Assembly (NCBI GenBank): GCA_031254315.1
Contig: JAIRUQ010000100.1
Location: 1-40,751 of the forward strand
Direction of reading: 5' to 3'
Source of the DNA: Treponema sp.
GTDB taxonomy: Bacteria; Spirochaetota; Spirochaetia; Treponematales; Breznakiellaceae
DNA: 40,751 bases
Shown here: one piece after another, positions 1 to 40,751 of the stretch
Layout of the letters: the number at the start of each line of letters is the position of its first letter
Numbering within the stretch: position 1 is the stretch's first letter
Notes under the pieces: model-generated
The model's input: only the letters and a program-made list of their open reading frames with translations
What the model was told of the DNA's origin: nothing
The model's database searches: none
Position numbers and translations under genes: made by a program

Positions 1-325
1 TTCTGTCATAATCTTTTCCCGCCGCGGCAAGTACCTTCCTCTTTACTTCTTCCAAATCATTTGAAGGCTGCGCTTGCCTGATTTCGATATTATCCGATAA
101 ATTCCACGAAACAGGCGGAACATTTTGAAAACCCTGGGTAACGGGAGTCTTGTATGCCGGGGTAAAGTAAAATTCTACCTGGATGCCCGTTCTGGGAAAC
201 AGTCCTAAAAAGCCGCCGAATCTGATTTCCTTTGAACTGAATATACGAAACGGCCTTTTGTACTTTTCCATAATTTTAATTTCACAATCCTTGCGGCTGA
301 TTCCCTGTTCAATATACGTTTCCAT
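1..325 (-). CDS. flhF: FlhF, flagellar SRP-type GTPase (N-terminal part only)
   Basis: The ATG at 325 opens a frame that runs off the window edge, so only about 108 N-terminal residues are visible. It begins METYIEQGISRKDCEIKIME and contains IRFGGFLGLFPRTGIQVEFY, which is the small basic N-terminal region typical of FlhF, ahead of the GTPase domain that lies outside the window. FlhF is a signal-recognition-particle-like GTPase that helps set flagellar number and position. Its start lies one base after the natural flhA stop (TAA-T-ATG), so it is the next gene of the same operon. The identification rests on position after flhA and on this N-terminal resemblance, because the GTP-binding motifs are not in view. 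Confidence 0.8.
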   Translation of the reverse strand, partial: METYIEQGISRKDCEIKIMEKYKRPFRIFSSKEIRFGGFLGLFPRTGIQVEFYFTPAYKTPVTQGFQNVPPVSWNLSDNIEIRQAQPSNDLEEVKRKVLAAAGKDYDR

Positions 326-326
326 A

Positions 327-581
327 TTATTGCTCCGTTGGCGTATCTTCAATTCTTATCATTCCCACCGCTTCAGGAATTACTTCCGAAACAATTTCAG
401 GAACTGAAATAACCGCAAGATCAGGCAGTTCACGGTCGGTAGAATTTTTTACAAGGAAACGAGCCTGTTCAGAACAAAGTACAACAGGCATCCAGCCTTT
501 TTCCTTTACAGCCTTAACCGCATTGGCGACCGCTTTTATCCACGCCTTCTGTGTCGGCGGATCAAGCGCACAGACAATTCC
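327..581 (-). pseudogene. flhA: Severed C-terminal 84 codons of flhA
   Basis: Directly after the TAA at 582-584 the same reading frame stays open for 84 more codons to a TAA at 327-329. The translated tail (ALDPPTQKAWIKAV, MPVVLCSEQARFLVKN, LPDLAVISVPEIVSEVIPEA) matches the end of the cytoplasmic domain of FlhA, the part that docks export chaperones. Adding it brings the protein to about 705 residues, the usual FlhA length. The frame is therefore intact except for a single nonsense codon. No internal start with a good ribosome-binding site was seen for separate translation. Confidence 0.85.
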
Positions 582-2444
582 TTACGGAGTTTCATATTTA
601 CTGTCGATGATTCTCTGCTCAAGAGACGAATCTATCGTAAGCACCCGAAGCCTTTTGTCCTCATCGGCGTATTGCTGGCAAATTTGGCTTGCAAGAGCCT
701 GCCTTGCCTTCTCGGTGAGGAACCAGATATTTTTTGAAACAGGCGCGTAATCCGCGATTGATTCAAGAATTGATACCATGTTGCGTATCGAAACTTTTTC
801 GCGTAACAGACCGTGAAGTATCTTTTGAACTTCTGTTACGCGCAAACCTTTGCCCTCTCTTAACACTTCATCGACAACGGCGGGGTACTCTTTGCGCAGG
901 GTATCCAGAATCGCCTGAGTGTCCTGCAGACCCAGAATTTCCGCGGCGTGGCGGCGGATAATTTCCGTAAAATGAGTCGCAATAATGGACGGAGGATCCA
1001 CTACCGTGTAGCCGGCGCGTTCCGCCTCGTCTCTTCTTTCCTGATTTATCCAGACAGCCGGAAGCCCGAAGGCGGGGTCAACCGTTTTTTCTCCTTCCAT
1101 CACGGCTGTAGCTGTACCCGGATTTATGCAGAGGAAATAACCGAGACGTATTTTCCCCTTCCCTGAATCTACACCTTTTATTTTAAAACAGTACTCAGAA
1201 GGTTCCAGCATTGAATTGTCAATAATGCGCACCTTTGGAATCACAAGGCCAAGCTCAAGGGCAGACTGCCTCCTTACCCCCTGAACCCTTTCAAGAAGCT
1301 CCGCTCCTTTTTCTTTTTCAACCAGAGGTACAAGTCCGTAACCGAGTTCCAGAGAAAGGGAATCCAGCGGAACGACAGGAGAAATTTCTTCCGGTCTTTC
1401 ATCTTTGCGTTCTTTGCTCTTCGCCATCATTTCGTTAAAGCCTTCGGCGCGGCTTTGCGCTCTTCCAAGTCTGAACGCGTAAATACCGATAAGGACCGCC
1501 ATCGGGAAAAGCACATACCATGGGAAACCGGGAAGGAAGGAAAGAAACACAAGCACTCCCGAACATATCCAGTAAATGCTTGAATCCTTTGAAAAAAGCT
1601 GATCCACTACCTGGTCGGATAAATTCCCGACCGCGGCGGCGCGGGTAACAACAATACCCATTGCGGTGGAAATCAGCAAAGCCGGAAGCTGGGTGACAAG
1701 TCCGTCTCCGATTGCAAGGCTGATGTAATTGCTCACAACATTGCTTTCGCTGTACAGAACAGAACCGATTATAAATCCGCCAATCATTTCAACAATGATA
1801 ATGAAAATTCCGACCTTGACGTTACCTGAAATAAATTTACTAGCACCGTCCATTGACCCGTAAAAATCTGATTCTTTCTGTATCTGCGCTTTTCTTTTTT
1901 GAGACTCTTCTTCGGAAATTGAGCCGGAGCTGTACTCGGTTTCTACAGCCATCATCTTTACCTGCATACTGTCCAAAGTAAAGCGCGCCGCAACTTCGGA
2001 AACGCGGGTTGCTCCCTTTGTGATAACAATTAACTGCACCGCGATAATGATCACAAATATAATAGAACCAACTACAATGCCCTCGTTTCCTTTTGAACCG
2101 ACAACAAAGCTGGAGAAAGCCCTTATCATCTGCCCGTCAAAGTTCGCTCCCTTAGTCAATATAAGCCGTGTTGAAGAAACGTTAAGCGCAAGACTGAATA
2201 CAGTAGATACCAGCAGTAATGTCGGAAAAAGACTGAATTCCGTAGGTCTTTGAGTATAAAGCACAATAAGCAGTATCAAAAGAGAGAAAACGAGGTTAAT
2301 CGCCATAAGCGCGTCAAGGACGATTGTGGGCATGGGAAGAATAATCGCAAGCACAATGGTAATTACAGCGACAGCAGGGAAGCTGTCCTTGAGGAATCCC
2401 AAAGGGTTGCGTGAATTATCTGCGCCAGCTACAGCATCAGCCAT
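582..2444 (-). CDS. flhA: FlhA flagellar export gate protein, cut by an in-frame stop
   Basis: FlhA is the major gate subunit of the flagellar type III export apparatus in the inner membrane. Residues 20-330 hold the multi-pass membrane domain, with the RVSEVAARFTLDSM stretch near residue 147 and GDGLVTQLPALL near 246. The soluble domain follows and includes GLVIPKVRIIDNS. The ATG at 2444 is preceded by GAGAGG at good spacing. At 620 residues the product is about 85 residues short, ending at KYETP followed by TAA, while the normal continuation lies directly downstream in frame. A single base change (for example GAA to TAA) explains it. Possible explanations are a real nonsense mutation, readthrough, or a sequencing error. 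It lies 12 bases after flhB and just before flhF. Confidence 0.95.
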   Translation of the reverse strand: MADAVAGADNSRNPLGFLKDSFPAVAVITIVLAIILPMPTIVLDALMAINLVFSLLILLIVLYTQRPTEFSLFPTLLLVSTVFSLALNVSSTRLILTKGANFDGQMIRAFSSFVVGSKGNEGIVVGSIIFVIIIAVQLIVITKGATRVSEVAARFTLDSMQVKMMAVETEYSSGSISEEESQKRKAQIQKESDFYGSMDGASKFISGNVKVGIFIIIVEMIGGFIIGSVLYSESNVVSNYISLAIGDGLVTQLPALLISTAMGIVVTRAAAVGNLSDQVVDQLFSKDSSIYWICSGVLVFLSFLPGFPWYVLFPMAVLIGIYAFRLGRAQSRAEGFNEMMAKSKERKDERPEEISPVVPLDSLSLELGYGLVPLVEKEKGAELLERVQGVRRQSALELGLVIPKVRIIDNSMLEPSEYCFKIKGVDSGKGKIRLGYFLCINPGTATAVMEGEKTVDPAFGLPAVWINQERRDEAERAGYTVVDPPSIIATHFTEIIRRHAAEILGLQDTQAILDTLRKEYPAVVDEVLREGKGLRVTEVQKILHGLLREKVSIRNMVSILESIADYAPVSKNIWFLTEKARQALASQICQQYADEDKRLRVLTIDSSLEQRIIDSKYETP

Positions 2445-2456
2445 TTATACCTCTCA

Positions 2457-3797
2457 TTACGCGCTCATCCTTTGGCGTCGTTCCTGATTAAGACGCCACA
2501 CCTTGCTTAAAATTAAAGCGACTGTATTCCAGTACGCCTCCGGGATAACATCCCCTACATCGGTTTCACGGTACAGCGCCCAAGCTAGGGGTTTATTTTC
2601 TACAAGCGGAACCCCGCTATCCTGCGCTATCTGCCTGATCCTTGCCGCCATTTCATCAGCGCCAAGAGCGGTAACTGTAGGACCAATCATCGATTTTTGG
2701 TCGTACTGCAGAGCCACGGCAAGGTGAGTCGGGTTTGTTATTACAACATCCGCTTTTGGAACTGATGTGGAAATATTCTGTCTTAACAGTTCGCGGAAAC
2801 GACTACGAATCCTGCTCTGTATCTGCGGATCGGCTTCGTACATTTTCAATTCTTCTTTTATCTCATGCCTTGTCATCTTGTGCCGTTCGCGGAAACGATA
2901 CCGCTGGAAAAAATAATCCGCTATTGAAAGAATAAGCAACAAAACCGCAACAACTATAATCATTTTTATAGCGATTGAAGCTACCAAAGTAAGACCGGAA
3001 TAGACATCCCCTTTTTGCAGATTGAGCAATTTTTCAAGCTCTGAGCTTATAAAAAGATACGCGACAACTCCAATAATCACAATTTTAGCGAGAGACTTGC
3101 CAAGATTAAAAAGTCCTTCCGACGAAAAGATACGCTTGAAATATTTTCCGAACTTGGGTATTGCCTTAGAAAAGTTAGGAGTAATAGGTTTTGTTGTAAA
3201 CAGAAAACCACCAAGCTGAACTAAATTTGAAAAAATAGCCGCAAAAACCGCTACAGCAAGAATAGGAACTGCAAGCTTTATAAAATATATGAAAAAATTC
3301 CCAACGACAATCGTGTCTTTTGTCGGGTCTAATTCTACAGCACGCAGGAAGAAAAAGCGAACCATCTCTACACAGGTTTTCAACATTGACGGAGCCATGA
3401 AAAGCAGTAGTAGGGCGGGCAAAAATAATCCTATCGCCCCGACCAGTTCCTGACTTTTTATTACTTGCCCTTCTTCACGCAGTCGTTTGAGTTTATGCTC
3501 GGTAGGCTGTTCAGTCTTCCCCGGCGCATCCTCATCATCTTCATCCGAAAACCACTGCAAATGAATGAATGGGACAGCAAACAGCGATACCTGATTGATA
3601 AAGGGGTTTTCAATTTCATTGCTCATTGCTAACCGCTCATTGCTAATTGGGCGCACTACTCGGACTAAAGTCCTCGCGCATTTTTCATCACATTGACCTT
3701 CTTTAGCGCCACGCTGTGCTGATTTATTCATCCACACGGCTTTGCCGTGCATACTTGGGCGTTGCTCATTGCTAATTGCTAATTGTTCATTACTCAT
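2457..3797 (-). CDS. flhB: FlhB export-apparatus switch protein with repeat-encoded N-terminal extension
   Basis: FlhB switches export specificity from hook to filament proteins. The core from about residue 62 carries the motif GKTEQPTEHKLKRLREEGQV, four membrane segments, and the autocleavage site NPTH followed by LAVAL near residue 355. The first 61 residues are not FlhB-like. They are encoded by heptanucleotide repeats (MSNEQLAISNEQ, ISNERLAMSNE) flanking a structured repeat at 3651-3762, and all of it stays in frame. The start overlaps the fliR stop as TAATG, which suggests translational coupling and supports translation of the extension. A second possible start is the ATG of MSNEIENPF near residue 59. 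Without the extension the protein would be about 385 residues, close to the family norm. Confidence 0.95.
   Translation of the reverse strand: MSNEQLAISNEQRPSMHGKAVWMNKSAQRGAKEGQCDEKCARTLVRVVRPISNERLAMSNEIENPFINQVSLFAVPFIHLQWFSDEDDEDAPGKTEQPTEHKLKRLREEGQVIKSQELVGAIGLFLPALLLLFMAPSMLKTCVEMVRFFFLRAVELDPTKDTIVVGNFFIYFIKLAVPILAVAVFAAIFSNLVQLGGFLFTTKPITPNFSKAIPKFGKYFKRIFSSEGLFNLGKSLAKIVIIGVVAYLFISSELEKLLNLQKGDVYSGLTLVASIAIKMIIVVAVLLLILSIADYFFQRYRFRERHKMTRHEIKEELKMYEADPQIQSRIRSRFRELLRQNISTSVPKADVVITNPTHLAVALQYDQKSMIGPTVTALGADEMAARIRQIAQDSGVPLVENKPLAWALYRETDVGDVIPEAYWNTVALILSKVWRLNQERRQRMSA
3611..3797 (-). repeat. Heptanucleotide repeat arrays flanking repeat copy A
   Basis: On the minus strand, five degenerate heptamers of the type CAATGAG/TAATGAG/CAATTAG lie on each side of the structured repeat (about 3763-3797 and 3613-3650). 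They encode the peptide pattern SNEQLAISNEQ at the start of FlhB. A similar array lies at 14733-14766. Heptamers are not a multiple of three, so a gain or loss of one unit would shift the flhB frame. Confidence 0.75.
3651..3762 (+). repeat. Structured dispersed repeat, copy A (inside flhB)
   Basis: About 112 bp beginning GCGCACTACTCGG and ending CTTGGGCG. It contains two hairpins: GGACT-AA-AGTCC at 3662-3673 and CACGGC-TTT-GCCGTG at 3735-3749. Between them is a conserved core with CATTGACC, TAGCGCCACGC and TGATTTATT. Two other copies occur at 9772-9886 and, inverted, at 29439-29551. Here the element lies within the N-terminal coding region of flhB without breaking the frame. Confidence 0.85.
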
Positions 3798-4675
3798 TAG
3801 TATCCCCTCCCCCCGTCCGTAATTTGCCGTCCAATTTGGGTGTAGAGACTTTGAATACTGCCAAAACCGGAATCGATCACATGGGTAAAGGCTTCTATCA
3901 TAAAAGGCAGTGAAAGAAGAATTAACATAAAAGCTGTTAAAATTGAAATTGGAAAGCCCTCTGAAAGAATATTTACCTGAGGAGCCGCTTTAGAAATTAA
4001 TCCTGTAGTAAGGGATGTAAGGAACAGAGTGCCAAGAATCGGCAGTGAAATAACAAACGCGTCCATGAATAAACGCGAAAGCCCGGAAGCCATCATGCCT
4101 ACAACAGGCTCTCTGCCGTCAACAAGCGAAATGATGTTAATTGTCTGCACCGAACGCCAAAAACCTCCAAGGAAAAGCTGATGAAAGCCGCCTATTGTAA
4201 CAAAAATCAACATTGACACAAGATTGAAATACTGACCCATAAGCGGATTTTCAACTTGGGCTACCGGGTCAAATGTTTCCGAAGCACCAAATCCCATTTG
4301 AAGTGAAAAGAACTGCCCTGCCGTAGAAAAAGCGGCAAAAATGACAGTCATGTAAAAGCCGATAATTATGCCGATTATCCCCTCGCCAATAAGGAGCAGA
4401 AGGAAACGAAGACTGAACACCTCATAACGCAGATCGCTTAATTCGCCGCCGGGAAGTGTTACAAGACCAGAAGGAGAGTTAGCCGCCATATAAATTTCCG
4501 CTGTGGGAAGGACAGCAAAAGCGGCAAGACCGGCAAGCGCTATTTTCGCGGTCTGCGGAACCGCTTCTGAAGAAAGAAGCGGAGCGACTTGTATCATAGC
4601 GAAAGCTCTGGCGGCGATTAAGAGAAAAACCGGACCAAATGAGAGAATATTCTGTAAAATGGGCGCGTCTATCAC
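3797..4675 (-). CDS. fliR: FliR flagellar export gate protein
   Basis: A hydrophobic protein of 292 residues with about six membrane segments (VFLLIAARAFAMIQ, ALAGLAAFAVLP, GIIIGFYMTVIFAAFSTAG) and the FliR-typical stretch ASETFDPVAQVENPLMGQY. FliR packs with FliP and FliQ into the helical export gate at the centre of the basal body. The start is a GTG at 4675 with AAAGG just upstream. It follows fliQ after an 8-base gap, and its stop overlaps the flhB start. Nothing suggests damage. Confidence 0.95.
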   Translation of the reverse strand: MIDAPILQNILSFGPVFLLIAARAFAMIQVAPLLSSEAVPQTAKIALAGLAAFAVLPTAEIYMAANSPSGLVTLPGGELSDLRYEVFSLRFLLLLIGEGIIGIIIGFYMTVIFAAFSTAGQFFSLQMGFGASETFDPVAQVENPLMGQYFNLVSMLIFVTIGGFHQLFLGGFWRSVQTINIISLVDGREPVVGMMASGLSRLFMDAFVISLPILGTLFLTSLTTGLISKAAPQVNILSEGFPISILTAFMLILLSLPFMIEAFTHVIDSGFGSIQSLYTQIGRQITDGGRGY

Positions 4676-4683
4676 TACCTTTC

Positions 4684-4953
4684 CTACCTCACCATATCTG
4701 GAATTTTACTGAACAGGTCTTTTGTGTATTCGCCAAGAGAGCTGAACATAAATCCGCCAAGAAGCGCAAGCATTCCTAAAATAACAAACATCTTTGGAAC
4801 AAATGTGAGCGTCTGCTCCTGAATTGACGTAGCCGCCTGCAGTATCGCTACAATCAAACCGACAATTAACGCGGATAACAATAAAGGAGCCGCGATCATC
4901 AGCACCTGAAATATTCCACCGCGTAAAATAGTTATTGCGTCTCCTATACTCAT
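4684..4953 (-). CDS. fliQ: FliQ flagellar export gate protein
   Basis: At 89 residues with two long membrane helices (PLLLSALIVGLIVAILQAAT, and MFVILGMLALLGGFMF), it has the length and hairpin topology of FliQ. The motif QAATSIQEQTLTFVPK between the helices is the family signature. Several copies of FliQ surround FliP and FliR in the export gate. It starts at an ATG seven bases after fliP and ends just before fliR, so it is part of a tightly packed operon. Confidence 0.95.
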   Translation of the reverse strand: MSIGDAITILRGGIFQVLMIAAPLLLSALIVGLIVAILQAATSIQEQTLTFVPKMFVILGMLALLGGFMFSSLGEYTKDLFSKIPDMVR

Positions 4954-4960
4954 AACACAC

Positions 4961-5854
4961 CTACATAAAAGAACGGACCAATTGTTCCGTCAATAATCCC
5001 CATCCGTCAACAAGGATAAAAAGGATTAGCTTGAATGGCATGGAGATCATTACAGGAGGGAGCATGATCATACCCATGGACATGAGGGCGCTCGCCACTA
5101 CCATGTCGATTACTATAAACGGAATAAAGAGATATATTCCGATTTTAAAAGCTACAGTAAGCTCATTAAGAATGAACGCCGGAATTAAAACATAAGTAGG
5201 AACATCAGCTAATGTATTAGGACGGTCAAGACCGCGCATTGCCATAAAAAGCCGTATGTTCTCCGGTCGCTCACTCATCTGGCTGTACATAAAAACTCTT
5301 AAAGGGGCTTCCGCTTCCCTGTAGGCATTCTCCACAGAAAGCTCTCCTGTGGAAAGCGGACGAAGCGAGTTAGTATAAATTATACTAAATGTAGGCCACA
5401 TGATAAGAACGGTAAGAAAGAGTGATATTCCTAAAATCACCTGATTTGGCGGAACCTGCTGTAATGAAAGAGCGCGCTTGATAAAATCCAGAACAATGGA
5501 AATACGCAAAAAACTTGTCATCAAAATAATGATACTTGGCGCTAGAGAAAGCACCGTTAAAAGTAATAACAACTGTAATGAAAAAGCCACTTCCTGCCCG
5601 GTGGAAGGATTTCGGACAGTCAAGTCAATAAAAGGAATAACAGGAGGAGGCGGGGGCGTGATTATATTCATCGTCCCCTGCACAGCCATATCCGGGAAAG
5701 GCTCCGCCTGCGCGTTTGCGACGGCTGGGAAACAAATTGACATAACAACAAGCAGGGCGATTAAACACAGAGTTTTACCGAAAAGCCGCCTATTTTCAAG
5801 CAGGTCAGAGATTGCTCTTAACAGTCCTTTACAAAGTATTGTTATCTGCATCAT
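4961..5854 (-). CDS. fliP: FliP flagellar export gate protein
   Basis: A protein of 297 residues with a signal peptide (about residues 25-48, ending VANAQA) followed by the FliP family domain. Visible family motifs are PSIIILMTSFLRISIVL, QQVPPNQVILGISLFLT, FILNELTVAFKIGIYLFIPF and IDMVVASALMSMGM. FliP pentamers form the core of the export pore with FliR and FliQ. The start overlaps the fliO stop (ATGA); ATGATG gives two adjacent start choices. The cleaved signal peptide is usual for this family. Confidence 0.96.
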   Translation of the reverse strand: MMQITILCKGLLRAISDLLENRRLFGKTLCLIALLVVMSICFPAVANAQAEPFPDMAVQGTMNIITPPPPPVIPFIDLTVRNPSTGQEVAFSLQLLLLLTVLSLAPSIIILMTSFLRISIVLDFIKRALSLQQVPPNQVILGISLFLTVLIMWPTFSIIYTNSLRPLSTGELSVENAYREAEAPLRVFMYSQMSERPENIRLFMAMRGLDRPNTLADVPTYVLIPAFILNELTVAFKIGIYLFIPFIVIDMVVASALMSMGMIMLPPVMISMPFKLILFILVDGWGLLTEQLVRSFM

Positions 5855-6450
5855 AGCCCCTTGAGCCTTTCGCGGCGTTTGCGAATTTCATCAACGCCGG
5901 GAATGCTTTTTTCCGCCTGAGCTCCAAAACGCCTAAGCAGAGCGAGAAAATCAGGGAAACGACCGGGTGTTTGCGCGGTTTTTTTGGAATCTTCCAGCAA
6001 CATCGCGTCTATTATTTCCTTGTCGTCTATTTCGCTTATAAGGCTGACAGTCCCTTCGCCCGCTCCGACAAGCCATGCCTTAGAGCCGACAGAAACGATA
6101 TGCACATAACGGTTTAATCCGATAGAAGAACTTGCCAAAACTTTTAAGAAGGGGTCATTGGTAACAGTCTGTTTTGAAGAACGCTTAATAACAAAAACAA
6201 TCCCGTAGATTGCCGCCGCCGCCAGAGCTAAAACCAGTATCATTCTGATTACAAGCCAGATCGACGAGCCAGTTCCCGGCGCAGAAGGCGTGCCGGTATC
6301 TCTAAGGGGCATACCCTCCTCGGCAATTCGGTGCTGGTCTTCAACAGCAGGGGACGGATCGACAGACGTATCAGGCATATCTTGGGCGGAGATAGGTGTT
6401 ATTTGAGCGAAAAGCCCCACTGCTAAAAGGAGCAGGGCAAATTTAGACAC
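5851..6450 (-). CDS. fliO: FliO (FliZ-type) export-gate assembly protein
   Basis: A protein of 199 residues with an N-terminal signal peptide (ALLLLAVGLFAQITPISAQ), an acidic low-complexity stretch, one membrane segment near residues 65-88 (SSIWLVIRMILVLALAAAAI), and a cytoplasmic domain beginning KRSSKQTVTNDPFLKVLAS. This layout and the place directly before fliP fit FliO, which helps FliP assemble. FliO proteins are poorly conserved, so the call leans on topology and position. The start is a GTG at 6450 with GGGAGGG about 12 bases upstream. It is the first gene after the terminator at 6555-6580 and has its own candidate promoter. Confidence 0.82.
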   Translation of the reverse strand: MSKFALLLLAVGLFAQITPISAQDMPDTSVDPSPAVEDQHRIAEEGMPLRDTGTPSAPGTGSSIWLVIRMILVLALAAAAIYGIVFVIKRSSKQTVTNDPFLKVLASSSIGLNRYVHIVSVGSKAWLVGAGEGTVSLISEIDDKEIIDAMLLEDSKKTAQTPGRFPDFLALLRRFGAQAEKSIPGVDEIRKRRERLKGL

Positions 6451-6490
6451 TTTCAGTTCTTACCCTCCCAGATCAAACTGATTTTCACTA

Positions 6491-6519
6491 ATAGTATACT
6501 ATCTATGGAAATAAATCAA
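6491..6519 (-). promoter_or_regulatory. Candidate sigma-70 promoter for fliO-flhF
   Basis: On the minus strand, TTGATT (6514-6519) is followed after 17 bp by TACTAT (6491-6496), about 40 bases before the fliO start. The -10 area lies in the palindrome ATAGTATACTAT (6491-6502). It sits downstream of the terminator at 6555-6580, so the export-gate genes probably have their own transcription start. Confidence 0.6.
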
Positions 6520-6554
6520 GCGAAAACGGGAGAAAATGCCTAAAAAGACACAAA

Positions 6555-6580
6555 AAAAAGACCGGTTACCCGGTCTTTTT
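6555..6580. terminator. Hairpin terminator between fliY and fliO
   Basis: AAAAGACCGG, loop TTAC, CCGGTCTTTT forms a perfect 10-bp stem ending in a T run on either strand. It lies 50 bases after the fliY stop and should stop transcripts from fliL-fliM-fliY before fliO. Confidence 0.85.
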
Positions 6581-6630
6581 CGCTATTTTTACTGAATTCT
6601 GTCTACTAAGAGACATTTTTTGAACGACTG

Positions 6631-7758
6631 TTAATTATACCCCATATCGTTGATCCGCTCCATCGGGGAAACAATTTCTGTTACGCGCACACCGAAGTTT
6701 TCATCGATGACTACAACTTCGCCCTTTGCTATGAGCTTGTGGTTGACAAGAATGTCAACAGGTTCGCCGGCAAGTTTGTCCAGCTCAATAATTGTTCCTT
6801 CACCCATGCCTAAAATTTCTTTAATAAGCTTACGAGTGCGTCCGAGTTCTACGGTCATCTCCATTGAGACGTCCATAATTAGACCAATATTACCAGCTTC
6901 ATGCGGACCGAGACGCGGTTGCATAAGGTTGGGGAATTGTACAGATTGTACATTGGTCGGTCCAAGATTAGATGATTGCATACCACCTCCCATTCCCATT
7001 CCTCCCATATTCATTCCTCCCATGTCCATACCTTGCATTCCCATGCCCCCCATGTTCATTCCACTGTTCTGCATAGCAGGCGCTCCAGATGAGCTACCAC
7101 TCAAGCTGTTAGAAATATCAGCCGCCGGCGCCGCGCCAAGAATTTCCCACACTTGATTGCCGACATTGTCGCCTAAATCAAGGCTATAACTCATTACGGC
7201 AAAATCTCCGGCAGGAAGCGCCGCCGCCGCTTTTGGGACATTCGCCGCTGTCGGAGACGCGGCGGCTATCGATTTATTTCCTGTTTTATCGGTTAAAGAG
7301 GTAATTTGGGTTCCCACCATCTGGGAAATCACCTCTCCTATTACCGACATTGCCATATCGTCAAGCTGAATATTGTCTTCTTTGGTCATCAGGCTCGCTA
7401 TAGTTCTGGCAGATTCCTCAGGAAGAAGGAAAAGATGTTCGCCTGGAAAACCGGAAGTGTAGTTTGCCTGAACGACAGTTACCATATCCGGCAACTGTCC
7501 TAAAAGACTGTCCCGTGAAGAAGATTCTACTTCAGGACCGTTTAGCGTCGCTTGAGCGCCTGTAAGAGCGGCAAGATTGCCGGAAAGCGCGTTTGTAGTT
7601 GAGGAAAAAAACTGTTCCAGCGCGGCAATGTTAAATCCTGCGCCGCCTGCCGGAGCCGTCATTGTAGCCGCCGGAGCGCCTCCGCTCATTGACGATGAAT
7701 CTACACCAGCCAACAATGCGTCTATTTCATCCTGTGAAAGTGCGCCATCGCTCATCAT
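6631..7758 (-). CDS. fliY: FliY/FliN flagellar motor switch protein
   Basis: A protein of 375 residues, far longer than enteric FliN. It begins with the FliM-like peptide LSQDEIDALLAG, which in FliM homologues binds CheY-P. A CheC-like middle domain (about 60-215) contains FPGEHLFLLPEESAR and DDMAMSVIGEVISQMVG. A Met/Gly-rich linker covers residues 235-262, and the C-terminal SpoA/FliN domain (about 280-375) includes VELGRTRKLIKEILGMGEGT and KGEVVVIDENFGVRVTEIV. It is part of the switch complex on the cytoplasmic face of the motor; CheC-like domains in FliY can act on CheY-P, though catalytic residues were not checked. The start overlaps fliM by four bases (ATGA). Confidence 0.93.
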   Translation of the reverse strand: MMSDGALSQDEIDALLAGVDSSSMSGGAPAATMTAPAGGAGFNIAALEQFFSSTTNALSGNLAALTGAQATLNGPEVESSSRDSLLGQLPDMVTVVQANYTSGFPGEHLFLLPEESARTIASLMTKEDNIQLDDMAMSVIGEVISQMVGTQITSLTDKTGNKSIAAASPTAANVPKAAAALPAGDFAVMSYSLDLGDNVGNQVWEILGAAPAADISNSLSGSSSGAPAMQNSGMNMGGMGMQGMDMGGMNMGGMGMGGGMQSSNLGPTNVQSVQFPNLMQPRLGPHEAGNIGLIMDVSMEMTVELGRTRKLIKEILGMGEGTIIELDKLAGEPVDILVNHKLIAKGEVVVIDENFGVRVTEIVSPMERINDMGYN

Positions 7759-8783
7759 AATTCATCTCCTTCAGATACAAGCTCTTCAAAATCTTCATGT
7801 CCAAGCTCGTCAATTTTTTGCGTTATCTGCACCGCTATTTTCTTACCGATAATACCGGGGCGGCACAGAAACTTCTTTCTGGAGCCGATGTTCAGTGAAT
7901 AGGGATCGCCAATACGGGTATTATAAAGCCTGACTACATCCCCAATCTGTAAGGAAAGAACGTCCCGGACAGGCACGTTTATCTTTCCAATTTCAGCCGT
8001 TACATTAACATCGACTGAAGCGAGCTTATCCTTTAGAACATTGAGGTTTTCAGTTGTGGCATTACGGCGTACCGAAGAATACCAGAACTGCGCCGATAAT
8101 TTGCTGATAATCGGCTCTATTGTGAGGTAAGGAATACAGAAGTTCATCATGCCTTCTACATCGCCTACCTTGGTTTCCAGTGTTACAAGAACGACCATTT
8201 CCGTTGGGGGTACTATTTGCGCAAACTGCGGATTGGTGTCAATCTGCCCAAGGCGCGGGCGCAGGTCGATAACCGTAGTCCACGCTTCGCGCATATTTCC
8301 CAGAATACGGACTATAATCCCTTCCATTACGGACTGTTCGATATCTGTCAATTCATGCTGAGATTTTGTGCCTTCGCCAGTGCCGCCGAAAAGACGGTCG
8401 ATTATTGAAAAGGTAATCGCCGGGTCAATTTCTAAAATGGCGTTTCCTTTGAGGGGATCCATGTTGATAATAGCCAAAGTGGTCGGGGTCGGTATTGAAC
8501 GGATAAATTCTTCGTAGGTAAGCTGATCTACCGAAGCGACATGGACATGAACCATACTTCTCAACTGGGCGGAAAGGCTTGTCGTGGTGAGACGGGCAAA
8601 GGTTTCATGCATGATTGAAACGGTACGTATCTGTTCTTTGGAGAATTTATCGGGGCGTTTGAAGTCATAAATTTTGATTTTCCGGCTATCCGCCGCCGGA
8701 CGAAAGTCCTCAGGCTCGGTATCTCCGGCATTAATCGCGGTTAATAACTGGTCTATCTCATCCTGGGACAGAACTTCTGTCAT
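7755..8783 (-). CDS. fliM: FliM flagellar motor switch protein
   Basis: A protein of 342 residues, the usual FliM size. It starts MTEVLSQDEIDQLLTAI, the conserved CheY-P binding peptide, then a middle domain with STTSLSAQLR-type sequence, TPTTLAIINMDPLKGNAILE and DRLFGGTG, and a C-terminal SpoA domain (VNVTAEIGKINVPVRDVLSL, QIGDVVRLYN). FliM links CheY signalling to rotor direction in the C-ring. The start ATG at 8783 follows AGGGGA. It sits 65 bases after fliL and overlaps fliY. Confidence 0.97.
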   Translation of the reverse strand: MTEVLSQDEIDQLLTAINAGDTEPEDFRPAADSRKIKIYDFKRPDKFSKEQIRTVSIMHETFARLTTTSLSAQLRSMVHVHVASVDQLTYEEFIRSIPTPTTLAIINMDPLKGNAILEIDPAITFSIIDRLFGGTGEGTKSQHELTDIEQSVMEGIIVRILGNMREAWTTVIDLRPRLGQIDTNPQFAQIVPPTEMVVLVTLETKVGDVEGMMNFCIPYLTIEPIISKLSAQFWYSSVRRNATTENLNVLKDKLASVDVNVTAEIGKINVPVRDVLSLQIGDVVRLYNTRIGDPYSLNIGSRKKFLCRPGIIGKKIAVQITQKIDELGHEDFEELVSEGDEL

Positions 8784-8848
8784 TTTTTCCCCTGCCTGAA
8801 CATATAATTCTTACAGTCTAAACCCATCTCCTACTCTTGACAAGAGTA

Positions 8849-9412
8849 TTAATAGTTTTCCATTACATCCAATTTAGTAAAGATTATTATCCGCGCTCTT
8901 GCCTTATCCAAAAAACGGGTATTCAGCATTTCGCGGATTTCAGCCTTTAGCTCCTCTTCCCTTTCAGGGGCAAGATCAACGGCAGATTTCCCGGAAAAAT
9001 AACGTCGCACAAAATCACGCAGTTCATAACGGCGTCCTATTAGTTCCGTGGACGCGATCTGATCGTTTTCATCGTAACCAATTATCATCTCCACGGTAAC
9101 AGAAGAACTGACGGGGTAATCCTTTGTCCTGACAGATATGGAGCCAATCATGTCATAAAAACTATATATCGGTCTTGTACCAACATAGGGTGAAGTAGGG
9201 TCATTAACAACGGTCTGTTGTTTGCCGCCGCCGTTCATTATGTTATAGGTAACAACCGAGACTGTAACTATAAAAATCAACGCTCCAAGACCAATACCTA
9301 CAAACTTAAGGATAGTTGGAAGAAAATTCCCCGCTCCTCCGCTTCTTTTCTTAGAAGTGGACTCGGACTCCTGAGCTTCACCGCCTTCAAAAATATCATC
9401 ACTATCAGACAT
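8849..9412 (-). CDS. fliL: FliL flagellar basal-body-associated protein
   Basis: A protein of 187 residues: an acidic Ser-rich cytoplasmic head, one membrane helix (ILKFVGIGLGALIFIVTVSV) and a periplasmic domain ending in a conserved FliL-type tail (IREMLNTRFLDKARARIIIF). FliL supports stator function at the motor. The ATG at 9412 (MSDSDDIFEG) is chosen because GGGAGG lies 7 bases upstream; an ATG seven codons earlier has no such site, and the ribosome-binding site itself lies within that extension. It is the first gene of this transcript, behind a sigma-28-like promoter. No motA or motB precedes it here. Confidence 0.88.
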   Translation of the reverse strand: MSDSDDIFEGGEAQESESTSKKRSGGAGNFLPTILKFVGIGLGALIFIVTVSVVTYNIMNGGGKQQTVVNDPTSPYVGTRPIYSFYDMIGSISVRTKDYPVSSSVTVEMIIGYDENDQIASTELIGRRYELRDFVRRYFSGKSAVDLAPEREEELKAEIREMLNTRFLDKARARIIIFTKLDVMENY

Positions 9413-9473
9413 TCCAAAACCTCCCTGCATCATAGTAAACGAATTTACATAGATTTACAGTAATTCCTTTAAA

Positions 9474-9500
9474 TCATCGGCGTTTTTCCCTCAGTTTTTA
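9474..9500 (-). promoter_or_regulatory. Candidate sigma-28 (FliA) promoter for fliL-fliM-fliY
   Basis: On the minus strand TAAAAACT (9493-9500), an 11-base spacer and GCCGATGA (9474-9481) closely match the sigma-28 pattern TAAAGTTT-N11-GCCGATAA. It lies about 60 bases before the fliL start, which suits a motility-class promoter. Confidence 0.72.
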
Positions 9501-9548
9501 AGGTTTTATATTGATATAAAAGAACAAAGGAAGAAAAGAAAAAGAAAA

Positions 9549-9768
9549 CCACGGAGGACACGGAGAACACAGAGGAAGAGGAAAAAGGGAAGAAAATTAA
9601 CCAAAATTCCGTGTTTTAGGGCTTCCGAGGGCATTTTTCAAGGAAATTTGAGATGTCCAAGGAAGAAGGAAGTAAGAATGAAATATATCGTTTCGCGGCG
9701 GAAAAGTTAGAAATTTAACCTAAATTCTCTTACACCTTCTCTTTTCTTTCTCCGTGTACTCCGTGTCA
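9549..9768. repeat. Inverted nonamer repeats bounding a 150-bp non-coding segment
   Basis: The left arm (about 9549-9583) contains CACGGAGGACACGGAG and the right arm (about 9735-9768) contains its near reverse complement, CTCCGTGTACTCCGTGT. The interval between them has no credible gene. The arms are tandem copies of a 9-bp unit of the type GGACACGGA. This could be a small non-autonomous mobile element or a repeat cluster. Together with repeat copy B it fills the 9434-9950 gap between the divergent fliL and pyk genes. Confidence 0.6.
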
Positions 9769-9771
9769 GGG

Positions 9772-9886
9772 GCGCGCTACTCGGACTAAAGTCCTCGCGC
9801 AACCATCCTCGCATTGACCTCAGTCTGCGCCACGCCGCGCTGATTTATTTATCTGTCCAGCTTAAACGCTGGACATCTTTGGGCGT
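9772..9886 (+). repeat. Structured dispersed repeat, copy B
   Basis: Begins GCGCGCTACTCGG and ends TTTGGGCGT. The first hairpin, GGACT-AA-AGTCC (9783-9794), is the same as in copy A. The second stem differs in sequence but is again perfect: GTCCAGC-TTAAAC-GCTGGAC (9855-9874). The core GCGCCACGC and CTGATTTATT is shared. It is intergenic, upstream of pyk. Confidence 0.85.
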
Positions 9887-9937
9887 GTGGTTATATTTTC
9901 TTCCATAATTGAGGTATTAAAAACGGCTAAAAGGTAG

Positions 9938-9943
9938 TATAAT
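9938..9943 (+). promoter_or_regulatory. Consensus -10 box of pyk, leaderless layout
   Basis: A perfect TATAAT ends seven bases before the pyk ATG, so transcription should begin at or one base before the start codon. The -35 region is weak (TATTAA at 17-bp spacing). No Shine-Dalgarno sequence lies at the usual distance. Confidence 0.6.
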
Positions 9944-9950
9944 AAGAACC

Positions 9951-11762
9951 ATGCAAACCAGAAAAACCAAAATAGTATGTTCCCTCGGTCCGGCGTCATG
10001 GACTGATGAGGTTGTAGAAGCGCTTGTCCTTGCAGGGATGAATGTCGCCCGTCTTAATTTTTCCCACGGGGACCATAAAACGCACCGCGAATCAATAGAG
10101 CGCGTCAGGCGTGTTTCGGAAAAGCTGGGCGTTCCCATCGCCATTTTGCTTGATACAAAAGGACCGGAAATCCGTAGCGGAATGGTAGAAAATGACGGGA
10201 AAGTAACCATTAACAAGGATGATATTGTCGAAATTACCACCGATAACTGCTTAACAAGCGCGGCGCAGGGGCAAAAACCGGGGCGCATTTCAATTTCATG
10301 GAAAGAAGCCGCGAAAAGGCTCCAAGCCGGACACCATGTTCTTATAGCGGACGGTCTTCTTGACCTTGAAGTAACCGGCGTTACAGGCGATGTGATTAAA
10401 AGCAAAGCAAATAACACCGCTGTAATCGGGAGCAAAAAAAATGTAAATCTTACCGGCATTCACGCTCAGCTTCCAATCATGGGAGAACAGGATAAAGCGG
10501 ACATCGCTTTTGGCGCGGAAATGGGCATTGATTATATCGCCGCGAGTTTTTTGAGTTTTCCGCACGAAGTTACCGAAATCAAAAAATATCTTAAAACCCT
10601 AAACTCAAACGCCAAAGTGATCGCGAAAATAGAAAGCGGCGAAGGGCTTGAAAATATAAAAGAAATAGCCCGTCTTGCGGACGGCGTAATGGTGGCACGC
10701 GGAGACCTTGGTGTCCAGCTTCCCACAGAGCAGATTCCCCTCGCGCAAAAACACATAATTAATATATGCCGAAGAGCCGGAAAGCCCGTAATTACCGCGA
10801 CTCAGATGCTTGAATCGATGATTGTTAATCCGCGTCCTACGCGCGCCGAATTGACCGATGTCGCAAACGCGATTTTTGACGGAACGGACGCAATCATGCT
10901 TTCGGGGGAGACGGCAAACGGCGCTTACCCTGTTGAAGCGGTACGCACAATGGATAAAATCGCGCGAACAGTCGAAGAGTCGCAGGATTTCCGTATTCGT
11001 ATGAAAAATTCACACGACGAATGTCTTGCCGACGCGCATCTCTCTAGAGAAAATTTAGGCAAAATGATTTCACGTTCAGGAGTTGAAACTGCATCGGCGA
11101 TAAACGCCAAAGCTATTATCGCGCCGACACTCTCCGGCAAAACAGCGCGTATGCTCAGCGTTTACAGACCTGATGAGCCTGTGCTTGCCATAACTCCCAA
11201 CAAAGATGCCGAGCGGATAATGCAATTGTACTGGGGCGTTAGCACCCATTACACACCGTTAGTTGACGAAACAGAAACGATGATCAAAAACACAATGAAA
11301 ATAGCGACAGATACAGGAATAGCCGGTATCGCGGATAAAATTGTACTTGTTGCCGGTCTTCCGCTCCGCAGTCCGTATATGGTGAACACAGTCCGCGTTC
11401 TTATTCTTGGAACAGTGCTTACACGCTCAAGCATGGGCGGTTACGCAAACCCGAACGTTACGCGCATTCAAGGCAAGTTAATTCATGCTACAACGCCAAA
11501 CGACGCGCAGGAAAAAACATCTTCGCTTAAAGGTGAAATACTTGTGTGCAAAACGCTCACCAAAGACTACATTCCGGTACTCCGCATAGTAAAGGGAGTT
11601 ATCTGCGAAGATGTTTCTGAAATCAACGATGAGGAAATTTGCGATGCAAACAAAGACATTATATGGCTTTCCAATACCGGATATGACGCGGAAAAACTTA
11701 AACCGGGATTAACCGTAACAATTGACGCAAAACAGTTATTGGTGTACGAGGGGTCGATATAA
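9951..11762 (+). CDS. pyk: Pyruvate kinase with extra C-terminal domain
   Basis: Catalyses phosphoenolpyruvate plus ADP to pyruvate plus ATP in glycolysis. The N-terminal catalytic barrel is clear: RKTKIVCSLGPASW, MNVARLNFSHGDH, LLDTKGPEIRSG, the B domain, then VMVARGDLGVQLP and the signature PVITATQMLESMI with NPRPTRAEL and DAIMLSGETANGAYP. The allosteric C domain spans roughly residues 370-480. Residues beyond about 485 form an extra tail containing GEILVCKTLTKDYIPVL, resembling the PEP-utiliser-like extension of some bacterial enzymes, though without a confident His active site. Length 603 fits that longer type. The ATG lies directly after a -10 box with no ribosome-binding site. Confidence 0.95.
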   Translation: MQTRKTKIVCSLGPASWTDEVVEALVLAGMNVARLNFSHGDHKTHRESIERVRRVSEKLGVPIAILLDTKGPEIRSGMVENDGKVTINKDDIVEITTDNCLTSAAQGQKPGRISISWKEAAKRLQAGHHVLIADGLLDLEVTGVTGDVIKSKANNTAVIGSKKNVNLTGIHAQLPIMGEQDKADIAFGAEMGIDYIAASFLSFPHEVTEIKKYLKTLNSNAKVIAKIESGEGLENIKEIARLADGVMVARGDLGVQLPTEQIPLAQKHIINICRRAGKPVITATQMLESMIVNPRPTRAELTDVANAIFDGTDAIMLSGETANGAYPVEAVRTMDKIARTVEESQDFRIRMKNSHDECLADAHLSRENLGKMISRSGVETASAINAKAIIAPTLSGKTARMLSVYRPDEPVLAITPNKDAERIMQLYWGVSTHYTPLVDETETMIKNTMKIATDTGIAGIADKIVLVAGLPLRSPYMVNTVRVLILGTVLTRSSMGGYANPNVTRIQGKLIHATTPNDAQEKTSSLKGEILVCKTLTKDYIPVLRIVKGVICEDVSEINDEEICDANKDIIWLSNTGYDAEKLKPGLTVTIDAKQLLVYEGSI

Positions 11763-11912
11763 GGACAGTTATAATAATGGTACTTTATATTTAACAATAT
11801 TTATTGATCTGAATAATAATATCCCGAATTCAAGTTGCAAGTGCAACGAAAACATGACAAGGTGTTTTGAAGCCCAAAAGCTTCATAAATTTATCGCAAA
11901 GGATAGTAATAT

Positions 11913-12377
11913 ATGAAAGAATTAAAAGTTGTAATACCTAAAGAAGAATATTCGATCTTTGAATTCAGCCGTGAAAATTTGCCTGCGATTATGGTAATGA
12001 ATAATTCCTTATCCGATTTTAAACCGAAAGATGCTTTCCCATGGCACTTATCCATAATAATACAATTTGACACACTGATTGATAACGGTATGCCTGCTCA
12101 AAGCGAAACAGATTTATCAATTCCATTTGAGGAAAATATAGATGTTCAATTAAAAGGAACTGATGAGAATAAGCCAAATGCATTATTTTTGGCTAGAAAA
12201 ACATGGAATGGGATTAGGGAACTTATATACCGGGTACATGATCCGGAAATGGCAAATAATGTTTTACAAAATATTATCGAAAATAAAACATATTCAAAAG
12301 AATTTGAATATAATATGGAACTGGATAAAAAATGGGAATTAAATAAATGGCATTTAGAACAATTAAAAATTAAATAA
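11913..12377 (+). CDS. DUF695-like protein
   Basis: A soluble protein of 154 residues with no signal peptide. The stretch KTWNGIRELIYRVHDPEMAN and the closing tryptophan-rich segment (ELDKKWELNKWHL) resemble DUF695 proteins, small proteins of unknown biochemical function. AAAGGAT lies about ten bases before the ATG. It stands alone between pyk and a convergent ORF6N gene, and is more AT-rich than pyk, which may point to later acquisition. Confidence 0.6.
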   Translation: MKELKVVIPKEEYSIFEFSRENLPAIMVMNNSLSDFKPKDAFPWHLSIIIQFDTLIDNGMPAQSETDLSIPFEENIDVQLKGTDENKPNALFLARKTWNGIRELIYRVHDPEMANNVLQNIIENKTYSKEFEYNMELDKKWELNKWHLEQLKIK

Positions 12378-12395
12378 TACATAGTGTCTATGAAT

Positions 12396-12923
12396 TTAAT
12401 TTGCAGTAAAGCCTATCGTTTTAGTTTTTGGGGGATGTACTATAAGGTTATTGAGGGAGGCTATAATTTTATTAATGATTGCCGCATTTTCCTTAAAATT
12501 ATGCTTTGTATCGTCTATGTGCAACATCAAAACTTTTTCTAAATCGTCTATTTTTTTGCGTATGGGTTTGGCAATATAGCGGCGCATATCTATGAAAGCC
12601 TTGACAACCGCTATATTTGTTTGCGTAGCGATTTTACTATTCAAAACAGAAGACAGCATTATAACGCCGTGTTCGGTAAAGGCAAAAGGAAGTTTACGCC
12701 GTCCACCCCAACTTGATGTCGCAAATTGCGACTTCAAGTTTTCATATTCATCTTTGGTTAACTGGAACATAAATTCGGACGGGAAGCGGTCTACATTACG
12801 TTTGACCGCCTGGTTCAGCACTTTAGTCTCTACCTTATAAATTCTTGCCAAATCCGAGTCCAGCATAACCTGATATCCTCGGACGTTATAAATCATTGAT
12901 TTTATGTTTTTCAACTCGTTCAT
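12396..12923 (-). CDS. ORF6N-domain DNA-binding protein (paralogue 1)
   Basis: A protein of 175 residues. Residues 8-95 match the ORF6N domain: IYNVRGYQVMLDSDLARIY, VLNQAVKRNVDRFPSEFMF, LTKDEY, and KLPFAFTEHGVIMLSSVLN. ORF6N is a phage-type DNA-binding domain related to KilA-N and phage antirepressors; its bacterial chromosomal role is largely unknown. The C-terminal half is helical and ends NNLIVHPPKTKTIGF, nearly the same tail as the paralogue at 18963-19481. The palindrome GTCGCAA-A-TTGCGAC at 12718-12732 lies inside the coding region at the variable loop (KSQFATSS). Upstream lie two large hairpins. Confidence 0.88.
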   Translation of the reverse strand: MNELKNIKSMIYNVRGYQVMLDSDLARIYKVETKVLNQAVKRNVDRFPSEFMFQLTKDEYENLKSQFATSSWGGRRKLPFAFTEHGVIMLSSVLNSKIATQTNIAVVKAFIDMRRYIAKPIRKKIDDLEKVLMLHIDDTKHNFKENAAIINKIIASLNNLIVHPPKTKTIGFTAN

Positions 12924-12932
12924 TTACATAAT

Positions 12933-12967
12933 CAACATACCCCGTCGCAGAGCAACGGGGTATGTTG
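12933..12967. other. Perfect 13-bp inverted repeat upstream of ORF6N gene 1
   Basis: CAACATACCCCGT (12933-12945), nine-base loop, ACGGGGTATGTTG (12955-12967). It starts 10 bases upstream of the ORF6N start codon, so it could be an operator, an attenuator or part of a palindromic repeat. Confidence 0.75.
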
Positions 12968-12989
12968 TTCTCATAAGGTGGTTGGACTC

Positions 12990-13037
12990 GGGTTTAATAC
13001 CTTTATAACCGCCCCAGAGGGGCGGGGTATTAAACCC
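12990..13037. repeat. Nested double-stem palindrome, 48 bp
   Basis: The outer arms GGGTTTAATACC and GGTATTAAACCC are perfect 12-bp complements. Inside them CCGCCCC-AGA-GGGGCGG makes a second perfect stem, with only a short asymmetric spacer (TTTATAA). Such a compact GC-rich nested hairpin resembles a mobile palindromic unit or a strong bidirectional terminator. It shares the 12924-13252 gap with a hairpin and a gene fragment. Confidence 0.8.
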
Positions 13038-13106
13038 TTGCCACGAATAATGGACAAAGAATATGAAAAAAGTCAAGCAATGACAAAGCAAATAACAAGA
13101 ACACGC

Positions 13107-13232
13107 CTACACAGAAAAGGCAAAAGGAAGTTTACGCCGTCCGCTCCAACTTGATGTCACAATTTGTGACTTCAAGTCTTCATTTTCAAGTCTTTGCTAA
13201 AGGTCGCAAATTGTGACCTTAAATCTGTCCAT
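13107..13232 (-). pseudogene. ORF6N gene fragment
   Basis: The minus strand at 13107-13184 reads NEDLKSQIVTSSWSGRRK then LPFAFSV and a stop, a close match to the variable-loop region of the ORF6N gene at 12396-12923. A second, frameshifted copy of the loop (DLRSQFATF) lies at about 13199-13230. Two palindromes, GTCACAA-T-TTGTGAC (13156-13170) and an imperfect one at 13203-13218, sit in the fragment. No N-terminal domain is present, so it cannot be a working gene. Confidence 0.75.
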
Positions 13233-13252
13233 TCTTTTCCAACACAACGTGT

Positions 13253-13579
13253 TTACCTCGTAACAACCCAAGAAAGAAGCGCCACTATTAAGGCAACTAC
13301 CGCAAAGGCGGCAACGTATGTCCAGAACGGCAGAGCGTCAGGGGGGCGATCTTCGCGGCGAGGCGGTTTTATTTTTTTTAATTTAGGGGCTTTGGTCGGA
13401 GCGGCGGAATAGCCGCACATTGGACAGCCGTTTTGAAACATTTTATCGGGACCGGAATAGTCACAAATAGGACAGCGAATAGAAGCAAAAATGCGTCCGC
13501 AGTAGGGACAGTTTCTTACTTCACTGCCGACTTCGTAACCGCAATTATCACAAAAAAAACGTGGTTTCTTTTTCGACAT
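13253..13579 (-). CDS. Zinc-ribbon membrane protein
   Basis: A protein of 108 residues starting MSKKKPRFFCDNCG. It has three CxxC-type knuckles (CDNCG, CPYCG, CPICD, CPMCG), which suggest two zinc ribbons, a basic linker (KLKKIKPPRREDRPP) and one C-terminal membrane helix (FWTYVAAFAVVALIVALLSW). It is therefore a tail-anchored inner-membrane protein with the zinc part in the cytoplasm. The start is set by the TAATG overlap with the preceding FmdB-like gene; a longer upstream frame would run through that gene. Function unknown. Confidence 0.75.
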   Translation of the reverse strand: MSKKKPRFFCDNCGYEVGSEVRNCPYCGRIFASIRCPICDYSGPDKMFQNGCPMCGYSAAPTKAPKLKKIKPPRREDRPPDALPFWTYVAAFAVVALIVALLSWVVTR

Positions 13580-13899
13580 TATGCTGATTTGCTTTCGGGT
13601 GAGGCTTTCGCGCCTTCGGTTGAAGCCGGGGCGGCAGGACATTTTCCGGTTTCGCTTGCGGCTGGGCATTGGGAGCATGCTTCAGACTTGGGTGCGGATT
13701 TTGTCCCTGCCTTGGATGATTTGCCCTTGTCGGTAACGTAGAAGCCTGAACCCTTAAAGATTACTCCGGTTCCGCCAAAAATGAGGCGGCGGATCTCCTT
13801 GCCACATTCGGGACAGTCTTTTAGAGGCGCATCACTCATAGACTGAAAAACTTCAAAAGTGTGCGAACAACTTTTACATTCGTATTCATAAGTAGGCAT
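13579..13899 (-). CDS. FmdB-family zinc-ribbon regulatory protein
   Basis: A protein of 106 residues beginning MPTYEYECKSCSHTFEVFQS, the classic FmdB N-terminus, with a second knuckle CPECG and the motif FKGSGFYVTD near residue 55. The low-complexity tail is rich in Ala, Ser, Lys and Pro and holds another cysteine cluster (CSQCPAASETGKCP). FmdB proteins are putative regulators; substrates are not known. The ATG at 13899 has GAAGG 5 bases upstream. A TTG four codons earlier overlaps the previous gene's stop but is less likely. It is coupled to the zinc-ribbon membrane gene by TAATG. Confidence 0.85.
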   Translation of the reverse strand: MPTYEYECKSCSHTFEVFQSMSDAPLKDCPECGKEIRRLIFGGTGVIFKGSGFYVTDKGKSSKAGTKSAPKSEACSQCPAASETGKCPAAPASTEGAKASPESKSA

Positions 13900-13907
13900 A
13901 ACTACCT

Positions 13908-14822
13908 TCAATATAGTGAAAACATTTGTAAAAGTAAAGAGATTTCCCGCGCGGAAAGAGGGGCGGTTTTTATATCGATATTTTGACCGTTTTGGACGGG
14001 CGGATTGGCAAGGAAAAGAGCGGAGGCTATAAAGTCATCACTTGAAGCAAAGCCGCCGGCAAGGTTGAGGATAGCCGCCACACCGCGAGCCTGTGTCGCG
14101 TTTTCAAACTGTAGCCTTATTACCGATTCAAACTTTTCGCCTGTTGGGGCGATGTTGAAAAAGAGCTTTTGAACAGGGAAACGAATCGGGATTCCCATTT
14201 CGTTTAGTATTCGGTAAATGGCAGGGGCGGGATTTTCAAGCCAGCAGGAAAGAGGCGCTCCGGCGCGGAATTCGTTGAAGCCTTCGGGGATTTCCATGCC
14301 GGGCGGAGGGGTTACGGGGTCGCGTGATTCATTGACTAACGAGGCGGCGACAAACGCCTGCCTTGTGTTAAGCGCCACGGAAATCCTGCCCGCGCTTGAA
14401 TACCAGAATGAACCGCTTAACTGCCCCCTTCTTTTTTCCCAGCCGCTATGGAGAGTGAACCCCATATTAGCGTTACTTGGATAATTTCCCCATGTTACAA
14501 GCTGAAAACGCCGTCCGCTCTGCGCGGGGAAAAAAGCCGCCGCTACATAGTCTGTCTTGTCCAGCATTTGCCTTATCTGCCTGTCGTTCAGCTCTTCGAT
14601 GGGCAGAAGTTCGATAATTGGGCGCACTTCCCTCACATTTCCGAAGATGTACGCTGAAGCGCCGCTGTCTAAAGGAGCGAATCCGCTTTCCATTAAAAAG
14701 GCTTGTGCGCCTGATGGGAGGGTTTGGCAGTTAGTAATGAGTAATGAGCAAAGAGCAATGAGGAGTAAACTAAAAACTGTTAAAAGTGAGGGATATTTAG
14801 TATAAATTGTTTTATTTTGCAT
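13908..14822 (-). CDS. Conserved hypothetical lipoprotein
   Basis: A protein of 304 residues with a signal peptide (VFSLLLIALCSLLITNC) ending in a spirochaete-like relaxed lipobox, ITNC, so it is probably lipid-anchored. The mature part contains IEELNDRQIRQMLDKTDYV, RRFQLVTWGNYPS and FENATQARGVAAILNLAGGF and matches no family I recognise. The hydrophobic core of the signal peptide is encoded by degenerate heptanucleotide repeats (14733-14766) like those at the start of flhB. It lies between ileS and the FmdB-like gene on the same strand, and the short gaps suggest an operon. Confidence 0.72.
   Translation of the reverse strand: MQNKTIYTKYPSLLTVFSLLLIALCSLLITNCQTLPSGAQAFLMESGFAPLDSGASAYIFGNVREVRPIIELLPIEELNDRQIRQMLDKTDYVAAAFFPAQSGRRFQLVTWGNYPSNANMGFTLHSGWEKRRGQLSGSFWYSSAGRISVALNTRQAFVAASLVNESRDPVTPPPGMEIPEGFNEFRAGAPLSCWLENPAPAIYRILNEMGIPIRFPVQKLFFNIAPTGEKFESVIRLQFENATQARGVAAILNLAGGFASSDDFIASALFLANPPVQNGQNIDIKTAPLSAREISLLLQMFSLY
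14733..14766 (-). repeat. Heptanucleotide repeat array in a signal-peptide region
   Basis: On the minus strand CTCATTG, CTCTTTG, CTCATTA, CTCATTA, CTAACTG follow one another. Read on the other strand they match the TAATGAG/CAATGAG arrays in flhB. Here they encode LIALCSLLITN, the core of the lipoprotein signal peptide. Confidence 0.7.
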
Positions 14823-14840
14823 ATATTAAACTATTTCCTT

Positions 14841-17800
14841 TTAATTTTTTTCCGCTAGTTTGATTTTTACAAGCCATGTTTGCTCTCCGGCTTCTATGGG
14901 GATTTGACCGTCTGTTTTTGTCCATTCGGTTTTTACAGCAAGGGTTTCTGAGGCGGCTTCTTGTGAAAAGCCGTCCCACGCTTCTTTGAGAGAATCATGT
15001 CCGTAAACGTAGAGTTCTATGCGATCCGTTACGGATAAGCCCATTTCTTTTCGGGCGTTTTGTATGCCGCGGATTAAGTCACGGATGTCGCCTTCCATTG
15101 AAAGTTCACGGGTTATTTCTGTGTCAAGACCGACTGTAAGAGTGCCTTCGTTAAGAACACGCAGGTTAGCCTTTTCTTTTCTGCGGATGTCGAGTTTGTC
15201 CGCTGTTATTTCAACCGCTCTTACGCCGCCTTCACCTTGAATGTCTATGGAAAGAGATGAGTTTTCTATTACGCTTTTAATTTCAGCGTGTGTCAGCTCT
15301 TCAATTTTGGCGGCGGCGGCTTTCATGTCCTTGCCAAGCTCTTTTCCCAAAACACGGAAGTTGGCTTTTACTTCGTATTCTACGAGGTCTTCTTCGTTAT
15401 CTGAAAAAACAATCTCTTTTACGTTTAGCTCTTCTCGGATAATGTCCGCCATACCGATTAAGGCTTTCTTTTCGTTATCGTTGCGTGTAACAAGTTCCGC
15501 CTTGCGAAGCGGCTGGCGCATTTTGATGTTGTACTGTGAGCGCAACGAGCGCCCGATTGAAACTGCTGACATTACAGATGCCATACGGAACTCAAGCTCT
15601 TTGTTACGGCGTTTTTCATCGGGGACAGGGAAGTCTGCAAGGTGTATTGATTCACTCTCGCTTTCCAGCCGCAGATTTTGCCAGATAGCGTCTGTGGTGA
15701 ATGGCATAAAAGGCGACGCGACAGTTATAAGTGTTTTAAGAGCGTCGTAAAGAGCGCCGTATGCTTCGAGTTTGTCGCTGTCGTTTTCACTGCGCCAAAA
15801 TCTTCTGCGAGAGCGGCGGATGTACCAGTTGTTGAGGAGGTCAATGAAGCGAAGGATTGGATCGACAGCGGCGCTTAGATCATAAGCGTCAAGCGCGAGC
15901 GTAACTTTTTCTACGAGGGTTTGAGTTTCAGATAATATCCATTGATCAAGGGGATTGACAGGTTCTTTCGGCGCGCCTGTAGCGGTAACTTTGTCGATGT
16001 TCGCGTAGGTGATAAAAAAACTGTACGCATTCCAAAGCGGGATGATGATGCTTTTCATCACTTCACGTACGCCTTCATCGCTGTAACGAAGGTCGTCCGC
16101 TTTTACTACCGCCGAGTGGACCAAAAAAAGCCTGAGCGCGTCCGCTCCAAATGCGTTTAGAACTTCGTTGGGGTCTGTATAATTGCGAAGGCTTTTGCTC
16201 ATTTTTTTTCCGTCTGACGCGAGGACAAGCCCACTGACGATGCAGTTTTTGAACGCAGGTTTATTGAAGAGTGCCGCAGAAAGGACGATGAGCGTATAAA
16301 ACCAGCCTCGTGTTTGATCAAGTCCTTCACTTACAAAGTCTGACGGGAAATGGTTATCAAAAAATTCTTTGTTTTCAAACGGGTAGTGGTTCTGCGCATA
16401 CGGCATGGCTCCCGATTCAAACCAGCAGTCAAGGACTTCGGGGACTCGTGTCATAGTACCGGTGCATGTGCCGCCTGTCTTTGAACAGGGGATCGTTATT
16501 TCATCGACAAAATGTTTGTGCAAATCTTCGGGGTAGATGCCTGAAAGTTCTTTTAATTCGGCTCGGCTTCCTACGCAGATTGTTTTGCCGCACTCCTCGC
16601 ATCTCCAGATTGGAAGGGGATTGCCCCAGAAGCGGCTTCTGCTGATTGCCCAGTCTCGCGCGCCTTCGAGCCATTTGCCGAATCTGCCTTCTTTGATGTG
16701 TTCGGGAACCCAGTAGACTTGGCTGTTTGCGTCTAACAGAGCTTTTTTTACTTTTTCTACGCTGACGAACCAAGAGCCGACGGCACGGTAGATGAGCGGG
16801 CTTGAACAACGCCAGCAGTGAGGATAGGCGTGAAGGATTTGTTCACGTTTTATTAGTTTGCCTTCCTGTTTAAGTTTTTCCATGATTGCCTTGTCTGCGT
16901 CTTTTACGAACATTCCCGCAAAGTCGCTGACTTCGGATGTGAATTTACATTCTGCGTCTACTGGGCATATCACGGGGATGCCTGTTCCTTTGAGTACGCG
17001 CGCATCATCTTCGCCAAATCCGGGTGCGGTATGCACGATGCCGGTTCCGTCTTCTGTTGTAACAAAGTCGCCGAGGAACGTGCGAAAAGCGTTAGGCGCA
17101 TCTTTGAAATATGGAAAGAGGGGTTCGTATTGTATTCCCGCAAGTTCCGCGCCTTTTTTTCGCCAAATTATTTTATATTCTGTTTCGGTTTTGTAGTACG
17201 CTCCAAGACGGGCTTCCGCTAAGATGTAATGTTGAGAAGTGGCGATGTCTTCTATTAATACATAATCTATATCAGCGCCGAGTGTAAGCGCGAGGTTTGA
17301 GGGTAATGTCCACGGGGTTGTAGTCCATGCAAGCAGATAAGTGTTGGGGGGCGTTGCGGGGGGGACACCACCCGCAGAGGGGGGGAGCGGAGAAACCGAA
17401 GGTTTCGTAGCGAGGGGGAGCGGACTGTCAGCATTTATTGTTACTGCAGCCGTTGTTTGTCCTACGCCGTGTTGCATTTTTTCATCCGCACGCTCTCGCG
17501 TGCTGTTTTCTGGCGTCCCCCCCATAACTTTAAATCTTACGGTTATTGCCGGATCGTTTACATCTTTGTAGCCGCCTTGGCTGAGTTCGTGGTTGGAGAG
17601 GACTGTGGCGCAACGCGGGCAGTATGGAAGGATGTAGTGTCCTTCGTAAAGTAGTCCTTTGTCCCAGAGGGATTTCATGACCCACCAAATTGTTTCCATG
17701 TAGTCGGCTTCCATTGTTTTGTAATCGTTGTCGAAGTCTACCCAGCGTCCGAGCCGAGTGATTGTCGCGCGCCATTCTTTCACATAACGGAGGACTGAGG

Positions 17801-18164
17801 CGCGGCAGGCTTCGTTGAATTTCGCGATGCCGTATTTTTCGATGTCGGTTTTTGAGGACAGTCCGAATTCTTTTTCGATAAGGTTTTCGACGGGGAGTCC
17901 GTGGCAGTCCCACCCAAAGCGGCGTTCTACTTTTTTGCCTTTCATTGCATGGTAACGCGGTATGATGTCTTTGATTGTGCTTGGAACGAAATGTCCAAAG
18001 TGCGGCAAGCCTGTCGCAAAGGGCGGTCCGTCATAAAAGACAAACTCCTGCGCTCCTTCTCTTTGCGTTACGGATTTTTCAAAGATTTTATTTTGCTCCC
18101 AGAACTTGAGGACTTCTTCTTCCAGCTTTGGGAAATTTACTTTTGCGTCAACCGGTTTATACAC
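14841..18164 (-). CDS. ileS: Isoleucyl-tRNA synthetase with an in-frame repeat insertion
   Basis: A class I aminoacyl-tRNA synthetase that charges tRNA-Ile. The HIGH-type motif is in GLPHFGHFVPSTIKD (about residue 53), the editing domain begins at YLLAWTTTPWTLPSN (about 276), tryptophan and Cys motifs follow, and the KMSKS loop is DGKKMSKSLRNY (about residue 660). At 1107 residues with a long C-terminal part it resembles the long IleS2 type. Residues about 213-274 are not synthetase-like: Pro, Thr and charged residues encoded by a GC-rich repeat (17345-17525), placed between the catalytic fold and the editing domain, where a flexible loop can be tolerated. The start is a GTG at 18164 with AAGGAG 8 bases upstream. 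Confidence 0.97.
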   Translation of the reverse strand: MYKPVDAKVNFPKLEEEVLKFWEQNKIFEKSVTQREGAQEFVFYDGPPFATGLPHFGHFVPSTIKDIIPRYHAMKGKKVERRFGWDCHGLPVENLIEKEFGLSSKTDIEKYGIAKFNEACRASVLRYVKEWRATITRLGRWVDFDNDYKTMEADYMETIWWVMKSLWDKGLLYEGHYILPYCPRCATVLSNHELSQGGYKDVNDPAITVRFKVMGGTPENSTRERADEKMQHGVGQTTAAVTINADSPLPLATKPSVSPLPPSAGGVPPATPPNTYLLAWTTTPWTLPSNLALTLGADIDYVLIEDIATSQHYILAEARLGAYYKTETEYKIIWRKKGAELAGIQYEPLFPYFKDAPNAFRTFLGDFVTTEDGTGIVHTAPGFGEDDARVLKGTGIPVICPVDAECKFTSEVSDFAGMFVKDADKAIMEKLKQEGKLIKREQILHAYPHCWRCSSPLIYRAVGSWFVSVEKVKKALLDANSQVYWVPEHIKEGRFGKWLEGARDWAISRSRFWGNPLPIWRCEECGKTICVGSRAELKELSGIYPEDLHKHFVDEITIPCSKTGGTCTGTMTRVPEVLDCWFESGAMPYAQNHYPFENKEFFDNHFPSDFVSEGLDQTRGWFYTLIVLSAALFNKPAFKNCIVSGLVLASDGKKMSKSLRNYTDPNEVLNAFGADALRLFLVHSAVVKADDLRYSDEGVREVMKSIIIPLWNAYSFFITYANIDKVTATGAPKEPVNPLDQWILSETQTLVEKVTLALDAYDLSAAVDPILRFIDLLNNWYIRRSRRRFWRSENDSDKLEAYGALYDALKTLITVASPFMPFTTDAIWQNLRLESESESIHLADFPVPDEKRRNKELEFRMASVMSAVSIGRSLRSQYNIKMRQPLRKAELVTRNDNEKKALIGMADIIREELNVKEIVFSDNEEDLVEYEVKANFRVLGKELGKDMKAAAAKIEELTHAEIKSVIENSSLSIDIQGEGGVRAVEITADKLDIRRKEKANLRVLNEGTLTVGLDTEITRELSMEGDIRDLIRGIQNARKEMGLSVTDRIELYVYGHDSLKEAWDGFSQEAASETLAVKTEWTKTDGQIPIEAGEQTWLVKIKLAEKN
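17345..17525. repeat. GC-rich inverted-repeat element inserted in ileS
   Basis: Bounded by near-complementary ends GGGGGGACACC (about 17359) and GGCGTCCCCCC (17512-17522). Inside are hairpins GAAACC-GAA-GGTTTC (about 17391-17405) and GCACGC-TCTC-GCGTGC (about 17488-17503). It encodes about 60 residues in frame (for example SPLPLATKPSVSPLPPSAGG). The composition is far richer in G runs than the flanking gene. Exact ends were not determined. Confidence 0.75.
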
Positions 18165-18325
18165 TTGCGGCTCCTTGCGGGTATTATGGCATATTTTGGG
18201 GGTGGAGGGCTAGGTGGGGGGAGCGATTTGTGTGTGAAACACAGTGAAAATGCGGTTTTTGTGAAGTGGATTAGGATTGAAGGTTAAGTGGGGACTGGTC
18301 TGTCATTGTAAGATGTGGTAAGGTA

Positions 18326-18345
18326 AAAAAGGGATAAAATAAATA
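18326..18345 (+). repeat. 20-bp direct repeat, left copy
   Basis: A 20-bp string containing AAAAAGGGATAAAATAAATA occurs here and again at 18942-18961, where it supplies the -10 region of ORF6N gene 2. The two copies bound about 600 bp holding the small ORF at 18386-18550 and a decayed nuclease fragment. Confidence 0.75.
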
Positions 18346-18354
18346 TTGGCATTA

Positions 18355-18367
18355 ACTTGACGTACAT
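18355..18367 (+). repeat. 13-bp direct repeats flanking the small ORF
   Basis: ACTTGACGTACAT occurs at 18355-18367 and again at 18647-18659, enclosing the 54-residue ORF and its promoter. Each copy also contains TTGACG. They may be target duplications or regulatory sites. Confidence 0.65.
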
Positions 18368-18385
18368 TTACCTTTATTTCTCATT

Positions 18386-18550
18386 TTAAATTTTTTCCCA
18401 CTGCCTGTAAGAGAAAGAGCCGTATTTTTCCCTTGCCTTTTCTATAGCGATTTTTTCTTTTTTCACAATACGAGCAAGAAGTTCCGCATAATCCATACAG
18501 GAGGGAAAGTAATCTCCATAATTTGCAAGCCTGTCTTCCAAAACACTCAT
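18386..18550 (-). CDS. Small hypothetical protein, 54 residues
   Basis: ATG at 18548-18550, preceded 4 bases upstream by AAGGAGTT, opens a 54-codon frame: it begins MSVLEDRLANYGDYFPSCMD and ends REKYGSFSYRQWEKI. The product is soluble, charged and rich in aromatic residues, with a likely central helix (AELLARIVKKEKIAIEKARE). A nearly perfect promoter stands upstream. I do not recognise the family. Its size and its position beside ORF6N and nuclease debris would suit a toxin-antitoxin or phage-defence accessory, but nothing in the sequence proves that. Confidence 0.7.
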   Translation of the reverse strand: MSVLEDRLANYGDYFPSCMDYAELLARIVKKEKIAIEKAREKYGSFSYRQWEKI

Positions 18551-18589
18551 CTTAACTCCTTTATTGTTAAAACAATTTATTATTGGCTA

Positions 18590-18617
18590 ATTATACCGTA
18601 GTATGGCTTAAAGTCAA
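18590..18617 (-). promoter_or_regulatory. Canonical promoter of the 54-residue ORF
   Basis: On the minus strand TTGACT (18612-18617), 16-bp spacer, TATAAT (18590-18595). The leader of about 30 bases contains the small palindrome TTGTTTTAACAA before the ribosome-binding site. Confidence 0.8.
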
Positions 18618-18713
18618 GAAAAAAGTAATATTGTTTTTTGGTACACACTTGACGTACATAAAAGTGTCCGCTAATAACAGAAGTTTTATCAATTATTCCT
18701 CAAACCCTCAATT

Positions 18714-18842
18714 TGGCGATCACTGATCGCCATTTCTGAAAATACCAGTATTGTCGTGCCAGTGGAACGACAATCTCCCTGTTAGGAAAAATTTTTCAGT
18801 AACATGAGACCAACTTAATTGTGTCGACAAGGTCGACACAAT
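18714..18842. repeat. Cluster of three palindromes
   Basis: TGGCGATCA-C-TGATCGCCA at 18714-18732 is perfect. ATTGTCGT with ACGACAAT bounds 18750-18774. ATTGTGTCGAC-AAG-GTCGACACAAT at 18818-18842 is a perfect 11-bp stem. The last two are each followed by CTCC and a similar short AT-rich stretch. They overlap the decayed DUF1016 gene, so the 18551-18962 gap holds promoter, direct repeats, palindromes and this remnant. Confidence 0.75.
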
Positions 18843-18935
18843 CTCCTTATCAGAAAACTCACTGGCAAATTACATCATCCGCCATAGACTCCGTAACTCA
18901 AAACTGCGACCATACTTTACCGTCCGCTTGAAGAA
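18804..18935 (-). pseudogene. Fragment of a DUF1016 (YhcG-type) nuclease gene
   Basis: The minus-strand frame reads YGRSFELRSLWRMM, stop (18870-18872), then FASEFSDKEIVSTLSTQLSW and SH. This matches the conserved N-terminal domain of DUF1016/YhcG proteins, which carry a PD-(D/E)XK nuclease domain at the other end. Beyond the fragment the similarity stops, and the nuclease domain is missing. The perfect palindrome at 18818-18842 encodes the EIVSTLSTQL part. It is clearly a relic. Confidence 0.75.
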
Positions 18936-18956
18936 CAAGAGAAAAAGGGATAAAAT
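18928..18956 (+). promoter_or_regulatory. Promoter of ORF6N gene 2, leaderless layout
   Basis: TTGAAG (18928-18933), 17-bp spacer, TAAAAT (18951-18956), then six bases to the ATG at 18963. No ribosome-binding site fits between. The -35 box overlaps the end of the DUF1016 fragment. Confidence 0.7.
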
Positions 18957-18962
18957 AAATAC

Positions 18963-19481
18963 ATGGCAAGCAAACTAGCGAAAATTCAAAAAAGGATATA
19001 TGTCATTCGTGATAAAAGAGTAATGCTGGACAGTGACTTAGCCGATCTTTACGAGGTTGAGGCTAAACGGCTAAATGAAGCCGTAAAAAGAAACATAAAG
19101 CGGTTTCCCGATGATTTTATGTTTAGATTGACAAAAAATGAATTTAACGAGGTGGTCGCAAATTGCGACCACCTCCAAAACCTCAAATACAGACCCTCCT
19201 TACCCTATGCTTTCACAGAACAGGGAGTAGCGATGTTGGCGGCGGTATTGAACAGTCAGAAAGCTATAGATGTCAATATTCAAATTATGAGGGCATTTAT
19301 TCAATTACGCAATTATGTACTCTCCAATGATACATTATATGAACAAATCGGTGATCTGCGAAAACTCCTCATGCTTTATATTGAAAAAAATGATAAGCGA
19401 GTAAATGAAATCATTATTGTCTTAAATAATCTTATAGCACAACCTCCAAAAACCAAAACGATAGGCTTTCGTACAGATTAA
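18963..19481 (+). CDS. ORF6N-domain DNA-binding protein (paralogue 2)
   Basis: A protein of 172 residues. The ORF6N domain covers about residues 9-95: IYVIRDKRVMLDSDLADLY, RLNEAVKRNIKRFPDDFMF, and SLPYAFTEQGVAMLAAVLN. The C-terminal tail, NNLIAQPPKTKTIGF, is nearly identical to paralogue 1. The variable loop reads EVVANCDHLQNLKYRPS and is encoded by a 27-bp palindrome (19149-19175), the same core as in paralogue 1 but in another reading frame. This family is phage-derived and probably binds DNA; a role as regulator or antirepressor is inferred. Confidence 0.88.
   Translation: MASKLAKIQKRIYVIRDKRVMLDSDLADLYEVEAKRLNEAVKRNIKRFPDDFMFRLTKNEFNEVVANCDHLQNLKYRPSLPYAFTEQGVAMLAAVLNSQKAIDVNIQIMRAFIQLRNYVLSNDTLYEQIGDLRKLLMLYIEKNDKRVNEIIIVLNNLIAQPPKTKTIGFRTD
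19149..19175. promoter_or_regulatory. 27-bp palindrome inside ORF6N gene 2
   Basis: GAGGTGGTCGCAA-A-TTGCGACCACCTC is a perfect 13-bp inverted repeat around one base. Its right half plus the next bases recurs at 19505-19532, just after the gene, as a 28-bp direct repeat. The 15-bp core GTCGCAA-A-TTGCGAC is also in ORF6N gene 1. It may be a binding site for the protein it lies in, but that is inference. Confidence 0.75.
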
Positions 19482-19504
19482 GCCCGATCAGCGCAAGGTG
19501 ATCA

Positions 19505-19532
19505 CAAATTGCGACCACCTCCAAAACCTCAA
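19505..19532 (+). repeat. Duplicated half of the ORF6N palindrome
   Basis: 28 bp identical to 19159-19186 (CAAATTGCGACCACCTCC and the following bases), placed 24 bases after the ORF6N stop. The left arm is diverged, so only part of the palindrome remains. Confidence 0.7.
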
Positions 19533-19658
19533 TTAGACACCTTTAAAGCAATAAAACACCAAATTCCCATTTCTTTTTTCGTGTAATTCGTAACATTCGT
19601 ACAATTCGTTGATCTCTCTTCCTAAGTTTAAGATATGAAACTGGCAGTATATTTTCGC

Positions 19659-19688
19659 TTGACAGTACCCTATTAAATAGGGTATATT
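19659..19688 (+). promoter_or_regulatory. Promoter with embedded palindromic operator
   Basis: TTGACA (19659-19664) and TATATT (19683-19688) are 18 bp apart. Between and overlapping them lies the perfect palindrome TACCCTAT-TAA-ATAGGGTA (19666-19684). A repressor dimer bound there would block RNA polymerase, the usual layout of autoregulated toxin-antitoxin operons. The first gene downstream is the antitoxin-like remnant. Confidence 0.8.
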
Positions 19689-19712
19689 TGACTGAAGGGG
19701 AGGGAACTCAAG

Positions 19713-19859
19713 ATGAGCATATACGAAAGTATAATGCAAGGCTTGACCGAAGTCGCAGGCTATCAACAGGGCAAAATTCGCGCCCGAAAAACGAAGCTCA
19801 CCATAAAACCGATAGACGCTTTCTCCATATATTGGAAAAAGGAGAAAGAAAAATGTTAA
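19713..19859 (+). CDS. Truncated HigA-like antitoxin N-terminus, 48 residues
   Basis: The frame begins MSIYESIMQGLTEVAGYQQG and continues KIRARKTKLTIKPID, the usual N-terminal lead-in of HigA/XRE-type antitoxins that are encoded after a RelE/HigB-like toxin. The helix-turn-helix domain that should follow is absent: the frame ends after 48 residues. GGGGAGGG lies 8 bases before the ATG, and the stop overlaps the start of the SUMF1 gene (AATGTTAA), so translation of the two is probably coupled. No toxin gene is seen nearby. It is best read as a degraded antitoxin whose promoter and operator survive; whether the peptide has a function is unknown. Confidence 0.65.
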   Translation: MSIYESIMQGLTEVAGYQQGKIRARKTKLTIKPIDAFSIYWKKEKEKC

Positions 19860-20725
19860 ATAATTTTCGCTTAATTCTTTTATTCTCATTATTTACATTT
19901 ATTTTTCCGGTACACTTTGTTTTTGCGGATGATGATGATTTTGTTCTCGTAGAAGGCGGCTCTTTTGTCATGGGTAGTCCTATTTATGAACGGGGGCGTA
20001 ATAGCGGTGAAATACAGCGCAGAGTAAGAGTTAATCCTTTTTTCATGGCTAAATATCAGGTAACGCAGGAAGAGTATGAAGAAGTGATGGGGGGCAATCC
20101 CAGTGTTTTTAGAGGAGAAAATCTTCCTGTAGAGAGCGTAAGCTGGTTTGACGCGATAGAATACTGTAACAGGCGCAGTCAACTGGAAGGGCTCACTCCT
20201 GTATACACGATAGATATTCTCCGTGTCGATCTGGGGAACTTAAATAACAATTCTCGGTGGCTTGTAACTTGGAACAGGAGAGCGAATGGTTACCGTCTGC
20301 CTACTGAAGCGGAATGGGAATATGCCGCGAAAGGAGGGGATGAATCACCGGGGGATTTTATTTTTTCAGGGAGCAACAATCAGAATGAAGTTGCGTGGTT
20401 TTCGCGTAACAGCGGCGCTAGTACGCATCCTGTGGGAACAAAAGAGTCCAACGGTCTTGGATTATACGACATGAGCGGCAACGTATGGGAGTGGTGCTGG
20501 GATTGGTACGGGGATTATATACACGCCGCGAGAAATAACCCTATAGGTGCGTATTCCGGCTCTCACCGTGTTATACGAGGGGGAAGCTGTTACGATTCAG
20601 CGGGATATGTGCGCTCATCCTTCCGCTACTTCTGTATTCCGGCAAATAGGAGTATTGGCGTTGGTTTTCGTATTGTCCGCTCTGCCCTGCCTGAAAATTG
20701 GAATGACACTTTACTTGTGCCTTGA
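19853..20725 (+). CDS. Secreted SUMF1/FGE-sulfatase-domain protein
   Basis: A protein of 290 residues from the ATG at 19853 (MLNNFRLILLFSLFTFIFPV, a signal peptide; mature from about FADDDD). The rest is a single SUMF1 domain: FVLVEGGSFVMGSP, QVTQEEYEEVMG, LPVESVSWFDAIEYCN, YRLPTEAEWEYAAKGG, GLYDMSGNVWEWCWDWYG, RVIRGGSC and a GFRIVRS end. Such domains include formylglycine-generating enzymes but are often carbohydrate- or surface-related proteins without that activity, so no enzyme function is assigned. The start is chosen for its signal peptide and the GGAG 11 bases upstream; a longer frame lacks a signal peptide at its end. Confidence 0.88.
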   Translation: MLNNFRLILLFSLFTFIFPVHFVFADDDDFVLVEGGSFVMGSPIYERGRNSGEIQRRVRVNPFFMAKYQVTQEEYEEVMGGNPSVFRGENLPVESVSWFDAIEYCNRRSQLEGLTPVYTIDILRVDLGNLNNNSRWLVTWNRRANGYRLPTEAEWEYAAKGGDESPGDFIFSGSNNQNEVAWFSRNSGASTHPVGTKESNGLGLYDMSGNVWEWCWDWYGDYIHAARNNPIGAYSGSHRVIRGGSCYDSAGYVRSSFRYFCIPANRSIGVGFRIVRSALPENWNDTLLVP

Positions 20726-20798
20726 ATTGGGATAGAATCAATGGAATTGCAATAACCTATTGGCAGGAAGTATACTCAAAAAATTATCAAAATAACCG

Positions 20799-21215
20799 TC
20801 AAGCAATTTTCCTGTAAGTGTAAATCTTCTCCGTCTCGTCAGGTTTTTCTACAGGCTCGCCGTCAAAATCAGGCTCTTCGTCAAAAACAAGGGTGAAAGA
20901 GCCTTCCGCTAAAGCACAATCCATGCAACATTCAAGTTCATAGTCCTCTGTGGCGAAATGGCTTAAACCATTGTATGGCTCAGAGCTTGTTTCAATAGTT
21001 TCTGTATTTCCGTCATCGTCTGTAATCTTAATCCTGTCGGGGTGCATTTGCGCGTACAGGTCTATTTTGCGGTAGGTGAAATCACAGGCAAGCAAAATAT
21101 TCGGGTAAACATTAAATTGGTCGTGGAACTTTACGGCGCACAAATGAATCGTGTCGTCCCATATTGAGTAATCGGTGATAATTCCGTTTAGTTTGAGTAT
21201 GCCGCTGTCTTCCAT
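20799..21215 (-). CDS. Hypothetical protein, 138 residues
   Basis: An acidic soluble protein of 138 residues starting MEDSGILKLNGIITDYSIWD. The middle has PYNGLSHFATEDYELECCMD, and the tail is rich in Glu, Asp and Pro (DEEPDFDGEPVEKPDE). No signal peptide or membrane segment is seen and I recognise no family. A good promoter (TTTACA, 18 bp, TATAAT) lies just upstream, leaving a leader of only a few bases. It is convergent with the SUMF1 gene. Confidence 0.65.
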   Translation of the reverse strand: MEDSGILKLNGIITDYSIWDDTIHLCAVKFHDQFNVYPNILLACDFTYRKIDLYAQMHPDRIKITDDDGNTETIETSSEPYNGLSHFATEDYELECCMDCALAEGSFTLVFDEEPDFDGEPVEKPDETEKIYTYRKIA

Positions 21216-21315
21216 AAGATAATTTGAATTATAACATATCGTTACCTAATATGTAAAGATAGAATTTTTTCGCATACCCCTTTCTTTTTAACAGCAAAAC
21301 GTATACGATGTTATT

Positions 21316-22272
21316 ATGAAAGTTGTAACAGGCAGTCAAATGCGCGAGATAGAGCAAATGGCGATTCCTTCCGCACTTATCAACGGGAGGGAAGCAAAAG
21401 CGGAGATTCTTACGGATAGCGAGGCGGGGCGGTTGCTTCCCGTACGAGGACAGCGTACTAACAAGTATAGTTTTGGAAAGATACTGGTTTTTGCCGGGTC
21501 AAAAGAAATGCCGGGGGCGGCTGTATTGGCTTCTTCGGCGGCATATATTGTTGGCGGTGGATTGGTCTGCGCATGTGTTATACCGCATGTTGCTTCGATT
21601 ATACATCACTGGCAGAGAGAGGCTGTTACGCGAATAGTGCCTGAGATAGACGGTATGTACTGTAAAAAGAGCCTTGAGGCTTTAACAGAAGAGATAAAAA
21701 ACGCGGATGTTATCGTTCTTGGTCCCGGAATAGGACGCAGTTCCGATGTTACGGAGTTTGTTCAGGAGCTTATTCGCACAACACAAGCGCCTGTAGTTCT
21801 TGACGCCGATGCCCTTTTCGCTGTTAGTAAAGATGTTAATATCTTAAAATCACTGAAAGCGCCATGTATAATAACGCCCCACCCCGGCGAGATGAGTAGG
21901 CTCACAGGTCGCAGTGTTTCAGATATTTTGGATAATACGATTGATACTGCCGTTGGTTTTTCAAAAGAGTTTAATGTAATAACACTGTTAAAAGACGCGC
22001 ATACAATAATCGCCAACCCTGACGGAAGGTTTTTCATCAACACAACGGGTAATAACGCGCTTTCAAAAGCGGGAACAGGCGATGTGCTGACAGGCATGAT
22101 TGGCGGATTTATCGCGCAAGGACTGGATGTTTTTTCTGCAGGGGCTCTTGGCGCGTATATTCATGGCAAATCGGGGGAAGCCGCCGCTGTACAAAAGTCG
22201 AGTTACAGCGTTCTCGCGTCAGACTTAATCGATAATATTCCTGCGGTAATTAAGGGGCTTTGCGGCGGATAG
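21316..22272 (+). CDS. nnrD: ADP-dependent NAD(P)H-hydrate dehydratase, epimerase domain lost
   Basis: Dehydrates the damaged cofactor NAD(P)HX back to NAD(P)H. The dehydratase (YjeF C-terminal, ribokinase-like) domain spans about residues 45-318: KILVFAGSKEMPGAAVLASS, VIVLGPGIGRSS, PVVLDADALFAVS, CIITPHPGEMSRLTG and the ATP/catalytic stretch ALSKAGTGDVLTGMIGG. The first 20 residues (MKVVTGSQMREIEQMAI) look like the very start of the NnrE epimerase domain found in bifunctional Nnr proteins, yet the remaining roughly 200 epimerase residues are missing, so an in-frame internal deletion is likely. No ribosome-binding site is present; TACGAT ends six bases before the ATG. Confidence 0.92.
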   Translation: MKVVTGSQMREIEQMAIPSALINGREAKAEILTDSEAGRLLPVRGQRTNKYSFGKILVFAGSKEMPGAAVLASSAAYIVGGGLVCACVIPHVASIIHHWQREAVTRIVPEIDGMYCKKSLEALTEEIKNADVIVLGPGIGRSSDVTEFVQELIRTTQAPVVLDADALFAVSKDVNILKSLKAPCIITPHPGEMSRLTGRSVSDILDNTIDTAVGFSKEFNVITLLKDAHTIIANPDGRFFINTTGNNALSKAGTGDVLTGMIGGFIAQGLDVFSAGALGAYIHGKSGEAAAVQKSSYSVLASDLIDNIPAVIKGLCGG

Positions 22273-22386
22273 GGTTACCTGACAGTAAACTCAGAATGAA
22301 AAGAGAGAATGATAGACTCCATCATTGTTCATTTGCTACCCACCCATACTCCCTAAAATATGCTATACTAAAACCCTGAGGTAAAC

Positions 22387-24945
22387 ATGAAAATAGGCGA
22401 AAAACTGGGAGAGATTGCAGAACATCAAAAAGCGCTTGCCACAGAGATTGAGGCGGAACGCCGCTCTCTTGAGAATAGCGACTTTGCAAAAGAAAACGCC
22501 GCGCTTAAAACAGAAACGGAAAATCTTCGCGCCGCTGTAGAAAAAGCTTCTAGTTCCGCGGCGGCGCTTGCAGGTGAAAACTCCAGCCTAAAAACCGCCC
22601 TTTATGAACACATCTTTAACGAAAAAAACTCTATTATCGAAAATACGGCAAAAAAGATGGACATTTATTTTCGGGCGGAGACGGACAAGGAGCTCAACCG
22701 CCTGACCGAAATTGAGAAAAACGCCAAAGAGCGGATAAAGTCCCTTCGTAACACGCTGGCGAACAATGCCATCGACACTAAGGAAGAATTCGAGAAAAAA
22801 CTTGATGAGTTATCTGAATTGTTGAACCAAAAAGTTACGGAGGCAAGAGCGAGAGCCGCTCAAACTTCGGGAGCTTTTTCGCCGCAGGAGCGTGAACAGC
22901 TTGACGCTTTGAAGAACGAGGAACTTAGCGACGAACAAATTCGCGCGGTCGCCAAAAAAAATAATTTTGAAAAGTTTGTCGGTCTTAATGTGCTAACCGT
23001 AATAGGCGTTTTTTTGTTGATCATAGGCGCGATTACCGCTATGCGCTATACATACCTGCAACTATCCGATTTGTTCAAAGGAGTGATGATATTCGCTCTT
23101 GGCGGAATAATGCTGGCAGTAGGGGAAATACTGAACCGGAAAAAGCCAAATATTTTTTCCCTCGGAATTTCAGCCGGAGGCATCGCGATTCTGTATGTCG
23201 CGCTGGCTACCAGTTACTTCGCTTTGCACATTTTAAGTATGTACCCTGCCATCGCCGTTTGCGTACTTCTTACTACAGGCGCGTTTGTGCTGTCCACCCG
23301 TTACAATTCGCAGATCATTGCCTCCTTCGCTCTTGTTGGCGGCTATCTGCCCATGTTCTCAATTGGCGAAAATGTCGCTCTTATATACGGGGCAATGGTG
23401 TATTTCGCGATTTTGAATTTATTCGCGCTGGGTGTCTCATGGAACCGAAAATGGCGCGTTACAGCATTTATCGGAATGTCTCTTAACATTATTGGAACTG
23501 CTTATATCTGCCTGTTTGTCGGATACAGATATAGCTATAAATACCCTGAACTATTATCTGTCTTTCATATGACGATAACCATCATCTATACTATATTTGC
23601 CTTTTTGATCTACACTGCAATACCGGTAGTAAGTGCGTACCGCACCAAAACGAGTTTTAAAAAATCCGATGTAGTATTGCTGGCGATTAACACTGTATTC
23701 AGCAGTATCATAATGTACGGAGTATTTTACTGTTTTGAACTGGACGATTATAATGGCTTTCTTGCCATCGCGTTTGCCGCTTTTTATTTACTCCTCGGCA
23801 GACTCATCGAAAAGAAATTCACGCACGAAGAGCCGCATATACGCGCGCTATTTTACCTGACAGGGCTTGCTTTTGTAGTGCTGATCATTCCCCTGCAATT
23901 TGGCAGGGCATGGCTCTCGCTTGGCTGGCTTGCCGAAGGCGTAATGCTTACCGTTTACGGAATTGTGCGTAACGAAAAAAGATTTAAACAAGCGGGATAC
24001 ATCATCTGCCTTTTGTGTCTGATCGCATTCCTCTTCATTGATTTGCCATGGAGACATCATCTGTTTGTCTGGAAATATCTGGCAATTACGCTTGGAAGCC
24101 TGTTTATTCTGGGCGCGTATATGTACAAGAAAATGATGAGAGGGACATTTATATCAGTCTACAAATTTATTGCCCTTGTAAACGCATGGATTTATACGAT
24201 ATACGTCATCTGGAAACAGGAAAAAGTGTTATTCGCCATGACCAACAGTGAAAATGTATTCCAGATTATATATCTTCTTTCCGCCGCTTCAATAACCGCG
24301 ACATTTTGTATCGCCTATGCTATTTCGCGCATAAAACTTCTTGCAGGTACGGAAACAAAAGTTTTATCTATTATATTGTACGTTATTGGAATTATATGGT
24401 TATTCATCAATAACGGAGCCGATTCACCGGTTGCCTCGCGCTACTTGCGGATAACAACGCCAAACTTGGGGATTACGGTCATTGGAACGGTAATACTTGT
24501 AGTGTTGTGCGTATTGTCCCTTCTCGCGCTGAGGGATATGATTAAAACCATCATCACGGAACGGAAAAAAGGAATTGAGTGGCTACCTCTCGTTATTTCA
24601 GCTTACTTTGTCATTCTTCTTACACAGAATTTGATCGCCCAATACAACCTTGCCTTTTCCAGCGCGGCTATAAGCGTCATTTATGTACTGACGGCTCTTG
24701 CGTGGATTATTTATGGCTTTACGCGGCGTTTTGCTTTTATCAGACGTTTTGGTCTCGCGCTGGCGATTTTCGCTGTAGCAAAACTTTTTCTGATTGATCT
24801 CTGGAACTTGACGCAAGGCTACCGTATTGTATCGTATTTCGCGCTGGGCATTACGCTTATAGCCATTTCTTTTGTGTACCAGTATTTCAGCAAACGGCTG
24901 GAGCTAAAAGAAGGAATTGCGCTCAAAAAGGATGAAGGTCAATGA
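22387..24945 (+). CDS. DUF2339 polytopic membrane protein
   Basis: A protein of 852 residues. The first 200 form a coiled-coil cytoplasmic region (EIEAERRSLENSDFAKE and similar), followed by a stack of more than 20 membrane helices beginning FVGLNVLTVIGVFLLIIGAI. This long N-terminal coil plus many helices is the DUF2339 architecture. Repeated GEILNRK- and RRFAFIRRFGLALAIFAVAK-type loops fit the family. Function is unknown, though a role in envelope transport or assembly is often guessed. It has GAGGT upstream of its ATG and overlaps the next gene by four bases (ATGA), a DUF3999 partner that usually accompanies this family. Confidence 0.87.
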   Translation: MKIGEKLGEIAEHQKALATEIEAERRSLENSDFAKENAALKTETENLRAAVEKASSSAAALAGENSSLKTALYEHIFNEKNSIIENTAKKMDIYFRAETDKELNRLTEIEKNAKERIKSLRNTLANNAIDTKEEFEKKLDELSELLNQKVTEARARAAQTSGAFSPQEREQLDALKNEELSDEQIRAVAKKNNFEKFVGLNVLTVIGVFLLIIGAITAMRYTYLQLSDLFKGVMIFALGGIMLAVGEILNRKKPNIFSLGISAGGIAILYVALATSYFALHILSMYPAIAVCVLLTTGAFVLSTRYNSQIIASFALVGGYLPMFSIGENVALIYGAMVYFAILNLFALGVSWNRKWRVTAFIGMSLNIIGTAYICLFVGYRYSYKYPELLSVFHMTITIIYTIFAFLIYTAIPVVSAYRTKTSFKKSDVVLLAINTVFSSIIMYGVFYCFELDDYNGFLAIAFAAFYLLLGRLIEKKFTHEEPHIRALFYLTGLAFVVLIIPLQFGRAWLSLGWLAEGVMLTVYGIVRNEKRFKQAGYIICLLCLIAFLFIDLPWRHHLFVWKYLAITLGSLFILGAYMYKKMMRGTFISVYKFIALVNAWIYTIYVIWKQEKVLFAMTNSENVFQIIYLLSAASITATFCIAYAISRIKLLAGTETKVLSIILYVIGIIWLFINNGADSPVASRYLRITTPNLGITVIGTVILVVLCVLSLLALRDMIKTIITERKKGIEWLPLVISAYFVILLTQNLIAQYNLAFSSAAISVIYVLTALAWIIYGFTRRFAFIRRFGLALAIFAVAKLFLIDLWNLTQGYRIVSYFALGITLIAISFVYQYFSKRLELKEGIALKKDEGQ

Positions 24946-26120
24946 AAAGAAATAAATTCGTCCCATTGATTGTTTTTACTCTTCTTGTCCTCCCCCTGTT
25001 TGCACATGACGCGGATATTGAAATCACAGGCGAGAACCGTTACAAGTCCCTGCGCCTGACAGTGCCTGTATACAACGCATCTCACAGCAGATTAATCGAT
25101 CTTCTTATAAAAGATTCAAGCGGAGAGGCAGTTCCTTATTTTATTAACTCAAGTTTACAAGAAACAAATACCAGCCGCGAAACTTATCCGCTGATATTAA
25201 CAGATTCTTATATAAAGGATGATTATTTTTTCTTTGATTACAAACTTGCCGAGGAACGAAACAGCGACACAATCGCTACATCAATAGAATTTACAACGAG
25301 GAATAACGGTTTTGCCAAACCGGTTGATGTATACGGCAGTCATGACGGCATTAACTGGGCTTTTGTGCAAAACGATACATTGTACTCAGTTGAAGGGAAA
25401 TCAAAACTTGCCGTCAATTTCTATCGCTCGCAAAAATTTACCCATTACCGTTTCAGACTTGCCAATAATTTGGAGCGGATTTCTTTTGAGACGGTTAATC
25501 TGGTGTACAGCGTCAAATTGAGTGAAGAAATCTGGTTTATCGAAAATTTTATACCCGCCTTTACCGTTGAAACCAAAGACAAAACAACAAAAATTATCAT
25601 TGAAGGGCTGAAAAACTTGCGCCTTTGCGATTTGACAATTGAAACAGACAGTATGTTTATACGCAACGTTTCCGCTCCGGCAGGAATAAGAAAAGAACTC
25701 TACTATTTAACGATAAACGACACGGTCTACAATGATACTACCCTGCCGCTGAACCGGCATATTTCGCGTGACGAGACATTCACGGTTACCATTGACGACG
25801 GCGATGACCGCCCCGTAAACATTAAAGCTATTACCGTACGCTATTACGCTGATGATCTGATTTTTGAGGGACGCACAGGAGAAACCTACACGCTGGAATT
25901 TGGGATAAATTCCGTCAAAACCGCCCCCGTCTATGACATCAGCCGCTACAAAAACGAAATTCTAAAGGGAACCATTGATATACTTTCCCTTGGTGAAATA
26001 CGCTACAGTGAACCGGAACCGGAGCGAAAAACATTTCCACTTAAAATTATTTTTAATATTGTAATAATAGTTGTCGCGCTCCTGCTTGGTACGCTGATTG
26101 TTTTAAGATTGAAGAAGTGA
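24942..26120 (+). CDS. DUF3999 membrane-anchored protein
   Basis: A protein of 392 residues with a signal peptide (FVPLIVFTLLVLPLFAHDAD), an extracytoplasmic beta-rich body (YKSLRLTVPVYNASHSRLID, FYRSQKFTHYRFRLANNLER) and a C-terminal membrane helix (FNIVIIVVALLLGTLIVLRL) with a short charged tail. Such proteins pair with DUF2339 proteins, and the four-base overlap supports a joint operon and probably a complex. The body resembles a discoidin-like fold in the DGINWAFVQNDTLYSVEG part, but this is a by-eye impression. Confidence 0.82.
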   Translation: MKRNKFVPLIVFTLLVLPLFAHDADIEITGENRYKSLRLTVPVYNASHSRLIDLLIKDSSGEAVPYFINSSLQETNTSRETYPLILTDSYIKDDYFFFDYKLAEERNSDTIATSIEFTTRNNGFAKPVDVYGSHDGINWAFVQNDTLYSVEGKSKLAVNFYRSQKFTHYRFRLANNLERISFETVNLVYSVKLSEEIWFIENFIPAFTVETKDKTTKIIIEGLKNLRLCDLTIETDSMFIRNVSAPAGIRKELYYLTINDTVYNDTTLPLNRHISRDETFTVTIDDGDDRPVNIKAITVRYYADDLIFEGRTGETYTLEFGINSVKTAPVYDISRYKNEILKGTIDILSLGEIRYSEPEPERKTFPLKIIFNIVIIVVALLLGTLIVLRLKK

Positions 26121-26140
26121 AAGAAAAATGAAATACTAGA

Positions 26141-26170
26141 GATGTTCGGAAACTCCAGTTTCTGGGCATC
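26141..26170 (+). terminator. Imperfect hairpin after the DUF3999 gene
   Basis: GATG, GAAACT-CC-AGTTTC and CATC pair around internal mismatches, 20 bases after the stop codon. It could act as a terminator for the DUF2339/DUF3999 pair, though no clear T run follows. Confidence 0.4.
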
Positions 26171-26174
26171 TTCC

Positions 26175-26624
26175 TTATAAAACAGATATTTCATCAACAA
26201 TTAATATTATTGGCGTATGGTGATGTCCGGTAAATGCAAAGAATGCCTTTCCTTTAATATTATAATTCCAATTCGCATTAAAATTCCTGCTTATAGTATT
26301 ATTTAATATTAATTGAATTTCTTCAACTGCTATAGGTTTTAATCCATCCGGTAATATAATTGGTTCACGCAATTTTAAAACATAATAAGCTTCAATTTTG
26401 TCAATTTCAGGCGTTTCTCCATAATTAGGCGGACCATAAAATTCTTTCATTGAAATATTTCCATTAACATTAATTTCAAAATCATCAAGTCCGGTATACA
26501 GATTTGTATTTACCGGTGTTGTTTTCTGAGAATTATTATTTAAATATTTTAGAGATAAATAGCTTCCAATTACGATAAAAAATAAAATTAATATTATAAT
26601 AACTTTATTCTTTTTATTGTCCAT
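26175..26624 (-). CDS. DUF4431-like membrane-anchored protein
   Basis: A protein of 149 residues with an N-terminal membrane anchor (VIIILILFFIVIGSYLSLKY) and an outer domain containing MKEFYGPPNYGETPEID, a central YYVLKLREPIILPDG and the closing FAFTGHHHTPIILIVDEI. The FYGPPNYGE and TGHHHTP motifs are those of DUF4431, a small domain of unknown function in secreted proteins. AT content is much higher than in the DUF3999 gene next door. AAAGGATG precedes the ATG. Confidence 0.68.
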   Translation of the reverse strand: MDNKKNKVIIILILFFIVIGSYLSLKYLNNNSQKTTPVNTNLYTGLDDFEINVNGNISMKEFYGPPNYGETPEIDKIEAYYVLKLREPIILPDGLKPIAVEEIQLILNNTISRNFNANWNYNIKGKAFFAFTGHHHTPIILIVDEISVL

Positions 26625-26674
26625 GCTTCTTAAACATCCTTTAATTTAGGGGATATTACTTATATTCGGTCTTA

Positions 26675-27376
26675 TTACCATATTCCCTTTTCTCTCTGCT
26701 GTCGAATAAATTCTACAGTCTCATTCCGCATTATATTTAGATCAGTATTTAGAATATATCTTTTTAATTCATTATTTAATATTCTATTATTTGTAGCATA
26801 ATTTCTGACTTGGGGATATGTCATTGCGTTTGATGCTATTGACCACATTGCCGATCTTACAACTAAATATAAATTTAGATTTTCTGTTTCATTATGATAT
26901 TGCATTATAATTGTTAATAGATAGTCAATATATTGAACATTTCCTGATGAAAAATAAAGTGTCCAATAAATATCATTTAATTCAGGGCTTGGTTCTTGCT
27001 GTCTAAGAAATAATGCAATATCATTATTGTCAATTACATCAAATATATTTATTAGTCTTTGCAGATTATGTGTTCTTACAATTTCTCTAAAATTGTTATA
27101 TTTAGCTATGTTATCAGTTTTTATCCCATAAAAGAAAAATAATATAATGTTATCTACCTGTTCCAACATTCCCGTATAATTTTTATTTTTATATATGCTT
27201 ATAGTTTCATATATTATTAGATCGTTTTTGTTTTCAAAATAATGCATTATATGATCTGAGTATTCTTCAAGAGTTATTTCAGGAGATTCTCCCGAAGAAT
27301 TATCAGAGTTCTGAGGTGTTCCCGCACAACTGGCAAAAATAAACATGACAACCAATATACTAATAGTTCTTCTCAT
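26675..27376 (-). CDS. Hypothetical lipoprotein
   Basis: A protein of 233 residues from the ATG at 27376 (MRRTISILVVMFIFASC), with the lipobox FASC. GGAG lies 7 bases upstream; a TTG five codons earlier would contain the ribosome-binding site itself. The mature protein is helical and polar, rich in Asn, Ile and Tyr (for example YTGMLEQVDNIILFFFYG and NRILNNELKRYILNTDLNIM), and resembles a helical-repeat fold, but I recognise no family. It shares low GC with the neighbouring DUF4431 gene, with 50 bases between them, so they may form one transcript. Confidence 0.7.
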   Translation of the reverse strand: MRRTISILVVMFIFASCAGTPQNSDNSSGESPEITLEEYSDHIMHYFENKNDLIIYETISIYKNKNYTGMLEQVDNIILFFFYGIKTDNIAKYNNFREIVRTHNLQRLINIFDVIDNNDIALFLRQQEPSPELNDIYWTLYFSSGNVQYIDYLLTIIMQYHNETENLNLYLVVRSAMWSIASNAMTYPQVRNYATNNRILNNELKRYILNTDLNIMRNETVEFIRQQREKGIW

Positions 27377-27431
27377 GTTTTTCTCCTTCAAATGAAATTC
27401 TATACAAGTATAGATAAATTTTCGAATAACG

Positions 27432-28403
27432 TTATATCCACTTGCGGCGTTTGAAAAAGATAATCATTCCTATAGCGATACAGAACATAACGCCCCAAAC
27501 AATGAAATATGCGGGAGCATAATCCAGTTCCGGCATAAAAGTAAAGTTCATTCCGTAGACACCGACGATGAAAGTAAGCGGAATAAAAATAGTTGATATA
27601 ATTGTTAATACCTTCATCACCTGATTGAGCCGGTTTGATACAACAGTCATATTTATTTCCATTATACCCGCAATTAATTCCCTGTAGGTATCAACGGTCT
27701 CAGCGGCTTGAATAACATGATCGTACAGGTCTTTAAGGAAAGGGTCTAGGTCATTGTTAAGTAAGTTTGATTCAAGACGCATCAGCATAAAAATGCTTTC
27801 CCGCAATGGCCAAACAGCACGCCTCATTTTAAGTAGCTTTCGTTTTACACCCTGAATATCTTTAATAAAAGTTTCGTCCTTTTCTGTCAGAGCCCGATCC
27901 TCAAAAACTTCTATTTCCGAGCCGAATGTATCAATACTTATAAAATATTCGTCTACTACCGTATCAATGATTGTATACGCAAGATAATCCGCTCCCATAC
28001 GGCGATGCCGTCCTGCCTTATTCATAATCCGTCTTTTGATAGTTTCAAAATCATTGCCGCCCTTGTCCTGAAAAGTCAGTACCATATCGCCGGTTATTAT
28101 CATGCTAATATGCGAAAGACCGGAATCCGTCTCAAAATTAACCGCCTTGAAGGTAACAAACAGATAATTCTCAAATTCTTCTACCTTTGGGCGCTGATGG
28201 GTATGATCAAGAATATCTTCGACTGTTAATGGATGTATACCGAAAATTTCAGCCATACGGTTGACCTCTTCCGGTTTATCAATATTTTCCGCCTGAATCC
28301 ATGTGATACCAGCTGGCTTTTCCCATCCGGTCAATTGTTCAGATTTGGAAAGATTTTGTGTCCATACACCGGCGGCATCATATCCAGTAATTGATAAAGT
28401 CAT
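27432..28403 (-). CDS. corA: CorA magnesium/cobalt transporter
   Basis: A protein of 323 residues. The N-terminal cytoplasmic domain includes FGIHPLTVEDILDHTHQRPK, a conserved CorA stretch. The long stalk helix follows, and the C-terminal membrane pair contains the GMN signature in VYGMNFTFMPELDY with flanking helices (TIISTIFIPLTFIVG and AYFIVWGVMFCIAIGMIIFF). It is predicted to take up Mg2+ or other divalent ions through the inner membrane. The ATG lacks a ribosome-binding site but lies 6 bases after a -10 box. Confidence 0.95.
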   Translation of the reverse strand: MTLSITGYDAAGVWTQNLSKSEQLTGWEKPAGITWIQAENIDKPEEVNRMAEIFGIHPLTVEDILDHTHQRPKVEEFENYLFVTFKAVNFETDSGLSHISMIITGDMVLTFQDKGGNDFETIKRRIMNKAGRHRRMGADYLAYTIIDTVVDEYFISIDTFGSEIEVFEDRALTEKDETFIKDIQGVKRKLLKMRRAVWPLRESIFMLMRLESNLLNNDLDPFLKDLYDHVIQAAETVDTYRELIAGIMEINMTVVSNRLNQVMKVLTIISTIFIPLTFIVGVYGMNFTFMPELDYAPAYFIVWGVMFCIAIGMIIFFKRRKWI

Positions 28404-28409
28404 GGTATA

Positions 28410-28438
28410 ACAATACTACTGTATTTAAATACATGCAA
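28410..28438 (-). promoter_or_regulatory. Promoter of corA, leaderless layout
   Basis: On the minus strand TTGCAT (28433-28438), 17-bp spacer, TATTGT (28410-28415), six bases to the corA ATG. The spacer contains the palindrome GTATTTAAATAC. Confidence 0.6.
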
Positions 28439-28545
28439 GGCTTGAAAGTCCGGTTTTATACATCCCTCCGTCGGCAGTGCAAGGAAAATGATTATCCGAC
28501 ACAGCCATCGAGCCGGAGTTTAGCGTCAGCTTGTACCTACCCTGT

Positions 28546-28560
28546 CAGACTTTAAGTCTG
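28546..28560. other. Hairpin in the corA-barrel gene intergenic region
   Basis: CAGACTT-T-AAGTCTG is a perfect 7-bp inverted repeat in a GC-rich stretch (28450-28580) that has no credible gene and resembles repeat debris. Confidence 0.55.
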
Positions 28561-28582
28561 CGCTCTACCCCGCGGAGGCTCA

Positions 28583-28611
28583 TTGCTTATCTGCTCTTTT
28601 TATATTAAAAT
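28583..28611 (+). promoter_or_regulatory. Promoter of the outer-membrane barrel gene
   Basis: TTGCTT (28583-28588), 17-bp spacer, TAAAAT (28606-28611), about 22 bases before the ATG at 28634. Confidence 0.6.
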
Positions 28612-28633
28612 TCAGAAAAAGTGGAGGTATTTC

Positions 28634-29329
28634 ATGAAAAGAATCTTTCTATTCTTTTTTCTGACTGTTCTAATTACCGGCTTTGCTTTTGCGGAATTTC
28701 AATTAGAATCCGGTTTTGGATATTTCTTTAACACCGACAATTATTCAGATGGTAAGAGATCATTTAACGGTATGAATATTAATATTACTTCAAGATATTT
28801 CTTCACAGAAAATATCGGTATATTTCTTGCTAGTGATTTTAAAGTATGGTTTGAAGCTGACAATAGCGCTTATATAGAGGCATTTAAATCAGAAGGGATT
28901 AATTATATCGCCGATGAATCTGTAGGTTTTAAACTAGACCTTAATTTCGGGCTTGCGTTAGCATATCCTATTAACGAAAGATTTGGCATACAAGCTGATA
29001 TAGGACTTGCAAATACCGTATTTTTGGTAGATGGAACAGCAGGTACAGCAAGTCAAATTGGAGGGGGGGCATCATTTAAAACAAACATACATATAGAAAG
29101 AGCATCCAGCATAGGGATTTACACAAACATTTTTGGTCGTTATCTCTTAATGAGTGATATGACCGGCAAAGGTTATTTAACTTTTGGATTAAGACTGGAC
29201 TGTAAATTTACAAGAACCGAAACTGTCGAAATTAACATGGCAGGAGTATCAGAGAGAGGTGCCGTTACAGAGCCTTATTTTTTAGGTTTTTCTATTGCGC
29301 CGTTTATCGGTTTTTTGGGAAGATTTTAA
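28634..29329 (+). CDS. Putative outer-membrane beta-barrel protein
   Basis: A protein of 231 residues from the ATG at 28634, which has GGAGG 7 bases upstream. A signal peptide (IFLFFFLTVLITGFAFAEF) is followed by alternating hydrophobic and polar strands with many aromatic residues (FQLESGFGYFFNTDNYSD, GIFLASDFKVWFEA, LDLNFGLALAYPINERFG, YLTFGLRLDCKF) and a C-terminal strand ending FIGFLGRF with terminal Phe, as in barrel proteins. Secreted to the outer membrane by inference. No closer family is recognised. Confidence 0.75.
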   Translation: MKRIFLFFFLTVLITGFAFAEFQLESGFGYFFNTDNYSDGKRSFNGMNINITSRYFFTENIGIFLASDFKVWFEADNSAYIEAFKSEGINYIADESVGFKLDLNFGLALAYPINERFGIQADIGLANTVFLVDGTAGTASQIGGGASFKTNIHIERASSIGIYTNIFGRYLLMSDMTGKGYLTFGLRLDCKFTRTETVEINMAGVSERGAVTEPYFLGFSIAPFIGFLGRF

Positions 29330-29361
29330 AGAGTACGCTTTCTTCTCTATTACGGAATTTA

Positions 29362-29380
29362 TTCCCCAGGGAGGATTTGA
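29362..29380 (-). repeat. Duplicated 3' end of tRNA-Gln
   Basis: These 19 bp are identical to 29681-29699, the 3' end of tRNA-Gln (T-arm part, acceptor strand and discriminator). The copies are direct repeats, 319 bp apart, and enclose 29381-29680. This is the pattern left by integration at a tRNA 3' end, but no integrase lies between them. Confidence 0.8.
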
Positions 29381-29438
29381 CTTCCAACCCTCGGCTTCCT
29401 GCCGAGGGCTTCCAGTCCGCCTGCGCGCTCCCCGGCGC

Positions 29439-29551
29439 ACGCCCAAGCATGCACGGCAAAGCCGTGTCTATGAAAAAAGTCAACACGGCGTGGCGCTAAA
29501 AAAGGTCAATGTGACCTTAAATGCGCGAGGGCTTTAGCCCGAGTAGCGCGC
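29439..29551 (-). repeat. Structured dispersed repeat, copy C (inverted)
   Basis: Reading on the minus strand it begins GCGCGCTACTCGG and ends CTTGGGCGT. The first stem is GGGCT-AA-AGCCC (29529-29540), differing from copies A and B by a compensated base pair; the second stem is CACGGC-TTT-GCCGTG (29452-29466), as in copy A. Hairpins CCCTCGGC/GCCGAGGG (about 29390-29407) and AAGGC-TTC-GCCTT lie beside it. Together these fill the 29330-29680 gap. Confidence 0.85.
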
Positions 29552-29607
29552 CCTGCGCCGAGATTATTCTAGCAAGGCTTCGCCTTGGATTTTTTTAGGA
29601 GCGCTAC

Positions 29608-29620
29608 GGTTCAAATCCTC
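29608..29620 (+). other. Inverted tRNA T-arm-like sequence
   Basis: GGTTCAAATCCTC on the plus strand equals part of the T-arm of the tRNA-Gln that lies on the minus strand at 29681-29751. No complete second tRNA can be folded around it, so it is a relic or chance match. Confidence 0.4.
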
Positions 29621-29680
29621 GAATTGTTTTCTAATATAAATTATTTTTTAGTTACAGAAATAATTTGCACTTACTAAATT

Positions 29681-29751
29681 TTCCCCAGGGAGGATTTGAA
29701 CCCCCACAAGCAGGTCCAGAGCCTACCGTGCTACCATTACACAACCGGGGA
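29681..29751 (-). tRNA. tRNA-Gln (anticodon CTG)
   Basis: A full cloverleaf can be drawn: acceptor TCCCCGG with CTGGGGA, D-arm GTGT-AATGGTA-GCAC, anticodon arm GTAGG-CTCTGGA-CCTGC with anticodon CTG (codon CAG), and T-arm GGGGG-TTCAAAT-CCTCC. The discriminator is A and the CCA end is not encoded. 71 nt. Confidence 0.93.
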
Positions 29752-29805
29752 GCGTGTTATTCTATCTTAAAAAAAATATCGAAAAATGTCAAGTATGGCG
29801 CGCTC

Positions 29806-30525
29806 TTATACGCCTAATTCTTCTTTTATTGCCGAATATATCCGGTCGCAGAGGATTTGCTTTCTGTCCTCGGTGGGGAGGCTTGCTGTGTCGATGAGAG
29901 GCAAAAAGGCAATTTTTACGTCCGCGCCGACAACACGGTTGTTCTTTTCAAAAACATCGTAACTGCCTTCAATGGCGACAGGAACAATGGGCGCTTCCGC
30001 CTGCGTCGCGAGTTTTAGGGAACCCGGATGGAAAGGTAGAAGTTTCTTTTCTTTGGAGCGGTGTCCTTCGGGGAAAATTATCATGCCGCCGCCTGCTTTT
30101 ATACGCTGGATGCCTTTGTTAATTGTACGAATGGCTTTCCTGACATTCTTACGGTCGATAAAAAGTCCGCCAAGCATGTAAATCCATATATTAAGAAATG
30201 GCACAAAAAGCAGTTCTTTTTTTGCAATAAAACCAAAGGGACGACCGCAATAAGCTAGAAAAACAACAATATCGAAGAAACCGCCGTGATTACTGACAAA
30301 ACAAACGCCGCCCTTTTTCGGTATATTTTCCCTGCCTTTAACTGTAATAGTACTTCCCGCGACGGGAATTAATGAGCGCGCCCATCCTTGAGCTAAACGG
30401 TAAATAATTACCTTCATTGGTTTTCGCAGTCCAAGCGCGTGTAGTATCAATGCCGTAAACGCGAAGGGCAATAAGAAAATCATGGCAACAACTAAATAGC
30501 CAAAACCTAAAATCGTTTTTATCAT
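29806..30525 (-). CDS. plsC: 1-acyl-glycerol-3-phosphate acyltransferase family protein
   Basis: A protein of 239 residues. Acyltransferase block I is SNHGGFFDIVVF (the NHxxxxD-type catalytic motif), block III is MIIFPEGHRSKEKKLLPFHP with the conserved EGxRS-like FPEGHRS, and PIVPVAIEGS follows. One or two N-terminal membrane helices (GFGYLVVAMIFLLPFAFTAL) anchor it. It should transfer the second acyl chain to make phosphatidic acid. GATAAT ends seven bases before the ATG with TTGCAA 16 bp upstream; AAGGA is 12 bases away, so translation may be leaderless. Confidence 0.93.
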   Translation of the reverse strand: MIKTILGFGYLVVAMIFLLPFAFTALILHALGLRKPMKVIIYRLAQGWARSLIPVAGSTITVKGRENIPKKGGVCFVSNHGGFFDIVVFLAYCGRPFGFIAKKELLFVPFLNIWIYMLGGLFIDRKNVRKAIRTINKGIQRIKAGGGMIIFPEGHRSKEKKLLPFHPGSLKLATQAEAPIVPVAIEGSYDVFEKNNRVVGADVKIAFLPLIDTASLPTEDRKQILCDRIYSAIKEELGV

Positions 30526-30583
30526 AATATCTATTATCCTTGTTTTTGAAAAAATTGCAACATGGGAATTGCTTTAATGATAC

Positions 30584-30612
30584 TTGACTTTTAACGCTGT
30601 CTGTTACATTAT
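30584..30612 (+). promoter_or_regulatory. Strong promoter of fhs, leaderless layout
   Basis: TTGACT (30584-30589), 17-bp spacer, CATTAT (30607-30612), then six bases to the fhs ATG. No Shine-Dalgarno sequence is present. Confidence 0.72.
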
Positions 30613-30618
30613 CAAAAA

Positions 30619-32331
30619 ATGGCTGGTATTAAAAAATTTTCAGGCTCGGATATTGAGATTGCTCAGGCGGTATACCCCGAACACGCCCTGCATATTAAAG
30701 ATATAGCAGGAAAAGCCGGCATTGACGAAAAATACATCGAATACTACGGAAACTACAAGGCGAAAGTCGATTATAATTTTCTACAAAAAAAACAGGATAA
30801 AAAAGACGGTAAACTTATTTTAGTAACAGCGATTAATCCTACGCCGGCAGGAGAGGGAAAAACAACCACAACGGTTGGCGTTGCCGATAGTCTTTCTTTG
30901 ATTGGGAAGAAGGTGATTGTCGCGCTTAGAGAGCCTTCACTTGGACCGGTCTTCGGCGTGAAAGGCGGAGCGGCAGGCGGCGGATGGGCGCAAGTTATCC
31001 CAATGGAAGATATTAACCTTCACTTTACAGGGGATTTTCACGCGATAGGGGCGGCGAATAATCTTTTAGCCGCAATGATAGACAACCACATCTTTCAAGG
31101 CAACAAACTGAATATTGATCCGCGCAAAATAATTTGGCGCAGATGTATGGATATGAATGACCGTCAACTTCGTTTTGTTACTGACGGTCTTGGAGGACGG
31201 ATAAACGGCTGTCCGCGCGAGGACGGATTTGACATAACAGTGGCTTCTGAAATAATGGCGATACTATGTCTTGCGGACGGTATCGAGGATTTGAAAAAAA
31301 GACTGAGCAGAATTATTATTGGCTACACTTACGGAAAACAAACTGATGAAAAGCCCGTTACTGCGGAGCAGTTAAATGCGCATGGAGCGATGGCGGCTCT
31401 TCTTAAAGACGCGTTAAAACCAAATCTTGTACAGACGCTTGAAGGAACTCCCACTTTTATTCACGGCGGTCCCTTCGCTAATATCGCGCACGGCTGTAAC
31501 TCAATCATGGCAACACGCCTCGCGCTCAAGTGCGCCGACTATGTGGTAACCGAAGCCGGTTTTGGCGCTGACCTTGGCGCGGAAAAATTCTTGGATATCA
31601 AATGCCGTTTCGCCGGAATTAAACCGTCTGCCGTTATTATTGTGGCAACTGTCCGCGCCCTTAAATCCCACGGCGGAGTAAAAAAAGGCGATCTTGAAAA
31701 TGAAAACCTCTCCGCTCTTTCTGCGGGACTTCCGAATCTTTTACAGCACGTTGAAAACATCACGCAAGTTTATAAACTTCCTGCGGTAGTCGCGATTAAC
31801 GCCTTCCCAAAAGACACAAAAGCGGAACTTGAACTGGTAGAAAAAAAATGCAGGGAATTAAATGTCAATGTAGCTGTTTCGGAAGTTTGGGCAAAGGGCG
31901 GAGAAGGGGGCGTAAAACTTGCCGAAGAAGCGGTGCGTCTCTGTGAACAGTCAAACAATTTTGAATACTCCTATGATGTCAATCTTTCCATTAACGAAAA
32001 AATTGAAGCAATAGCGAAAAAGATTTACCGGTCAAGCGGCGTTGTATTTTCACGCGACGCGAATAAGAAAATAGAGCAAATTGAAAAAATGGGGCTTGAT
32101 AAACTTCCAATCTGCATGGCAAAGACCCAGTACAGTTTTTCAGACGACCCGTCTCTTCTTGGCGCTCCCAGAGACTGGCGTTTAACAGTGAAGGATGTAA
32201 AAATTTCGGCGGGGGCGGGCTTTATTGTAGTCTACACGGGCGAAATCATGACCATGCCCGGCTTACCTGCTGTCCCGTCTGCGGAAAAAATTGACGTTGA
32301 CAGTACGGGGAAAATTTCAGGGTTGTTTTAA
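30619..32331 (+). CDS. fhs: Formate-tetrahydrofolate ligase
   Basis: Joins formate to tetrahydrofolate with ATP to give 10-formyl-THF, feeding purine synthesis and, in acetogens, the methyl branch of the Wood-Ljungdahl pathway. Length 570 is normal. Landmarks: the nucleotide loop [18 protein letters not shown] (about residue 71), [53 protein letters not shown]-type sequence, [39 protein letters not shown] and the C-terminal [19 protein letters not shown]. It stands alone between divergent plsC and a convergent lipoprotein gene. One copy does not show whether this organism is an acetogen. Confidence 0.98.
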
Positions 32332-32347
32332 CATAAAATATGTTAAT

Positions 32348-32366
32348 TTAGTATAATTTATACTAA
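32348..32366. terminator. AT-rich palindrome after fhs
   Basis: TTAGTATAA-T-TTATACTAA is a perfect 9-bp inverted repeat 17 bases after the fhs stop, within a wider set of AT inverted repeats. It could end fhs transcripts, although AT-rich stems are weak terminators. Confidence 0.5.
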
Positions 32367-32420
32367 TATTTTAGTTATATTTATGTTAAAACGGCGAACC
32401 TTCAGGGGGAAAGCCACCGC

Positions 32421-32987
32421 CTAATACCGGAAGTGGACTCCCAAATACGCCCTATTGTCCGGCGAAAAGCCAACTTCAATATGTTGTAAAATTTTCATCA
32501 ATGAAACAAGTTCCGCTTCGGGCAAAGAGTTTAATCTTTCTATTGAAGAAGCTCTTTCTGTCTGCGATAGCGAGTTAAAAGTTTCAGTAAAAACAGCGCG
32601 TTCTGTTTCAGAAAAAGAGCTTGCTGTTTCCAGTAAAGAATTAAGTTCTGTTTCCGGCAAGGAGCTAATTTTATGTGTTAAAGCAATAAGTTCTGCTGAC
32701 GGCAAGGAGTCTAATGTCTCCTCTGTTTCAGGCAGGGAACTTATTTCCATAGATGACAGCTTGTCAATTTTAAGTCCGGGAGAGGTATCCCGAGAAAGTA
32801 GAAACTCCTTTATAAGTACCCAGCCTATAACGCAGGCATCTATTATCAGACATAGAGCAAACATAGATTCACCTATAGGTGTACTTAAATCTCCAAACCA
32901 GAAATACGCAAGAGTACAACCGGAAAAACTATTGGCAAGCATTACCAGAATTAGTATCATGGCGATTTTTCCAGCAATCTTTTTCAT
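32421..32987 (-). CDS. Repeat lipoprotein, paralogue 1
   Basis: A protein of 188 residues with signal peptide and lipobox (MILILVMLANSFSGC). A short hydrophobic region near residues 45-62 (ALCLIIDACVIGWVLIKEFL) precedes about six copies of a 15-residue unit of the type SLPETELNSLLETAS, SLSQTERASSIERLN, SLPEAELVSLMKIL. The C-terminus is EVGFSPDNRAYLGVHFRY, shared exactly with two neighbours. The repeats predict alternating short helices. No known family is recognised. The shared 3' DNA suggests recent duplication or gene conversion. AGAGGGG precedes the ATG, and the promoter matches those of other genes in this island. Confidence 0.78.
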   Translation of the reverse strand: MKKIAGKIAMILILVMLANSFSGCTLAYFWFGDLSTPIGESMFALCLIIDACVIGWVLIKEFLLSRDTSPGLKIDKLSSMEISSLPETEETLDSLPSAELIALTHKISSLPETELNSLLETASSFSETERAVFTETFNSLSQTERASSIERLNSLPEAELVSLMKILQHIEVGFSPDNRAYLGVHFRY

Positions 32988-33019
32988 ATACCCCTCTTGG
33001 TTCCGTATCTTATACCATC

Positions 33020-33062
33020 ATTATAGAGTGAGGCTTTTCGAAAAACAACCGGAAAAATTATG
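33020..33062 (-). promoter_or_regulatory. Island-type promoter for repeat lipoprotein 1
   Basis: On the minus strand CATAATTTTTCC (33051-33062), two bases, TTGTTT (33043-33048), 17-bp spacer, TATAAT (33020-33025). The upstream box CAT-A-TTTTTCC is the element that occurs in tandem at 35539-35572 and 38182-38215; here only one good copy is seen. Confidence 0.65.
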
Positions 33063-33088
33063 CTTTTTTACTTTCGTGCTTACCGCCG

Positions 33089-33664
33089 TTAATACCGGAA
33101 GTGGACTCCCAAATACGCCCTATTGTCCGGCGAAAAGCCAACTTCAATATGTTGTAAAACATTTACAAAAGAAGAAAATTGCGGTTCATTAAAGGAGTTA
33201 ATTCTGTGCATAGAAGAAATAATTTCCGTTTCAGGCGCAGAGGTAAATGCACTCACCAAAGAAGCAAATTCTTCATCGGATAAGGAGTTTATTTTCTCTA
33301 TGAACGAAGCTTTTTCTGCTTCCGGCATAGAATCAATACTCCTTATCAAAGAAGCAAGCTCTTCTTCAGGCAAAGAGTCTACTTTCTCCATCAAAGAAAT
33401 ATATTCTTCTTCAGATAAAGAGTCTATAGTATCCACACCTGCGTAGCCACCACGGTGGGTGAGCAGTACGACTACGCCTACTAATATCGACACAAATATT
33501 AATGTACAATCAATTCCTAAACATAATAGTAATCCTTCTCCATTATTATCATTAACATTTCCATTAATCGCCGCCGATAAATACAAAAGCGTACAGCCGC
33601 TAAAGCTATTGGCAATCATTATCAGAACCAGAATAATTGCGATCGTTCTTATAATCTTTTTCAT
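33089..33664 (-). CDS. Repeat lipoprotein, paralogue 2
   Basis: A protein of 191 residues. Lipobox SFSGC at residue 25, one further hydrophobic segment (LLCLGIDCTLIFVSILVGVV) and then six exact 15-residue repeats: DSLSEEEYISLMEKV, DSLPEEELASLIRSI, DSMPEAEKASFIEKI, NSLSDEEFASLVSAF, TSAPETEIISSMHRI, NSFNEPQFSSFVNVL, followed by the shared C-terminus ending HFRY. The consensus is (D/N)SLxEEExxSLhxxh, where h is hydrophobic. GGGGAG precedes the ATG. It lies between paralogues 1 and 3 on the same strand, each separated by 70 to 100 bases. Confidence 0.78.
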   Translation of the reverse strand: MKKIIRTIAIILVLIMIANSFSGCTLLYLSAAINGNVNDNNGEGLLLCLGIDCTLIFVSILVGVVVLLTHRGGYAGVDTIDSLSEEEYISLMEKVDSLPEEELASLIRSIDSMPEAEKASFIEKINSLSDEEFASLVSAFTSAPETEIISSMHRINSFNEPQFSSFVNVLQHIEVGFSPDNRAYLGVHFRY

Positions 33665-33734
33665 AAACTCCCCTTATGTCTTTATAATTACGAAAGTTAC
33701 CGTCTTCCTTCAAATCTTCATACTAATAGCACAG

Positions 33735-34304
33735 TTAATACCTAAAATGAACCCCAAGATACGCCCTGTTGTCCGGCGAAAAGCCAACTTCAATATGTTG
33801 TAAAACATTTACAAAAGAAGAAAGCTGGGGCTCATTTAAGGAGTTAATTCTGTGCATAGAAGAAACAATTTCAGTTTCGGGCGCAGAGGTAAATGCGCTT
33901 ACCAAAGAAGCAAACTCAGCATCGGATAAGGAGTTTATTTTCTCTATAAACGACGTTTTTTCTGCTTCCGGCAGAGAATCAACAGTCCTAATAAAAGACG
34001 CAACTTCTTCTTCAGGCAAGGAGACTATTTTCTCCGCCAAAGAATTATATACTTCTTCAGATACAGGTCTTATAGTTTCCGCACTTGCATAATTACTGCG
34101 GGGGGCTACTAAAAAGGCTAATCCGTATAATAATAGCGGCACACCATACACAAGAAGATCAAGCCCTATACAAAACCCAAGCTCACTACTATCAATCTCC
34201 TCTTTAGGCACTGATGTTAAATAAAAAATCGTACAACCTGAAAAACTATTAGCAAGCATTACCAGAACCAGAAGCAAAGCAATTTTTTTTGCAATCTTTT
34301 TCAT
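33735..34304 (-). CDS. Repeat lipoprotein, paralogue 3
   Basis: A protein of 189 residues from the ATG at 34304, chosen for AAAGGAG upstream and the signal peptide (IALLLVLVMLANSFSGC). The layout is the same as paralogue 2: hydrophobic segment, six 15-residue repeats (VSLPEEEVASFIRTV, DSLPEAEKTSFIEKI, NSLSDAEFASLVSAF, NSLNEPQLSSFVNVL) and the tail EVGFSPDNRAYLGVHFRY. The last three repeats and tail are nearly identical to paralogue 2, while the N-terminal halves differ more, which fits partial gene conversion. A longer in-frame start overlaps the preceding gene and is less likely. Confidence 0.78.
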   Translation of the reverse strand: MKKIAKKIALLLVLVMLANSFSGCTIFYLTSVPKEEIDSSELGFCIGLDLLVYGVPLLLYGLAFLVAPRSNYASAETIRPVSEEVYNSLAEKIVSLPEEEVASFIRTVDSLPEAEKTSFIEKINSLSDAEFASLVSAFTSAPETEIVSSMHRINSLNEPQLSSFVNVLQHIEVGFSPDNRAYLGVHFRY

Positions 34305-34329
34305 ACAAAACTCCTTTGATAATAAATTT

Positions 34330-34800
34330 TTATAGCTCAACCCAGTTTTCTATTTTTTGTTCGTACACGACTCCTGTCCTTGTACTTGTTAGTACAAGAC
34401 TGTAATTTTTTATGAATAAAAAACCGGAAACCTTCAAGTGTAAATTATAGTTTTCTCCGGCATTCAACGCCGGACAGTTAAAAGTTCTCTCCTTGCCTAT
34501 CTCAGTATAGGCTTTATAGACATTCACTATTAATGTAAACGGTCTCCCTGCCGGAAAGGTAACAGGAGCCCAATATTGCCCTCTTTCGGGTATTGGTAAT
34601 TCAACGCCTTCAAAATAATGCAAATCAACGCCTTCTTTATTTGGAGTGCTTTGAAAAGTTATTGTGGCTGTTCCGCTATCGCCGTCCTGCGCAAATGAAT
34701 ACGGATGGGCTGTAGGTGCAACAACTCTTTTAGTTGCGCATCCTGTAATACATAACAATACTAACGCCAAAACAAACAAATAAATAATTTTGTTCTTCAT
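34330..34800 (-). CDS. Hypothetical lipoprotein, family shared with 39591-40133
   Basis: A protein of 156 residues with signal peptide and lipobox (VLALVLLCITGC). The mature part reads PYSFAQDGDSGTATITFQ, FEGVELPIPERGQYWAPVTF and PAGRPFTLIVNVY, then FNCPALNAGENYNLHL. The lipoprotein at 39591-40133 has the same order of motifs (YTFGQDENANGTATIIF, FEGEQLPAPEEGTRWYPFQF, PAGRSFNLRLYV). A beta-sandwich is plausible. Function unknown. Both copies sit beside a small lipoprotein with the KIAGKIAM-type leader. AAGGGG precedes the ATG. Confidence 0.75.
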   Translation of the reverse strand: MKNKIIYLFVLALVLLCITGCATKRVVAPTAHPYSFAQDGDSGTATITFQSTPNKEGVDLHYFEGVELPIPERGQYWAPVTFPAGRPFTLIVNVYKAYTEIGKERTFNCPALNAGENYNLHLKVSGFLFIKNYSLVLTSTRTGVVYEQKIENWVEL

Positions 34801-34815
34801 AATTTACCCCTTAAT

Positions 34816-35436
34816 TTAATACTGTATTCGCTGGTACACATACGCTCTTTCCCCGGAAATATCGACCTCTGAATTCCGTACAATATTATGCAGGGGAACC
34901 GTTCTTGGCAGGGAATTTAACTCCCTCATTGAAGAGATAATCTCCGTTTCTGACATGGAGTTTAACATTTCCAAAATAGCGACAAATTCTCTATCGGAAA
35001 AGGAATTCATTGACTCTATAAGGGAAACTATTTCCTCTTCAGACATGGAGTTTAGTCTGCCTATAAATAAATTAAGTTCTTCTTCAGGTATAGAGTCAAC
35101 AGCATCTATAATGGAGACAAGTTCCCCTTCAGGCAGGAGGGCTATTTTATCCGCGAAAGAAGAACGCTCCCTTTCTTGCAGTGCGGAGATGGGCTTCTCA
35201 TATTGATACGGATTAGTCCTTCTGGGAGGTCTCCTTGCCAATTTAGCGCTGTCTATAGCGCTATCTCCAACAGCCGCTAGAGCCGGCAAGATAACAGCCA
35301 CAGCCAAACCCGCAAGAATAGGAATAAGAAAAAACCCGAGTAAGGCTTCTCCCCCTCCCGTACCACAACCGGTAAACATATTACATAGCATTACCAGTAT
35401 TAGAATCATAGCGACTTTTTTTATCATCTTTTTCAT
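34816..35436 (-). CDS. Repeat lipoprotein, paralogue 4
   Basis: A protein of 206 residues from the ATG at 35436, with AGGGGG six bases upstream. Signal peptide MILILVMLCNMFTGC, a glycine-rich stretch, a hydrophobic segment (LLGFFLIPILAGLAVAVIL), then about six 15-residue repeats (ALLPEGELVSIIDAV, DSIPEEELNLFIGRL, NSMSEEEIVSLIESM, NSFSDREFVAILEML, NSMSETEIISSMREL). The C-terminal tail (ISGERAYVYQRIQY) has diverged from that of the other three but keeps RAY and the final Tyr. It is therefore the outlying member of the family. It has the tandem-box promoter. Confidence 0.76.
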   Translation of the reverse strand: MKKMIKKVAMILILVMLCNMFTGCGTGGGEALLGFFLIPILAGLAVAVILPALAAVGDSAIDSAKLARRPPRRTNPYQYEKPISALQERERSSFADKIALLPEGELVSIIDAVDSIPEEELNLFIGRLNSMSEEEIVSLIESMNSFSDREFVAILEMLNSMSETEIISSMRELNSLPRTVPLHNIVRNSEVDISGERAYVYQRIQY

Positions 35437-35508
35437 ACATCCCCCTCTTCGATTTCGCCGCAAGCGCAAGCATGGGCAATAATGCGCCAACCCGCATTTT
35501 ATACTCTT

Positions 35509-35572
35509 ATTATAGACTAATTTTTCAAAAAACAATCAGGAAAAAGTATGAGATGGGTAAGGAAAAAGTATG
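35509..35572 (-). promoter_or_regulatory. Island-type promoter with 22-bp-spaced direct repeats (paralogue 4)
   Basis: On the minus strand CATACTTTTTCC occurs at 35561-35572 and again at 35539-35550, 22 bp apart start to start, then ATTGTT (31-36 of the 35500 block), 16-bp spacer and TATAAT (35509-35514). An adjacent hairpin CAGCC-TTTTTA-GGCTG lies upstream (35588-35603). About 85 bp of this block is nearly identical to that before the InlB-type gene. Confidence 0.75.
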
Positions 35573-35718
35573 ATTTTCCCTAAAATTCAGCCTAAAAAGG
35601 CTGGCGTTGGGGAAATATGGGGAACAAACCGCCATTTTACATTAACGTACAACGGCGGGGAATGATGTTCTCACCTACTGCACCCCATGATTCTAATCAT
35701 TACGGTTTTTAAAGCTTA

Positions 35719-38100
35719 CTAATTATAATCCCACCACGAATACAACGTCAGATTACCGGTAATCACAACACTGGATCCGGGGGCGTAGCGATCCCCCTTT
35801 CTTTCCGGCTCGGTGTACCAACCCCTAAGGACACGGGCATATTCACTTGGGCTGGGCATGGTTATCCGGGTACCTGACGGCACGGTTATTGGCGCAATAT
35901 CTGGTCCGCCGTTTGAACCTGAGGGTAAAAAAGTTACCGTATACTCAATCGTCCACTGCGCATACATGGTTACGTTACCGGTAACGGTATATCTACCGCC
36001 GCCTGTGCCGTATAGGTTTCCGCCTGTCTCCGCGCTGAACCAGCCGTCAAAGTGGAAGCCGGTCCATGTCGGAGTCGGCAGAGTTATTGTAGAAGTTTCC
36101 GGCACGCCGGTTATGGGTGAAACATTTGAACCGTAGTTCGAATCAAACGTTATAGTACAATGAATTAACCACTGGGCATACATCTCTATGTTGGCGGCAG
36201 GAATGGTATAATTGCTTCCGGCATTGCCGTATTTAGTTCCGCCTTGCGCCGCGCTGTACCAGCCGCTAAACGTGTAGCCGTCTCTCGTTGGAGTAGGCAA
36301 GGTTATGCTTGAATTATATGTTGAATTAACCGACTCCGACCACCCTAATATAATGGTTCCCCCGTTTGCATCAAACGAAATTGTATACCTATTAATTGTC
36401 CAGCGAGCGTACATCGTTACGTTGGCGGCAGAAACGGTATAATTGCCTTCGCTGTTGCCGTATTTGGTTCCGGTTCCGCTCACATCTGTGCTGTACCAGC
36501 CGTTAAACGTGTAGCCGGTTCTGGTAGGCACAGGTAAGGCTATTAACGCATCGTAGTTCTCAGTTTGCGATGTAGGCGTAACGGTTCCCTCGTTTGCGTT
36601 ATACGTTATGGTATATTGACGAACCGTCCATTGAGCGTACATCGTTACGTTGCCGTTAACCGTATAATTGACTCCGTCAATGCCGTATAGGGTTCCGCCC
36701 GAAGCCGCGTTGTACCAGCCTCTAAAAAAATAACCGGTTCTACTCAGGGAAGGCAGTCTTATTGACGTACCTACATATTCGGTTACGGGCGCAGGCGTAC
36801 TTGCCGCGCCGTTTGGATCAAACGTTACCGTATAACGCGGTATCTCCGTCCACTGAGCGTACATGGTTATATCGCCGGTAACGGCATAACTGGCTCCTGC
36901 GTTGCCGTATTTGATTCCGCCCTGCGCCGCGCTGTACCAGCCGTTAAACGTATAACCGGTTCTCGTAGGAGTAGGCAAATTTATTGTAATTCCCGGAGGA
37001 GTGAAACCCTCACTTACGTCTTGGGTCGTAGGCGCAGTTCCATCGGTTTTATCAAATTTCACTGTGTATATAGGCCACCACTGGGCATACATGGTTATAT
37101 CGCCGGTAACCGTAAATAAGTTGAATGAAGTAACACCATATTTGGTTCCGCCTTGCTTCTCGCTATACCAACCCTTAAAAATATAGCCGTACCGGGTTGG
37201 AGAAGGCAAAACTATTGGCGAACCTTCCATCGCGCTAATAGACGTAGGCGTCTTTCCATCGGTTGTGTCAAACGTTACCGTGCGTAAAATCACCCATCGG
37301 GCATACATCGTTATAGAGGTATTTCCGCTAACCGGAGGAACCGTATAATTATAATTGTCTCCATACAAAACGCCGTATTGGGTTCCACCCTGCGCCGAAC
37401 TGAACCAACCTGCAAATCCGTATCCTTCCAGTACCGGGGTAGGCAGGGTTATGACCGAATTTTGCCCGGTTATTATAGGTTCAACCTCTGAACCGCCCTC
37501 CGAAATAAACGTTATCGTATATGTATACGGCACACTCCAGCGGGCATACATGTATATGAAGTTAGCGACGTTAATGGGAGGGTTATAACTATCCCCGCCG
37601 TTGCCTAAGCTATATCCACCTGAAAAAGAATTGTACCAGCCTTCAAACACATAACCGTCCCGGGTCGGGATCGGCAATATTATGGGGCTACCTTTTTTTT
37701 CAGTTATAGAGTCCGGCGTAACGGTTCCGCCGGTTGCGTCAAACGTTACCGTGTAAAAACTTGAATCGACCGTCCACTTAGCGATCATTGTTATAGGATC
37801 AGTACCAACGACGGTATAGCGGTTTTCTCCATCACTGAGTTTAATCCCGTAGCTGTTGTACCAACCGGTAAAGAAAAAACGATCCCTAACCGGGGTCGGT
37901 AACGTTACCGTCGTACCTGCCTTTGCAGTTATGAACAAGGGCGTAACGGTTCCGCCATCGGCATTGAATGATATTGTTATCTCATCCGCCGGGTTGTCAT
38001 CGCCGCCGCCGTTACCACCGCCGGTAGAGCCATCGTCGCAAGTAATCAATGCCAGCGAAAAAATTATAGTTAAAATGCCGCATGCAAAAGCATTCTTCAT
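35719..38100 (-). CDS. Lipoprotein with ten InlB-type B-repeats
   Basis: A protein of 793 residues. The signal peptide and lipobox (IIFSLALITC) lead into a Gly/Asp-rich linker and then ten repeats of about 70-75 residues of the Listeria/Bacteroides InlB B-repeat type (Flg_new). Each has TVTFDxNGG, LPTPTRxGYTFxGWYS, QGGTKYG and ITMYAQW in order, for example LPTPTRTGYTFNGWYSAAQG. The last repeat ends in SWWDYN. Such repeats form elongated beta-rich surface stalks in many gut bacteria. There is no other domain, so binding would depend on the repeats or their tips. GGAG lies upstream of the ATG, and the promoter has tandem 22-bp repeats. Confidence 0.92.
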   Translation of the reverse strand: MKNAFACGILTIIFSLALITCDDGSTGGGNGGGDDNPADEITISFNADGGTVTPLFITAKAGTTVTLPTPVRDRFFFTGWYNSYGIKLSDGENRYTVVGTDPITMIAKWTVDSSFYTVTFDATGGTVTPDSITEKKGSPIILPIPTRDGYVFEGWYNSFSGGYSLGNGGDSYNPPINVANFIYMYARWSVPYTYTITFISEGGSEVEPIITGQNSVITLPTPVLEGYGFAGWFSSAQGGTQYGVLYGDNYNYTVPPVSGNTSITMYARWVILRTVTFDTTDGKTPTSISAMEGSPIVLPSPTRYGYIFKGWYSEKQGGTKYGVTSFNLFTVTGDITMYAQWWPIYTVKFDKTDGTAPTTQDVSEGFTPPGITINLPTPTRTGYTFNGWYSAAQGGIKYGNAGASYAVTGDITMYAQWTEIPRYTVTFDPNGAASTPAPVTEYVGTSIRLPSLSRTGYFFRGWYNAASGGTLYGIDGVNYTVNGNVTMYAQWTVRQYTITYNANEGTVTPTSQTENYDALIALPVPTRTGYTFNGWYSTDVSGTGTKYGNSEGNYTVSAANVTMYARWTINRYTISFDANGGTIILGWSESVNSTYNSSITLPTPTRDGYTFSGWYSAAQGGTKYGNAGSNYTIPAANIEMYAQWLIHCTITFDSNYGSNVSPITGVPETSTITLPTPTWTGFHFDGWFSAETGGNLYGTGGGRYTVTGNVTMYAQWTIEYTVTFLPSGSNGGPDIAPITVPSGTRITMPSPSEYARVLRGWYTEPERKGDRYAPGSSVVITGNLTLYSWWDYN

Positions 38101-38150
38101 CTTAAACTCCTTTTTATGGAGGGTTGGGCAATTACACCATTTATACCCTT

Positions 38151-38215
38151 ATTATAGACAGGACTTTTCAGATAACAATCAGGAAAAAGTATGAGATGGG
38201 TAAGGAAAAAGTATG
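38151..38215 (-). promoter_or_regulatory. Island-type promoter with 22-bp-spaced direct repeats (InlB-type gene)
   Basis: On the minus strand CATACTTTTTCC at 38204-38215 and 38182-38193, 22 bp apart start to start, then TTGTTA (38073+100, i.e. 38173-38178), 16-bp spacer and TATAAT (38151-38156). The whole block mirrors that at 35509-35572. Confidence 0.78.
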
Positions 38216-38316
38216 ATTTTTCCTAAAATTCAGCCTAAAAAGGCTGGCGTTGGGGAAAAGACAGAATAACGTGAAAAACCCTCATACTTTCAATGATCGC
38301 AGGAACTCTGCCAAAA

Positions 38317-38361
38317 GTTGGGGGAGTGTCCCAAAAACGCGCCCGACACCCCCCGCCCAAC
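38317..38361. terminator. GC-rich imperfect inverted repeat after the two-repeat lipoprotein
   Basis: GTTGGGGGAGTGTC and GACACCCCCCGCCCAAC pair with small mismatches around a 14-base loop, 9 bases after the stop of the lipoprotein at 38371-39141. It could terminate that gene. Its GTTGGGG ends resemble the ends of the element in ileS. Confidence 0.5.
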
Positions 38362-38370
38362 TGTTCTGTC

Positions 38371-39141
38371 CTATTGACGAGTCCAAGTGCCTTCAAAAAG
38401 GGGCATATTTTTACCTTTTTCTCCAGAAGGCGGATCCCCATCGACCAAACCATTAGACAGTGTTAATGTGCTTCCGTTGAGGACGTACTCAAAAGTTATG
38501 TCTTCGTCCCAATCTACCGTTTCCCATGCGCCGTTTTCCCATTCATGGGTTACCTTCATATAAATCCTTTTGCTGGAAAATGCGAAGGTTCCTTTTTGAA
38601 AGTCGTCACCTTCCATTTTTATGGTAACATCGCTCCCGCTGATAACGTTGGTTATAGTAACATTATCCGGTATCTCGGCAGTATGTGACCATGAACCGTT
38701 AAAATCGGGTGGAACTACAAAAGTCCACCCCAAAAGGGAAAACGTTTTATTGGCAATGGTAAAGATGTATGTATCACCACTCATGTATCCCTTATATTCA
38801 TCACTCAGATTTGCATAAGTAACCCAGGTATCCTCTCCGTCAAACATTACAGTATTAACGCTCACTACTTTTCCCGTTACTGTGTTTCCGGAATAAGTAT
38901 AGGTACCCCGTATAACTTCGGTGTTTTCAGGAATCGTATACTGTTTCCATGATCCGTTTGCGGCAATCCATTTTACATCGGCGCTTATCCATGTTCCTTT
39001 AAAGGGATCGGTTCCGGGACCAGGGCCAGGGTCGTCACCGGGATCATCTCCGCAGGCCGCCATTGAGAATCCGATTACCACCGCAAAGGCGATAATTGCT
39101 ATGCTTCGCATAGCTTCGATAAGTTTGATTGTATATCGCAT
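38371..39141 (-). CDS. Hypothetical lipoprotein with two similar halves
   Basis: A protein of 256 residues. Signal peptide and lipobox (IAIIAFAVVIGFSMAAC), then an acidic, Gly/Pro-rich linker (GDDPGDDPGPGPGTDP). Two related segments follow, each with FxGTW or FNGSW at the start: DPFKGTWISADVKWI to FTIANKTFSLL and PDFNGSWSHTAEIPD to FEYVLNGSTLTLSNG. Both have the pattern of lipocalin-like or short beta-barrel domains common in spirochaete lipoproteins. It closes with FEGTWTRQ. No enzymatic motif is seen. AAGGAG sits 7 bases before the ATG. Confidence 0.75.
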   Translation of the reverse strand: MRYTIKLIEAMRSIAIIAFAVVIGFSMAACGDDPGDDPGPGPGTDPFKGTWISADVKWIAANGSWKQYTIPENTEVIRGTYTYSGNTVTGKVVSVNTVMFDGEDTWVTYANLSDEYKGYMSGDTYIFTIANKTFSLLGWTFVVPPDFNGSWSHTAEIPDNVTITNVISGSDVTIKMEGDDFQKGTFAFSSKRIYMKVTHEWENGAWETVDWDEDITFEYVLNGSTLTLSNGLVDGDPPSGEKGKNMPLFEGTWTRQ

Positions 39142-39280
39142 AACATACTCCTTGAAAATTACCCCGTTTTATAAGGGCAGTTTATCCCCGTACATACGTA
39201 CGTTGGAAAAATAATACTATAGTCAAGAAAAAAAAGGCTGATTCTGTTACTAACTAAACCACCATGCCTTCCAATTTTTT

Positions 39281-39357
39281 TAGGAAGGTCTTCACGAATT
39301 TTTAGGAAGGTCTTCATTCACTATTTTCTTGACGATGATGGCAATTTCAGCTAAAAT
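39281..39357 (+). promoter_or_regulatory. Promoter with 22-bp-spaced direct repeats (small lipoprotein)
   Basis: TAGGAAGGTCTTCA occurs at 39281-39294 and 39303-39316, again exactly 22 bp apart, 12 bases before TTGACG (39329-39334), 17-bp spacer, TAAAAT (39352-39357). The box sequence differs from the CATACTTTTTCC boxes but the spacing is the same. Confidence 0.72.
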
Positions 39358-39379
39358 TATTTTTTTATGGGGGCTTTTT

Positions 39380-39580
39380 ATGAACAAGATTGCGGGAAAA
39401 ATCGCCATGTTTTTGGTTCTGGTAATGCTCGCCGGCAGTTTAACTGGTTGTATTACCGCAATGCTTATTAGTGAAGGTGTTATTGAGATTCCCCATCCCA
39501 TTGAAGATGCCATTGAAGAAGCAAAGTGGCGGTCTGCGGCTGCGACCGTGATTAAATATGATGATGTCGATACTTTTTAA
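39380..39580 (+). CDS. Small lipoprotein, 66 residues
   Basis: From the ATG at 39380: MNKIAGKIAMFLVLVMLAGS, with lipobox SLTGC at residue 24, then ITAMLISEGVIEIPHPIEDA and a charged tail. The leader closely resembles the four repeat lipoproteins (MKKIAGKIAMILILVM) but there are no repeats, so it may be a truncated relative. GGGGGC lies upstream, and a promoter precedes it. It stops 10 bases before the next lipoprotein. Confidence 0.7.
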   Translation: MNKIAGKIAMFLVLVMLAGSLTGCITAMLISEGVIEIPHPIEDAIEEAKWRSAAATVIKYDDVDTF

Positions 39581-39590
39581 AAGGGGAATT

Positions 39591-40133
39591 ATGAAAAACA
39601 CTAATATCTTATATGTTGCTTTAGCCATTGCGGCGTTTTGCTTTATTGGATGTTTTTCAACGCCGACACCAACACCAAAAATAAAGAATATTCCGTATAC
39701 ATTTGGGCAAGATGAAAATGCGAATGGAACAGCCACGATTATTTTCCACAATAATTGGACTATCAGGCTTGTAGACTTTGAAGGAGAACAATTACCAGCT
39801 CCTGAAGAAGGAACACGATGGTATCCCTTTCAATTTCCGGCAGGAAGATCGTTCAATTTAAGGTTGTATGTTTCTTATCAGTCTTATAAAAATGGTGAAG
39901 ATCAACCTGGATATAGAAGAAGGGGAATATTGAAATGTCCTCCGCTTGAAGCCGGTAAAACATATAAATTATGGTATGAGCGGCCTTCTATGGGATATTT
40001 CAATTATCCCAGAGAATATTACTATGGCGCCGGAAAGCTAATCTTAACATATAGTGATGTTACGGAGCTCAAATATTTTTTAGGACAGCCAAGATACAAG
40101 CAGATACACGTACAAGAAATTCCATCATTATGA
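39591..40133 (+). CDS. Hypothetical lipoprotein, second copy of the 34330 family
   Basis: A protein of 180 residues from the ATG at 39591 (AAGGGG six bases upstream). Signal peptide and lipobox AFCFIGC, a Thr/Pro linker (STPTPTPKIK), then the shared motif series YTFGQDENANGTATIIF, LVDFEGEQLPAPEEGTRWYP and FPAGRSFNLRLYVSY, and LKCPPLEAGKTYKLWYE. It is a little longer than the relative at 34330-34800, mainly in the loop after LRLYV. With the small lipoprotein before it, it repeats the arrangement of a leader-type lipoprotein next to this family. Confidence 0.76.
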   Translation: MKNTNILYVALAIAAFCFIGCFSTPTPTPKIKNIPYTFGQDENANGTATIIFHNNWTIRLVDFEGEQLPAPEEGTRWYPFQFPAGRSFNLRLYVSYQSYKNGEDQPGYRRRGILKCPPLEAGKTYKLWYERPSMGYFNYPREYYYGAGKLILTYSDVTELKYFLGQPRYKQIHVQEIPSL

Positions 40134-40185
40134 TTTGAATCATCTGTATGATATTTCATACACCATCTTGGTCTTACACTTACTA

Positions 40186-40500
40186 CTATCCGCTCTGCTT
40201 CCCCGCCACCCCGTCGGCGAGAAAGTCCATATCAACTTTTTCGACATCATCCATGAGTTTGACACGATGCAGGAAGGCGTTGAGTTTTTTCAGGTAGTTC
40301 CCCAAGTGGAAAAAATGGTTCTTTTTTAGCCCCTGCAAGTCCTCATCAACTTCGATTAACTTGTCATCGACCTTGGTCAGCTTGCTTTGAATGGCTTTTG
40401 TCTTGCTGGAATTGTTATAGACGGCTATTCCAATGGCGACAATCGCACCCAGAATAGAGGTAAAATACGGTGCCAGTACTTTCAGGGTTTCTGTATCCAT
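40186..40500 (-). CDS. Small membrane protein with coiled coil
   Basis: A protein of 104 residues. Near the N-terminus one membrane helix (YFTSILGAIVAIGIAVYNN) is followed by a charged region with a heptad-like coiled coil (KAIQSKLTKVDDKLIEVDED) and a basic/aromatic end. The layout is that of small phage- or conjugation-associated proteins, but no family is recognised. The ATG has no ribosome-binding site and follows a promoter by six bases. Confidence 0.62.
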   Translation of the reverse strand: MDTETLKVLAPYFTSILGAIVAIGIAVYNNSSKTKAIQSKLTKVDDKLIEVDEDLQGLKKNHFFHLGNYLKKLNAFLHRVKLMDDVEKVDMDFLADGVAGKQSG

Positions 40501-40506
40501 ATTGCC

Positions 40507-40535
40507 AATATACGATTAAAGGCATGTTTTGACAA
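40507..40535 (-). promoter_or_regulatory. Promoter of the small membrane protein, leaderless layout
   Basis: On the minus strand TTGTCA (40530-40535), 17-bp spacer, TATATT (40507-40512), then GGCAAT and the ATG at 40500. Confidence 0.68.
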
Positions 40536-40598
40536 GCAATCGTACCTCCGCCCCTAAAAACAAGGGGTAAAAGCCGCCTTTTCTCCCCATTCCCCTAC

Positions 40599-40627
40599 TT
40601 GACCTTTTTTGCGAAGCACCCCATACT
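40599..40627 (+). promoter_or_regulatory. Candidate promoter of the AURKAIP1-like gene
   Basis: TTGACC (40599-40604), 17-bp spacer, CATACT (40622-40627), about 30 bases before the GTG start at 40660. Confidence 0.5.
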
Positions 40628-40659
40628 ATCCCTACCATCTTAATCCAAGGAGAAGTTAA

Positions 40660-40749
40660 GTGCCCTGCGGAAGAAAACGAAAACTGCGAAAAATCGCCAC
40701 TCACAAACGCAAGAAAAAACTGCGGAAAAACAGACACAAGAACAAATAA
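40660..40749 (+). CDS. AURKAIP1/COX24-domain small ribosomal protein
   Basis: A GTG start at 40660, with AAGGAGAAG 5 bases upstream, opens a 29-residue, extremely basic frame: (M)PCGRKRKLRKIATHKRKKK then LRKNRHKNK. The IATHKRKKKLRKNRH core is the AURKAIP1/COX24 signature, the family of mitochondrial mS38 and of the mycobacterial ribosomal protein bS22. It is thus probably a small 30S-subunit protein. The frame ends two bases before the edge of the window, so it is complete. Confidence 0.78.
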   Translation: MPCGRKRKLRKIATHKRKKKLRKNRHKNK

Positions 40750-40751
40750 AG

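Follow-up and report, generated by a model that had tools for sequence, protein, structure and literature searches.

A palindromic repeat in genes and beside genes of a termite-gut spirochaete

The window analysed here, a 40,751-nt stretch of DNA from a Treponema sp., contains flhB, ileS, a pyruvate kinase gene and a tRNA-Gln gene, and carries three full copies and one decayed copy of a short repeat (Table 1). The full copies had been proposed in an initial annotation, which placed one in a gene, one upstream of a gene and one in a tRNA-linked segment. A profile search of the window recovered all three, scoring 106 bits for copy 1, 87 bits for copy 2 and 99 bits for copy 3, and confirmed these contexts as the flhB frame, the region upstream of pyruvate kinase and, on the minus strand, the segment behind tRNA-Gln. 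The paired differences read from the copies are also real: for inner stem 1, copies 1 and 2 have GGACT/AGTCC where copy 3 has GGGCT/AGCCC; for inner stem 2, copies 1 and 3 have CACGGC/GCCGTG where copy 2 has GTCCAGC/GCTGGAC. A fourth match, at 17431-17498, is weak (13 bits, E 0.002; with an earlier model, 21 bits, E 8e-4).

Table 1. Repeat copies in the window and the features around them
Feature	Position	Strand	Description
flhB (Bac_export_2)	2457..3797	-	open frame includes copy 1
Copy 1	3650..3761	+	L 3650-3710, R 3711-3761; inside flhB reading frame, opposite strand
Copy 2	9771..9886	+	L 9771-9831, R 9832-9886; within CTCCGTG repeat upstream of pyruvate kinase
Pyruvate kinase	9951..11762	+	downstream neighbour of copy 2
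ileS (tRNA-synt_1)	14841..18164	-	holds decayed fourth copy
Decayed fourth copy	17431..17516	+	R module best kept; weak score; in frame on ileS minus strand
tRNA-linked composite	29362..29620	-	carries copy 3; inverted T-arm copy 29608-29620; direct 19-base copy of tRNA 3' end 29362-29380
Copy 3	29440..29552	-	L 29552-29492, R 29491-29440; in hairpin loop of tRNA-linked composite
tRNA-Gln (CTG)	29681..29751	-	3' end 29681-29699 repeated at 29362-29380

Repeats have entered an export-gate gene, within its reading frame, and isoleucyl-tRNA synthetase, in one of its loops. At flhB, the site is empty in all 28 other loci of the genus that have at least 300 nt of upstream sequence, and the element is absent from flhB of locus L261 too, where the upstream flank is only 126 nt long. 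Of 33 other genomes in the genus whose FlhB match is long, none matched the first 49 residues of the flhB open frame, which include those encoded by the element; translation could start at a codon downstream of the element. The ileS product carries 62 residues (213-274) at a place where 6 are present in the best solved IleRS chain. The ileS insertion is not unique, as genome G035 shows a weak element match in that linker.

Size and spread of the family

The initial annotation had named a genome-wide search without further copies as an outcome that would speak against a repeat family. We found many, both in the window's own genome and in relatives. Stretches of the 3.1 Mb genome hold at least 71 full copies with common, sharp ends, a lower bound obtained by scoring 150 of 909 candidates. 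The pattern TACTCGGRCTNNAGYCCTCGCGC, allowing up to three mismatches, occurs at 74 genome sites (30 forward, 44 reverse), compared to none for the reversed pattern, so the likeness of the copies is far beyond chance. Among related genomes, several of which are incomplete bins, 49 of 146 have matches, every one of them in a single family, and matches occur in 33 of the 39 genomes of the genus. These are again lower bounds (25 candidates scored per genome), and in more distant genera matches with E near 2e-4 might be due to chance.

Four of the 71 own copies were scored inside a long ORF, and most lie outside. The copies show no clear orientation preference relative to neighbouring genes, and some adjoin tRNA, tmRNA or SRP RNA genes. 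A literature search, mostly of papers available without subscription, found no name for the family. Our best reading is that it is so far unnamed and has spread through the genomes of termite-gut spirochaetes. Small palindromic repeats are common in bacteria, and for many families the mover is unknown.

Two modules and their arrays

Each copy consists of a module L (~61 nt) and a module R (~52 nt), and each module combines an outer stem with an inner hairpin. Both modules could be drawn, as single strands or as extruded DNA, with unequal internal loops; folds of single sequences often favour pairings other than those of this two-module drawing. The ends of the element, GGCGCGC and GGGCG, are by eye not inverted repeats of each other, and unpaired parts, a TAAA loop and CATC, are conserved.

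The modules vary in number and order: the most frequent array is LR (49), followed by LLRR (8), LLR (3), LRLR (2), LRR (2) and LLLRR (1), next to lone R (16) and lone L (4) modules and further array types. TGTTC is carried by 10 of the 14 L units that are preceded by another L, compared to 2 of 68 single L units. From their sequences, the copies look as though one had been nested in another at the L/R junction, in the order L[LR]R. We rejected one recent burst as the source of this nesting, since the inner L units, and likewise the inner R units, resembled one another no more than random sets do (626 and 164 of 1000 random sets were as close or closer); the outer units of nested arrays were somewhat closer than random (23 and 21 of 1000). 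A coding role of the element was likewise rejected. One plus frame is open in 27 of 71 own and 31 of 70 relatives' copies and a second in 6 of 71 and 20 of 70, compared to about 22% per frame in mononucleotide shuffles, and the minus frames are seldom open.

Covariation and pairing at the DNA level

We tested covariation on 79 copies from other genomes. Their alignment came from a model of sequence alone and was therefore not shaped by the structure. Changes on both arms, on which the initial annotation had built its case, were found in 144 cells, compared to 31.2 in shuffles, and none of 500 shuffles reached this value. The true stems were 88.5% paired, slid controls 22-59%. Alternative pairings of the same arms (the L 5' arm with CGCGC, and the R 5' strand with the inner hairpin) showed no covariation, with 7 cells vs. 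6.5 in shuffles (249/500). The initial annotation described the two inner stems only, and had named covariation limited to these as a result that would count against the structure. Outer stems are present as well. The R outer stem, whose arms are ~40 nt apart, does covary, with changes on both sides in three of its four pairs, whereas the L outer stem hardly varies and covariation says little about it.

Clean stem pairs comprised 780 Watson-Crick, 6 GT and 12 AC pairs in relatives and 824, 5 and 11 in own copies. In tRNA stems from the same loci the counts were 179, 27 and 1; this yardstick kept 18 of 23 distinct tRNAs, those in which 9 or more of 12 pairs were standard, a filter that favours paired cells. 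Unlike in the tRNA stems, G.T was no commoner than A.C in the element stems. Such near-pure Watson-Crick covariation indicates that pairing is kept at the level of DNA and not as an RNA gene. The further claim that structure is being selected overreaches the data, because homogenisation of the arms by replication template-switching would yield Watson-Crick covariation of just this kind.

Signs of movement

Seventeen of the 71 copies lie in CTCCGTG repeats, all 17 in the same orientation. Their right junction is GGCG|TGTGGT in 16 of 17, their left junctions differ and are ragged, and inspection by eye revealed no target-site duplication at these sites. More than 20 CTCCGTG repeats in the fetched genome stretches are without the element. 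The bodies of the 17 copies are as diverse as random sets of copies (distance 0.258 vs. 0.240; 1849 of 2000 random sets were equally or less diverse), so they are not a single amplified composite. The ATTCG (n = 7) and nested (n = 9) classes were also as diverse as random (823 and 1558 of 2000). In contrast, the six copies in tRNA composites form one amplified lineage (0.142 vs. 0.241; 0 of 2000). Contigs C98, C32 and C12 hold paralogous tRNA-linked composites, some with the insert and others lacking it. The 32 copies in no named class were somewhat closer than random (0.218; 2 of 2000). The suggestion of a mobile structured element is well supported by the many copies, the sharp ends, the lineage-specific insertion at the flhB site that is empty in relatives, the single-orientation target and the nesting.

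Search for a mobilising enzyme

A partner transposase, which the initial annotation had proposed to look for, was not found in the own genome, in genomes of the genus or beside the copies. The only Y1 transposase of the own genome is on contig C102, which has no listed element copy. None of 30 Y1/RAYT loci (the own and 29 from the genus, 87 kb, including some weak Y1 matches) carries the element. Y1_Tnp is present in 17 of 39 genus genomes and its presence does not track the element; no Y1_Tnp match was obtained in the element-rich genomes G030, G008 and G022, which are 92-95% complete. The own genome holds one RAYT (NF047646, 109.7 bits, cut-off 80), surrounded by a different repeat, GGTGACWGTCACC (6 occurrences in locus L035), and the CTAC/GTAG tag, present in 37 of 71 own vs. 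8 of 70 relatives' copies, is not conserved. For genes beside the copies, we took the 112 nearest ORFs around copies in long stretches outside the window, dropped three of more than 700 aa and compared 109 with Pfam; among the 25 of 158 Pfam families listed there was no transposase, and no family matched more than three of the ORFs.

Single-strand transposition of the IS200/IS605 type is expected to leave a lagging-strand orientation bias. With 1.5-kb flanks, the element strand lay on the negative-skew strand at 40 of 56 loci in the own genome and at 42 of 64 in relatives. The bias was weaker when 200 nt round the copies were masked (29/46) and was gone further out (33/56 at 5 kb; 24/50 with the nearest 3 kb excluded). 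Since it vanishes with longer flanks, we read it as local composition of the C-rich target repeats.

Comparison with known systems

Integron attC sites are DNA hairpins whose structure matters more than their sequence, with the core sites RYYYAAC and GTTRRRY. The pair RYYYAAC...GTTRRRY was present in 0 of 71 own and 0 of 70 relatives' copies, and we rejected this assignment. The element does not fit a DDE-type MITE either, as terminal inverted repeats and a target duplication at CTCCGTG sites were, by eye, both lacking. The element resembles IS200/IS605 in having a subterminal hairpin at each end (the covarying inner hairpins of L and R) and no target duplication, but neither the own genome nor the 30 Y1 loci yielded a full-length relative with a Y1 transposase.

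BOX elements are modular repeats with a variable number of modules. The element is like pneumococcal BOX in the variable number and order of its modules, a likeness by description only, and differs in its host organism and in having two modules and the order L[LR]R. According to the available part of PMC10969869, BOX, RUP and SPRITE insert into one another, and Rickettsia palindromic elements (RPE) are small palindromic repeats that can lie within genes and keep to their reading frame. The copies in the flhB frame and in ileS, the latter decayed and weak-scoring, recall RPE, again by description only; in contrast, most copies here are outside long ORFs, and the element has two modules. CGTC REPs are described, in the part of PMC3733652 available, as having no dedicated transposase and occurring in five phyla including Spirochaetes. 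Like these and REP/REPIN, the element is a short hairpin repeat with many, clustered copies. Unlike REP/REPIN, it is not beside a RAYT and has no conserved GTAG (CTAC) tag at the hairpin foot, and its modules, unlike REPs, have outer and inner stems. The CGTC tag beside an 8-9 bp stem, as defined in the same part of PMC3733652, is by eye absent from the own and the relatives' consensus.

Nature of the element

We conclude from the sequence comparisons that the copies are probably mobile but non-autonomous DNA repeats of ~113 bp that contain no gene, are built of two modules and belong to the general REP/RPE/BOX kind. An enzyme acting in trans may recognise the hairpins and copy the element into its targets; alternatively, a replication or repair process may use the hairpins as its substrate and do the same. 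The mobilising enzyme may have been lost. It is possible, if doubtful, that the repeats are mobile but that their paired changes arose without structural selection, by DNA template-switching that homogenises palindrome arms. Such homogenisation of imperfect palindromes has been described (available parts of PMC8604942 and PMC7202029) and predicts the observed near-absence of G.T and A.C intermediates, but the R outer stem covaries across its ~40-nt separation, and the conserved unpaired TAAA loop and CATC suggest recognition, unless recent common descent has kept them. An IS200/IS605-type deletion derivative with fused end hairpins, whose Y1 transposase has since been lost from most genomes, seems unlikely. 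The two unlike end hairpins, fixed orientation at the target, ragged left junction and lack of target duplication would fit; the Y1 loci without the element, the element-rich genomes without a Y1_Tnp match and the absence of replication-strand bias with long flanks would not. We hold slightly less probable still a bacterial short interspersed element whose insertion starts from the right (3') end and proceeds by target-primed copying without a dedicated transposase. Its marks would be the constant 3' junction homologous to the target (CGTG), the ragged 5' junction with few differing bases, the fixed orientation and the lack of target duplication. The template could be DNA or RNA, and ordinary replication or repair enzymes or a reverse transcriptase could carry out the copying.

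The single amplified lineage in the tRNA composites, and the 32 unclassed copies that are closer than random, would suit copies that are mainly passengers of larger composites, such as the tRNA-linked unit, spread by recombination and not by their own movement. With the CTCCGTG, ATTCG and nested classes as diverse as random copies, we regard this as improbable. The chance is very small that the element belongs to REP/REPIN and is moved by the RAYT of its own genome: one RAYT is present, but it sits among a different repeat, few relatives' copies have the tag, and the searches of the own genome and the 39 genus genomes contradict it as a partner. Equally remote is a structured RNA, either a regulatory leader or the small-RNA family that had been suggested at the outset. 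Covarying stems and the position of certain copies next to tRNA, tmRNA and SRP RNA genes are in keeping with an RNA, but the stems show no tolerance or excess of G.U (G.T) pairs, the copies have no clear orientation preference towards genes, and copies occur in protein-coding frames. Rfam 15 gave no element match at the gathering score in the window or six loci, nor at relaxed E in the stretches around copies 1 and 3.

For mobile repeats of the kind we favour, the defined two-module unit, the one-orientation target and the site empty in relatives are strong leads on the mover, as are the related genomes that are rich in the repeat and without a RAYT. Together, they make the question of how such repeats move without a transposase testable by comparing close strains.

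Copies of the element in the window and in related genomes

The three copies reported in the initial annotation are real, and a profile search added a fourth, weak and decayed one (see table). The window corresponds to C48, one of the 127 contigs of a 3.1 Mb genome. In this genome, TACTCGGRCTNNAGYCCTCGCGC occurred at 74 sites with ≤3 mismatches, compared to 0 for the reversed control, and a model of sequence without structure, derived from 29 copies, gave 138 matches at E ≤1. The genome-wide search for further copies that had been proposed was thus positive: 71 full-length copies were delimited in the fetched stretches of this genome (partial matches were excluded from this set and from the set of 70 from relatives), and 49 of 146 related genomes contained matches at E ≤0.001, comprising 33 of the 39 genomes of the genus and 16 others from the same family as the window's genome. 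When more candidates were scored, we counted 26 matches in related genome G053, 22 in G030, 13 in G008, 6 in G022, and 2 in G076, and none in G019, G036, and G011. All copy numbers given here are lower bounds, and the bins are incomplete. The phage and plasmid collections searched yielded 0 matches to the element, and one viral contig matched a 23-base pattern exactly.

Coordinates of element copies and associated features (window positions unless a fetched locus, L, is named)
Feature	Position	Strand	Remark
Element copy	3650-3761	+	
Element copy	9771-9886	+	
Element copy	29440-29552	-	
Fourth element copy, weak, decayed	17431-17516		in ileS; profile search
tRNA-Gln and the composite behind it	29362-29751	-	composite also on source-genome contigs C12, C32, C98
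Small SRP RNA beside element copy	L066 1400-1498		
tRNA beside element copy	L085 1611-1682		
tmRNA beside element copy	L087 1616-1962		
RAYT gene (NF047646), single	L035 1250-1960		source-genome contig C102

Paired changes in the stems

The element consists of an L module (~61 nt; outer stem GGCGCRC...GYGCGCC, inner hairpin of the GGACT-AA-AGTCC type) followed by an R module (~52 nt; outer stem CGCC...GGCG, inner hairpin of the CACGGC...GCCGTG type). When 79 copies taken from other genomes were aligned, 88.5% of the alignment cells in stems were paired, compared to 22-59% in a slid-partner control, and both-sided changes were seen at 14 of 22 pairs. We observed 144 doubly changed cells where 31.2 were expected, values reached by 0 of 500 shuffles. 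The weak points of this case are the nearly invariant L outer stem, three pairs (6-77, 7-76, and 112-146) that were paired in just 21-59%, and single-copy folds that disagree among themselves. Pairing these arms in a different way was rejected, as that arrangement did not covary (7 cells vs. 6.5).

At 12 clean pairs, relatives' copies gave 780 WC, 6 GT, 12 AC, and 5 other combinations, and copies from the source genome gave 824, 5, 11, and 5, respectively. As a yardstick, 18 tRNAs encoded at the same loci (5 of 23 were left out) gave 179, 27, 1, and 9 in their acceptor and T stems. From these counts (Fisher p ~5e-6 for GT vs. AC), we conclude that the element does not tolerate G·T pairs, which argues against the small-RNA family suggested initially and is consistent with pairing that is important, or generated, at the DNA level. 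The initial annotation had also held that structure is being selected. This is more than the data can carry, as template-switch homogenization of the arms would yield the same covariation; the WC pattern fits selection on a DNA hairpin and such homogenization alike and does not separate the two.

Evidence for mobility

That the element is mobile, as had been proposed, is well supported by empty sites, target choice, and nesting. Thirty flhB loci were fetched, including our own, and no element was present at the corresponding place upstream of the FlhB match in any of the 28 other loci with ≥300 nt of upstream sequence (the 29th, L261, has 126 nt only); two of these flhB loci, L264 and L267, carry a copy >1 kb upstream. 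Those FlhB relatives that carry names belong to Treponema/Spirochaetaceae bins, whose names suggest a termite-gut origin. Long FlhB matches were obtained in 33 other genomes, and none of them begins before query residue 50; the flhB start may be an ATG downstream of the element, which would perhaps be untranslated there.

Paralogues of the tRNA-linked composite with and without the L/R insert provide further empty sites; where present, the insert occupies a small hairpin's loop. Seventeen of the 71 copies lie within CTCCGTG repeats, all in one orientation and 16 with the same right junction, while left junctions vary; >20 uninserted CTCCGTG repeats occur in the same stretches. The bodies of these 17 copies differ from one another as much as randomly drawn copies do, and they thus do not represent a single amplified unit; the six tRNA-composite copies do represent one. 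Runs of CTCCGTG and of ATTCGT (window 9750-9770 and many loci of the source genome) are frequent between genes in the fetched stretches and are targets of the element. Module arrays were also found (LLRR, 8; LLR, 3; LLLRR, 1), and TGTTC was present in 10 of 14 L units preceded by L vs. 2 of 68 single L units. Pairwise distances revealed no inner clade among nested units.

IleRS residues 213-274 correspond to 6 residues in the best solved chain. A complete linker lacking the element-like part was present in 27 of 29 aligned relatives; it is only partly visible in L290, and L291 (genome G035) has a weak element match there (12.7 bits, E 0.006), cut by the contig start. The ileS insertion is therefore not unique, which makes the linker a hot spot or else the site of an older insertion. 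Across the genus (loci L285-L313), this linker (window 17343-17528) collects in-frame repeat-like insertions, and several relatives carry a proline-rich stretch different from the element-like part.

Search for a mover

No partner transposase, for which the initial annotation had suggested testing, was found. The sole Y1 transposase of the source genome, a RAYT, stands among GGTGACWGTCACC repeats on a contig without a listed element copy, and 0 of 30 Y1 loci carried the element. Y1_Tnp is present in 17 of 39 genus genomes and does not track the element, because element-rich G030, G008, and G022 lack it and G011, G027, and G038 have it with no element match. Among 109 ORFs flanking the element, no family occurred more than three times, and none of the 25 commonest families was a transposase. 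The RAYT and the GGTGACWGTCACC palindromes form a separate small-repeat system. A negative GC-skew strand bias, tested with copies ≤3 kb apart counted once, appeared with short flanks, disappeared with long ones, and was rejected.

The element works like REP, RPE, and BOX repeats, and it did not show the hallmarks examined for RAYT-type REPs, DDE MITEs, and attC sites. Compared by their published descriptions, CGTC REPs and RPEs are nearest in kind (PMC3733652, PMC10969869). No paper naming the family was found in the literature searched.

Stable RNA genes and other repeats

The composite, also found behind tRNA-Ser genes, matches the local RNA gene at its ends at each locus. Behind tRNA-Gln it holds a 19-base direct copy of the tRNA 3' end (29362-29380 = 29681-29699), an inverted T-arm copy (29608-29620), and hairpins; the sequence adjoining the C98 composite is presumably a tmRNA 3' end. 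Relatives' copies adjoin stable RNA genes (L066, L085, L087), and L081 looks like the L087 tmRNA arrangement. The window also contains a 73-nt repeat pair (90%; 12678-13188), a 94-nt pair (97%; 35522-35615 and 38165-38258), and several diverged repeated segments inside long ORFs (32413-34315 and 35731-37977).
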